Assembly: GCA_004335835.1 (NCBI GenBank)
Contig: RWJK01001419.1
Coordinates: 1 to 64,000, forward strand
Source of the DNA: Scenedesmus sp. ARA3
Taxonomy: Eukaryota > Chlorophyta > Chlorophyceae > Sphaeropleales > Scenedesmaceae
Direction of reading: 5' to 3'
DNA length: 64,000 nt
This document shows, piece after piece, positions 1-64,000 of the stretch; position 1 is the first letter of the stretch, and the number at the start of each line of letters is the position of its first letter. The notes under the pieces were generated by a model. It searched no databases and was not told the DNA's origin. It saw only the letters and a program-made list of their open reading frames with translations. Position numbers and translations under genes: made by a program.

Positions 1-290
1 GCTGGGCGTGCTGATGCTGCAGCTGGCAGCATGCTGGGTGCCTGCTGAGCACGACATCGGCAGTGCAGAGCAGCTGAGCGGCGTCCACCACAGCTTGCAG
101 TTGCTGGACCAGAATGGTACGCTGCTGCAAGCGCTGGAGCAGCAGCAGCAGCAGGGGTGGGGTGCCTGGCAGCAGCAGCTGCCTCAAGGCTACTGGCAGC
201 TGATGAGCAGCTGCTGCAGCAGCAGTGCTGCTGACAGGCCGAGCGCAGCTGCTGCACTGGAGAGGTTGCGCGCCATGCATGCAATGCGGT
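1..290 (+). repeat. Direct repeat, kinase C-lobe module, copy 1
   Basis: This stretch is very similar base for base to about 4603-4890, in the same orientation and reading frame. Both encode MLQLAACWVPAEHDIG, then GYWQLMSSCC and ADRPSAAAALE. The spacing of about 4.6 kb equals one complete module (kinase end, ARM, RING, SnRK2-like, TKL-like), which indicates tandem duplication of the whole unit. Confidence 0.85.
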
Positions 291-3200
291 CTGCTGATGA
301 CGTGGCTGCTCTGGTGGAGCGAATCCGCAACAGCACAGATGCAGCAGTCTTGGAGGCGGTGGTGAGCGCGCTACGCATGGCAGTCGAAGGTGACGCCGCA
401 GGCAAGGCAGCGGTGTGCGCTGCTGGCGGTGTGGCTGCGCTGGTGCAGCTGCTGGGCATCAACACAACCGCTGCAGTGCAACGACAGGCAGCTGCAGCCC
501 TGCGCAATCTGGCTACTAACTATGCAGCAGGCCAGGCAGCGGTGCGTGGTGCTGGCGGCGTGGCTGCTCTAGTGCAGCTGCTGCGTAGCAGCGCAGATGC
601 AGCAGTACAGCGAGAGGCAGCCTGGGCGCTGGGCACCGTGGCTGCTAACTCCACAGCAGGGAAGGCAGCGTTGTGTGATGCTGGCGGCGTGGCTGCCCTG
701 GTTGAAGTGTTGAGCAGCAGCACAGATGCTGTAGTGCAGCAACCGGCGGCCAGTGCGCTGGAAATCGTGGCTGATGGGTACGCAGCAGGCCAGGCCGCCG
801 TCTGCGATGCTGGCGGCGCAGCTGCTCTGGTGCAGCTGCTAGGTAGCAGCACAGACACAGTGCAAGAAACCGCAGCCCGAGCCCTGAGCAACGTGGCTGA
901 TGATAACGCTGTAGGCCAAGCAGCCGTGTGTGACGCTGGTGGCGCAGCTGCCCTGGTGCACCTGTTAGGTAGCAGCACAGATGCAGCAGTGCAGCGAGAG
1001 GCAGCCAAGGCCTTGTGCAGATTGGTTGAAGATCACAGTGCACGCAGTAAGGGAATACGCCCCATCGCTGATGTTAGCGTGTGGGCCACAGAATCGAGTG
1101 GCCTACTTACTACTACACACTCAGCAGCAGGTAGAGTGCTGGACACCCCACCTGCTGCTCAGTCGCCTGGGAAGCTGCTGGGCAGCAGCAGCAGTAAGTC
1201 GCCCATGTTAGATAGCGACAATTTCCTGGATGACGAGACTGTTAGCATGCTTGCAGCAGTGAACCAACGCGTGTGTGCGGCGCAAAAAGTGGCCGCAGAT
1301 CATGCTGCACGCAAGGCAGCGGTGTGCGCTGCTGGCGGCGTGCCTGCCCTTGTGCAGCTGTTGGGCAACAGCACAGATGCTGCAGTGCAGCGACATGCAT
1401 TATGTGCGTTGCAAAATGTGGCTGAAGATCACGCTGCAGGCAGGGCAGCGCTGTGCGCTGCTGGCGGCGTGGCTGTGCTGGCGCAGCGGCTGGGCAGCAG
1501 CACAGATACAGAAGTGCAGAGAATTGCAGCCCAGGCCCTGCGCAGCGTGGCTGAAGGTGACGCTGCGTGCAAGGCAGCTGTGTGCGCCGGTGGTGGTGTG
1601 GCGGCCCTGGTGCAGCTGTTGGGTAGCGGCACAGATACAGCACTGCAGCAAAACTACACACCCTGGGGCCTGAGTGACGTGGCTGACATGGATGCTGACA
1701 ACATTGCAGGCCACGCGGTGTTGAGCGATGCTGGCGGCATACCTGCCCTGGTCCAGCTCGTGGAAGCCTTAGATGCGCAGGTATATGCCATTGATGCATT
1801 AGCTGCTGTGGCCCGGGGTGACAATGCGTGCAAGGCAGCATTTTGCGATGCTGGCGGCGTGTCTGGTCTGCTCTGGGCCCTCAACAACTGTAGACGTGCA
1901 AACGCATCTGACCGTGCTGCAACTGCACTGGCCAGTTTGGTTGGTTGCGGTGACACAGCAATAACAGTAGCCGTGATTGAAGCTGGCGGGGCGGAGGCTT
2001 TAGTGCGCAGCGTGCAGGAGCGCAGCGATCATTGGCCACGTCTAGAAGCGCTGCGGGCACTGAGCAGTGTTTGCAGTGGCAATCCTGCTGGACGCAAGCG
2101 AGTATACGCTGCAGGTGGAGAGGCAGTGCTGAGGCAGTTGTTGCAGACGGGCAATGACAGCTTACAGCTTGAGGCTACTCGCACTCTTGAGCTGCTGGCT
2201 TCAAATTCAGACAGTGCGGGCGCGGGTTCTTCTCACGCGGCTGCCCAGCGCAAGGTGGTGTCACTGGTTGTGCTGGCGAGCCTGCCTTGCTCGTGCAGGC
2301 CTGACTCCTTGCGCAGCGCATGCTGCAGCATCTGCCACGACCCGTACACAGAGGATGCCATGGTGTCCAGCCTGCCTTGCAGCCACCAGTTCCACCAGCA
2401 GTGCATCACACGGTGGCTCGCTGGGTTCAGCGCGTCATGCCCCATGTGCCGTCAGGACGTCGAGGAGCAGCAGCAGCAGCAGCAGCAGGGGCAGCAGCAG
2501 GGGCAGCAGCAGCAGCAGCAGGCGCAGCTCAGCACGCAACAACAGCAGGTGGTGCACCCCTACCACACCGTCGGCCGCCTGGACAGCATTGCGCCTGGCG
2601 CGGAGCTGGCAAGCAGCAGCAACAGCAGCGGCGAGCACGTGCTGCTGCTGAAGCTGCCCCGGCAGCAGCTGCAGGACGTACCCCAGCTGCAGCGCCTGGT
2701 GCAGCAGTCGGTGCTGCTGCGCCACCCAGGTGTGCTGCGTGTGCAGGGGCTGCACCTGGCCCCTGGCCACCTGGTGGTAGCACTGGAGAGCTGTGCAGCC
2801 CTCAGCCTGGTGCAGTACCTGCAGCAGCGCCGGCAGCAGGGCAGGCAGCTCAGTGAGGCGGCGGCGCGCTGCCTGTTCCAGCAGGTGAGGTTCCACCCAG
2901 GGTGGATGGGTGCTATGGCGGGCGCTGCTGCTGCTTCCATTGACGTTGCTTTTGCTGATGCAGTGTTTTGCTGTGTTGCCTGCAGGTGCTGCTGGCGGTG
3001 GACTACTGCCACAGCCAGGGGCTGGCCGGCCTGCCCATCCAGCACACCCTGCTGCAGGTGAGGGGCTTGGGCGAGGTGTTTTCTTGTGAGCAGCTTGTAT
3101 AAAGGCTGGCTTGAGAAGTTTGTGTAAGGCTGCTTGTCAGGGGTTTGTGTGGCAGCACCACTCAGCTGTTTTAGCTGCTAGCGTTGGTTGATGCTGGCAA

Positions 3201-4419
3201 GCTGTGCTTGGCTTGCGGTCTGCAGGAGTGCAACGGGCGGCCCCCGCTGCCCAAGGTGCCCTGTCCACTGTTCAGCCTGGCGCACAGCAGCAGCAGCAGC
3301 AGCAGCGGCACGGCAGTGCAAGGGCGCCTTGTCGACATGCGAGCCTGTGGGCAGCTGCTGCTGCAGCTGCTGGGCGGGCAGCTGACATCAGCAGCCATCA
3401 GCAGCAGCAGCCAGGCAGTCATGCAGCTGCCGAAGGGGCGCTCCGCTGCATGCCAGGAGCTGCTGCAGCTGCTGCTCGGGAACAGCCCAGCTCATATGCC
3501 ATGCAGCGTGCAAGGCATTCTGGGCAGCCGCTGGTTTGAGCAGCAGCAGCAGGAACCTGGAGCACAGGGGGCGCAGCACGACATGGACTTGGAGCAGCAG
3601 CTGTGTACGCAGACGTGGGAACAGCTGGGCAACATTGTTGCGGCAGTTCACTCCTGGCCCTCCGCGTTCGTGGTGTGCCAGCAGCTGTCCGACCTTGCAG
3701 CTGCACTGCCAGGTCTGCTGGTGCAGCGGCAGCAGTTAGATACATGCCTGGGCAGCAGCTGGTGCCAGGTGTTTGAGTCACAACGTGAATCAGCAACGAC
3801 GCGCAAAAGAACACGTTGTGAAGCCTCACCTGCCGCGGCAGCAGACCTTCGCTGCACGCAGCTGGAGCAGGTGGCCTGGGTGTACTGCCTGCCGGCACAC
3901 CCACCCAGGGACAGCACGACAGAGCAGCAGCAAATTGCAGCAGGGCAGCCTGTCACGCCGGTGGAACACCCTGTGCTGGTGTGGGCGAGCAAGACAGAAG
4001 CCCTGTCCAGCAAGCCGCCACCACCAGCCCTGCTGGCAGCCATGCGGCAGCTGAATGCATCGGCCAATGACAGCAAGTGGCTGGTGCCGGTGCAGGGACT
4101 GTGCCTGCAGCCCCCTCTGCTGCTGGAGGCAGCGCCGCCGCAGCTGCAGCTGCCGCAGCAGGGACCGACGCGCTGCACCCTGGCCGCATGGCTGCAGACG
4201 CAGCAGCACTGCAGCAGGGGTGGTCCCAGCCTGCTGGGTAATGGCTGGCAGGGCGCGGCGCCAGGCGCTCCCTGGCCCAGCACCCTGCAGGTGCTCAGTG
4301 AGGTTGCCGCTGCGCTGGCAGCGCTGCACGCCCTGCAGCCGCAAGTGGTGCATGGAGCAGTGCATGCAGGCGTGGTGCATCTGCTGCGGGAGCCGCAGCC
4401 CGTTGCGATCGAGCAGCAC

Positions 4420-4458
<39 letters not shown>

Positions 4459-5004
4459 GAACAGCAGCTGGCGCAGCTCAGCTGGGTGGGCCCGTGGCGG
4501 CACGCCGTTAGCGGCAGCAGGGCCCTGTGTCACCCACTGCTGACAGCACCGGAGGTGCTGCAGCAGGGAGCGCCCTTCAGCGCAGCTACAGACGTGTTTG
4601 GGCTGGGCTTGCTGATGCTGCAGCTGGCAGCATGTTGGGTGCCGGCTGAGCACGACATTGGCAGTGCAGAGCAGCTGAGCGACATCCAGCACAGCTTGCA
4701 GCTGCTGGACAAGATTGGGACGCTGCTGGCAGCACTGGAGCAGCAGCAGCAGCAGCAGTGGGGTGCCTGGCAGCAGCAGCTGCCTGAGGGCTACTGGCAG
4801 CTGATGAGCAGCTGCTGCAGCAGCAGTGCTGCTGACAGGCCCAGTGCAGCTGCTGCACTAGAGAGCCTGCGCTCCATGCATGTTGTGCAGTGTGCTGGCG
4901 GCAAAGCTGCTCTGGTGCAGCGAGCCCGCAACAGCACACTTGCAGCAGTGCAGCAGCCTCAGCAGCAGCAGCCCACGGCGAACGACACAGGTGCGGCTGC
5001 ATGA
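1..5004 (+). CDS. ARM-repeat/RING-H2 protein with two degenerate kinase domains (5' partial)
   Basis: The gene is cut by the left window edge. Exons are <2-2884, 2986-3057 and 3226-5004, all phase 0, joined by GT-AG introns. The order of parts is: (1) the C-lobe end of a TKL-like kinase domain (to about 280); (2) a long run of about 42-residue armadillo-type repeats with the recurring core 'AGGVAALVQLLG' (about 390-2160); (3) a C3H2C3 RING-H2 finger (about 2324-2453, beginning CSIC, with HQFHQQC and CPMC); (4) polyQ; (5) an SnRK2-like kinase N-lobe and hinge (LLLKLPR, VDYCHSQG) in which the HRD and DFG triplets are replaced; (6) a TKL-like C-lobe with 'TAPEVL' and 'TDVFGLGLL' but 'VVHGAVHAGVV' where HGDLH-x-x-N would be expected. 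RING fingers normally recruit E2 enzymes and ARM repeats bind partners, so an E3 ligase with pseudokinase scaffolds is inferred. It could also be two tandem copies read as one gene. The domain calls are firm; the exact gene limits are not. Confidence 0.7.
2464..2521 (+). repeat. CAG-rich polyQ tract after the RING finger
   Basis: A near-perfect CAG array interrupted by GGG codons encodes Q-runs directly C-terminal to the RING finger. A purer (CAG)n run lies at about 4419-4457 in the last exon of the same gene. Confidence 0.85.
4603..4890 (+). repeat. Direct repeat, kinase C-lobe module, copy 2
   Basis: This is the second copy of the segment at 1-290. After it the protein diverges. The linker that leads into the ARM array in copy 1 (IRNSTDAAVLEAV) is here ARNSTLAAVQQP, followed by a stop at 5002-5004. 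Copy 2 therefore ends without ARM repeats or RING. Confidence 0.85.
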
Positions 5005-5373
5005 ATCCTGTCGTTCACCCGATCGCATCGTAGAGCAGTGCAGACGCAGTTTGATTAAAACGACGCGTGATTGCTTGTGCGTGGCTACAGGACTGGTCCA
5101 GTGCGGTAAGCTGCGATTATACCTGTTTGACACACATGCAAATGGTGCTGCAGGCCCAGCTGTAGGTAAAAAAATAGCATGCAGCAGCTGCACAGCCTCT
5201 CGCCCGCTGGACTGCTGGAGTTTCATTTGCTGTCCCAATTTTTTGTGCCATTATGGGTTGGATATCGGTGCGCTGCATGCAGCAGTGCCCCTGCTGCAGC
5301 GCTCGCTGTCACCTGCCGTGAGTGCAGCGCACCGTCATGTGTGTCTGTTTCCGTGCACGCCGGTGCAGGCGTC
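5005..5373. other. Intergenic region between ARM/RING gene and HAC gene
   Basis: No coding exon is recognised. The stretch contains a possible splice acceptor (GGTGCAG at 5363-5369) just before the first HAC methionine. An additional upstream 5' UTR or coding exon for HAC therefore cannot be excluded. Confidence 0.4.
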
Positions 5374-7997
5374 ATGATGCCCGGCAGCAGCGGGCCGATG
5401 ATGCTGCCTGGCTGGTCAGCAGCGCTGCAGGATTGTGCCATCCCGCCCAATGTCAGCTTCACGGACCTGCTAGAAGTCAATGAAGGCAATGCAGAGGACG
5501 CGAGCCCAGGTGGGTGAATGATTGCTGCAGACAGCTTGCAGCACACAGAAAGGGCGCAGTTATTGCTCAGCGGTCAGCGGTTGTAGCAGCGCTGGCTTGG
5601 CCTTCAGTGCTGCAAGTGCGGTGTCGGGATGCACAGAAGCCCTTGCGCGATATGATGGCGGCTTCGCATAGGCTTCGGCGACTGCAAAATGCTCAGTCGC
5701 AGTGTAAGCCCTTGTCAGTAACAGATCACTGCTACGGCTGGTTGTATATCACCGTCTTCACTGCTGTGCGTTCATGTGCGTGCTGCTGTTTCTGCTCCAG
5801 GCTTTCCTCAACAGCCTGGCGAGCAGCTGCACGAGAGCTTGCAGGACAGGCTGCAGTACATCCAGAAGCAGCAGAGGTGGCTGCTCTTCCTGCGGCACTG
5901 CGCCAAGTGCCAGCAGGGCGAGGAGTGCCAGTTTGGGCGCAGCTGCCGGGTAGGCAAGGAGCTGTGGACGCACATCCTCAGCTGCAACAACTCCAAGTGC
6001 ACGTACCCGCGCTGCACCAGCAGCAAGGACCTGATCAAGCACCACCAGAAATGCCAGGTGCGGCAGGCATTGTAGAGCAGTGAGATCGGCAGATGGATAG
6101 TCTGCTATGTGCAGCACAGGCAGCAGCAGCTGCAGCTACTGGATGATGACTTCAAGCCTGCTCAATCATGCAGCACATGCGTCACCCGGTTGCTTGCAGG
6201 CATATGATTGTTTCAGTGGATGCTGCCGCTCCACAGCCGCCGCCTTGTAAAGATATGACACGCCGGCATATGCTGGTGTTCTGCATGTGCTGCCATATCC
6301 CTGACATGTCACGCTATGCGTGTTTGCTCTGTTTGCGGCTTCATGTGCTGCTGCTGTCCAGCAGAACGTGCAGTGCCCCATCTGCATTCCTGTCAAGGAG
6401 TATGTGCTGCGCACGCGCACGCAGGCTGGCGCAGCAGGCGGCTCAGCACAGCCCACCGGCAGCATGATCAGCAACCCGCTAACCGTCAGCAGCAAGCAGT
6501 CTGAGCAGACACAGCATGCCAAGGCGACGCAGCAGCAAATGCAGGCGCAGCAGCAGCAGCAACCGCAGCAGGAGGCGGTCGGCAGCCAGCCTTTTTGTTT
6601 GGGACAGAAACGGCCGCTAAATGAGCTAGACCCTGCTGCCGCTGCAGCGATGCCTGTGGGCTCGCTACAGCCTAGCATGATGCGGGCAGGGCCGCCCAGT
6701 ACAGGCGGCATGATGGAAATTGTGCCTCAGGCGATGGTGCAGCCGCAGCAGCAGCAGTACTCGCAGGGTACTGGCAGGTACGGTGGCATGCCTGCAGCAC
6801 CCGGCGGCATGCAGGGCATGCTGCAGGGCATGATGCCGATCGTGGGTCTGGACGAGCAGCCCATCAAGCGCGTGAAGCAGGAGGGCAACAACCAGCAGCT
6901 GCTGGCCAAGGTGCGCGGTCAGCATGTGCAGTCGCCGTTGATCGTTTGTTACTTATGCTGTGGTTCAAGCCTTGGCTCGGCGTGTCTGCTCTTGTGAGGT
7001 CTGCTCTTGGAGCCAATTTATCACTCACATGCAGACATCACCTTCATGGCCTGGCATGTTGTATCTGGCCGTCATGCGTTGTGCTTCCTGCAGCCAATGC
7101 ACTGTCCGCTCAACTGCCGCTGCCGCTGCCGCTGCCGCTGCTGCTGCTGCTGCTGCTGCAGAACACGGGCACCTCGCTGCTGGAGTGCTTTGACCTCAGC
7201 CAGATCCACGCGCACTTGGAGCAGATCGCGAGCGCAGCGCAGCAGACCAAAACCGCGGCACAGTTGCCTGCAAACCCCGGCGACGACTGCAAGGTCTGTG
7301 GGCTGAGCAAGCTCACGTTTGAGCCGCCGAGCATCTCCTGCACCACCTGCGGGCAGCGCATCAAGCGCGGCCAGATCTACCACTGCACGCTGCTGGAGCC
7401 GGGGTGTGACTTCCGGGGCGTTTGGTGTGACAGCTGCTTGTGTTGGCACAAGGGGGACAGGATCCCCTGGGAGGGCAACCAGGTGTGTGGGCTGTGGAGG
7501 GCTGGGACGGCGGCGCAAGGCAGCTCGCAATGAAAAGCACCACAGGATCAATAAATGGACAGCGGCAGATGCATTTGTTGGCAGCAACGTCATGGCAGCT
7601 GCCAACCTGAAGCTACTGATTGTCAGTACAGTGTTGCATGTGCTGACGCCTTGCTGTTGACGCTACTGCTGCAGACTGGCTACGTGCGCAAGGCGGACCT
7701 GCAGAAGAAGAAGAACAACGACGAGATCGAGGAGGGCTGGGTGCAGTGCGACGCCTGCGAGAGCTGGGTGCACCAGATATGCGGGCTCTTCAACAAGGGC
7801 AAGCACGACCAGAACGTGCACTACCTCTGCCCCAAGTGCCTCATGCTGGTGCGTGCTTTGGGGTTGCATGGCTGTCACCAAGCAGCAGGGGTTGGCTTCA
7901 TAAGCACTGAAGGACAAGTAACTAATGCTTCATTCTGGTCAGCGTCTTGCTTTTAAAGTAACAACCTTGTCGGTCTTGCCTGTGATGAGTGCTGCTA

Positions 7998-8037
<40 letters not shown>

Positions 8038-11000
8038 GCAGGGCCTGGAGACGGGCCAGCGAGAACTAACCCGCGTGCGGCCGCAGGCCATGCTGGAGGC
8101 GAAGGACCTGCCGCCCAGCCACCTGTCGATGCTGCTGGAGCAGCGCGTGAGCCGCAAGCTGGAGGAGGACCGGCAGGCGCGCGCGCTGCAGCAGGTGCGG
8201 CTGCGCAAGGGCTGCAGCGCGGCTGCATTGCTGCGGGCAGTGAGTGGTTGGGAGTGCATCCGTGGTTGTGTGTGCGTTTACCGTGAATGCAGATGCTGCA
8301 TGCCACAGGGGATGCGTTGGTTGAGAAGGTGGTGCCCGCGTGTGGCTGCTGCTGCTGAACATTGCCTTGCACCGCTGCCGCTGCTGCCTCCCGGCTGCTG
8401 CTGCTGTGCCTGCAGGGCATTGCGCCCTGCGAGGTGCCCACAGCGGAGGGCCTCACCATCCGCGTGATCAACAACGTGATCAAGAAGTGCGAGGTCAAGC
8501 AGCGCTTCTACGAGGCCTTCCGCAGCGACGGCTACCCCGAGGCCTTTACCTACCGGCAGCGCGTGGTGGTGCTGTTCCAGAAAATTGACGGCGTGGACGT
8601 GGCGCTGTACTGCATGTGAGTTGAAGCGTGGTACTGCATGGTACTGTGCTGTAGTGCATGGCACTGTGGTGCACTGCCTGGTGGTGCGCAGTACGTGCAT
8701 GTGAGTAGGGCACACACAGATCTTGCTCTTCATCCATGTGCCCGACGCAGATTACCCTTATGGCTGCTGATTAGCAGCAGTAGCAAGCAGTCCTGGTCTT
8801 CACTTGTTCAGGCACACACACATCACTGATGATACTGCTGCAACTTCCATGGCGGCCTGCCCGTGCTCTCTATCAAACCACAACAGGTACCTGCAGGAGT
8901 ACGGCGCGGACTGCGCGCCGCCCAACCGCAACGTGGTGTACCATTCCTACATCGACAGCGTCAATTACCTCCGGCCCAAGGTGCTGAGCCACAACGGGGT
9001 CAGCCTGCGCACGTTCGTGTACCACCAGATCCTGCAGGGCTACCTGGAGTACGTGAAGCGCCTGGGCTTCGAGCAGATGTTCATCTGGGCTTGCCCGCTG
9101 CTTGCGGTGAGTTTGTTTTTGTAGTTCAGTGGGGCGCACGGGGCGGATGAAAAGATACTGTACAGAATGCCACCTGGTGGTGGAGCAGCTTGCCTTTCTG
9201 TAGGTGTGGGGAGGTGGCCTGCAGAACCAGGCTGTGGTGTTGCACTGACAGCTTGTACTGCCTTTGTGCATCAAGTGCGGCTTGTAGCATGTGGCTTGTG
9301 GAGTGCCGTGCATGCTGCAGCTGTGCCTGCTGTGCCAGCATGACATGTCGATCATTGTGCCAAATGATGATAAAGTCATGATGTTGTGCTACAGCCCAAT
9401 CTCTTTGTTGCCATTCATTTGATGAGGAGGACGATAGTTACATCTACAGAACGTAACGCTTTGCCTTGTAACCTGCTGCGCCGATGCCTGTGCAGGACGT
9501 TGATAGCATCCTGTACTGCCACCCCAGCAAGCAGAAGACACCGCACAACGACCGGCTGCGCGCCTGGTACCGCGACATGCTGCGCAAGGCGCGCGACGAG
9601 GACGGCAGCGTTGCGCACGTGTCCACGCTGTGGGACACCTTCTTTGAGGGTGGGCGCGAGCACAGGTGCGTTAGGGCTCAGGCATGAAGCGGGCTGCAGC
9701 TGTGCAATGTGGCTGTGATGCTGTGAGCCGACACCTGCTTGTTTTAAATGAGATGTGTTGCTGTCCTCATCATGGGCAGGCGCCACGTACAAGCTCAGAC
9801 TGCAAGTCAACCACCCCACCATACGCAGGCTGGACAGGTGCATTGTGACCACCATCGCTGCCTGTAGGCTGCCACACGTCGTGCTGGTCTGCTGCGCTGT
9901 GTGTTCTGCTTGCGCCACACCCCGCACGCCATACGCAGGCTGGACAGGTGCACAGTCACGGCTATCCCCTACCTGGAGGGCGACTACTGGCCCGGCGAGG
10001 CAGAGGACCTGCTCGCCGCCATCACGGCTGCGCAGCGCAGCGGCAACGCCCCCGGCGGCAGCACTGGGTCGGGCCAGAGCACTGATGAGGCGCTGCTGAG
10101 CCGGCTGGGCGAGATTCTGGGTGGCAACATGAAGGAGGACTTCATGGTGGTGCACCTGCAGGAGCCGTGCAGCTTCTGCAGGCGGCACGTGGCGGGCGGT
10201 GTGCTGCACAAGTGAGCCAGGGCTGCGGAGAGGTGGTCTGCGCGGGGCGGGGAAAGGTTGTAAGGCTGTTGTGGGGTGCGAGGGGTGTGCGTGGTGCTTG
10301 CAGCGACAAACCAGGCATGCAGCTGTGGTTGCGGTTGAGGGGGCAGCAAGGCATCGACTGCAGGAAGCGCAAACTCATCCGCAGCAGGGGGTTCTCAGCA
10401 GGGGCATCAGCAGCAGCAGACGCGAGACACCGCAGCCCTGCTCAACCTAATGCGGAGACACAACTGACGTATGGTACCTGGTGCCGCACCTGCAGGTACG
10501 TGCCCAGCGGGCCCGGCAGCGCCAGCCTGCTGGCCAATACCTCGCCCATTGAGCGCCGCTTCGAGGGCATCCGGCTGGAGAGCCCCGGTCCCAACCTGCC
10601 CGGCCGCCCGCTGCAGCACCTACAGATTTGCGGGGACTGTTACAGCGCAGAGGGCACGCGCGTGGCGGCTGGGCAGGAGGGCAGGCTGCCTGGCGGGCTG
10701 ACTCTGGCAGACCTGATGCAGACGGTGAGGGCTGTTTGCATTTCAGGGCAGCAGTGCTGGCACGGACGGTGGTGGCTGGCTGGCATTGTTTCCTGGGGCG
10801 TCTTGGGGTTGGCGGAGGTTACGGTGGTAGGATGGCGGAGCATTAAACAGGGGCTTGCTGCTGTGCAGGCACAGTGAGCAGCACCCCGAACCAACATTGC
10901 CAATCAGTGACCAATCAGTGATCGTAACAGGTTCCCAGCAACTCTTTACACCGCGTGTTATGGCGCACACATGTGCATGCCTGCACTTGCTGTCTGGCGT

Positions 11001-12414
11001 CTACACATGTATGCTGCGCATGCCCACGGCGCCTGCTGCCCCACCTGCTGCCCCAGAGGCTGCCGACCTCATCTGCTAACCCAGTCCCTAATGCTGCGCT
11101 TCCCCTCTGCTTCCCCTTTTGCTTCAAATCAAACATCGACCTGAACACAACAGCCGGTGGCGCCCATCCAGACGGTCACAGACACGGACCCCGACATAAG
11201 CTTCGAAATCTTTGAGACACGCCAGGCCTTCCTGTCGCTCTGCCAGGGCAACCACTACCAGTTCGACAGCCTGCGCCGCGCCAAGTACAGCAGCATGATG
11301 GTGCTCTACCACCTGCATAACCCCGAGGTGCCTGCATTCAGCTCCAACTGCAACTTCTGCCATGCGGAGATCAAGCCGGGCACAGGGCTGCGCTGCACGG
11401 TGTGCAGCGACTTCGACATGTGCATGAACTGCAAGGCAGCGGGCATGCAGCACGAGCACACCATGGTGGTGAGTGGTGGCCTGGCTGCATTCCGGCACAT
11501 CTGAAGTACAGTTTAAGGATGGCTCTGCACATGCTGTTTCTGCATATGAGGCAGAGGGCCAGTGATAGTGGTGCATGCCTGGCCTCGTGTGCGTCGCTGC
11601 TTCAACTGTCCTACTGTGCCATGCTTGTGCCCTCTGACGCAACCGCGTTGCTGCCGTTGTGGCATGGCGTGCGGCGCACACCACAGGCCACCACCAACTT
11701 CGCCAACCGCGATGAGATGCGCAGCCGGCTGACGGAGCAAGAGCACATTGAGCGCAACCAGCAGCTGCAGAAGACGCTCGCGCTGCTGGTGCACACGTGC
11801 CACTGCCATAACTCGCAGTGCGGCTCTATCAGCTGCCGCAAGATGCACGCATTCTCCCAGCACGCGGTGCAGTGCACCCAGAAATCCACCGGCGGGTGCG
11901 ACATTTGCAAGACAATGTGGGGCCTGCTCAACATGCACGCGAAGAGCTGCACCACCAGCGACTGCCCGGTGCCGCGCTGCAGGTGGGTTGCCGCGGGTTG
12001 ATCTTGGGAAGGTAGGGCTGCCTGTTGCAGGCTGATTTCTGTGTGTTTAATTGGTGCTGCTGCTGTTGTGAAGATGATGCGGATATGGCAGAAGCCAGCC
12101 ATCTGTGTGCGCCTTTCAGTGGCAGCAGTGTGCCTTGTTGCAGCTGTTCTCACCTGATTGGCAGCTTGCCAGGATTCTATGCAAAGCTGGAGTGTTGCCC
12201 TTGCAGTGCAAACAGTCAATGTTTCTTGCTGAGTACTGCTTGTCACAACTCAGGAAAAGCTCATGCGTGCGCTGCTGGTATGCCTGTCTGTGGCTTGTGC
12301 TGCTGCTGCAGGGGGTTGAATGAGCTGCGGCAGCAGCAGACTGCGCACATAGAGCAGAAACGCTGCGCAGCGTACGCCAACATGATGCGCAATGCAGCAG
12401 CCGGTGGCAAGTAG
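5374..12414 (+). CDS. HAC1: CBP/p300-type histone acetyltransferase (plant HAC family)
   Basis: This nuclear lysine acetyltransferase and transcription co-activator is predicted at about 1130 aa. The 14 exons are 5374-5509, 5801-6057, 6365-6910, 7162-7482, 7675-7848, 8042-8194, 8416-8615, 8887-9106, 9496-9665, 9939-10211, 10496-10724, 11154-11468, 11687-11982 and 12312-12414, and all phases agree. Domains in order are TAZ1 zinc finger (aa ~60-130), a Gln/Met-rich linker, a Cys-rich/PHD region (~335-478), the KAT11 catalytic domain (~530-890), a ZZ finger (~945-995) and TAZ2 (~1015-1095). Catalytic-core motifs match p300: HSYIDSV (D~619), FIWACPL (W~663) and RLRAWYRDML (Y~694, equivalent to the p300 general-acid tyrosine). 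It is shorter than Arabidopsis HAC1, mostly at the N terminus, so upstream exons may be missed. Family assignment is very secure; the gene symbol is by homology class only. Confidence 0.93.
7110..7161 (+). repeat. (CCGCTG/CTG)n array forming the 3' end of a HAC intron
   Basis: A GCCGCTG array grades into pure CTG triplets and ends exactly in the acceptor CTGCAG before the exon at 7162. A second pure array at about 7998-8036 similarly ends in the acceptor TGTGCAG before the exon at 8042. Confidence 0.85.
9812..9975 (+). repeat. Exon-edge duplication, HAC exon 10
   Basis: The segment around 9821-9842 (CATACGCAGGCTGGACAGG, continuing TGCA) recurs at 9931-9952, about 110 nt downstream. The downstream copy is the real acceptor (CAG before 9939) and the first codons of exon 10. 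The upstream copy lies inside the intron and keeps an intact AG acceptor. Confidence 0.9.
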
Positions 12415-12559
12415 TAGGGCGCGCGAGATTGTGTGTGCGTCGTCCTGTGTGGCATGCTGACGATGGCCCAGCTTGGCATGCATGAGTGGGCTGCGGGAAG
12501 TTCTCAGCTTTTGAGCGTAAGCACGCTAGCAACAATGCCGGGCGTGTTGCTGCTGGCGC

Positions 12560-13300
12560 TGTTCCCGTACACAGCAGGCCAGGCAGCGCTGTGCAATGCT
12601 GGCGGCGTGGCTGCTCTGGTGCAGCTGCTGGGTTGCAGCGCAGATCCTGCAGTGCAGCAAGATGCAGCTGCAGTCCTGTGCAATGTGGCATGAATTACGC
12701 AGCAGGGCAGGCAGCGCTGTGCAATGCTGGCGGCGTGGCTGCCCTGCTGCAGCTGCTGGGTAGCAGCACAGACACAGCAATGCAGTGAGTAGCAGTTTGG
12801 GCGCTGCGCAACTGCGCTGAGGGTGACGCTGCATGCAAGGCAGCTGTGTGTGATGCTGGCGGGGTGGAGGCCCTGGTGCGTAGCCTGCAGGAGTGCGGCG
12901 CTTCCTGGTCACAGCTAGAAGCGCTGCGAGGCCTGAGCACTGTTTGCAGTGGCAGCCCCGCTGGCAGCAAGAGAGTATATGCTGCATGCGGCAAAGCAGT
13001 GTTGAGGCAGTTGTTGAAGAGTGACAATGATAGTGTACAGCTTGAGGCGGCGCGTGCTCTTCAGCTGATGGCCTCCAGTTCTGATATCAGATATCATCGA
13101 TGATGACGGTGCAGGCCTTTCTTGCAGTACTGTCCAGCGCAAGGTGGCGTCGCAGGGTGTGCTGGCAGGCCTGCCTTGCTCGCGCAGGCCTGACTCGTTG
13201 CGCAATGATTGCTGCAACATATGCCATGAAGAGTACAAGGGCGACGCCAAGGTTGCCACCCTGTTTAGCAGCCACCAGTTGTCTGCACAATACACCACGC
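12560..13300 (+). pseudogene. Decayed ARM-RING gene fragment
   Basis: Three armadillo-type repeats (AGQAALCNAGGVAALVQLLG and relatives) are followed by the same C-terminal ARM unit seen in the first gene (SVQLEAARALQLM), and then by a RING remnant (CNICHEEYKGDAK). The frame is broken. There is a single-base loss near 12689 giving a TGA, a CGA-to-TGA nonsense change at 12785-12787, and another frame change before the RING part. In the RING remnant the third cysteine position reads F and the distal cysteines are absent. It is clearly related to the gene at 1-5004, as either a third copy or the lost tail of copy 2. No kinase part is seen here. Confidence 0.88.
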
Positions 13301-13829
13301 ATGCGTGTTTGTTCCTGTTGGCCTTCGATTATCAATCGTGTCGAGCCACTGGCCGCGTCCATGCCAGTGTGCTGCCTGCTGCAGCCTCAGCAGCGCACTG
13401 TTTTTTTTGCGTGCATTCCCCTTGTCTTGCTTGGCTGCTGATTTGGCCACCTTCTTGGCACTGCCAGAGCTGCGGCAGCTCTGCCCGCTGGCATGTTGGC
13501 GGCTGCAGTGTAGCATGCAGCCTGGACGACAGTAGCACAGGCCTGGGACTGCACAAGCAAGACAGTAGGCTCACAGGAAGACAGTGGTGTACCATCTTGA
13601 TTTTGACGTGGAGCACTGCTGCTAGTGACTGTGGGTGCGTCCCCGCTGCTTCAGAGGTACCAGCAAAGTCAAACGGTTTTTTGCAGCAAAGGAGAGACTG
13701 CTCAGCATCTCCTGCAAAGCTCGGCACAGCAGGCATGCCTGCACGCAATGCCGTACTAGTAGCTGCCAGCCTGCACAACTGGCAGAACGCAAGGCTGCCA
13801 ACTTCTGGCTGCTCATTCAAAAGAGGCAA

Positions 13830-13874
<45 letters not shown>

Positions 13875-14959
13875 CACTCAACAACTTGTTGAACCTCGTC
13901 TAGCACTGTGTGGCCCCTGCTGCAGTCTGGAACCAGGTGCGTTGTATGCTATGTGAGTGCGCATTATGTTGCATTGTGCTTGTGCTTGTAATGAATGAAA
14001 TCGGCAACTTTCTTTATATTGTATATGTATGCGTGCTGGCCTGCTGAATACGTCGTCTGCGCGCTCCAGCACTGCTGGATCACATTATGTGATTCAGGTG
14101 TTGGCCAAACGGTGAAGAAAAAGCAGCAGCAGCAGCAGCAGCAGTGGAGATTTGAACAGGCTATTGGGATTTCAGGCGGCTTCTTGCGTGGTGGACAGCT
14201 CAGCTGCTGCAGCCTAGTGAGTGCTTGGCACAACGTAAGATCAGCTCTGCTGCAGTTGCATTACTGCACCTGGCGACCACCGGTGACACTGGCGAAATCG
14301 TTGCACAAGAAGCACAACCCCTCCCGCTTGCACCAATCAAACAAATGGTATGTGTACACGCTGATCAGTCGCACGAACTGACTGTGTGTGGTTGTGATAA
14401 ACTGCGCGCCAGCGTAATGAACGCTGCAGGTGGATGATCATACTGCATATATGGGCACATTGGCAGCAGCAATAATAGCAGATCACTCAAAAATGAGTGT
14501 TGTACTACTGAGCTCCTTCAATGTACACGCGTGGCAGAAGAAAGGCTCGCGACACTATTAGCACCTGATCCGGGCGGGCGTCACTCTTGTTGCACCTCCC
14601 TCTCTCATACACGAGCAGGTCACGTACAAGACTCGGTTTGGAAGTTGCCATTGTTGTGGCTGCGTATCAGCTGCAGCTCCCACTCAAAGGACGACTACAG
14701 AGTGCTAAATCCTTTGGCAGGCACCGCGACTCGTGATAGTTGAAGCGGGTATGAATGATCATCTTAAGCGCGTGCGGAGTCTGCTGTCACTTTGTTCTGC
14801 TTTGCAATGCTCTAGTGGTCGTGCCTGTTATGCAGCTGGGCTGTTCACTACGCACTGCACGTTGATTGCTGACCCGCAGCTCAATAATGCGAAACGAATG
14901 AAACAAAATTATCACGCACAGTGTATGTTTACGCCGTTATTTCGCAGCTCGACCTCTCC
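13301..14959. other. Gene-poor spacer with CAG arrays
   Basis: No exon chain could be supported. The visible features are a (CAG)n run at about 13830-13871, a shorter one at about 14124-14145, and AT-richer sequence between about 13980 and 14500. It is the likely promoter and 5' UTR region for the downstream secreted protein gene. Confidence 0.5.
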
Positions 14960-17037
14960 ATGGACGCCATGTGCCAGCACCTGCAGCTGTCTGCTGCGTT
15001 GCTGCTGGTGCTACTGTCACCTGTGCTGGTCCAAGCTGGCACCTTCAGCCCAACAATCACCAAGGCAGCCGCAAACGATATCCCAAGCAGGGGTGTCACT
15101 CTGCAGGACTCCGCAAGAGCTGCATCAGGTCAAAACTTCACCTGCAGCCGTGATGATGACTACTTGAACAAGCCAAAGTAAGTGCTGTGTGCAGCTGATT
15201 AGCACGTACGCCTTCTGATGTTGCAGCACGCCATCATCTCTGACTTCAGCACAGCTTGCACAGCTGCCAGAACAAGTACTGCCATGCATGGCGGCAACCC
15301 GCGTCTGCCCCAACCTCACCCCTGTCACGCGCTGCACACTCCACAGCTGCAAAACACTTGCCCCTGTACATGTTGTGCCTGCAATCCTGGCTGCTGCAGC
15401 CGCGGCTACGCAGATGATAAGAAATTGTCTGCACCGCAACACTCCCAGCACGTTGCTAAAGCTACGCTCCTGATTGTCTGCTGCCGCTGCTGCACATGTT
15501 CTCTCAACTGCTGCAGCCGCGGCTACACAGACTACGAGAACTTTGTCGGCCGCTGGAGCGAGGGCCAGGGCTGGTATGTGGCTGCGCTGCAAGCTGACAA
15601 AGAGAAGATTGCCAAGGCAGCAGACCCCAGCAAGGTTATGATGTGCCTGGTAGGCGGAGGCTGCGCAAACAACGGCGCAGACGAGCCCACAGGTGCGCGC
15701 CTTGTGCTGGCGCTGGTGTCGGTGTTGGCACTGCTTGTCTGCTGCTGCTGCTGCTCCTGCTCCTGCTGCTGCTGCTGCTGCTACTGCTGGTGCTGGTGCT
15801 TGTCCTGCCACGTGCAGTCAGCAACAGCTGCATTTGCTATGTCCTGACAGGTTTGCTCGACACCGGTGCCTGTACGATGTGCCTGTATATGCGAAGCTGT
15901 CAGACAGTGCTTCCCTGCATGAAGCATTGTGCCTCCACCAAATATATTGCAGTTTGTGAGAGGTGGGCTGTTGTGGCTGGGCTGGGTGGTGTGACAGCAT
16001 GCTGCTGCAGTTACGACACAATGGGCCCTGCTATGTTGTGCCAGTTATTGGTCGCTGTGGCAGGCGGCGCTGTGTTACTGGGCTGCGCTGTGGATCATGC
16101 CTTGAGTCGTCATCTACATAATGTTAAGAATATAGACTATGAATTGCTGTTGTAGAATAGTCTACATTATCAACATTGAATGAAAACCAACTCAAGGCAT
16201 GATTCAAGCATGAGCTGTGCACCATGCTGTGGGTGACGCTGCGACGCACAACCTATCCTTGCAGGCATGACTGGCTGCGAGCCTGGGCCGCGCCCTGGCA
16301 ACCCCAAACAGAACACCACGTGCAAGAGGTCCTGGCGGAAGATGCTGGGTTTTGCGGCCAATGCAGTCTGCAGCATGGCAGCAATGATGGCTGCACCGCG
16401 CAACGGCGGTACTGGCCCAGACGCCAAGGGCCTGGTTGGTATCTGGCCAGGCGCCCAGCTGCACATGTGAGTCAACGCCGTGATATATATCCATAATTAT
16501 CCATGATTAATTATCATATATGGGATTCAGCATGCGTGCGTGTGAACATGCTGGAGTGAATGAGTGAGTGAGTGAGTGAGTGAGTGAGTGAGTGAGTGAG
16601 TGAGTGAGTGAGTGAGTGACTACCCAGGCAGCTCTGCAGCTCCTGGGTAAGTTAAGGCTTGAGAGGGTGTGTGTGGTACTGCATGTAGGTTGCTGAAGAG
16701 CATGCTGCCCATGCCTGCAGCCATGCCAAGCCCGTGCAACCCCGCAGTGCAGCAACCGGCATGAATGCTTGGAGCACACCGTGTGGCACACCTAGATCTG
16801 CTGCGCTCACCTTCGTGCAAGTGCAGAAGCTTTCACGCCAGGGCACTATACACTCATGCCAGACAAACCATGCCATCACTTTGGCAGGATGCCTGCCGCA
16901 GCAGCCAGCAATACCAGGGGAGCTCCGCTCACTGCAATAACCTGCCGCCGCGCTGTTGCTGTTGTGCCTCTGCTGCTGCGCGGCTGTGCTAATCTTTTGC
17001 TGCAGTGTGTGCGCCTTCCAGGATGACATCACAATGA

Positions 17038-17093
<56 letters not shown>

Positions 17094-20000
17094 AGTGTCA
17101 ATGCCTTCCAGGATGACATCACGGTTCCATGGACCAGCGAGTTCCTGCAAGTGGGCTACACGGAGTGCCTGGCTGAGTTTAGGGCACGGAGGGCTGCCGG
17201 CAGGCCTGACCTGAAGCTGCTGCTGTTCACACAGGCGAGTACTGATCAATCTGTAAAAGTAGCCTAGGCCAGCTGTGCATTGTGAGTCCTGCTTAGCTGC
17301 TGCAGCGCAATTGTGCGAGGTACACGCGTGTAGCCTGCTGCAGCAGCTTGGACATGCATGCCTCGCTGGGGCTGGACAAGCTCACAGCATTGTCGGTGCA
17401 GCAGCAAGCCCTGGCTACTCCTGCATGGGGCGGGTGCGTATGCTCGAGTGCATGCAGACACTTGCATTCTGCCTTTGATCAAGGCTAAGCTGCCATGGCA
17501 TGCTTCTCATCACAGACCTTTGGAGTCAAAGCAGGGTGCTGAGTGCAAAACAGGGATTGTGTTCAGTGGTGACAGCTCGCATACTGTCTGTCCACACACA
17601 AAGCATCCGTTGTTAGTTGTGGCTCATGCGGGCTTAGCTAGTGCGCCAGAAAGTTGACTGGCGCGACAAACGCGTCCCAGATGGTGCCAAGGCTGATATC
17701 AAACCACGTCACCTTGCAAACGCCGTGGCTGCTGCCCACACTCGCAGGGCGTCATGGACGTTGCAGCAGACGAGCCCAAGGCAAAGGCGATGATCGACAG
17801 CATGCTGGCAGAGTTTCCAAATGATGTACTGCTCTTCTCACAGCTCTACGCAGACCAGAGCCCAGGCATAGACACATACACAGACAAGGTGCGGCCTTGT
17901 CCCGTACTATAGAAGGGGTGCTGACACGAGCACCTGCTGCTGGTTCCAGATTTGGTGCTTGCTCGAGCCGATGTGTGTCTTGCTGCGTATGTGACCATGG
18001 TGGCAGCAACGCTGCGGCCCTGCACCCATCTCGGCAGTTCTGTGCTGATCATGGCGCCATGGAAGGTGTTTTGTTGCAGTTCAGGTAGGCCTTGGCCATT
18101 AGTTGACGAGCGCGCATTGTTGCCGAATCGATTCAAAATCCTGACTCTGTCAACTGCATCTGCTGCACCTGCTGCAGAACTTCCCAAGCACGGAGCCAGC
18201 CTACATTGCTGTGGGTGGCGTAGATGAACGCGGCAGCAGGACCCCGCCACCATACGTGGGGCCTGAGTATATGTCTGGGTTCGGCCCAGCACTCGACTTT
18301 GTTGGGCCCGCATGGATGGTCCTCACCTATCCTACTGGTGACGAGACTACCGGCGGCTTTTACGACGAGGGATACATCTCAACAGACCCAGACATCAATC
18401 CAGTAGACTACCCCAACATGATCCGCCTGCCGATCCTGCGGTACAGCCGAACCAACATGTCCAGGGTGGGTACTGCTGCATGCAGCAGAGGAGGTGCTAC
18501 AAGTGCAGCAATCGTCACTGGGTGTCGTGCACCTCAGTTACTGTACCCAGCACTTGACCTGCCGCATTGAAGTAGCACCTTTTACAAGAGTGCATGCCAG
18601 CGCTGCAGTTGCAGACAACAACACAGGAGCCTCACAGGCAACAGCATCTCCCAGCTGTGCCTCTTGCAGAGCCCGCAACCTTGCTGCCGAGCGCCTGGGT
18701 GTCGGCCGCTGTTGCGCATATGCCTAAACATCACCCACGGCTGCTGAATACATGTAAAGCTGTATGCTGCCCCTCTAATCACCCTTGTATTAACAATCAT
18801 TGCCACAACTGTGTGTTTGTTGCTGGTGCTGCTATGCTGCTGCTGCTGCTGCTGCCGCCTTGCAGGGGCCAGTGACTGGCGGCATAGTGGACTGCGGGGA
18901 TGGGACAAAGTCGTGCGCTGGTGAGCTGCGCTGTTTAATGCAGTAGCACAATGCTTGGTCACATGAAAGGTCACACCCACATGCGGGGAATTGCGGTGCT
19001 GAAACACAGGTCCAACAGCAACATGCATCAACAATGGGTGAAATTCCATGTGTCTGTTGCACACTGTCGGGGAGTGGAACGAGACGCTGCAGCATGCCTG
19101 CCACTGCCATGCTGGCAGCAAGCTGCAAATCACTACTTCACGCATTCTGTGATGCTGCTGCCGCATCCAGGTGCAGAGATGATGATGAGTTTGATGATGA
19201 TGACTCATTAACGAGCTATGGGGCCTATGCCTGCAACCACCACTGCGCTGCATTCAGGTGCTAAGGGCAAGATCTGCTTGGTGGACTGGTTCGTCGGCAT
19301 CATGAGCTCACCAGACAACAGCTCGTACGGCAAGCTGGGTCACATCGCCACAAACTGTGTGGCTGGCGGTGGCGTGGGTGAGCTGCTTGTGCCTGAACAC
19401 AGCTTCATTGTTAGCAGTCACCAAAGTAGGGCCACGGGCCCACCCAGAAAGGAGCCAGAGAAGGCTCATGGGGTCTGTATTGTACTGCAACAGTGTGCGT
19501 GCGTGACTTTGGGTGTGGCTGCCCGCGCGCCATGCGTGACATGATGACTGCTGCGGCCCAGCCAGCCGCTGCGACAACAGAGTGAGGCTCGTGATGTGGT
19601 TAATCACCGCACTAGGGACAAGGAGCTTTACCCAAGAGTCGTGTGCTAGAGACTGCATGGCTTTGGCCAGCGCAGCTGCCTGCAGCGCTGCTGTGCTCTT
19701 GCATGCGGGCTACTGACATACATATATGGCTTTCTTGTTGGTGGTTTAACTGGAGGAAGGGAGCATCACATGTGGGTCCTGGCACCGTCGTAGAGTGTAT
19801 GAGCCACAACAAAGTGAGAAACTCATGGTCAGTTGCTGCAATGTCGCGGGTTTACTGTGAACCGCAGGTGTCATCATGGGCAACAATGCTGAGACAGATA
19901 CTGCAGGCTTTTGCAACTCATACAACGTAAGCGGCTGTCAGCTGCCAGGAGCAGTTGTTTGCCCTTGTGACTGTCCATTGTTGTGCGGTTACTGCCATGC

Positions 20001-21677
20001 ATTGTGTGGCGTGCCACAACAGAGCCTCCGGCGATTAGCAGCAGCCAGCAATTGACGCTGCAACCTGATTTTGATGTGAGCGATTAGAGCAGACACCCAG
20101 CGCATGCTACCTGGCACAAGGGTGCTCACAGCTCATACTGAGCCGAAACAGAACATGCTCGCTCTTGCAGTGAGTTGTGAGTTGTGGCTTGCTTCTGCTT
20201 GTCCGCGCTAATCTCGACTGTCATTACTGCTGCGGCGCGCGCCTCTGCAGATGAACTACCCCGATGATCCTGAGGGCATCTACCCACCAGCGCGCCCTGA
20301 TGGCCTCTACCCCACCACCATCTTCATGTCCAGGTGTGTGCTCTGCTGCTCACGCCGGCTGGTGTTGCTTGCCCCGGTGTCGCTGCTGCGGTTGTTGAAC
20401 ATGCAGGCTCAGCGCTCACAGTACCTGTTATGTGTTGGATGGGGTGGCAATGCCGGCCAAGTGCATCCCACAATGCTTGCAACCCTGCAGGGCGCAGCCT
20501 GCTTTGGCAAGCCTGCACTGCTGCTGCTGCTGTGTGTGCAGCGCAGATGCTCGAATGCCACTGAATGTTGCAGCACAGCTTGCAGCTGCAGCATTGACAA
20601 GAACTCATGCATAGCACCCCGCAGCCACCTGAAACGCGTGCCAAGTTAAATGCGGCTGCACTGTGATCGAGACCACGCCAGCAGCCACTTACGGCGGGGC
20701 TATCATTATTATCACTGCTGCCATGCTGCTGTGCCGCCGCCGGCTGTGCAGGCGCAACTTCCTGCACCTGAAGCAGGCGGTTGCAGCCGGGAAGGTGAAG
20801 AGCGCCACCATCAGGGGCAGGCAGGCCGACCCGCTGCAACTCACGTTTGTGGATGACTTGCATGTTGCCGCTGGAGGAGTGATGGCTGCCACAGCAATGG
20901 TCTGGAGCGCACACCCGGGTGAGACTGATTGCAGCAATCTGCATGCTACTAGCAAAGGCTGCATTAAAGCAGTGGCGCAGTACCGACAGCCGCAGCAAAT
21001 TGAGTAAACCACAAAGCCGTCGCTGGTTTGGCTGTGGATCCAAGAGGCACTGTATGTGAATCTTGGCAAGCCCCCACAGCTGCAAACATGTTGCTGTGGT
21101 GCCGACTGTTATCCGACACCTCTGCTGCTGCCGCTGCTTTTGCTGCCGCCGTGCACCCGTGTGCGCTGCCACAGCCTGCACCGGTGCTCAGGTGCGCAAG
21201 GCTGTGGAGCTCACTGCAACCAACAAGGGCAAGCGCAACAACGAAACTGGCTGGGGCATGCCACAAGCTTTGGCGGCACATGAGTACCTGCTGGCAAACC
21301 CTTGCACTGCTGCTGATGCTTTCAAGCTGGATGTGAGTTATGCTGTGGTCAGGAACAGCAACAAAGATGGCAAGGCTTGCCATGGGAGCACAGTGAGGGT
21401 CACCGCAACTCTGACATCTGGCGGCAAGCCGGTGGCTGGCCAGGCTGTTACAATTGTCATTAACGAGCCCTGGATGCTGCTGGCCTGCAAGCAGAACAGC
21501 CGCACCGCCTGCAGGTACACTTTCACTGGGAAGACAAATGCTCAGGGAGCCTTCAGCATGTCTGGCAAGGTGCGAGTGAAGGGTGGCAATGGCGTGGCCG
21601 TTACTGTTTGGGCCAAGACCTCCGGCCCGTCCGGACAGGTCACCTCCCAGGTAGTGTCCATTCCAATCGCGCGCTAA
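14960..21677 (+). CDS. Secreted subtilisin-like (S8) protein with PA and Ig-like parts, catalytic residues replaced
   Basis: Fourteen in-phase exons (14960-15177, 15517-15692, 15818-15850, 16265-16466, 17096-17234, 17748-17888, 18178-18465, 18866-18920, 19258-19377, 19868-19926, 20035 or 20025-20075, 20251-20333, 20752-20918, 21175-21677; the eleventh is best placed at 20025) give about 744 aa. A signal peptide (LLLVLLSPVLVQA) starts it. The subtilase scaffold is recognisable: GLVGIWPGAQLHIV, AYIAVGGVDERG, a PA-like insert (KGKICLVDWF to GVIMGNNAE to TIFMSRRNFLHL), MVWSAHPAC, and ETGWGMPQALAAHEYL. An Ig-like domain ends it (aa ~620-744). By alignment to the family pattern the Asp motif reads YVLTG, HGTHVAG reads AVCSMAA, the Asn site reads LYADQSP and GTSMA reads DLHVA. 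The fold is therefore kept but protease activity is not expected. One intron (17235-17747) uses a GC donor. Signal peptidase processing and secretion are inferred. Confidence 0.8.
15389..15548 (+). repeat. Exon-edge duplication, subtilisin-like gene exon 2
   Basis: CTGCTGCAGCCGCGGCTAC occurs at 15391-15409 and again at 15508-15526, followed by similar downstream bases. The second copy is the acceptor and start of exon 2. The first copy is intronic, about 117 nt upstream, and also carries a usable AG acceptor. Confidence 0.88.
16094..16203. mobile_element. Short foldback (MITE-like) element in an intron
   Basis: A perfect 14-nt terminal inverted repeat, ATCATGCCTTGAGT at 16094-16107 and its complement at 16190-16203, encloses an AT-rich interior. 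The interior itself has inverted segments (ATAGACTAT near 16131, ATAGTCTA near 16157). The 110-bp size, AT-richness relative to its surroundings and palindromic structure fit a non-autonomous MITE or a foldback element. No clear target-site duplication is visible. It lies in the intron between the exons ending at 15850 and starting at 16265. Confidence 0.5.
16555..16619. repeat. (GAGT)n tetranucleotide microsatellite
   Basis: About fifteen tandem TGAG/GAGT units lie inside the intron 16467-17095 of the subtilisin-like gene. Confidence 0.95.
16999..17123 (+). repeat. Exon-edge duplication flanking a CTG array
   Basis: GCTGCAGTGTGTGCGCCTTC at 16999-17018, continuing CAGGATGACATCAC, is matched by GCTGCAGTGTCAATGCCTTC at 17089-17108 with the same continuation, 90 nt downstream. 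The second copy is the true exon 5 start. Between the two copies sits a pure array of about 18 CTG triplets (17039-17093). Confidence 0.92.
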
Positions 21678-24036
21678 ACGCACAACATCCTGGAGCCAAT
21701 CCTGGCTGCAGCAGGCCTGCAGTGCTGCCAGAGAAGGTGATGGCATGTGAAGACCCAGATGTCCGTTGGTAAACAAAACCTGGCTGCAGGTGTGCAGGGC
21801 ATGGCCCTGCAGAATGTCTGTTGTTTGCGTAGGGTCTCGCTGTTCATGCTGCATGGAGCTCAGGACAATGTTTGCACTGTTGACTCGCGCTGAGTGCGAC
21901 AACACGATACAGGGACACTGCCATGATGCGGATGAAACGCGTGCTGTGATTTCTAGTGGTGTGATCTGACAGACACAGCATGCAGTTCATACGATCAGGG
22001 ATGGCCGTGAGGTGCATGAGAGCCTCATATTGCATTCCAAAACAACGTGCAACCTTATATGTGGATGGAACTGTCAGCACAGCTGCAGAAGCAGCTTTGT
22101 GCTGTTGGTCGGCAATGTCATCAGCTGGCTGGCTCTTATGGAAAGTGCTCAGGGACGGCCTGCAAACGATGCAGATGCTTGGCTATTATGGCATGTGCTC
22201 AGCGGTTGCCAAAACGATGCAATTGCTTGATTTCTTACCACAGTTTGACTTGGACATACACCTTCTTGAGTGCCTGCAAGAATGACAGCGCTTCAATTTG
22301 TTGAGTTCGACTACTTGCTTTTGAAGCAACACAGGCTGAGTGCTGTGTGATCTGCAGTGGAATGCGCTTGCGCAATACATTGCTTTCAGTACTTCAGCAG
22401 AACCCTACGCTGCGCACCTCTGAATTGCTGCTGCAGCGTCGCTAAAGCTCGCATTACGCAAGCTGGCGTTGACGTGCTGTGTGCATGTGCCGGCGGGCTT
22501 TGGTGTGAAGCTTCTGTTATGGCCCTGATGCAGTCAAGACTGGGCATGTTGCTGTTTGTATCAAATTACACGGGGGCTTCCTCGCGGTGTGGTTGTGCTG
22601 GATCATACATGTGTGCACCAGTGATTCACTAATTGTACTGCTTCAGTGTTCCTACTTCCATGCCAGGTGCAACTGGCATATGGCAACATTCAGTTGTACG
22701 GTGCATAGCTGCATCCTAGTACCTTTCGGTTTCTGCTACTTACTACTACCTGAATTTGCTTTGGCGAGTGACAGCGCCAGCACGCACAAATCCACTGTAA
22801 GACTTGGCATGCCATACGGCACGTGCCATGTGCACATGCAAGCAGTATACGTGGCCACGGGTGTTGCCCATGGGTGTTGCCGTACCGCCGTTTTGCTGGT
22901 GCTTCTTACTGCTTGAGTTTGCTACGGCTGGAATCGCATCAATGCATCTCATATCAGAGCGCGCAAGCGCTGGCACCAGGGTTTGATGTGTGTCTGGCCA
23001 GTCGGTGTGGCTGTGACAGCTGGCCCTGCTTAGGGGTGATTTGAGTCTAAACGTGCTGTTGCAGCTAGGCAGCTCAGCACAATGCCACCTACTATTTGCT
23101 TAGCTTTTCCGCACCAGGCCATGACTTATGAGATGGCAGCACGCCCGGTTTGACACCCTTGTTTTGAACACTTCACAGTCCAAAAAACATTGCCTGCCAG
23201 ACAGATGTGCTCAGTTCCAATGCATTACAAGATGGATCCTGGCCTTAAGCTTGATGCCACATCCTGTGCAGCATCAACAGCCTGGGACGTGCATCCAGCA
23301 CACGTGTACTAGGATGCGCATGCAGCTGCAGGGTCTTTTGCATAACTGTTTCACACGTGTGCTTGCCACAGCATTGCATACAGAGTGCCTCATGTCCAAA
23401 AGTGCGGCCAGCAGCTAATTCGAAGCAGCACCTGCCGCCATGAGCAGCGCGCCATGCAAGTGCGCTTGCGACCTAAATCGCGCGGCACTATTCCGTGATT
23501 GACAGCAGCCCGTGATTGACAGCAGCACGTCTTCTCAACACCAACCCACATCTGGATTCTGGCATCTAGATGCCAGGCGGGCGAATATCCTTAGTAAACC
23601 CGCCAATGGCAAGCACCTCCCATTTGCCATGCAACCGCTAAGTAGCCATCAGCTGATGTGTCAGGTGCACACTGGCAGCAGCAACGCACGCTGCACCCCA
23701 GCAGCAGGCACTCGCACCAACCACCGCAGCAGGCCATGCAACAAGCCACATCCTGGCACTACACGCCAACTGCCTGTACCGAGTACCCTGACCAAGCTGA
23801 ACGCAGCGCCTGGACAATACAGGCACAATCTACAGCCCAGTCAAAAGACAGCGCAGTAAGCTACGCGACACTGAGCTACGCAACCTAAAAAGCAGTTGCG
23901 CAAACCAGGTGGAACTGTACAGCTTCCACGCACGCCGCACCACTGGCCTCCTCGATCCACTGCAGCCCACCCTGCCCTGCCCCAAATCACACCAAAGCAC
24001 CCACGCCTCAACCCTACCCCTGCACCCTGCCTCCCC
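21678..24036. other. Gene-poor spacer with small tandem duplications
   Basis: No supported exons are seen, and base composition is less GC-rich than in the genes. A two-copy tandem repeat of about 50 bp lies at 22131-22180 and 22181-22229, with a short shared core GCTC before each ACGATGCA. A perfect 17-bp tandem (GTGATTGACAGCAGC core) lies at 23494-23527. The right end presumably contains the 3' UTR of the minus-strand PheRS gene. Confidence 0.5.
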
Positions 24037-27000
24037 TCACAGCCCCATCCTGCAGATGGGGTTGCTCTTGACCATGCTCAAGCTGACCTTGTGCCCAAAC
24101 AGGTCCCTGATGTTGTCAATGCCGTACAGGATCATGGTGGGCCGCTCCAAGCTGAGCCCCCAGGCAATGACATTCACATCTGGGGGCAGGCCCATGGGCT
24201 GCAGCATCTCAGGCCGGAACATGCCGCTGTTGCCCACCTCCATCCACTTGCCCAGCTCGCTGGAGTAGCTGCATGGTGGAAGGGATAAGACAGATGACGA
24301 GTACAGCAGCAGCAGCAGTGGTTCTTCAGAGGCGAGGCAATGATGAGTGTGATGCAAGGCATGGCGGAAGAAGAGCACTGCGGCTCAACTGCAACAGATG
24401 CTGGAACAGCAGACATAATCTTGAGTGGCGTGCCACTGCAGCTGCACGCCAAAGCGCATCACGGCCCAACACTGCCGCTGCAGCACAGGGCCAGCATGCA
24501 CACGCTTGGCTGAGCTGTTGATACAACTGATCGGCTCAATCAGCTGGGCCTTGCACAGCCTGGTGGCAAAAAAAGAAAAAAGAAACATAAACACAAACAA
24601 ACAAAAACACAAACAAACAAACAAGCAAACAAGCACGGCAGTGCCCCTCACCCGAAGATCTCCATGCTGGGCTCCGTGTAGGGGTTGAAGGCCGGCTTGA
24701 AGCGCAGCTCCTTCATGCCCAGCCGGCTGAAGAACTCCTGCAGGGGGCAGGGCGGGACACACATATACACACAGTGGGACACACAGACGCCAGGCACAGC
24801 TGGTTTGGCGAGAAGCACTTGGCCTGGTGTGCGGGAGCGCGGCCATGCCACTGCTTTCCCCATATGCATGCATATTGACGCTAACAAGCTTTTGTAGCCG
24901 ACACGCTGGCACAAGCAATCCCTGCAGCTGGCATGAAGCCAGCAAGGCGCAACCTTTGTCACTGCAACTCGATCAACACAGTTCCTGATGTGTCCCACCT
25001 GCAGCGTGGCGATGAGGTGTCCCAGGGTGAGCCCCCTGTCACAGACCAGGCCCTCCACCTGGTGGAACTCAGCCAGGTGGGTGCGGTCCACCGCCTCGTT
25101 GCGGAACACGCGGTCAATGCTGAAGTACTTGGCGGGCCTGGTGCGGTGGGTGGTGTGCAGTGTAGTGGCATCGCAGCGCAGCAGCGAGGGTGCAGCACAG
25201 GTGAGGATTGGGCTGTGGCACTGACCCTGAGACAGATTGATGCTCATGCTTGCAGCGTCATATGCACAGGGCAGCAGTCTGTGGCCGAGGCCAGGGTTTG
25301 CAGGTTGCAGCAGGTTGCTGCGAGTGTGGTGATTGGGTGCTTCCACTGCTACAATCGATGCGCATCGAGACAATCACAACAGAACATGTGTTCACCGACT
25401 CCCCTCCTGCAAATCGTGTTGCAGCGCTCACTTGAAGCCCTCCTGAGCCAGCTTGTACAGCATGCGGCTGCTGACTGCGGTGGTGTGTGTGCGCAGCAGG
25501 TTCTTCTGCGCCTCGGACCGCTTCCAGCAGTAGCCGTAGCCAGCGGAGCCGTGGCCGCCGTGCTCGTGCACCGCCTGCAAGGAAAACATCATTATAGGTC
25601 CATGATGAGGCCAGGAAGCGTGGATGCGTTGCTGCAAACTGTGCAAAGGGCAGCTTCATAACTTTCACGACAAGCCTTGCAGCACGCACGAGAAAAGGTT
25701 GCAGCCAGCGCGACATACAGGAGTGCCGAAGACATGAGAAAGCAGCAGCAGCGCCGCACCTTGACGCGCGCCAGGTAGTCCTCGGGGAAGGTGTCGCTGG
25801 CTGCTGGCTGAACGCAGGCGGCAAATTCAAACGAAAGAGCGCACTAAAGCCTAACACAAAACCAAAGCCTTCACACACCTTGACGCGTGCCAGGTAGTCC
25901 TCGGGGAAGGTGTCGCTGGCTGCTGGGCTGGTGAGGAAGAAGGTGTCGTGCGCATCACGCGCGGGGTGCTGCTGCGGCTGGAACAGGGAGTCAAAGTTCC
26001 AGAAGCTTGACTCCACGTAGTTGTTGGTGGGCATCTCCTGGAAGCCCATGGCCACAAAGATCTTGCGGTACTGGCTGCGCACCTGCAGCGCAAAACATGC
26101 GTGGTTTGTGTGGAGTCAACATGCTTGCGGTAACACTGCATGCGTACCTGCACTGCATGAGGTTTGCTGTGCATGCAGTGTTGCTTGCAGGAGCATGGTT
26201 TGTTTCAGTGAGCTTTGTTGCGGTGCTGGCTGCGCACCTGCAGGTGCGTAGCGCGTCTGCATGCGCGTGCGCATGTGTTTCATTGCTTGCCGGTGTCTTA
26301 CACACGCAGCAGCATTCACGGTGAATGCAGGCAAACCCAAACACACTTCAGGTGACTTCAGACATACTGTGTTGTAGTTAGGCTGGCGCCCCGCTGCGTG
26401 TGAGCACGTAGGAACAGAATTGCAGACAAGCCACAGGCACAGCCGCAGGCTCACCTTCATGAGCGGGTGCAGGTGCCCCCCGCTGGGCGGTAGGCCCATT
26501 GAGTTGAAGTTGAAAGGCTTGAACTCCTCACTGCGCCAGGAGCCACTGCGGACACGCAACAGCAGCAACAATAACGTGTTGTGAATGCATGGTACTTAGG
26601 CAAGTAGACTGTGTACGTCTAAGTGCCTGCATGTCCAGCAAGCCAGCAAGCACCAGCACGTCTGCTGGCAGCTTTTTCCAAGCGCTGGCCAAGCAGTCAT
26701 TACAACAGCATCGGCACCTTCATTTGCAACTGCGTTTGACCGGCAGACTTGCCACACACAGCTGCCGCTGCTGCTGCTGCTTGTAGATGCGGTGTTGCTG
26801 CTGGTTCTGCCGCACCTGGCGATCATCTCGCTGGTCAGCTCTGTGGCCTGCTTCTTGCGCTGCGTGGCAAACTTGGCACCCTTGGACACGCGGTACGTCT
26901 TCCAGGTGCTGCAGGGAAGCAGCGGCGGCAGCAAGAAGGCACAGGTTGTGTCAGAATTGCTAGCAGCACCTACGCCAGTTGACCGTGTGTTGAGCTGGCA

Positions 27001-28686
27001 GCAGCTGCACAAGATACACGCCTGCCTCCTTGTTCGTCTACTGCATGCAAGCTGGATGACTGCAAGATACATGACAACACATCAAGCTGCTGTTCAATGC
27101 TCGGGTGTTGATTTGCAGAAGCTGAAGGCGCACTCACTCCAGCTTGATCAGCTTGCGCTTCTTCAGGGCGTCAGCCTCAGCCTTGGGCAGCTCATTGCCA
27201 GCAGCAACAGCAGCCAGCTGCGCCTGTGCGCCATCTGTCACACTGTCCACCTGCACATGATACCAGCGGATGCAGGAGCCAGCAGCCAGTAAGTGTACAT
27301 ATGTATCTCCGGTAAGCCTGCTGCCTGTCAAAGCAAAGTAGCTGGGCAGCCACCGGGTGCATGCACGGAGTGCATCGTTCTGGCAACAGCCACAGCATTT
27401 GCTGCGCCAGAAGGTACAAGCCACAAGGCATCAATTGCAGCTGACAGCTTCTGCTGCCGAATGCTCCTGCCATTTGCAGTGCGGACTGCAGCAGCAGCGT
27501 GGGTCCCTCTGCTGTGCTTGAAGCATCAGCAGTGCACCTCCTGTCACAGGATCCGCAGTGCGCAGCAGCGAAGCAGCTGTGACAGGCAGTGCTGCTGCAG
27601 CCAGAGCAGCTGCCATCGCTCAGCATTCCCTGCTATCCTACTATCTGTTGCTGCTGAATCTGCTGCTGCTGTGGCGCACCTTGCGCACTACGCGTGGCTC
27701 GCCTGCTGACTTGTCCAGCGCCACCCAGCGCTGCTGCATGGCCTGCTTGAAGCCCACGTCCGACACGTCACCAGGCAGCTGAGACTGCAGCCGAGCAACA
27801 GCACATGGCCAGCAGCAGGCGCACAACAGCAGGCAGCAGCAGCGAAGCATTTTTTTCAGGAGACGCCTATGTGCAGCCCGGCACCTTGGAATCTAGCTGC
27901 GCACGCGCTACATGAGTCCAGCTGCCTGGCACGCCGTTGCTTTGGAGAACCCGCCCGTCACTCCTTACTTGGCACACAAGAAACAGCTGCACGTGACTGC
28001 TGCTGGGCACCATGGTATTTCACTACGCATACTGCAAAGCAGTTAATCAGCAAATACAAGCTTCACAGCAACAAGAAGCAAGCAGCACACCTTCAGCTGC
28101 GCCAGTGTGATGCCGTCTGCAGGCACAGCATTGAACAGCTGCACCTCTGGCGAGCCTGCGCTGAGGTAGGCCCGCGCCTCACTGGTCAGCACAAAGCGCG
28201 AGTGGCTGATGTCCTGCAAGCAGCAGCGGCACGAGACAAAGCATATGTTGCTGATGCAAGCAGCGGCGGCGTGAGGCCAAGCACAGTTGTGCGGAATGCC
28301 GGATAAGGTCAACGACTTATGCACTACATGTGGATGCCACTGCAGAAGGTGACAGATGCTGGTGCTGTTGGTAAATTGAACTTTCAGGCGTAGGAGGGTT
28401 TCAACGTAGGGTCTTGGCAACCTTTACCCAGACTGCCGCTGTGTTAGGCGCAGATCGTGTTGGTTGCTGCTGTTGTGTGCTACAGCCCCTGGTGACAAGT
28501 TCTGCAGGCCATTGACAGCGGGCCCACCTCTACTGTAATCATCTCAGCAGCCTCTAAACTCTTGATGATTCCAACGACTTTGAGGTGGTCCTGGCCCACT
28601 GCTGTGGCAAAGTCACCAGAGTCTGGGATGCCATCTGCAGAGTCTGCCAGCTGCTGCAGCAGTGCCTGCTCTATGTCGGCAGCCAT
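24037..28686 (-). CDS. FARSA: Phenylalanyl-tRNA synthetase alpha subunit, cytosolic
   Basis: This gene charges tRNA-Phe in the cytosol as the catalytic alpha chain of the alpha2-beta2 enzyme. Eleven exons on the minus strand, in transcript order, are 28686-28528, 28213-28091, 27778-27680, 27250-27138, 26908-26816, 26545-26455, 26082-25879, 25574-25432, 25137-24999, 24737-24652 and 24268-24037. They give about 493 aa, the usual length. The N-terminal helical/DNA-binding-fold region ([13 protein letters not shown] onward) is followed by [15 protein letters not shown], the class II core with [14 protein letters not shown], motif 2 ([25 protein letters not shown]) and motif 3 ([19 protein letters not shown]). 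There is no organelle transit peptide, so a cytosolic location is inferred. It is divergently arranged with the OEP80-like gene. Confidence 0.96.
24575..24636. repeat. (AAAC)n-rich low-complexity tract
   Basis: An imperfect AAAC/ACAA microsatellite on the + strand sits in the PheRS intron 24269-24651, close to its 5' splice donor. Confidence 0.85.
25757..25930 (-). repeat. Exon-edge duplication, PheRS exon 7 3' end
   Basis: About 54 nt covering the end of exon 7 and its splice donor (the minus-strand sense codons for [12 protein letters not shown], then GT) at 25876-25930 are repeated almost perfectly at 25757-25810, in the following intron. The offset is about 119 nt. Both copies retain AAG followed by GTG, so two competing donors exist. 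Confidence 0.95.
26063..26243 (-). repeat. Exon-edge duplication, PheRS exon 7 5' end
   Basis: TTGCGGTACTGGCTGCGCAC followed by CTGCAG at 26063-26088 (exon 7 start plus acceptor, minus strand) recurs with one mismatch at 26218-26243 in the preceding intron, about 155 nt away. Exon 7 therefore has a diverged copy on each side. Confidence 0.85.
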
Positions 28687-29080
28687 ATCACTGCCAATTG
28701 TCTGAAAGGTTGTTTTATGTAGCTAATACGCTAATAGTTTGCAGCAGGTAGCGATCAAGCAGCAGTGGACAGCTATCAGATAGAAAATCGCGTGGTGACC
28801 TTGTGCCGTAGCGTTCCCTGCAATCAGTGGCTCGAAAGAGTAACTGGGCATACATGGAAGATGAAGATCAGAGTCTCCGTATGATCATTGGTGGGCGCGT
28901 CACTTGCAAAACCTCAGCAGTACGGCCCCTAGGAGGAAGAGCTCAGCCAAGCCGCAGCAAGCACGTTGTGTTTACGTATCGACCATACGGACGTGTGCTT
29001 GCAGTCCAAGTGGTTCACTCTCTGCTGCGCTCTACTACTGCTGCGTCCTGTACAGTTGAGGCAACATAGCATGCTTTGAC
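28687..29080. promoter_or_regulatory. Shared intergenic region of divergent PheRS and OEP80-like genes
   Basis: The two start codons face away from each other across 394 bp, which must hold both promoters and 5' UTRs. No clear TATA box or other element could be assigned by eye. Confidence 0.5.
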
Positions 29081-32000
29081 ATGGATCAACTGCTAAAGTC
29101 CCTAAACGACTTGCACCAGGCAGCAAGCAGCGTATGTCTGCACTTGCAGCAGCTACCTGCTAGCCTGACACAAGTTGGAAGGAGCAACAACCCCAGCAGC
29201 GCTAGCCCATATGCGCTGATTAGTACTCGCAGCTGCAGTCACAGCAGAGCCTACAGCCAGGGAAGCGGCAGGCGCATCCACTTTGCACCTCCGTTTGCTG
29301 CAATCAACAATGCTTTTACTGCCCAAGGTAGCGGCGCAGGGGGCCAGGCAGCTGGCAAAGGTGGCAGATCAAACGGCAAGGGCAGCAGCAGCAAGCAGGA
29401 GGAGGAAGATGAGGAGCGTATACTGATCAGCGAGGTATGCAGTAGAATGTTGCTGCTGTACAAAACGGCTTGTTGCTGAGAGTTCTACTGCTGTGCGAGA
29501 GCATCAAGCCATACTTCTGAGGGCACGTAGCTGCTGCAGTTGATGTTGAAAGCAGCGCGAGCATTCATGCGTGCATGCATGCAGCTGGGACATGCACCAA
29601 AGCACTTGCCCTGCAGCCTGGGGCCGCCAAGCTGTGCAGACCGGCCAGGCATTTGGCATCTTGTGCCTTTTGTTATAATGTGCTGTGACAAGCTTGCCGC
29701 CAGCAAACAACTTTGTTTCGCATCCTGTTCCTCCAGTAATGCTTGCACCATCCTGCTCACACACACAGTGCTATGCAGCACACATCGGCACACTTCAAAA
29801 CACAGCAGCAGCACCACCTGCAGGGCGGGAGCCACTGCAATCACGGCTTCACCTATCCCACATCCACTCGATCTCTCTTGCTGCACCCTGCCCCTCCCCC
29901 CCCTCCCAGGTTGAGGTGGTGGGGGTGTCAGAAGATCTTAAGCGCATCGCATATGACGCGCTGACCACGCGGCCCAACTTTGCCTACACGCTCAAGGAGG
30001 TGCAGGCAGACCTGAAGCGCGTGTTTGCCACCGGGTGGTTCAGCAGCTGCGTGCCAGACGCAGAAGATACTCGCGATGGCGTGAAGCTGGTCATCAAGGT
30101 GCGCGAAAGAGCTGCGGGGCATGCTGGCGCGCATTGCCTTGCATTCTTCACTGCTTGCTTTGCCGCTTCTCCCTGCCGCCTCACCCCGCTGCCCCTCCCC
30201 CACGTGGCCGCCGGCCCAAGCTGCTCAGTCTGGCGGGCATTGCGGTGCTGTCGTTGCGCGCTCACTGCGTCCCTTGCTCCCTCGTGCTAGTTACTCGCCC
30301 TGCTGCCAGGCGGGTGTTGGTAGTACTGCGCTGCTGCACTGTCTCGCTGCCTCTCCTGCCCCACACTTGCTGCTCATACTCATTGCTGCAGGTGGCCGCC
30401 AACCCTGAGCTGCGGGTGTGGTTGCATGCACTGCTAACCAGCCCTCTCCCTGCTCACAGCATACCTTGTTCTTTTTCTGATCTGCTCTTTGCTTGCTCTT
30501 TGCTCTATGTGCATTGCTGCAGGTGGCCGCCAACCCTGAGCTGCGGGGTGTGGTGGCGCGCGGCGCGGACGCACTGCCCACGGCGGTGCTGCAGAAGGCG
30601 ATGCGGCCGCTGTACGGCGGCCCGCTCAACTTTGTGGCCTTCAGCAGGGCCGTGGAGCGGCTGGACGGCTGGTACAGGGAGCGCGGCATACTGGGCCAGG
30701 TGCGGCGCTGAGGTGGTATATGTGTCGTGCAGCGCCTTTTGAGGGAAAAGCAGCTGAGCATGGTGTGGAGCAACGCAGAGCAGTTGGCACATGTGCTGCA
30801 CTGAGCAGTTGGGCACAGATTGGTGTGTTGAGCAGCTAGGCGCTATGCCCCAAAGACTGCTCGCTCGCGTTCTTCCTTGCTTGTTTGATTGATTGCGTGT
30901 GTGCGTGGGAGAGTGCATGCTTGCTTGCTTGCTTGCTTGCTTGCTTCTGTGCTTGCTTGGCTGCTTGGCTGCTTGCTACGCTTGCTGTGCATGCTGCTGC
31001 AGGTGATTGACTTCAATTTCGAGGGAGGCATCGTGGACCTGACTGTGGGCGAGGCTGCAGTTGGCAGCATTGAGCTGGCCTTCCTGGACCCCGCCACCAA
31101 CAGGTGGGGCTGGCAAGTGCGCTGTGTGGTGGTGCCGTGTTGTGGCAGCTGTCTCTGTGCATAAGCTAGGTGCTGCCGGCAAGCAAACGCCTGCGTATTG
31201 TGCAAGTGCATGTGGACTTCCTGGACCCTGCCACCAACAGGTGGGAGTACTGTGCCGTATCGAAATGCTGCATTGCTGCTGCGGTGGCATCAGCCTGGCA
31301 GAGTCTGACAGAGCTTGGCAAAGTTTGGCAGAGCATGGAAGAGTTGTGTGCTGCCTGCGAGCGTTATGCTTGCATCTTGCGCATGTAGTCCTAAGCTACT
31401 GTTTGGTGCACAGCATTGGTTGCGGCACCGTCTGGGACACCGTTTTGATTCCTTTCACACTCCTGCTTTTCACACTCACACTCTCCTTTTCGCTCCCTCC
31501 TTGCAGCCCCAAGGCGCAGGGCGCCACCAAGCCGGGTGTGATCCGGCGCCACCTCACCACGCAGCCGGGGCGCGTGTACAGCCTGCGCCAGGCCAAGGCC
31601 GACATCGACAGCGTGTACAGCACGGGGCTGTTTGAGGACGTGAACATCGTGCCGCAGGAGGCGGAGGACTCCACTGAAACACAACCCAAAGTGAGGCTGT
31701 GATGCACACGCTTGCTGCTGTTGCTGCTGCCGTGTTTCAAGTGTTTTGTTACCTTATGGACTGCACTGAAACACAGCCCAAGGTGATCATACTTCCGGCA
31801 TATGTGGCTGCAGTGGTGTAGGGGTTGCACACGCGTACCTATGTACTGGCAGATGGATCAATAATAGTTTATGGTGGACTGCACACAGACGCAGCTCACC
31901 CACATGCTCTGCCCTCCCTCGCTGCAGGTGGACCTGACGGTCAACCTTGTGGAGCGCAAGACTGGCGGGCTGGGCGCGGGCACGGGCATCAGCGCTGCGG

Positions 32001-34898
32001 GGCGCGGCAGCGGCAACATGCCGGGCTTTGTCGGCAACTTCACATACAGGTGGGGCTGCGGCTGCGCTGGCTGGCTTGTCAGAGTCATACCTGGTCTATT
32101 TGTGGCATGTTTGCCATGTTCAGAGTTCTGGCTTTGCAAGCGTACTCCTGGTATGTTGCGCTCCAGCTTTGCAAACAAGTGTGGGGCACGTCTGGACATC
32201 GGCCAGTCGCCGTCATAACACACTGTCGACCCAGCAGCGCACTCAAGCAAGATAAGCGTACTCGCCTGTTGCAGCTGCTGCTGGTATTGTCCAAACCTGC
32301 ACACACACACACACTGTGCACGCTTGCTCAGTTCATCCCGCTGCTGCTGCTGCTGTCGCCGTTGCTGCCGCTGCTGCTGCCGCTGCTGCTGCTGCTGCAG
32401 CCAGCGCAACCTGCTGGGGCTGAACCAGAAGCTGTCTGCGCTGGTGGAGCTGGGCCAGGCTGACAGCCTGTTCAGGCTGCAGTGGGTGGACCCATGGATC
32501 CGTGGCGACCCCAACAGGACAAGCATGACCCTCAGCATGATGAACACGCGGTGAGGCGGCTGAGGGAGGTGGAGCAGGGAAATGCTTGTCTTGCTGCTGC
32601 TGTGGTTGCTGGAATAGGGTGTGTCTGTGCTTTATTAATTGTGCTCATTTGTTGTGCGGCCGGGTGTGCTGCATGACACCTCCCACCGCATGCACCAACG
32701 ATTTGCGCCACCAGCGTCTGCACCCTGCTGCTCATGTGTGTGACACCCTGCGCTTGCATGTGACACCCCTGCTCATGTATGTGACACCCTGCTGCTCATG
32801 TGTGTGACGCCTGCTGCAGCATGTCTGCTACCGGCATCCACGGCAAGGCCCTGGAGCCGGCTGCATCAGCTGCTCATGTGTGTGACGCCTGCTGCAGCAC
32901 GTCTGTGACACCCTGCTCACGTCTGTGACATCCTGCTGTGTGTCTGCAACGCCCGCTGCAGCACGTCCGCTGCCGCCATCCACGGCAAAGCTTTGGAGCC
33001 GGATGCATCGCCAGCAGATGCTGCTGCTGGTGCTGCCGGTGGCGTGACGCTGGGCCGCCTGGTGGCTGGCACTGAGTGGAGGCGGCCCCTGGCAGCAAAC
33101 TGGAGCGGCATCGCAGGTGCATGTGGTGTAGTGTGCTCTCATGGCAGTTTTGCCTGCTGTAATGTGCTGAAAGGTCCCACGCTGTTGTGCTGAAGCTGCT
33201 GTTTGGTACATAGTCGAGCGTACTGCGGCAGCAGCGCTTGCAAGCCTTGTCATGTGTCCGGCATTTACCAGCTGCAGTGCACGACAGCCGGTACGTGGGA
33301 TCCAAACAGCAAGCTCATGCAGGTGCACAACAGCATCAGCATCTTCTCACACAAATGCAGCCCACTCCTGTTGTTTCAACTATGCACATGTCTCAAATCT
33401 GGCTCGCAGGCCTGACCTGGCAGCGCAGCTGCTGCATGGACAGCCACGGCACGCCGCTGCTGAGTGATGCTTATGGCGCGCCGCTCACCTTCAGCGGACG
33501 GCCCAGTGACAGCATGATGCTGGGCGTCATCAGCGGCTCCTACAGGTGCGGGATTACTGCGCATTTCTTTTTCAGTCGCTCAAGTATGGACTGCATGTGC
33601 CTGTGCATGATGCTGGGCGGTCCGCAGCTCCTACATGTGCAGGATAACCGTGTTGGCAGATGGACGTCTGTGCTTGTCCGAGGTTGGAATGCAAATGCAT
33701 GTGTGAGATGGCAGCAGTTCCAGTTTCAAGTTCAGCTGCGCGGCTGCCTCTCTTGCAAACACCCCAAGCATTGCGCCGCTGCTTCTCCGCGCCACCTGAC
33801 TCATGCGTCACCACATCCCACTTACGCCGCAATCCCTACTGCAGCGCCAATGACGGCAGCTCTATGGGCATCTCCCTAGAGCAAGCGCTGCCGCTGCACC
33901 CCGCCTGGCTCAACTTCAACCGCCTGCGGCTGCGGCTGGAGCAGCCAGTCACGCTGGGCCCGCTCACCCTGCAGCTGCGGGGCAAGGCAGGCAGCGTGTA
34001 TGGGGACTTGCCACCATACGAGGCTTTCCCGCTGGGTGGCACGAATAGTGTGCGTGGCTATGCGGAGGGAGGTGTGGGCTCGGGGCGGCACTTTGTGGAG
34101 GGCACGGCAGAGCTGCGGTGAGGCTGGTTGGCAGAGGTAGATGCAGTTCTTTTGCGCCAAAGACAATACTGCACCTGCATCTAACACCTGCCGCTGCATC
34201 TTTTGCATCGCATGCTACAAACCAACAACAGGTTGCTGCTGGCCAAGCCAATGCATGATTGCTGCCGACACCTCTTTGTAAGGCGTCTTCCCTGCTGCTG
34301 CTCGTTTGATGTCTGTTTTAGGTGGCTGCTGGCCAAGCCGGTGCATGGCACGCTGTTTGCCGACTATGGCAGCGACCTGGACTCGGGCGAAAGTGTGATC
34401 GGGGACCCCGCAGGCACGCGCGGCAAGCCAGGCAGGCAAGTGGTGAAGGCGTGCTGCGTAGTGCTGCACGGGCAGGGCAGGGCGGGGATTGCTGGTGGGG
34501 AGAGCGTGATGGGGGACCACGCGGGCACGCCAAGTCAGGCAGGCAACCAGCGCCTTATTTTGGATGCGTAGTGCTACATAGGTCAGGGCGGGGATTAGTG
34601 GCAGCACTGGTGGCATGGTACTGCGCATCTTGTGCGGTTGTGCTGCATGCGCGGCATGCTGCAGCGTGTTGCAGGTGTAGGAGCCTCTCAATGTTTGGCT
34701 GACTCGACCACTATCCGACAACACCGCTGCTGTGCTGCTTGCGGTCTGTGCTGCTGCTGCTGCTGCTGCTGCTGCTGCAGTGGCTACGGCTGTGGCGGCG
34801 GCATCCGCATTGACTCCCCGCTGGGCCCTGTTCGGCTGGAGTATGCTTGGAACGACCAGCGGCGGGGCCGCTTCCACGTGGCTCTTGGCTACGACTGA
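29081..34898 (+). CDS. OEP80: Omp85-family chloroplast outer envelope protein (OEP80/Toc75-V-like)
   Basis: This is a predicted beta-barrel assembly or import channel of the chloroplast outer envelope. Twelve in-phase exons (29081-29434, 29910-30098, 30523-30699, 31003-31103, 31507-31690, 31928-32049, 32401-32550, 32962-33116, 33410-33545, 33845-34117, 34322-34435, 34781-34898) give about 690 aa. After a Ser/Gly-rich N terminus come POTRA-type repeats (aa ~119-335; [38 protein letters not shown]) and the 16-strand-type barrel (aa ~340-690). The barrel has the Omp85 L6 loop signature [10 protein letters not shown] and the C-terminal beta-signal region [12 protein letters not shown] to FHVALGYD. 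The family is firm. OEP80 is favoured over Toc75-III from the C-terminal pattern and length, but a Toc75 or mitochondrial Sam50 assignment is not formally excluded. One intron (34436-34780) has a GC donor (AG before GCAAGT). Most introns contain diverged exon-edge copies. Confidence 0.85.
30380..30555 (+). repeat. Exon-edge duplication, OEP80-like exon 3
   Basis: ATTGCTGCAGGTGGCCGCCA at about 30382, continuing ACCCTGAGCTGCGG, recurs at about 30512 with a 1-nt length difference. The second copy is the acceptor and start of exon 3. The first, 130 nt upstream, has both an acceptor and a GT directly after its copied segment, so it could act as a 24-nt cryptic exon. Confidence 0.95.
30918..30947. 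repeat. (GCTT)n microsatellite
   Basis: About six tandem GCTT units lie in the OEP80-like intron 30700-31002, upstream of the exon at 31003. Confidence 0.9.
31081..31245 (+). repeat. Exon-edge duplication, OEP80-like exon 4 donor
   Basis: TTCCTGGACCCCGCCACCAA followed by CAGGTGGG at 31081-31108 (exon 4 end and donor) is repeated at 31218-31245 with one mismatch, 137 nt into the intron, again ending in AG-GTGGG. Confidence 0.95.
31666..31785 (+). repeat. Exon-edge duplication, OEP80-like exon 5 donor
   Basis: GGACTCCACTGAAACACAAC then CCAAAGTGA (31666-31694) is matched by GGACTGCACTGAAACACAGC then CCAAGGTGA (31758-31785), about 92 nt downstream in the intron. The donor dinucleotide is preserved. 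Confidence 0.9.
32338..32400 (+). repeat. CTG/CCG triplet array at a 3' splice site
   Basis: The array CTGCTGCTGCTGTCGCCG continues with CTG/CCG triplets and ends in CTGCAG, the acceptor of the OEP80-like exon at 32401. A second pure array at about 34749-34780 ends at the last exon (34781). Confidence 0.88.
32733..32961 (+). repeat. Minisatellite plus duplicated exon start, OEP80-like intron 7
   Basis: Roughly 20-25-nt units with the core TGCTCATGTGTGTGACACCC repeat and diverge through this intron segment. Embedded at 32820-32872 is a diverged copy of the start of exon 8 (32962-33014, sense GCATCCACGGCAA), 142 nt upstream and preceded by its own CTGCAG acceptor. Confidence 0.85.
33512..33643 (+). 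repeat. Exon-edge duplication, OEP80-like exon 9 donor
   Basis: The exon 9 end (CATGATGCTGGGCG, GCTCCTACAGGTGCGGG) at 33512-33549 has a diverged copy at 33604-33643, with CATGATGCTGGGCG conserved and GCTCCTACATGTGCAGG following. The copy lies 92 nt into the intron. Confidence 0.8.
34228..34348 (+). repeat. Exon-edge duplication, OEP80-like exon 11 acceptor
   Basis: CAGGTTGCTGCTGGCCAAGC followed by CAATGCATG (about 34229-34257) parallels TAGGTGGCTGCTGGCCAAGC followed by CGGTGCATG (about 34319-34347). The second copy is the real exon start and the first is intronic, 90 nt upstream with an AG acceptor. Confidence 0.92.
34389..34600 (+). repeat. Tandem duplication spanning the exon 11 donor, about 111 nt unit
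   Basis: The segment 34389-34490 (exon 11 end, GC donor and the first part of the intron) is repeated with divergence from 34500 to about 34600. Both copies share GTGATCGGGGACC/GTGATGGGGGACC, GGCAGGCAA, TGCGTAGTGCT and CAGGGCGGGGATT. This is the longest of the junction duplications and includes both exon and intron sequence. Confidence 0.85.
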
Positions 34899-35035
34899 AG
34901 CAGAGTTACAGCTTTCACGTTCTACAGCATCATGTGCTTGCCCCGTGCGGCTGGAGTGTGCATGGAGTATGTATGGAGTATGCATGGAATGACTAGCGGC
35001 GGGGCCGCTTCCATGTGGCTCTGGGCTATAATTTG
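34825..35035 (+). repeat. Partial second copy of the last OEP80-like exon
   Basis: The terminal coding segment at 34825-34900 (CGGCTGGAGTATGC, GCGGCGGGGCCGCTTCCA) recurs at about 34944-35035 with a small internal triplication of GGAGTATG-like units and an in-frame stop. It lies just after the stop codon, probably in the 3' UTR. Confidence 0.88.
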
Positions 35036-38000
35036 AAGCAGCAGAGGTGGAGGCAGTGCCTGAGTGTCCCCTTCTATCGGGCTCTCCTGGTTGTCGCTTG
35101 TGACGAGCCGGTAGGGTCTTGCTCAGTCTGGTGATGCAGACAAGGGGAAGAGCCATATGGAGATGCATCTCTGAGGGATGCAGCCGTTGGCGGAGTGGCG
35201 CCGGATAAGGGCTAGTATACCGGGCTACCTATGCCTGCCGGCAAGATGTGCGGCCTTTGTGTGTGTGATGCACGGCAATATGGCAATGCCACAGTGCACA
35301 GCTTGTGGTGCATGCATGATGCACATGCCTGCTGCACTGAGGCCCTTCAATGCTGCTCAGGCACTGGACGCAGGCACCAGCGCTCTTAGCATTGCTGTCA
35401 TTGGCATGTGCTGCTGGCATAAACCAAGATTGGTGCTTGATGATCTGCATGCATCCATCAGCTGTTGCCTGGACAACTTGCCGAGTCATTGCTGGGCACT
35501 GCTGATGTGATGACTACGTGTACTTCTGTCATGTAGGGTGTTGTTGCTTTCAGGGCCTACAAGCCAGAGCTGCTTGACATGGTTCTACTGTTTGTTGGCG
35601 TCAGGTGTAACTGTGCAACTGTATCTCTTTTTGGGAGTAGAGGTGGTGCAGGGTGAAGATTTATTATGTTACTGGTCACCTCAGCCTGTTGAGGTTGACG
35701 CGTGTGGTAGGCCCACCAGACCCTAGTATGCCATACCAGTGGCCCTAGTCTAACTGCTACTCAGAAAGTGAGCACGGTGCCGGCCTGCATTACGGAAATC
35801 CTACAGCTGCCAACAACTGCATGGCAGGCACTCCCTCGCATTCGCATCGCAGACAGATCCTGTGCATGATCCTGTGTCCCTTCTCGCTATGTGAGTACGC
35901 AGTATGCTGCATTGTGCTTGTGATGCTTGCCTGCATGCACGCTGTTAACTCTTCATACTGTGGCTGAAACCCTGGACAGCAGTCACCTTGCTGGCACCCA
36001 CGACCCTCACGATATGTGTGTTACACATGGGCCACAGCCCTCAGCACTCCGAGTAAGTGGATGCACCAGATGACCGTGCAGGCAGTGCCTGCAGCGGTGC
36101 AGATGCACATCACCAGCAGCAGTGTCACACACATGCATTGTGTTGCGCAACAAAACAGTAGTAGTACCCGCAAGGCAGACATGCGGCGCCTGGGCATTCA
36201 GGCGACGAAAGTAGTCCTGCAAGCACTACCAGCAATGACTGCCGCTTCGCACCACGACAACCAGCTGAGTTCATGAAGATCAGGGCAGCTTCTAAGGTGT
36301 ACATCTTTTGCGCCTGCAGGCTTCCCTGAGCTCCAACTCACAGCAGTTTGAAGAAATGAAGGCACAGTGCAGCATGCAGCGCTGTGCGCACTGTGCAAGC
36401 ACACCAAAGTGCAATAAATGCGACTCAACCCCATACATAGCTCATGTGGAGGGCCCCAAAGGGGTCGCTGTTCCACGGCACGCAACACACACATAGGACT
36501 GATGAAGACAGGCTCGCTCCTGAAAGATCACAGCACCGCAGCAACACGACAGCATGCATTCGTGCAGACACTCATGCAATCCCGCCTTGTCAGCACCACA
36601 CAATGCACTCAGCTGCCGCCAGCATCAACAAATGCTGCGGTGCAATGATCTGGGAACACGCAGCAGTGCCCTCTTCCCGCTGCTGTGCAACATGTCCCTG
36701 CGTTTAGGAACCACAGCGCCAGCTTGCACCTCCGTACACTCACTGCACTTAAGTTCAGAAGCACTGCCCGCCCAGCAGTGATAACAGCAACCCCAGAGAA
36801 ACGCAGCATCCCCAGCATACTCCTCTACCAAGTTTTATTGACGACCAAGCAGACCCCCTAGACCTCACATCCGCACCAGGCAGCACATGGAGCCATCACA
36901 AACGGCGCCCATCCAGCAATGAACACAGTTGCTGGGTAGCCAACTCGAGCCACACATAGCCTCAGCCGCCAACAGTACATTGCGATCCCGCCTCGACACC
37001 TGCACTGAGCATAACGTCTGCTGCACGTGCAGTCACGGTGAGGCTCTTGCTTGCCAGAGTGCAGGCTGCCAGTGTGCTGGTGTATGTGGCCGACTCCTGC
37101 TGACAGTGATAGGATCAAGTGGCGACCATATCACAGCTTGTTTGCTGGTGCACGACTGATTTTTGTTGGCTGACATTGGAAGTGCGAAGATGCAAACTCT
37201 GGACCCATGCGTACCCCAGTTTGCTGGTGATGACCATGCCAACGGCGGAGAGCGCACCACAACACTTTCAAACCCAGACCTGCCAGCAGGCAGTTGCCGT
37301 GCACAGCCAAGCCCCATAAAGTAGACAGTGCACAATCATACGTGATACGTAAGGAGCAGGTGCTGTCCGGGCCAACACCAACAAACAATGCAGAGTGCAC
37401 CATCCCAATTGAATTTGTTTTATTTTTATTTTCATCACCAAGTCACACTCTTGATGTGGGTGCGTCGCACGCACCCAGAAGCCCCGGGCCAAGACAGACG
37501 TAGCGCACCCACAACCAGGGCTACAGCCACTGTAGTGAGCCGTGCAGCTGCTGCCTTGAGCAGGCCCACCACATATCACCACAACCAACCAAGCCAGCAA
37601 GTCAAGCAGCACTGAGGCGGGCCAGCACTCTCCATGAAAGAACAGGTGCCTGATGTGTGCACCCCGGCCTTGTGGCAGGCAGATGCCTCAAGGACAGACA
37701 GCATGGCAAGCTGCAGCCAGATGCAAAGAGCCTCCCAGACACAATAAGACAGTACAACACACACGACACCCTGCCCAGCCGAGAAGAGATGGCAGGGAGA
37801 CGAGCACACATATGCATCTACACACACAAGCATGCCAGCCACACGCATGAGAGATGCTGCAGCAGCGGCGCCCAGCAATGTGCACAACGGCCTGCTTGCA
37901 TGCGTGCTGGCAAGCCAGCATGCAAGCAGGCGGGAGTCACCAGTGGCGGAAAGGTGGGTGCTGTGCTGCTGAAACTGTGCCAAGCGACAGAGCAACAAGC

Positions 38001-40586
38001 GTTTGAGTCAGCAATGTACAAATCAGTGCTGTGAAAAGCGACACAAGTGCAGGGCTGGCCTGCCGACCAGGGGCAGTGGCTGAACAATATCACGCAGTAA
38101 ACCTGACACGTGTTAGGCGCTAATCGCAAGCCCAGTAGTGCTGCTGCACAGCTGTCACTCGTGGCACTCGTCTGTCAGCCACTCAAACACGCACGTGTTG
38201 AAGTATTGAGCCACGCATTGCTGCAGCACGGCCAGCGCCTGATCAAGCTCCATGCACGCGACAAACCAAGGCAACAACGCGCACGCAAGCTAGCCGGGCA
38301 AAGTGGTGGAACGCAAGCTGTGACAGTGCTGGTAGTCAAAGTTGGAAAGAATGCCACCGCTGAGAAAGCAGCATGATTAGCTACACGTGATCTGAGAACA
38401 GGGCAGCGTTCACCACAGTCTTCAATGCACTGGCGCCACCTAATACAATGCAACCTTCGCGCCGGTACAAGTGCCTCTTCTGGAGCGCTTTGACCATGCA
38501 CGCATTGCCATGCAGTGCTAGGATGCGCTGGTTTGGGCGCCCGTACAATTCAAAGGACCAACGAGAAAAGATGGTTTGCTATGTGTAAGCTGCCACACAA
38601 ACATACATGCCATACATGGAGGTGGTCTGCGGCCCTCCCTTTTTCTCTCCCACCCCACAGCAGCATCTGAACACAACACACAACACCACCAACAGCAGCA
38701 CCAGGCAAAGTATAACCGTGTCAGTGAAGCCACCAGCAGCATTCGGCAAAATACAGACACGTTAGCGAAGCCACAGCGCAAACAGGCCTGCAGGGGTTCT
38801 GCAGCCGGACATCGTCTGACATAACAGCATATCTTTCAGGTTCCACAGCAATGCTGCCCTCAGAAGAGAACCCATCACACGCCACAGCAGGCATGCACAG
38901 CAGCTGCCTGCATATTTAAAATCTAAGCTGATCATCAAGGGTGTACAAGCTCTAAACAGCTGTTGAGATGTATGCGTATGCAATCTGGCAGCATAAGAAC
39001 AGCCGGCAACATATCATGCATCGATGCGCGGCAGCCAGTCAAGCACAGCGTGTGACAGCCAGTCATGCAAATCGCGGCAGCCGGTGCACAGCCATGGGCG
39101 GTGTGGCAGTCATCATGCATCTGTATGCCACATGTCCTGAGGCTCGTGCAGGGCGCTGCAGTCTGGCAGTCACCTGAGCGTAGCCAGCAAAGCAGAAAAG
39201 CAAGCATGAAGAATATCAAGCGTGCTCATCTCGCCACAGTGTTATGAGCCCTTCCAGTGGGCATCACTCTAATGAGCCATCTGAGCACGGGATCCAAGCA
39301 GCAAGCACTGCAGTCCATGGCAGCCATGCCTGCACAGCAATCCAGCTGCTTTGCAGGCGCAGCGTAACAAGGCGCCTTCAACGGCGTTTATGACGGGCAA
39401 GTAGCGTGGGCGCTGCATTTCGTTCCACAGCATACATACTGCACACATAACAAGTAGTCATCGCGCAACGCCTGGGCTCTGCCATGCACTGTTTGCGTGC
39501 ATGCTGCAGGCTGCCCAGATCCGTGAGCTGCACCTTTTCAAACACCCCACAGGCAAGCTTTAAACAGCTCATGGGCAAGTTGTAAACAGCTCCTTTCAGG
39601 GCCCTTCGCATTTGCACGCAGCACAAGAATACACAAAACATGTGCCAGCCTCATCACACACACGTAACCGGCCAAAGTTAGCCTGTTATCACGTGCGCTG
39701 AAGCCACAGTGCTGATGATTCTATCTCTTCAAACCGGCCTCAAAAAGAACTGATACACACACACACACCCCGACTGTACCCCAACATGCATCTACTACTG
39801 CACCCCCACACGCATCCCCAGTGTAACCCCCACATGCACCACCAGTGTAATACCAAGGCAGCCAGGGCGCTGCAGCTTGAGCTTTGTTACCGACCAAACA
39901 CTGCTGAGAGCTTGTCAGCACGAGCAGCAGTGAGGACTCCACACCTCAAAGATAGCAGGGAGAGGTACACATAAAAGGCAGGAGTACACCCATTCCTGCA
40001 CAGGGTGCTGTTGTTGTTCATCTCAAGTTGGTGTATGTTTATCGTATATCCCAGCAAAGCTGTAACAAAGCTGTGACAAGCGAGGCATTGTGTAATGTTC
40101 ACTCACAGTGAGCATAAAGCAGCGCAGCAGGCGATGCACATGGCAATGCCGCTTTCTTGCCTCTCAGACCATCAGAAGAGACCAGCGGCAAAGACCGTTA
40201 GCGCAGCAACATCCAAAACCACAGCGCTGCATAGCCATGCATGCCTGCACTGCTGCAGAGCCACGTCCAGCACTTGATGCAGAGCACGCAGTGTGACCCA
40301 ACCAAGTGCTGCCCACCACAACAGTCGAGCTACAGCGCTGTCGTACCTAGGCAGGCAACAAACAGCATAACAGCAGACGCTACATGCACACGAATAGCAC
40401 ACTTTCCATCGTTTTTGTTTCAAGTTGTCACACAGCAAATAACGAAGCAGTGCTGCAGCCTCACATCAGCTGCAGCAGCCCCTCACTGACTATGCTCTGC
40501 AGCCCAGCCAGCTGCTGCTGCTGTTGCAGCCGCTGCTGCTGCTCAGACACCTGCTGCTGTTGCATCTGCATTTGCATTTGCTGCTG
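34899..40586. other. Long gene-poor region
   Basis: Apart from the exon copy at its left end, no exon chain, RNA gene or recognisable protein similarity is seen over about 5.5 kb. Local features are an inverted repeat at 37891-37930, a short imperfect minisatellite at about 39775-39853 (core CCCACATGCACCACCAGTGTAA), and the probable 3' UTRs of the flanking genes. A rapidly evolving gene or a non-coding transcript cannot be excluded. Confidence 0.45.
37891..37930. repeat. Short inverted repeat (hairpin)
   Basis: CCTGCTTGCATG-CGTG-CTGGC at 37891-37911 is complementary to GCCAGCATGCAAGCAGG at 37914-37930, apart from a 4-nt bulge, with a 2-nt loop. It would form a stable stem. Its function is unknown. 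Confidence 0.7.
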
Positions 40587-42635
40587 CTACTGCAAGTAGC
40601 CGCCAGCTTCAAAGACATCTGTGATCTGGCTGGAGCTACCTGCACCATCCCAGCCTGCAGTCCCCACAAGTGTGCCTGACATGTCACGCAGCGCTGTAGC
40701 TGCATTTGACCTTAGCTCTGGCATCAGCAGCTGCTGGCTGTTGCTGATGGTGTTGTTGCCAAAGCTGCTGCTGCTCCTGTTGCTGCTGTTGCCAGCAGCG
40801 GAGTTAAAGGCCAGGCTCGTCACCTGCAGCGCAGCACGTGCTGCAAGGGCCTGCTTCATTGCTTCCTCATGTGTCTGAGCAGCAGCATTGCATGCTGCGG
40901 CAGCTGCCGAGTTGCCGGCTGCTGCTGCTGATGCCGCTGTCAGCTGCTCCCTCAGCTGCACAGCACGCACAAGACAAGCGGTGTCAAAAGGCGGGCGATA
41001 GACATGCGCCGCAAGACTACCATAGTATTCTTGTTGCCTGCATGCGTCAGTGCAGACGTGCAGAGAATGCAGCGCTGCTGTTACGCTATGCTGTGACTGC
41101 ATTGTCCTCATGTGCAGTAGCACCCCACACTTGATTGCTCACCGTAAGCAGCCTCATAATCTCTTCATCGAGTACTCCACACAGAGGGGTGCCAGAAACA
41201 GGAGGTGACGTGCCGAACAGCGCCCCACTGTTACTAGCACTGTTGCACACACCCTGCAGCAGCACCGGCACGCGACTGCTGCTGCCAGCAGCAGCAGCAA
41301 CAGGTGACATATCTGCCGTCAGCGACATTCCGGCCAGCTGACTCTGCAGATCCAGCAGTGATGACTCAGCTCCAGGCAGCGGAGAGCTGCCCTGCCCTTG
41401 CTGATACTGCTGATACTGCTGCTGCTGCCCTGTGTGTGCGCTGCTTGCACCATGCCAAGGACGCTGTGCTGCATTGCTGCTGCTCCTGCCACCGCTGAGT
41501 GCATGTGGCTCAGCCAATGCCCCTCCGCCGGGAGCCGTGCTGCCCCCACGGGGCGCGATTGCATAATCTTGATGCCATGCACCCGAGTAGGTCAGATCGC
41601 CGCTAAGGCTGCTGCTGAAGTCCTGCAGCAGCTGCTGCTGCTGCTGCTGCAATGGCAGCAGCTGCTGCTGCTGCTGCAATGGCAGCAGCTGCTGCTGCTG
41701 CTGCAATGGCAGCAGCTGCTGCATCAGCTGTGGCTGATTTGCTGCAGCCAGGCACGGGGAGCTGCTGCTGTTGATGGCCCCCATGGCGCTGCCGCTGCTG
41801 CCGTCAAACGCGTTGATGCTGCTGCCACTGACCATGGCTGGCGCAGCCAGCAAGCCACCTGGCAACAGCTGCTGCTGCTGCTGCTGCTGGGCTAGCCCGC
41901 ATCTGGCCGGCATGTTTGGTATGCTGCTGCTGCGCTCGCATGGCAGCAGCTCCTCTAGCTCCAGTGATGGTGTGTTCGAGAGAAACTTCATGCTCGGGGC
42001 CTGCCTGGCAGCCAGCATGTTAGCCATTCTGTGGTCCTGCTGAGGGCTGCTGCCATACAAGCCCGAGCCCACCTGCTGCTGCAGGAGCTGCAAGCTGTTG
42101 CCTCCATGCTGCAGGCTGAGTTCAGCGAACATAGGCTTGCACGCAGCAGGCACAGGGCTAGCGTAACCGCTGCTACCCCCAGCACTGCCTGCCTGCCCTA
42201 CTGCATTGCACTGGCTGCTGAAGGGCCATGCATCCAGGCCAGGAGGCATACCCTCCATCTGCATGCATGTGCCGGACGCCGACAGCCGCGTGCTGCACTC
42301 CTGCTGCTGCTGCTGCTGCCACTGCAGCAGGCTGTTGCTGGGGTCTGACTTGTGCAGCTCACTCTGCAATGCGGCAGCTGCAGCAGCGAGTGCTGAGGTG
42401 TGCTCAGCAAGGGCATTCGGGGAGCTCCTGGCACGCATCCACGGGATGATGTTGGCGGTGGGCGCAGGAGGGCTGCAGGCGGCAAGCTCAGGCAGCGCAT
42501 CAAGCGATGCATCCCAGTGGCGAGCACGCTGCGCTGTTGTCACGGCAGCAGCATTGCAGCTGCTGCCACCGCCAGGGGAGCTGCGCAGCTGCTGCGGCGT
42601 CGGCACCCCACCGCTGCCATGGGAGCCAAACACAA

Positions 42636-42673
<38 letters not shown>

Positions 42674-43158
42674 AGCTGCTGCCGAGTTGCTGCAGAGGCT
42701 GTAGGAGCTGGCGGTGGTGGCGGCGCAGGTGGCAGGGGCCTGAGTGTGCTGCCAGCGCCACCACCACTGCTGCTGCTACTGCGGTGGACGACACCACCCA
42801 CTAAGACATCGCCTATGCTACCTGTTGCGTTGCTGCTGTTCTGAGCCTGCCAGGAGCCAACGCGTGATGAACTATACGCCTGCGCAGGATAACTGCTGCT
42901 GGGTGCTACATGCCTGCTGCTGTGCTGCTGTGGGTGATCCGCGCTTGGTGCTGCTACTGCTGCTGGCGGTGGCGGTGGAGGTGGGGGTGGAGGTGGTGGC
43001 CTAGGGTATGTAACACTAGAAGTACGGGGCAAGAACACACCAGTACCCTTAGGCGCTGCCTTCGGTTCTGGGTCAGCCTGTTCTCCGATTTTGTGGCTGG
43101 GAGAGGCTTCTGTTGTCGAGCTCGTGCTGGGGTTGATCTCCGCCATTGCAACACACAT
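40587..43158 (-). CDS. Gln/Pro/Ser-rich disordered protein of unknown function
   Basis: Two exons (43158-41143 and 40955-40587, phase 0) give about 794 aa. A second ATG lies 12 nt downstream at 43146. No catalytic or known domain was recognised. The sequence shows a polyproline run (aa ~53-66), a second Pro block, a polyQ run of about 14, three exact copies of a unit of about 8-9 residues (LLPLQQQQQ), many Ser/Gly/Ala tracts, and an Ala/Leu-rich C-terminal part (LREQLTAASAAAAGN) that could be helical. Such composition is typical of RNA-granule scaffolds, transcription cofactors or actin-nucleation partners, but no function is claimed. The good in-frame splice with a long exon supports a real gene. 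Antisense frames also appear open here only because of CTG/CAG repetition. Confidence 0.75.
41633..41716 (-). repeat. Three-copy coding minisatellite (LLPLQQQQQ)
   Basis: Three nearly identical tandem units, each CTG triplets plus CAATGGCAG on the + strand, encode Q-runs separated by LLPL on the minus strand. They lie inside the Q-rich protein gene and are a likely length-polymorphic site. Confidence 0.92.
42637..42674 (-). repeat. CTG array encoding polyQ
   Basis: A pure triplet array in the Q-rich protein gene gives a run of about 13-14 glutamines on the minus strand. Confidence 0.92.
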
Positions 43159-44244
43159 GAGTTGTTTTAAACTAGTTGGTCTGCTGTGACAGGCTATGGG
43201 GCTATTCTTCGGCTCTATTTAACGTGTGTGTAGCTCGTGTCGCGTTGCAGCTATCACAGAAGGTACAGCATAGGCTATCAGTTCCAATCCAGCAGCTTCA
43301 GAAGCAACACATGAGTGCCCTCAGGACATAATAGTTAGTCTCTGCACGTCCGTGGCAGGAACTCGTCCACACCTCGACCGGGCACAATCTACCAAGGATC
43401 AAGATATTGTGCTTGCCCGATCCGCTGAAGCGTCTGCTGCCATATACTTCTTGCAATAACTCGACCTTACGGTGATGATCATGCATGATGATGATGATGT
43501 TCATGAACACTGCCCAGGTGGTACATGTGCTGAACGTTGGGATGTCAGCTATAGCTGAGGGTAGCTACCCAAGACAGCTGACATCCTTCGAATACAGCCG
43601 CTAGTTGTACATTTACCCGGGTTGCATGTCATAAACCATTAATACTCAGCGTGATTACTCAATGTTACGGCGTCGCGACGGTGGTAATGACTGTGGCGCC
43701 GCTGCGAGGTCGACATCAACCCCTGCCTGTGGTCCATGGCCCTTGAGCCAGCCTTCAGCCGCTGCAGTGCGACGAAATGAGTTACATGATAAGTGGTTGA
43801 ATGTGTCTCTGTACGAACCAGACGTGTGCAGCTCATGGAAAAGCGCACGCAACCCCAACAGTGTGAAAGCCCCTGTCACGTGGTGTGTACAGCCCCCCTC
43901 CACCCTCAACTGTAACAAGTCTTCTTCTTCTTCTTCCACCCTCCCCTCAGGAGGCTCTGATGATCAGCAGTCCATCACCCAGTGGACGCGCGCGCTGAGG
44001 AACGGGCACGACGCATGCTGATGTGAACCGCAGCAACTGCGCAGTTGCAGCTGATGCAGCAGATGCATGGCTAGATGTGCACACCTCCAGACCACAAGCA
44101 GGGCGGGCGAGCTGCTGCTGCACTGTACCACCACTGTACCACCATTACAATACACCGTTGCGCCAACACATCCCTGTGATCTTTGCAGTACAAGCATCAC
44201 GCCTTGCTGCCCCAGGTGCCCAAACTCCTTCACAACGAAACCCC
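43159..44244. other. Intergenic region, promoter of Q-rich gene and 3' flank of TPR gene
   Basis: No exons are supported. A hairpin is visible at 43540-43586: GGATGTCAGCT and its exact complement AGCTGACATCC enclose a perfect inner palindrome GGGTAGCTACCC. A (TTC)n run lies at about 43919-43937. Confidence 0.5.
44145..44149 (-). terminator. Putative TGTAA poly(A) signal of the TPR gene
   Basis: TTACA on the + strand gives TGTAA on the gene strand, about 96-100 nt after the stop codon. This is a typical distance for chlorophycean poly(A) signals. Confidence 0.45.
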
Positions 44245-46533
44245 TCACACGCTCTGCGGGCCCTTGATCCGCTGCTGCGCTGCCTTTGCCACCTCGAGTG
44301 CATCACGCGTCAGCTGCTGTGCGCGCTGCTCCTGGCCCGCTGCTGCCTCTCGCTCCGCCCATGCCTGGTACAGCGGAGGGTGCTGGTAGCTGGCAGGCAC
44401 GCTTGCACCCGCCTGGAACAGCTGACGGGCCCTGTGCAGATTGCCTGCCTCGTCCCATTCTAGCATAGCCCACTCCATCCAGAGCGGCGCGTTCCTGCAA
44501 GCGCGACAGCGGCAAGAAGCAACGCCAGGGCACAGTCAGACCACACGCACTGCATGCGTAGCATGCAATGGCGGCAAAGACGGCATGTGCGGCCGAAAAA
44601 ATCGACTGCTTGTCTTGGGTCAAAGAAGACCGAGCTCAATTACGCGCTGCGTCCTCACAACAGCAGCAGGGCATGCGCAAGGGAGGCAGTGCATGCAGAA
44701 GATTAGCAGACAACTTGCCAAGCCCAAGGCCAGTGTTGTTCCTAGCATCCTTTGGAGCACCAGCAGGACTCGTCGCATAGCTTGATCTGTGACTAAAGAC
44801 TGCCACAAATGGTCGAGGGCTGGCGGCTGGCATCACACTGCCGATTCTCTGCTCAATCACACTGGCGCTGAACCCCCAGGCTCCACACCCCTGAGCTACG
44901 GGCTTCAAGAGCCTGAGCGCAACAAGCAGGACCGCCTCGCACAGACATCTCGCCGCACCCCACAGCATCCGCCAAAGACCCATCCAACCCATTTGCATGT
45001 ATACAATCTGTTACAACCTCTCCACACACACTTTCTACACCTGCGGCCACCGCACGCACCTGGGGCAGTAAGCAGTAGCCTGCTCATACAGCCTCCGAGC
45101 AGCGCGCACATCCCGCAGGTCGTGCCAGGTCATGGAGGCCCATGCATACCAGATGTGAGGGTTGCCAGGCGCGCAGGCCGTGCCGCGCTGGAAGCAGCGC
45201 GCAGCAGCCGCGTAGTTGCCCCTGCGCCGCTCCAGCACAGCCCACTGCAGCATGCGGCAGCAGCACAGCAACACGACGCGCAGCAGGGAGTATGAGTGGG
45301 CAGCCCAGTGGTGCACATATTGCATCGAATTCATTACCAATTCACACTGAACTGTCATCTGAGAAACACGAGTTTCATTCGTCAGCCCAGTGTCACACGC
45401 TGCCGGCCTGCCTCCACTCCAACACGAGGTCTTCAAAGCCCTACTCCCAGACAGCACAGCACACCATGATGCAGCGCTGCCACCCACCGCAAGCCAGCTG
45501 CGGTAGTCCCTGGGCGCCCGCGCCACCGCCCTGCCCAGTAGCTGCGCAGCAGCGCTCGCATTGCCCAGCCGCCGCTCAAGCAGCGCCGCACTGCGCAGGA
45601 AGCGCGCAGTGGGCCGGCGGCTAGCCAGGCCTGCTGCCAGCACCTCACGTGCTGCCCCAGGGTCGCCTTGAAAGGCAAGCAGCTCGGCCAGGGCACCGTA
45701 ATTCAGCAGCGCTGGCTCGGAGCCTGCAGTAGCAGCCGGGAGCGGCGGCGGCAGCGGCAGCAAGGCAGGATTATGCGCTGCAGCCGAGTTGGGTGGTCCA
45801 GCAAGGAGCAGTTAGGGTGTGCATGTATGTTGTTAAGGTGGCGCGCAGCGCACCTGCTGCATGCGCCTCATGCAGTTCAAACTGCACAGTGTGCAAGAGC
45901 TGCACACCTTAGACATTACAAGCCACGCTGCTGCACGTCACGCCACACACTGCACTGGTGCATGCATACTGCCAGCACACGCGGAGCGAACCTGCCTTCC
46001 TGAAGCTATTTTGCAGTACACAACAGGCCCTTCATCAACAGCTTGCCAGCCAGCCCCACCTGGTGCCCTCATGCCCTTCTCATACCACTGCCGAGCCAGC
46101 ACCAGCTGCCCCTCCTGCTGCGCCAGCAGGCCCCGGCTGTAGCACAGGAAGCCATTGCCAGGCTGTAGCGCCTCCAGCGCCTGCAGCTGCTGCTCAGCTG
46201 CAGCTGTATCGCGCCGCTGCATGTGCAGCTGCACCAGCGAGTGCAGGAGCCGGGGGTTGCGGGGGTCGAGGTGCAGAGCTGCATTGTAGAGCTTCAGCGC
46301 GCGAGGGAAGTTGCCGGCACGCGCCTCCATTGCTGCTGCACTCGCGAGGGCAGGTACGTGCTGCTGCAGCCCTTGCGGTGGGATGGGGTATGTCGGCAGG
46401 CGCACCTGCTGCTGCTGTTGCTGCTGTTGCTGTTGCTGCTGCTGTGTGGGGTCCGGCTGAGGTTGCGGTTGCTGCTGCTCCTGCTGCTCCTGCTGCTGCG
46501 ACAACTCTTCGCCAATTGCTGCTGCCTGACTTC

Positions 46534-46564
<31 letters not shown>

Positions 46565-48715
46565 TTGTGGCAGCCTGTTGGTTGGACCCATGCTGTTCAG
46601 CATAGCTACCAACTGGTCAAGCTGCTCCTGCAGCTCTGCTGACAGGGGTGTATCGCTAGCACCATCAGAGTTCAGCTGCCCGCTGCTGCTGCTGCCGTTG
46701 GTGCTGCCAGCCTGAAACGCTGCAGCAGCAGGCATTGAATTGCCAGGCACCTGCGCAGCAGCTGCCTCACCTGCCGCTTGGTCACTACTGCTGCCTACTG
46801 GATCACCCAATTTCTCCTCAGCTGAGGTTGCCTGGCTGGCCTGTTTGGGCTGCCTCCTCATCCGTCTCACGCGCGGTGGTGGCTGCTGCTCTAATGCCTG
46901 AGCAGCTGCATCTACCTGCTGCTGCACCTCTCCCTGCAACTGATCAGTGCTCTCATCAGCCTGCTGCTGCTGCTGCTGCTGCTGCAGTGCTGTGTCCATG
47001 AAGCCCAGCACTGCCCTTGCTGCAGGAATGCGCTGCGCCTGCTGCTCCAGCGTCACCCACTGGTTCAGCAGCTCACGCCGAGGGCCCAGCTGCACCAGTG
47101 CTGCGCGGTACACCTGGCGCGCTGCAGCAGAGTCGCCCAGCGCCCAGCGAGCCTTGCCGAGTGCCTGCAAGCAGCACGAAACAGGGTGACAAAGGGAGGC
47201 AGAACACAGGCTACAGAGTGTTGGGGCTGGTAAAGTGGGCAGGTACACACAGGAGGAGGGTGTGCAGCAACAAGTGAGTCAGACCCCTGCATGCGAAGCG
47301 TCGAGCTGCACACAGATGCTTGAGCCTGTATGCGCAGCTGCAAGCAAAGGCGCCTTCAATACATCTGCTAGCCCTAAGTTGTAGCTCCTGACACATCACC
47401 ATGGCAGCAGCTGCGTGCCTGCTAAACCGCACAGCAGCTGCTCCGCCAACCTCACACCAAACTGCCACTGCACTATTGCAGAGCAAGCGACATTGACCTA
47501 ATCTTAGCATGTGCCGCCTGCTTTGCTGGCATCGTGGCCACTGCGCAGCTCACCATCCAGCTGGGCAGGTGCTGCGGGTCTGCTGCCAGCGCCTGCTCCA
47601 GCAGCTTGATGGCCAACAGCCACTGCCCTTCACACGCCTCCAGCTCAGCCCAGGCCTGCAGGACACCAGGCAGCACAGAGTTCGGCAGAAACGCAGAGGA
47701 GCAACAGCAACCTGAGCAACACGGCATGCACATCAACACTTGCAGGAGTGCTGCTGGGCTGCAGCTGATGCATGGCATATATGTATGGTTGCCTGCGAGC
47801 GTGCACACGTACACCGTTTGCAGCTGGAATGCTCTGGCAGAGGGATGTTTGCCGCTAGTGTGCCTGCTGCTGCTGATGATGAAGCGCAGCTGCTGAATAC
47901 CCACGAACGAATCCATCAGCAGCAACTGCTCCAGCTGCGTGAGCTAGGTCTCTCACGTGTAAGTTTGGCACGTGGCCAGGGCAGCGCTGGTGAGCCTGCT
48001 GGTGCAGCGGGCGAGCCTCCCACGGCCTGTTACGCTCCGCCTCAAGCCTCGCCCAGGCAACATATGCAGGCGCATGCTGGGGGTCTGCCGCAACTGCCTG
48101 CCTAAAGAGCTTCACAGCAGCTGCAGCGTTGTCAGCAGCTGCTTCGAGCACACCCCAAGCAGTCAGCACCACTGCGTTGGTGGGCTGTGCTGCTGCAGCG
48201 CGCTCGTAGCACTGCTTGGCAGCTGCTGTGTTGCCAGCGGCTACGTGTGCGGCTGCGGCTGCTGTGAGCAGGTGCACATTGTGCGGCTTTTCCTGCAAGG
48301 CTGGGCTCAGCAGCTCAAACGCCAGGTCAGCATCTCCAAGTTTCGCTGCTGCGCTGGCAGCTGCTGTGACGAGGTGCATGTCGTGTGGAAAGCGCTGCAC
48401 ACCCCCCAGCAGCAGCTGCAGAGCCAGTTGTGGGTTGCCAGACAGACGCGCTGCCTTCGCTCTGCGCTTGATGGCCATTCCCTCCGGGTCCACCCAGGTT
48501 TTGCGAGCTTTTGTGCCATTGCTGGCAGCCAACTGCTCTGCCTGCTGTCCTGTGGGCACTACAGAGGCTGTGCATGCAGCAGCAGGTGCATACCTTATCC
48601 TGCTGCCTTTGCTGCTGAGCCTGGTGACAGCACATCTGCTGCTGTGCTGTGGGGGTTGCTGCTGCTGAGCATGCAGACAACGCTGGCGACCCAGCCCCGC
48701 CTTAACCAGACTCAT
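44245..48715 (-). CDS. Chloroplast HAT/TPR repeat protein, MBB1/HCF107-like
   Basis: This is a predicted organellar RNA-stability or RNA-processing factor. Six exons in transcript order (48715-47957, 47655-47554, 47164-46060, 45777-45488, 45244-45060, 44494-44245) are all phase-consistent and give about 896 aa. A Gln/Arg-rich N terminus (MSLVKAGLGRQRCLHAQQQQ) fits a plastid transit peptide. At least ten TPR/half-a-TPR units follow, with the HAT signature W-x-x-A-x-x-E-x-x-x-G-x-x-x-x-A-R: AWAELEACEG, QWAVLERRRGNY, WYAWASM, WMEWAMLEWDEAGNL. A large low-complexity Q-rich insert separates two repeat blocks (aa ~330-500). Known relatives with this architecture (Chlamydomonas MBB1, Arabidopsis HCF107) protect and process psbB/psbH RNAs. 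Orthology is plausible but unproven. The neighbouring divergent gene encodes another thylakoid protein. Confidence 0.82.
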
Positions 48716-49130
48716 TGGCAGTTTTCAAAGCTTCAGCATCATGCATGCAATTCAAGTGAGTTGACAACCACTGCGTCAAGATCGCCGGAGGTCACTGGGC
48801 ACCTGCAACGTCGAGCAGAAGTAGTGGCCAAGACACAATACGTTTATGACATCGTAAAAGACGGTGTATTTAACTGTGTGCTTGCCCTCCATGCTGCTTC
48901 ACGTCTTCACCCGATCTCCTCCCGCTGACACAATGACAACCTACAGACCTGGGGAGGCACCAGGGAGGGGTCTATACCGGCCTCAACTCGCGGGTGCAGT
49001 ATACGAGAAGTCAACAGCTCATGCTAAAACATGATTACTGAAGTTTCGTACGTGCTCTATCCGCTTGCAGCACTTGTACCCACTGCCACTGCCTGTACAT
49101 CACACACACCAGCTTGCAGTGCAGGCCATC
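48716..49130. promoter_or_regulatory. Divergent promoter region of TPR and PsbP-domain genes
   Basis: The 415 bp between two start codons facing away from each other must carry both promoters. No individual elements were identified. Confidence 0.45.
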
Positions 49131-51493
49131 ATGAGGACCAGCAACATGTCATTAATGCAACGGCAATCTCAAAGCACGCAATGTGCCTTTAAACAAACAG
49201 GGCGGGCCTGCCAAGCCGTCAGCACAGCCAGGTCACGCAGACTACGCCACACAGTTCAGGCCACAGACCCGCAGCAGCAGCAGCAGCAAACAGAGGATGC
49301 CCCTGGCCAACCGGGTAAGCATATTTTGAACTGCTGTGACTGACTCTGCAGTATGATGTGTACGTGATGCCCTGTAGACATCCTCAAATGGATGATTTCC
49401 ATCGACATCTATGATACTTCTGTGTGGTGTGGTAGATGGTAGCATCTGCACTCATGCTGTGTTCGCTGGCGCATATGCATCTTTGCATCAGCGGGGCTGC
49501 AACTACCGAATTGTCAGCTCAGCCGCCGCAATTAACTGTCATACTAGCTGTCTTCAATGTCATCAAAAGGCAATAGGCTGGCACACTCACATCTATAGGC
49601 GCCCATGTATCCGCCTGACTGCCATTCATCTTGTGTTGATTCCTCTGCACAGCACCTGCGCGGCTCAACTTGGCAAACCCTGCAGAGACGATCGTGTGGG
49701 GAGGCAGGCTGCCCAGCACCCGGCGGCTGACACTCAGCGGCTTGGCAGCGCTGGGCATAAGTGAGCAGTTGCTTCGTACATACCAGGCAGCATGGCAGCG
49801 GTGACACCACGCGCAGGCAGACAGCCTGGCGGTTGCCGTTGTGTTGCGGCAATTGTGTCACAGCTGCAGCTCTAGCAGGTGCTGTGTGGCATCTGCTTCA
49901 CCAGGCAGCTGGAGTGTGCCAGGGCTGTGATGTGCTAGCCGGTTTTAGGTGCACAAGGCGTTACCAATGTCATGGCACACATGTGCTTGTAGATGCCTGT
50001 GTACAAACTTTACACATGGGGCTGGCCGTCGGCAATGTATTTGCAAGAACAAGCAGCACAGCACATAATGCACAGCCCCCACACAGCAACTTAGCCGTCC
50101 CAAATTGACACAAATAGCCAATTAATCAACACTTCCAGCAGGCCATACTGCTTAGCACTGCTGGCTGCCTCTTGCTGTGCCTGTAGCACTGGGCGGCAAC
50201 CTGGGCGGCGTGACCAGCTGGCTACTAGGCCTGGACAGGGGCCAGCTGGCTGCCACGCTGCACGCAGACGTGCTCATACCGGTGCTGGGCTACAAGCGCT
50301 GCCTGGATGCTGGCAACGGCTACGGTGAGGACGCTGCCAGCGTGGGCAGCAGCCGGTACAGTAAAAAGACCTGCAGGAAGCACACTTTGTGATAGCACAA
50401 TTGAGCACAGCTCACTCACATGTCTAAATGGGGCCTGGTAAAGCAGCAAGGACGGCAGCCACGTGATGCCGCCATGGTGCTTGCCATGCTGAATGCCTTG
50501 ACAGATGCTTGTCGTAAGCTTATAGTTGTCTGGACAGTTTTAGTATGACCAGCGGTCGTCGGGACCTGTTGTAGAGTGCAACAGCTGATCTCCATTCGAG
50601 TGGTAGCCTTATCAATGCCGAGGCACGACAAGAAGCTTACTGCATAATACTCAATGCCTGTTAGACACCTGCAACAATGTGCGCTGCCTGCAGAGTTCCA
50701 GTACCCTGCGCAGTGGCTGGCCGATCAGACGCTGCTGTACCGTGCAGCGCAGCGCGCAGAGGCCGCCCGCAGCCTAGATCCTCAGCCGCTGCGGCAGAAG
50801 CGGAAGGACGTAGTCGAGCCCTCAGCTGCATTTGGCCCAGCAGGCAGCACCGGCGAGGAGAATATCAGCGTAGTAGTGGCGCCAATCTTCCAAGGGTTCA
50901 AGCTGGAGAGCTTGGGCGCTGCAGATGCAGCGGGGCGTTACTTTCTGGACAACATCGTCGCGCCGGCTGGCTCGGACAAGACGGCGACGCTGATCGCTGC
51001 ACAGGAACGGTGAGCACGTGGGGCCGATTGATGTGCGGCGCCAGCTGCCCTGTGCACAAGCTGGGTTCTGTTCTTGGCAGCCCCTGCACTGTAGAAGCCG
51101 ACACACCCAGCACAATTGGCAACTCTGCTGTCATATCTTAGACACACCTGTCTTGATACTGTGTGCCCACCGCTTGCATCTTGCATCGCCTGCCACACTT
51201 TGTATTCACATTGTGTGCCTCACTTGTGTCCATATTGTGCGCCTAATGCGAATTTGCTCTGCAGGCGGGACACAAGCGGTGTGCTGTACTACCAGCTGGA
51301 GTTCACAGTGGAGTCTGCGAAGTTCAGCAGGCACAACGTGGCAGTGCTGGCCTCACGCGATGACCTGCTGTACACGCTGAATGCACAGTGTCCAGCCAGC
51401 AGGTGGCAGCAGGATGGCCAGCAGCTGCTGCATGCCGCAGCGTCGTTCAGGTTGAGTGGGTCACCCAGCCCGCAGTACCCTGGGTCCCTGTAG
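49131..51493 (+). CDS. PsbP domain-containing thylakoid lumen protein (PPD family)
   Basis: Four in-phase exons (49131-49314, 50187-50324, 50694-51009, 51265-51493) give about 288 aa. The N terminus (MRTSNMSLMQRQ onward, rich in Arg/Ser/Thr/Gln) fits a transit peptide. A second in-frame ATG is at 49146. The PsbP fold begins near aa 62 (ALGGNLGGVTSWLLGLD) and shows YEFQYPAQWLADQTLLYRAA, VEPSAAFGPAGSTGEENISV, FKLESLG, YYQLEFTVES and RHNVAVLA, the family pattern of PSII/NDH-associated lumen proteins. The sequence resembles land-plant PPD proteins more than the oxygen-evolving-complex PsbP itself. The exact PPD number is not assigned. It sits head-to-head with the HAT/TPR gene and head-to-tail with Psb27, a thylakoid-biogenesis neighbourhood. 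Confidence 0.9.
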
Positions 51494-51847
51494 CGCTGCA
51501 AGCCGCTGACAGCGGCTGTGATTGATTATGTGCTGCTGTTGTTGCTCAACTTTAGCGCTTGATGCACAGCAGAGAATTGGCTTTGTATATCCTGAATGGT
51601 TGGTGTCCGTGTGCTGGGCTTTGGGCATCCCTGTAAGCGTGCAGCGCCTGGCGATCAAGCCCTGGTCAACAGAAGTGATCTGTCACCTGTCATGTCATTG
51701 CACATGTCAGGTAAAGGCAGCCCTGCACTGTTGTGGCAGTCCGTGCTCACACGTTCAAGCTCAGCCAAACACAGCTTCGTTTGTGAGAACGTTTGAGAAC
51801 TGCGTCACAGAGCTGTACAGAGCTGATCACTGCCCAGCCCAGTCACC
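51494..51847. other. Intergenic region between PsbP-domain gene and Psb27
   Basis: This 354-bp stretch has no exon. It should contain the 3' UTR of the upstream gene and the Psb27 promoter. Confidence 0.5.
51632..51636 (+). terminator. Putative TGTAA poly(A) signal of the PsbP-domain gene
   Basis: TGTAA lies 139 nt after the stop codon in the gene-sense direction. Confidence 0.45.
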
Positions 51848-52798
51848 ATGGCCACCCTGTCAATGAACAAATGCTTTCAAATGAACAAGCAGGCTGCTAG
51901 GTGATTTGTTTGCACTTTCGGAGCCTTAAATGCGCCGATATCGAGACAGATCGCCTCTCACACAGCCACTCGTTTTGCAGGCCCGCTCGTTCAGCCGTGG
52001 CCAAGCCTCGCAGCGCCGTGGTTGTGCGTGCAGCACAGGTAAATTCACAATGGCGGGCACGTCGCTGGCTGATCAGCGCAGATCCCAAGCCTGAACAAGC
52101 AGCAACGTCAGCCGTGCAAGGCCCGAGATGCCTGCGCCTGACTGGGATTCGTCTTGCAGGACTTCTCGGCTTCACGCCGTGAGACCGTGGCAGCTGGCAC
52201 TGCCGCTCTGCTGGCCGGCTTCCTCAATGTGGCCCCTGCACAGGCCTTCCTGGGCTTTGGTGAGGGCCAGGCCCGGGCAGAGGCTTACAAGACCGAGACG
52301 GTGCGTACCAGCACGGCATACTAGACATTAAAGGGGAAACGTGCATTTCAGATTGCCTTGGGCTGGCCAGGCCGATCACAGCAGGCTGTAGTTGACCCAC
52401 AGCAAGCCTCGCTGTATATGCGCATTGGTGTGCAGCAGTGGTGCACTTCTGGCGAACTGGTTAATGTTAGCAGCACTTTAGATGGCAATACCGCACAAAC
52501 TTGCATCAGTTGTGGCACTTTGACGGTGTACCTGTTCGGCTGGTGGGGGGATTTGACCAAGCCATTGGACAGCTGCGAGCGAGGGAAGCACATGCCAATA
52601 CAATGTGTGGTGGAACTCATCCAATCCAGCGCACGCTCCATGCTGTGTACCTCCCTCTGCGCTGCTGATGCTCATGCTCATGCTTCTGCTGCTGCTTGCT
52701 GTGTCGACCACAGACCGGCATCCTGGCCAAGGTGAACACGGTGCTGGCGCTGGACAAGGACGACCCAGCCAAGGAGGACAGCGTCAAGGCGGTGAGGC

Positions 52799-52830
<32 letters not shown>

Positions 52831-54314
52831 GGTAGGCATGAGCAGCAGTCGCAGGAGGGTGTTGCAGCAGGCAGTTGTGCCACATAAGAGTGGTGGGTGC
52901 CATACAGCATGTGCATGTTGTTGGAAGTGGCAGTCCTGCAAGTAAGCAATTGTTCTGTACGTCGTGCTGAGGCTGTCATCAGGGGTCGAGGGACGGCTTA
53001 AAACTCCGCACTTGTTGCTTGTGCGGCCTCTGCCGCATGCTCTGCATCAACTTCTGCATGCATCCAATTCAAGGCCAACAATCAGCACTGCGGCAACCAC
53101 CGCTCGCTGTCAGGCCACATGGCCTGCTCAGAAGCTGTGGTGTGCCACACCGCCAGTGGCGTGCCAGTGGCATTTCTGGGCTTGTTTGTTGTCAGGCTGC
53201 CACCTAATGCATCCTGAACTCTTATCGCTGCCTGCAGCTGCGCAAGGACATCAACTCATGGGTGGCCAAGTACAGGCGTGATGACAAGTTCTCAGGCAGG
53301 CCCTCATACAGGTGAGCCGGCCGGCAGCGCGCTGCTGTGAGCTGATATAAAACTGCAAGTGCAGCAGTGCAGTAGCTGGTCAAAGAGGCTGCCACCTCAG
53401 CAGCTGAAGCCGCAGTGGCTGGCAACGTCGGAATTATAGGCGGCAGCCAAAAGTTTCTGCCACAGGCCTACGCGTGCCGCTGGCAGTACTTGACGTCCCT
53501 TGGTGATGAACTCAGAGCCTATACAATGTGTCTTATACAGCACATGAGTTACCTAATCAAGGCTTGCCGGTATCAGTGCTGGTGCGGCTGGCAGACTCAA
53601 CAAAAATGTGTCCTTTTACAAGATCTGGGTCGTGGCTGGGCTGCCACTTTCTTGAGTGTCAACCGCGGGAGGTGTTGCCAGCGTGTTTTGTTGAGGAGCC
53701 CCTACATTATACAGTGGGTGCATTACATCACAGCGCTCTGAACTTCACAGCGTTAGCTCATGTCGCAACTGGCATGTGGCACGACTGCACTGACATGCTG
53801 CTGCTTTCTCTGTGTACGTGTGCTGCATGCGGTGTGTGTGTGTTTGCGCCTGCAGCAACACCTACTCTGCGCTGAACGCACTGGCAGGCCACTACAACAG
53901 CTTTGGCGCAACTGCACCTATCCCCAAGAAGCGCCTGGACCGCCTGACAAAGGTGAGAACATATGCATGCACAACAGACACGAATGTCTTGCATTTAGCA
54001 GGTTGACATGTCGTCCTTGATTGCCGCTCCTTGCTGCTGCTGCCACTTCAGCAGAACATCAGCACAGTTGCTGCTCGAACCAGAGCAGTTGTGTGGAAAC
54101 AAGCCAGCAGCCAGGACAGCAGGAAGGCAGACTTTGTTTCACTGCACTTCGTCTGCTAGGTTGCGGTGCTGCTGATCACTGCAGCCATCCCGCCGCATCG
54201 TCAATGCACCCTTTGCTTGTCTTCAGTCACTGATATCCGTTACTGCTGCCCCTTTTCTGTTTCATGTTGCAGGAGCTGGCTGATGCAGAGCTGCTGCTGA
54301 GCCGTGACCGCTAA
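51848..54314 (+). CDS. PSB27: Photosystem II assembly/repair protein Psb27, chloroplast lumen
   Basis: This lumenal factor binds CP43 during PSII assembly and repair. Seven in-phase exons (51848-51900, 51981-52038, 52160-52300, 52714-52791, 53238-53311, 53856-53952, 54273-54314) give about 180 aa, the expected precursor length. The start has a CACCATGG context. A plastid transit region (MATLSMNKCFQ, then RPARSAVAKPRSAVVVRAAQ) is followed by a twin-arginine lumen signal (SRRETVAAGTAALLAGFLNV, cleavage expected near APAQA). The mature Psb27 fold then follows: ALDKDDPAKEDSVKA, DINSWVAKYRRDDKFSG, and the signature YSALNALAGHYNSFG with PIPKKRLDRLTKELADAE. The assignment is secure. It is adjacent to a PsbP-domain gene on the same strand. 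Confidence 0.95.
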
Positions 54315-54944
54315 ACGGCTGTGGGCGACGCTGTTGTGCTGGGTGCTGTTCCTCTGCTCATGCAGCTGCAGGCCATGAGACATGACAATGCTGCAGCAGC
54401 GCTGTGTTGAATCGGAGCCATGCTTCAATAGATGCATGGTGTTTCTGTCATATATGCATGGAGGGAAGACTGTGCGTTTTGTGTTGGTCGATTTTGAGCA
54501 CAGGCCACCTCCAAGAGAGCCCTGGTACCGTGTCAGGCAGAGCTCCGAGGCTTTGTGACGACAATTATTTCAAAAGTAACACCGAGTGCAGCGGCATGGC
54601 GTCTTTGGACCAACAATGCAACAGCATCCAGCGGCGGGCGCAGCCACGGTGTCAGGCAGACCAGGGCGCCTTTGCATGCGAGTGTTTGTCTGCTGCTGTT
54701 CACACACTCAGTGTCAACAACGCTTAAGGGGCGTCACCTAAACCCTGCGATAACAGTGACCACTGCAGTGAGTACATAAGCTGCTGCGATGGCGAGAGTC
54801 ACCAGCCTGAGCTCTTGGCACCAAACGCTGTCATCTGTCCTCGATCGTGGACAAGGTTCGCACCAATAATTTTACCTACGTTTTACATCGCAGTGGGCTG
54901 TGCCACAGATAGTTCAACAACACCCGTTCGTGTGATGTGCTGCC
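54315..54944. other. Intergenic region between Psb27 and bromodomain gene
   Basis: Nothing beyond presumed 3' UTR and promoter sequence is seen. No conserved exon, RNA or repeat was recognised. Confidence 0.5.
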
Positions 54945-57900
54945 ATGGCCGCTAATGGAGGTAGTCGAAAGCGAAAAGTGCAGTTAAGGCTAGACGACGG
55001 TAGCTTACTCGGCTCAGTAGAGACGCTGTTAGGAAATGGCGGGTCTGGCACTGTGCTGCTGGACTTTGAGGCAGCATGCAGGACAGGTCGAGCCAGCAAA
55101 GCAGAGCTAGAACGCCTGGACAAGCTGATCAGTGCGTTTCAGGCACGGGTGAATGGGTTCCACGCTCTGCCAAGGGGTGAACTGAAGGCGCGCAACCCAT
55201 ACACACAGGATGTGAGTGCCCTGAGCAGACCAGCAGCATCACAACATGCACAGCAGGCAGTGGCCATGTAAACAGCTCCAGCAGCAGCATGATGATTCGT
55301 CGTGTTGACGCCTGGCTGCAGCTGCTGCTCGTTTGGCTGCATCTGCTCAGCAAGCCGCACCAGCTGGAACACAGTATGCATGCACAGATGGGTGACACTG
55401 CGGAACTCCGTGTGTCGCTTTGTGTCACAACAAACAGCTCACATAGGTGAAGCAGTTGCAGGGGCTCACGTGTGTACACGCACCTTCACCTGCACTCTGC
55501 ATCTCACACATCACACTCCTAGCCCTTCCCCACATACCCCTCACCGCTGCGCTTGCACCAAACATGCACTTGCACCTCACATCCTGCCCACTTGCATCTC
55601 TGCTGCTGCCAGGTGTCCCGCGCCATCAAGCGCCAGCGCTCCCTGGCCAACGGCGAGGTGCCTGTCTTTGCCTCACCAGACCAGGCAGCCACTGGAGACT
55701 TCCTTGGCAAGTGCGTTGAGGTACTCAACCGGGTGTACGCCTGCTGCGCCACTATCCCGCCCATCTTCAACTGGTCGGCCAAGGACGTGTTTTACAAGCC
55801 GGTCAGCGAGACGTTTCCCACAATCGCGGCCGACTACTACTCGCGCATCCCGCAGCCGATGACGTTCCAGATGATTGAGCAGCGGATACGCGGCGGCGTG
55901 TACCAGAACGCGCAGCAGTTTGCAGACGTGAGTGCGGCAGCAGGGGACGCTGCAGCAGTTGCAAGGACCAGCAGCAGCGGATGAGCGGTGGCTTCGCTTC
56001 TTGCATGCGCCAGGCGGAGGCAGCAAGTGGCTTATCGCAGCAGGCGTGCCGGGTGCAACATGCGGGGCTTGGGCCTCGCCTTGACCACATTGCCTGCCCT
56101 ATACAGGATGTGTCTCGGTCAATGCGTGATTGCCTCCAGTCTTCATGGCAGCTCCTGCAGGTATAGGCATTGGCCTTTCTGCGCGTCAGATGCTCATGCT
56201 GCTGCTGCTGCTGCTGCTTCTGGGCTTGCAGGACATGCGGCTGCTGGTGTCCAACTGCAAGCAGTACAACCCCACGCCCACCGATCCCGTGCGGCTGGCA
56301 GTGCTGCGCCTGGGAGAGGTCTTTGAGCAGCAGTGGATCGCCAGCGGGCTGTGCGCGGAGGCGCAGCGCGCCAAGCGCGCCAACGCGGGCATTGCTGCGC
56401 CCAAGTTTGAGCCGGAGGAGTATGACGGCATGGCAGGCGGGCCCAAGCCGCACCGCAGCGGCGGCGACAAGCGGCCGCCGGTGAGCTGCTGGTTTTCGTA
56501 CATATGCGCATGTAGCCGGACTTGCACGGGGTTTGAAATGCACAGCCATTATTGTTCCATCTGCGGCCGTGTTGCTGATTGTTACATTCGGTTTGGGGCA
56601 GACAAAGCCAGCCCGTTGGAGATCTGACTGCGTTGTTTGTGAGGCAGCTACAGTCTCACACCCTCGTGCATCGTGTGCTCAAGGTCTCTCTGACTGCTTT
56701 GGCTGCCTCCTGTGCTGCTGCTGCTGCCGCTGCTGCTGCCAGGAGGGTGGGCTGGGCCGGCTGCAGAGCCACGAGGTGTCCAGCTACCGTGAGGAGGAGG
56801 TGGAGCAGCACGCTATCCCTGAGGACGTGCTGCAGGAGGTGGCCTCGCAGCTGCAGGAGCTGGGGCAGGAGAACCTGCAGGGTGAGCTGCCAGCAGCAGC
56901 GGCAGCAGCAGCGGCGGGAGCGTCTTGATGGCGTCAAGAGCAACAGCAGCTGCTGCAGCAACATTTGAATCGAGGGATGCATGCTGCATGGTCATAGCGG
57001 CAAGTAGCTGCAGCAGCGCATGGCTTGGCGTACGGCCAGTGCTAGTGGCCGAGTTGTTCTGCTGCATGTGGCATGTTGCCATCTGCTTGTTGCAAGGTTG
57101 CCATGTGGCTGAAGCTTTCCACGCTGGGCTTTCTGCGTGACAGCCGTCTCATGCCGTTTGTGCTGTGCTGCTCTGTGCTGCTGTTTGCTGCTGTGTGCAG
57201 TCGCGCTGGGCAAGTTCAACGAGGGCGTGGTCAGCTACGACGAGGAAGGGGAGGTGGAGCTGGACCTGGAGCGCGTGGACTACGCCAGCCTCATGGAGGT
57301 GCGTGGGTGGGGGGCTTGAGGGGAGAGGCGTGAGGGACGCAGGCTTGCATTGGATGGCAGCACATCCGATCAGCTGTCCGGGTGTGGTTGTTCAAGCTTC
57401 TGCATTGGGCAATGCAGTTCTGCACGCTTATTTGTAAGCCTGTACTCTGCTCTATGCTGATGTATTGAATGTGTGATGGTAGCAGATAGTAAGAAGACAT
57501 GGAGCTGCTCTGTGCAGGGTTGTCAAATGTGTGATGGCAGCAGACTATAATTATTATAATTGTTGCATTGCAGAAGCAGTGCGTTGTGTTCACGGCAACC
57601 CCAAACACATATGTGCTACCTGTTATGCTTGTGCTGCGCCTGCAGGTTGACGCCTACATCCGGCAGCTGCTCGGCCTGCCGCCACGGGAGCCGCAGCCGC
57701 CGCCGCGAGCAGCAGCAGCGGCAGCGCCGGCAGACACAGCGGAGCCCAGCGAAGGCAACGGCCGGCGCAACAGGGGCACTGTGCAGGCGGAGCAGGTGAG
57801 CCAGCGCTTGCTGCTTGTCATGCCAGCAGTGTGCAGGTCAGCGGTAGCTGAGTGTGCTGCGAGGCTTGTATGGCCAGTTGGATGTTGAGGATGCGCCGGG

Positions 57901-58078
57901 CCTGCCTGATTGGCAGCGAGGTTGTGCGTTGGCTCTAAGTGGTGCAGCCACGCAGGCATTGCGGTGCACAGGACAGGAGGCATGGATTCGAGTGCACATG
58001 CTGGATTCTGATTCTCTCCCCTCTTGCTCTCTCTCTCTCTGCCACTCTCTCTCACCAAGTGACTGCAAGTAAGCATTT

Positions 58079-58117
<39 letters not shown>

Positions 58118-58175
58118 ACAGGATGACGACGATGAGTACTATGGGGAGGAGGACGAGTCAGATGACGATGACTAA
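54945..58175 (+). CDS. BET-like bromodomain protein (GTE family)
   Basis: This is a nuclear acetyl-lysine reader. Seven in-phase exons (54945-55211, 55613-55927, 56232-56480, 56743-56881, 57201-57298, 57646-57795, 58122-58175) give about 423 aa. The bromodomain (aa ~120-235) has VFYKPVSETFP, ADYYSRIPQPMTFQMIEQRI, and the NCKQYNP motif containing the acetyl-lysine-binding Asn (about N207). A divergent NET/ET-like domain (aa ~300-370) shows LDLERVDYASLMEVDAYIRQ. The C terminus is strongly acidic (EEDESDDDD). The N terminus starts with a basic SRKRKVQ stretch that could be a nuclear signal. Land-plant GTE proteins share the single-bromodomain plus NET layout. The final intron ends in a CTG array directly before the acidic tail exon. 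Confidence 0.9.
58081..58121 (+). repeat. CTG array at the last 3' splice site of the bromodomain gene
   Basis: About eleven to twelve CTG triplets run to CTGCACAG, the acceptor for the terminal exon at 58122. Confidence 0.92.
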
Positions 58176-59402
58176 AATCGTCGCGCCTGCTCTATGTCCA
58201 GCGAAATTGTCGATGCGTGCTGCAGCAGGTGGCTACATGGTCGCACTGTGGCCATGCTGCTTCGTGGTTGGGAGGCTGGGTTACCTCGCCGTTGAACAGG
58301 TTGCTGTTGGTGTGTAGCTGACAGCTGGGTCAATAATTTATCGCGTGATTTACACGCTGTACTGTTGGCCGGTGGTGACTGCTGCTGTTTTGGAGGCAGT
58401 TACATCTGCATCTTGCCGCTGACTTTGCCATCAGTTTGGCATGTGCACAGCACCAGACCGTATGCATCATTGCCTGCATGTGGCAGCTGTTACGTTGTGT
58501 ATGCTTTACACTTGAGGGCGAAGCGGGGGGTTCAGTGAGTGTGAGCAGGCCGCTCATGCATGCTTGCATGTGGCGCACAAGTCTTTGGCTGTGGTGACTG
58601 CGTCACAAGAAGCAGACTGTCGTGGGATCGCACTGCTTGAATGGCGGCTTACATGTTTTTAATTATCAGACAGATGCTGTTTGTCCCATGGACCAGGGCG
58701 CACCAGCAATGGCGTGTTGCCGTATTTGAGTTTTGTCACTGCATGTGCATGGTTGGTTTCCTTTTAGCCTGGTCTGGCAGCACTGGCTGCAAGTGCCAGT
58801 TGCTGTAAACGTTGGTGAAACAGTCAGGGTGCCATTTGCGGCGTCAGACTTTGTGTCGATGCTTACCAGCCTCGGCAGTATCTGCCATCAGATTGCTGCA
58901 GCGAGACCTGTGCAGGCCGGGACGCCTCAGACTGCGCAACGACCTCATGTTTTGATTATATTGAACTTGATTAGGCTAAACGTGAAATTCAGGCACAAAT
59001 CAGTCGCGTCCTGCCTAAAGAAATTCAGTAATCAGCCGTGGTCACATGACAGTCAAAGCCAGGGTTTGAATCACTCGCGACGTGTGCCGTCCACGGCAAC
59101 ACCAAAATCAGTATTTCGACAAGCTGTCAAACATCCTGCTGTGAAGGTCAAGCCTAGCGGCTATTCGTGCAGTTGTTGCGTTGTTGTCTGCTCTTCAACA
59201 TCGAAACATAGACCTCGCGGATCCGATAGCAAGGGTTTCAGACAAACATAGTTACTGTTTGCACACTTCAAGCAGTTAGAAGCCCCATGCTGGGTCAGGG
59301 CAGCGCTCTCGCTGTGCAGCAGCAGCAGATGGCACAGGTGCAGCGCAGCTGCTCCTGAGCGCACCCAGCGGTGTTGCCACAGAAGCAGAACACATCACAC
59401 TC
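58176..59402. other. Intergenic region between bromodomain gene and POC1
   Basis: About 1.2 kb holds no recognisable exon. A TGTAA at 58804-58808 is too far from the bromodomain stop to assign confidently. The POC1 promoter is presumably at the right end. Confidence 0.45.
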
Positions 59403-62353
59403 ATGCAAGCTCAACTACTTATGCAGCCTGATGACCCTACCCTGGAGCGCTCCTTCAGGGGTCACAAGGACGCCGTTACATCTGTTGCTTTCAACAGCAA
59501 CCTGAAGCAGCTCATCTCCGGGTCACTGGACAATTGTGTCATGGTCTGGAACTTCAAGCCACAGCTGCGTGCTTTCCGTTTTGCAGGCCACAAGGTAAGC
59601 GAGTGCAACAGGAGCAGAGTTGTTCTGACATGCATTGTTCGGCATGCACAACTCTGTACACGGCCACACGGCACGCAGCAGCCGTGCATGGCTTCACTTT
59701 GGCAAGCCCTGAATGGGTGGGCAGGCACACAGAATGCCCTTTGCCTACGACATAACTGCTGTGCTGCTTTCTTTGTTGCAGGCTGCAGTGTACTCCGTTG
59801 CTTTCTCCCCTACACACAGCTTGATTGCTTCTGGCTCCAAGGACAAGTCTGTCCGGCTGTGGCAGCCAACAGTGTGAGTGCAACTCACAACTCATTGGAT
59901 AGGTAGCCCAGCAGCTACAGCAGAAGCCAATCAAATATGGCAGCAGCAGCATACTCTGACAAGGCTGGCCCCAGCAACGCTTGGTTGATAGCTGGTATAG
60001 CAACAGCCTGAGCACAGCCACTGTTGCAGTGCTTCATATGCGCCGGCCCTTCCAGGTGGCCATTTTGCCTCAGCAAAGCTGAGTCCAGTATCATTCTCAT
60101 GCTGCTGTACTGCAGTGAGGGCCGCTCCACCATACTTAAGGCCCACACAGGCACAGTGCGTGCTGTGAATTTCTCACAGGACGGCACCAGCCTCATCACT
60201 GCCTCTGATGACAAGACAGCAAAGGTGTGGTTGGCAGGGTTATGAGGGTCGCACCTGAGCACAGTAAGCCTGTACCAAGTTTGTTTTGCCTCAGACACAC
60301 CCAGCAGCTTGAGCTTGAGCGTTTCCTGTAAACTGACCCTCCCCGCGCTTCATTATTGCCGCTTAGCTTCAAGTCGGACCGGGTCCAGCAGCCTTCCTCA
60401 CCTTAACAACAGTGTGTTTTGCATGCGTCCCGTGTGCCGTTGTGTGCGTGTAGGTGTGGTCACTGCCGACGCAGCGCTTCCTCTTCACGCTGAGCGGGCA
60501 CAGCAACTGGGTGAGGTCAGCTCAGATCAGCCCAGATGGGCGCCTGGCTGTCACCGGCAGCGATGACCGCACTGTCAAGGTGAGCACTTGGCAGCAGTTG
60601 TGTCCCTCCTTCTGCTGGCTTGGCACACTACAGCCAGATGCTGCCTGTGGCGTGTTGGCGTGTGAAGCGGTCGAGCTGCGCAACATGACTGTCTCTGCAT
60701 TGTCAACCTTGGGCTTTGCAACAGCCATGTGATGTCCCTGCTGTGTCAACCACAGGTGTGGGACCTGGCCAGCCGCAAGGTGATCCGCTCGTATGAGGGC
60801 CACGGCTCAGCAGTCAACTGCGTGCTGTTCCACCCTGATGGCACCTGCATCGCCTCCGGCAGTGCGGATGGCAGCCTCAAGGTGAGCAGCAGTAACGCAA
60901 CATCACGCATGCACACCACTGCAGGCGACCGGCTGTGTGATGAAGCATTTGTAGGTGTGCTGGCGTACTGTCGTGCGAGTTTGCTGCAACAGCCGCTGCT
61001 ACGGCACAATCAGCGTGTGGGCATGTGCAGCCGAGGGCATGCCGCAAGCATGCGGCAGCGTGCCTGGGCGCTTTTGGACATTCTGTGGCAATTATAGCGA
61101 TATAAGCACTGCGCATGCCCTCTGGATAGCTGTGTTGCCGCTTCTGCTGACCTGTGGTGTGGTCTGCTGCGACTGCGTGCTTTTGACAGCTATGGGATTT
61201 GCGGTCAGATGCGCTGCTGCAGCACTATGGTGGCAGCGGCGCTGCTGCCATCACAGGGGCGTCGTGGCACCCCAGCGGCAACTTCCTGCTCACCAGCAGC
61301 CTGGACACAACAGTCAAGGTGGGTGGGACCTGACAGATTGGCAGCCAGTGTTGCGCTGACTGCATGCAAATGTGTATCTTTTCCAGCAGGATCTATTTGT
61401 GCTCTGTGGAACAACAGCTGCCACCAGCCAGCCATGATGAGCTGCAGGTGGAGCCAACAAATTGTTGCAGAAGCTAGCGAGTGGCTTGTAAACAACACTT
61501 TTGCTTGTGCTTGCATGTCGCCTTCTGCGCCCCAACCTGGCAACAGGTATGGGACCTGCGGGAGGGGCAGCTCTTCTACACGCTGCGTGGCCATGAGGGC
61601 GCCTCGCTGGGCGTGGCTTTCAGCCCAGCAGGCGACTACTTTGCCAGCGCAGGCGCTGATGAGCAGGTCATGGTGTGGCGCACCAACTTTGACAGGCAGC
61701 TGGAGGGGTACACGCTCGCCACAACAGAGTATCACCCACCGACTGGCCAACGGCAGCAGCAGCAGCAGCAGCAGCAGCCGCCAAGCACAATGCAAGCAGC
61801 AAGCACTGCAGCTGGAAGGTCTGCCAGCATCATGCAAGCAGCTGGTGGTCAACAGGTGGGCGGCAGTGCAGGGGTCGTGCCAGCAGCTGCTGCTCAGGTG
61901 CAGCAGCCGCAGCAAGGGCAGTTTGTTCCACTGGGTGCAGTGCCTGCTGCTGGTGCAGGCAGCAGCAGAGGGCGGCCACTGCAGCGCAAGCAGGCGCAGC
62001 AGCAGGGAGCTGCAGCCGCTGCAGATGCTGCTGCTGGTGCCGCGGCAGATCAGGGGCTTGCTGGCAGTGCTGATGCTGCTGTGCTGGAAGTGCCGCCACC
62101 AATGAACCTGGAGGGGGTGCCAGAGTCGGTTGCAGCCACGCTGCAGCACATTGTGACGCAGATGGACGCTCTGGTGGTGGCTGTTGGGGGCATGAACAGC
62201 CGCCTGCTCACGCTGGAGGACAGGCTTGACAGGCTGGAGAGGCAGGNCCACAGGCAGGGCAGCAGCAGCAGCAGCAGTGGCAGCCGTTGGAGGCTGGCAT
62301 GCAGCAGCAGCAGCAACGGCAGCAGCAGTAAGGTGGCCTCTTCATGTTTATAA
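59403..62353 (+). CDS. POC1: POC1 centriole/basal-body WD40 protein
   Basis: This structural centriole protein is needed for basal-body stability. Seven in-phase exons (59403-59594, 59782-59873, 60116-60224, 60454-60579, 60756-60881, 61190-61318, 61547-62353) give about 526 aa. An alternative start is the second ATG at 59421. Seven WD40 repeats (aa ~1-300) have the expected GH...WD/W-x-x pattern: [80 protein letters not shown] Gln/Ala-rich linker follows, then the conserved C-terminal POC1 coiled-coil motif ([29 protein letters not shown]). An ambiguous base at 62247 lies just after this motif, so the last ~30 residues are uncertain (see findings). The assignment is strong because both the WD ring and the C-terminal motif are present. 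Confidence 0.95.
61741..61779 (+). repeat. CAG polyQ tract in POC1 linker
   Basis: About seven to eight CAG triplets in the last POC1 exon encode the Q-run between the WD40 ring and the C-terminal coiled coil. Confidence 0.85.
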
Positions 62354-62742
62354 TAGCATTGCATTGTGTTGTGGTCTGCATGGTGTGTGTGCTCCGAGAG
62401 GTGCCTGAAAGCAGTATTAACACATATATATCCACTCAGTGCTGGTAGAGCCGCAGTGGCGAGATGTTGGATCATGTTGGCGCTGTGCCCTTCAAGCGGA
62501 GCCGTCAGCTGGCACTGCAGCGTCAAGTTTCAAATGATGATCAGCCTATTGCACCCGGTATGCATGATGCTGATGTACGCTCATACATTGTCAGGTTCCT
62601 TCTGTTTAAAAGTTAATCAAGGCATCTAGTACTCCTTACCTTTGCATCAGCCTGTTGGCATCACGCTTTATACAACCATTACATCAGCGGCTGGCGCATG
62701 CTTCATGCACTGGGAATACACCCTTTACACCAGTTACTAAGC

Positions 62743-62747
62743 TGTAA
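62743..62747 (+). terminator. Putative TGTAA poly(A) signal of POC1
   Basis: TGTAA lies about 390 nt after the POC1 stop in the convergent spacer. No nearer forward copy was noticed. Confidence 0.35.
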
Positions 62748-62821
62748 CCTTTTGAGCTGTTGAACACACGCTGTGCTCAGCGCAGCCAAAGCTAGGTGTA
62801 GTCTCCCTGTGGCGGCCACGC

Positions 62822-62826
62822 TTACA
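62822..62826 (-). terminator. Putative TGTAA poly(A) signal of the hydrolase gene
   Basis: TTACA on the + strand is TGTAA on the gene strand, about 143-147 nt beyond the hydrolase stop codon. Confidence 0.4.
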
Positions 62827-62968
62827 ATGCCATTGATCCCTTTAGTAACAAAACAATCACGAGCAACATATTGCACCTTGGCTCACAACTTGCAGTTACA
62901 TCGTGCGCGCACTGTGGCACGCACCAGCCAGCAGTCTGTACAATCCCAGTAACAAACAGCGGGCGTGT

Positions 62969-64000
62969 TCATGGCTGGCGCCGGGAGCTGGCCATGTACT
63001 GCACTGAAAGCTGCTCAGCACCGCCACCGCTACCACCACCGCCAGTCGCTTGCCCTGGCATGGCAGCTGCCTCAGCGCCTGTGCTGCTGTCGCGTGCTGC
63101 GCGAACGCTTGCCATGGGCACCTGCTGCAGCCATGTCAGCAGCTGCTCGCTGACAGCGCTGGCCTGCGGCCCCAGCAGCATGTCGTGCGTGACGCCGTCC
63201 ATGAGCACCACATCAGCACCCCAGTACGCGCGCGCAGCAGACACCTGCGGCGGCAGCAGCAGTTGACGTGAGAGGAGTGGCAGCAGCAGCAGCAGTTGAC
63301 GTGAGATGTGTCGCGGCACACGGGCTGCGTGAGCTGCCGCGCACTTTGAAGTTGACACTGCCTAATATAGACACCTTACTGCAAAGGACACAACACCTGA
63401 TGAGCTGCATATCATGCAATCAAACTAGCATGCAGGTGCTATTGTACGGTTAGGACACAGCTGGAACAGCAGCACAGGGGGTTGGGTTGCTGACACACGA
63501 ACAGATGAGCCTACTCCGAGGCAGGCTGCCAGTCACTGACCTGGAAGGGCCGGATGATCCTGTCGGCCGCTCCTCCCAGCGCGAGCACTGGCGGCAGCTG
63601 CTGCAGTGCTGACGGCTCAGGCGCAGCTGGCTTCCAGGCACCAACCTCCTGCAAGAGCCAGGAAAGTATGCAACAGGACAAACTCAATAAGTGCCGTTGC
63701 ACACCAACATGACAAACACACTGCCACACAGCTGCTGTCACAGCGGACGTGTAGCAGCATCGTGGCACCAGGCGCAAGCAAACACAGCTGCAGCTGCGGG
63801 TGTTGCTGGCAACCGCCGCAGCAGCCATTGCACAACACTGTCTATATTTTACACGCGTGCTAAATGTTGGAGCCTGCAGGCGTACCTTCGTGACGTACGG
63901 CAGCACACTGCTGCTGCTCCTGACTGCCTCAAAGTGCTTCACTGCATCCTGCTCATCCATGCTGTCCTGCCACCAGCAGTACCTGCAGCAGCAAACAAGC
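62969..64000 (-). CDS. Alpha/beta-hydrolase fold protein, C-terminal exons (5' partial)
   Basis: Three exons are visible in transcript order, 63982-63886, 63648-63541 and 63244-62969, all phase-consistent. The gene continues beyond the window edge. The middle exon gives PPVLALGGAADRIIRPFQ and the last gives DVVLMDGVTHDMLLGP. These match the late acid (GAADRII) and catalytic His (GVTHDML) regions of serine alpha/beta hydrolases, so this part of the triad looks intact. The nucleophile elbow (G-x-S-x-G) lies in upstream exons outside the window. The tail after the fold is Gly/Ser-rich and unstructured. The substrate is unknown; plant relatives with this C-terminal pattern include lipase-like and chloroplast hydrolases. 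Confidence 0.75.

Follow-up and report, generated by a model that had tools for sequence, protein, structure and literature searches.

Segmental duplication at exon borders has been described for the potato RdRp gene, one worked-out case in which the duplicated segment crosses an intron-exon boundary (PMC4974935), and for Drosophila, where the duplicated segment contains a proto-splice site (5 of 31 novel intron positions; PMC2891723). As in those cases, the repeats reported here leave an extra copy that is handled by splicing, and AG|GT often lies within the repeat; in contrast to those few cases, up to eight pairs occur in one gene, many loci are affected, sizes peak near 125 nt, the exon half of the copy is fresh while the intron half is nearly lost, and any new intron would be putative. 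Stwintrons, or spliceosomal twin introns, are nested introns removed by two-step splicing. Similarly, if a unit had AG and GT in each copy, it could be spliced out first and the older splice site thereby restored; unlike stwintrons, however, our repeats contain exon sequence. Direct repeats at splice borders above chance were also found by Rogers and Bendich (2025; PMC11782384), whose study gives lengths of 4-30 bp (mean 11.4) and compares the two ends of an intron, whereas the present repeats, mostly 20-80 nt long, concern a single junction and lie 80-160 nt apart. Introners, described from green algae too, are likewise short intron-sized units within genes, but their described target-site duplication measures 3-9 bp (PMC9860276), and here the flanking repeats are far longer and no repeated spacer family was found. 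Our literature search yielded no paper on such copies, which we call ghost exon edges, in Tetradesmus or Scenedesmus, a result that does not prove their absence.

In the window (the whole 64,000-nt stretch of DNA that was analysed), self-comparison and base-by-base views identified short direct repeats at 9.8-35.1 kb, 13 pairs in all, whose copies are offset by 89-155 nt (Table 1). The first-pass annotation had described, by eye, copies of exon edges in the neighbouring introns or flanks of several genes on both strands; the pairs, genes and strands were confirmed, and its 12 offsets matched the computed ones to within 1 nt. Alignments at offsets of 60-300 nt numbered 17 within 9.6-35.1 kb, a count that takes in a coding repeat array at 12.6 kb, and 0 in each of 20 shuffles, a comparison from which coding repeat arrays were not dropped; none occurred in 35.1-64 kb. 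The OEP80-like model (12 exons, 690 aa) agrees over its full length with a T. obliquus protein, the PheRS alpha model has 11 exons in a single open frame, and the first 11 exons of the subtilisin/sedolisin-like model are open, its last exon being unsolved. The DNA belongs to T. obliquus or to an alga very near it. Placed on these models, 12 pairs comprised six acceptor ghosts, five donor ghosts and one pair at a stop codon, the second copy of which lies within the 3' UTR and contains an in-frame TAG. With the stop-codon end counted as an edge, 11 of these 12 pairs, in the three modelled genes, had one copy at an exon edge and the other in noncoding sequence, an arrangement for which chance gives about 0.15 per pair; the exception was pair 17013/17103. 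The HAC pair can be read as an acceptor ghost or as an intron of 110 nt with the repeat at its bounds.

Table 1. Direct-repeat pairs at exon edges in the window (positions in nt).
Feature	Span	Strand	Offset (nt)
HAC gene, 24-nt repeat, copies 9819-9842 and 9929-9952	9819..9952	+	110
Subtilisin/sedolisin-like, acceptor ghost (15391), exon start 15517	15391..15531	+	117
Subtilisin/sedolisin-like, acceptor ghost (core 17013-17032), exon start 17096, beside CTG run	16952..17122	+	89/90
PheRS alpha, donor ghost 25757-25807, exon end 25879; 51 nt at 98%	25757..25926	-	119
PheRS alpha, acceptor ghost (26218-26243), exon start 26082	26063..26243	-	155
OEP80-like, acceptor ghost 30381-30425, exon start 30523	30381..30557	+	131
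OEP80-like, donor ghost 31213-31245, exon end 31103	31076..31245	+	137
OEP80-like, donor ghost 31758-31786, exon end 31690	31666..31786	+	92
OEP80-like, acceptor ghost and nested short repeats, exon start 32962	32727..33009	+	142
OEP80-like, donor ghost 33605-33648, exon end 33545	33512..33648	+	93
OEP80-like, acceptor ghost 34230-34257, exon start 34322	34230..34347	+	90
OEP80-like, donor ghost (from 34497), exon end 34435, GC donor	34386..34596	+	111
OEP80-like, 3' UTR copy (34974-35041) of last coding 60 nt and stop region	34837..35041	+	137

The wider sample covered 181 kb out of 87.27 Mb in 20 additional stretches, picked by spaced contig numbers, of which 5 adjoin the window and 15 lie on other contigs; the coding repeat arrays of the window at 1-2500 and 12.5-13 kb were left out of its repeat counts. 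Local repeats were common but patchy, 6 stretches being dense and 7 having none (variance/mean 9.6). The narrow range of offsets noted at first reappeared here, as 83 of 140 repeats had offsets of 80-160 nt, with a peak at 120-140, a lesser bump at 200-260 and a single repeat below 60 nt; cores away from predicted edges peaked likewise at 100-140 nt (19/50). A predicted splice edge was touched by 74 of 120 cores, against 33.8 +- 4.8 in shifted controls (maximum 52 in 1000 shifts), although the count is inflated by a predictor that sometimes takes a ghost for an exon. Two genes served as its training set (exons exactly right: 10/12 and 9/11; untrained 5/12). In this sample, therefore, duplications overlapping junctions are commoner than duplications elsewhere, the excess on which the original proposal depended. 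Its description of the duplication as active suits some loci with near-identical whole units, such as L015 8469-8888 (99.7% over 296 nt, in tandem), and does not extend beyond those.

The two halves of the repeats differ in age. Similarity extends about 40 nt into the exon and only about 5 nt into the intron: the median match on the exon side is 36 nt for acceptors and 42 nt for donors, and on the intron side 5 and 6 nt, where unrelated splice sites give 5 and 3. The underlying survey gave a match at 78 of 412 splice sites, some of them falsely through CAG repeats; dropping CAG-rich edges and four named rows left a clean set of 55 ghosts. In this set mismatch rates at codon positions 1, 2 and 3 were 0.057, 0.046 and 0.143, the exon part having diverged by about 5% at the first two, and a long intron-side match was present in 13. 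The intron-flank score was 0.6-1.3, compared with about 27 expected from simulation at matching age. Beyond 12 nt the intron flanks were nevertheless weakly more alike than shifted controls from the same intron (p 1.6e-4, a score being obtained for 43 of the 44 ghosts), also among the freshest ghosts of at least 94% identity (15 of 16 scored; p 0.007, with 0.03 under two alternative settings); taken singly, and with the window's coding repeat arrays again left out, 13 left flanks and 14 right ones among 83 repeats reached p 0.05. Part of this trace could stem from base composition that varies with position around splice sites. No similarity was found beyond the exon-internal end of the match (p 0.30 and 0.35); L019 5721 was dropped from this test and from the flank test. 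Duplication at exon edges, as first put forward, is real, widespread in the sample and located at junctions, but simple duplication followed by decay misfits the tested ghosts because their exon part is far younger than their intron flanks.

This age gap led us to infer rewriting, and the explanation we favour, to which we give close to an even chance, is that old junction duplications of about 125 nt were tolerated by splicing, the working exon later serving as the template from which their exon half was rewritten. In this account, an exon-intron junction would be duplicated in place within a segment of about 80-160 nt; the spliceosome would skip the extra copy, so that the protein would be unaltered and the copy could survive, its intron half drifting to near randomness. 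The exon half would later be rewritten from the working exon in short tracts of about 25-80 nt, ending where homology ends, at the splice site, probably through template switching or conversion between two nearby direct repeats, and the end state would be a ghost exon edge, splice-site consensus included, next to nearly unrelated intron. Against rewriting, 25-80 nt would be a short tract for conversion.

The codon changes of the 55 clean ghosts (106 synonymous, 85 nonsynonymous and 2 stop codons) have a synonymous share of 55%, whereas a free ghost alongside a working exon should show 40.6% (calculated by hand from 25.5%). An excess over the free-ghost expectation also speaks against rewriting, and suggests that some copies were under coding constraint as they diverged or stem from other alleles. 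Ghosts evolving fully as coding sequence were rejected, 55% being too low in the cleaned set. In the overall set, which includes true protein repeats, 417 of 724 mismatches fell in the best phase, against 351 +- 8.

AG ended 29 of 35 donor ghosts, compared with 145/260 predicted donors and 19/32 in modelled genes, and GT followed directly in 27 of the 35. Exons at acceptor ghosts opened with GT in 9 of 24 cases against 41 of 253 predicted, an excess that is insecure because modelled genes give 10/32. The idea that ghost acceptors were once real acceptors, which was not adopted, was weighed by polypyrimidine content; ghost acceptors gave 0.541, against 0.594 over all acceptors (p 0.09), 0.502 for positions taken at random (p 0.10) and 0.471 for random GCAG sites (p 0.007). 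Validated introns with and without a ghost measured 361 and 358 nt (n=11 and 21; p 0.87), opposite to a small predicted set (380 vs 226 nt; n=7 and 53; p 0.011).

An unlikely, if still credible, alternative is that an exon piece with about 5-14 nt of intron was copied into the adjacent intron, by templated insertion in break repair or by replication template switching, the flank never being duplicated. It would explain why the match ends close to the splice site in fresh pairs too, such as L019 5104 (42 of 42 exon nt alike, 10 intron nt), why nothing is alike past the exon-internal end, and why a search of the 87 Mb assembly gave no second match for 11 of 12 spacers, although absence of a match is no proof of rarity. 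Against copying of the edge alone stand the residual flank homology, the freshest class included, and the want of an evident reason for the template to be an exon edge with its splice site. Moreover, the number of 8-10-mers in common with the surroundings is slightly lower for 40 spacers than for control stretches, unlike patchwork repair, and break-repair filler of that kind was rejected on this ground. Were the flank-homology trace spurious, edge copying would look similar to rewriting.

Plain tandem duplication with both halves in neutral decay, the model of the first-pass annotation, is improbable. The whole-unit copies, which are a minority of repeats and lie in dense loci, the 13 long intron-side matches and the richness of donor ghosts in AG|GT agree with it; however, at 5% divergence of the exon part about 85% flank alignment is expected and the set falls short, cores span less than 0.8 of their own offset in 118 of 140 repeats, and for ghosts with a short intron-side match the flank test rejects it.

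We consider it quite improbable that the assembly is a mosaic of two divergent haplotypes, with haplotype A past the exon edge joined to B before it. T. obliquus strains can be diploid and extensively heterozygous, according to a report citing Biondi et al. 2024 (PMC12636532), the repeats are patchy as heterozygous tracts are, and some pairs differ chiefly at third codon positions. Yet seven window ghosts (OEP80, PheRS) have 9 nonsynonymous among 18 changed codons, though from residue 119 onwards OEP80 hardly differs between strains, some edges in L015 and L020 have 3-5 copies (by eye), and neither an allele under constraint (55% synonymous) nor intron flanks aligning as allelic introns should (score about 1 against about 27) was found.

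The same kind of ghost also exists in other contigs, from a relative. P0160, a protein from the JGI contigs of that relative, carries a ghost of the same PheRS exon edge. Each of the two ghosts matches the exon residues of its own genome, a point in favour of rewriting; the P0160 ghost lies at an offset of 243 nt instead of 119 and so may be an independent event, a point against. The repeats are therefore not only an artefact of one assembly. In a search for in-frame internal repeats in 279 proteins, the PheRS set being the best 120 of 1287 matches, three rows passed the filter: P0160, P0166 (Schistosoma; cause uncertain) and P0234, a weak row of 11 residues. The 71 matches for the L019 gene contained no ghost-like repeat.

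Insertion of a mobile introner or filler DNA with long target-site duplications is barely credible: the exon-spacer-exon layout resembles an insert between direct repeats and the HAC pair could exactly bound a 110-nt intron, but the repeats are 20-80 nt and more against the 3-9 bp given for introners (PMC9860276), one of the 12 spacers contains a dispersed-repeat fragment, and dispersed introners were rejected, the other 11 having no further match in the assembly and an L015 query, part spacer and part exon, matching its own locus only.

Returning to duplication followed by rewriting, the repeats and their fresh-looking copies suggest an unusual process of local copying and rewriting, which could help show how introns grow and arise. 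A genome with many junction duplications, sharply limited in size and with halves whose difference in age can be measured, would allow their birth and fate, and their link to intron growth and gain, to be studied statistically. Gene finders and short-read mapping can be misled by them, as illustrated by the PheRS ghost that the predictor called an exon. We propose tentatively, judging it plausible but short of probable, that a local process of the Scenedesmaceae, with a size class near 125 nt, duplicates junctions and keeps rewriting the exon half of the ghost from the working exon. If so, introns of these algae would be littered with continually refreshed exon edges, a kind of concerted evolution acting on a few dozen bases at a time, and the process would feed intron growth and possibly intron gain.

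Self-comparison of the window (bases 1-64000 of C1047, a contig of 177,885 bp in an assembly of 87.27 Mb and 1567 contigs) revealed 13 short direct-repeat pairs at 9.8-35.1 kb, with offsets between copies of 89-155 nt; OEP80 alone held eight of them, and no such pairs (offsets 60-300) occurred at 35.1-64 kb. The recurrence reported in the first-pass annotation withstood shuffling, since 17 real alignments at offsets of 60-300, a coding repeat array counted among them, compared with 0 in each of 20 shuffles. Of 12 pairs lying in the three genes with exon models, 11 had one copy at an exon edge and the other, a ghost, in noncoding sequence, an arrangement expected under random placement at about 0.15 per pair, and two noncoding copies at about 0.45. 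A simple gene finder took the PheRS ghost for an exon, so that ghosts are able to corrupt gene annotation. Along its whole length the OEP80-like model matched a Tetradesmus obliquus protein (98%); from residue 119 onward the differences came down to a single substitution and an indel of 3 residues. At another sampled locus, an exon was identical to a T. obliquus protein at 119/119 residues; from these matches we infer that the alga belongs to T. obliquus or to a strain very close to it.

Non-redundant repeats with offsets of 60-300 were then counted in 20 further stretches of the assembly (181 kb). They were patchily distributed, with 9-20 in six stretches, 2-4 in four, one in three and none in seven (variance 9.6 times the mean). 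The proposed association with junctions was borne out, as 74 of 120 repeats, window included, touched a predicted splice edge against 33.8 ± 4.8 when shifted, although ghosts called as exons inflate the 74 somewhat. The narrow offset range also held: the distribution peaked at 120-140 nt, with 83 of 140 repeats at 80-160 nt, three below 80 nt and a smaller bump at 200-260 nt. Repeats away from predicted edges likewise peaked at 100-140 nt (19 of 50), so the size seems to belong to the copying process and not to splicing; judged by sequence, several of the repeats away from edges are probably ghost-ghost pairs or exons that the prediction missed.

At the junction, the match covered about 40 nt on the exon side and about 5 nt on the intron side, the latter close to the level common to unrelated splice sites. 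For 11 of 12 spacers tested, no second match was found anywhere in the assembly. Dense loci can contain several copies of the unit: a RabGAP/TBC gene (Pfam RabGAP-TBC; stretch L015) carried three copies, at 99.7%, of a 124-nt unit made up of the start of an exon and the end of an intron, and by-eye counts gave four copies of a second edge in this gene and five of a donor edge in stretch L020.

Coordinates of individual features in the window and in sampled stretches L018 and L019
Feature	Position	Observation
Repeat arrays, presumably Armadillo-like	window 1-2400, 4602-4949, 12568-13280	unit ~129 nt, close to ghost offset peak; diverged copies
Array copies	window 1-348 vs 4602-4949	88.5%, self-comparison
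Array copies	window 1969-2391 vs 12842-13280	74%, self-comparison
Short dispersed repeat	window 13948-13984 and 35886-35922	92% over 37 nt
PheRS ghost	window 25760-25807	
Near-palindromic stretch	window 37890-37931	86% over 42 nt, minus-strand self-comparison
Near-palindromic stretch	window 16091-16206	69% over 124 columns, minus-strand self-comparison
Single N	window 62247	in coding-looking run; sole N of window, 0 in L001-L017
Spacer	L018 6164-6250	overlaps short dispersed repeat by 25 nt; 23 more partial matches across assembly
DUF3007-family gene (PF11460)	L019 5694-5814	last ~91 nt including stop tandemly duplicated; second copy is 3' UTR

Across 55 clean ghosts, mismatches occurred at rates of 0.057, 0.046 and 0.143 for codon positions 1, 2 and 3; of the changed codons, 106 were synonymous, 85 were nonsynonymous and 2 were stop codons. 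The expected synonymous share is 25.5% for a free ghost alone, about 41% (hand calculation) for a free ghost plus a silently changing working exon, and far above 41% under full constraint. The observed 55% is too low for full constraint, implying that ghosts as a set are not kept as coding sequence, yet it still exceeds the expectation of about 41%. Flanks as old as the exon half should, by simulation, align at about 85% and score about 27 in 40 nt. Actual flanks scored 0.6-1.3, barely over same-intron controls (p 1.6e-4 over all ghosts; in the freshest class 0.007, and 0.03 under two further settings), and controls from other genes' pairs left this answer unchanged. Single flanks at p <= 0.05 numbered 13 left and 14 right among 83 repeats, about half in stretch L013. 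With scores far under 27 but just over controls, the flanks have the look of old homologous sequence, and the exon half that of young sequence.

The best fit to these sequences is an old junction duplication with later rewriting: an exon-intron junction segment of about 125 nt would have been duplicated long ago, the extra copy tolerated through splicing, and the ghost's exon half later rewritten with the working exon as source. The main rival is that the exon edge alone was copied directly. Plain tandem duplication followed by decay, as originally proposed, fails at least one test, that of the flank scores, for ghosts whose intron-side match is short. At least one test also went against haplotype mosaics, and at least one against introners.

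For potato RdRp, PMC4974935 describes duplication across an intron-exon boundary, as proposed for the algal repeats, with parental splice signals used; for Drosophila, PMC2891723 places tandem duplication within coding sequence behind 5 of 31 novel intron positions. Relative to these cases, the novelty seems to lie in the scale and patchiness of the repeats, in their size peak and in the age gap between their halves.

P0160, a retrieved protein labelled jgi (two contigs, up to 25,224 nt), reads from the same PheRS exon on into its intron, and has a copy of the exon end 81 residues further on (22 of 25 residues identical). Its exon is not identical to that of T. obliquus, and hence it comes from a relative. 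Among 279 retrieved proteins scanned (for PheRS, the best 120 of 1287 matches), the other algal matches had no in-frame ghost. The P0160 ghost has SS and Q in common with its own exon, just as AS and A are common to ghost and exon in T. obliquus. This one case shows that such ghosts are not confined to one assembly, and the own-species residues would fit either rewriting within each species or repeated birth there.
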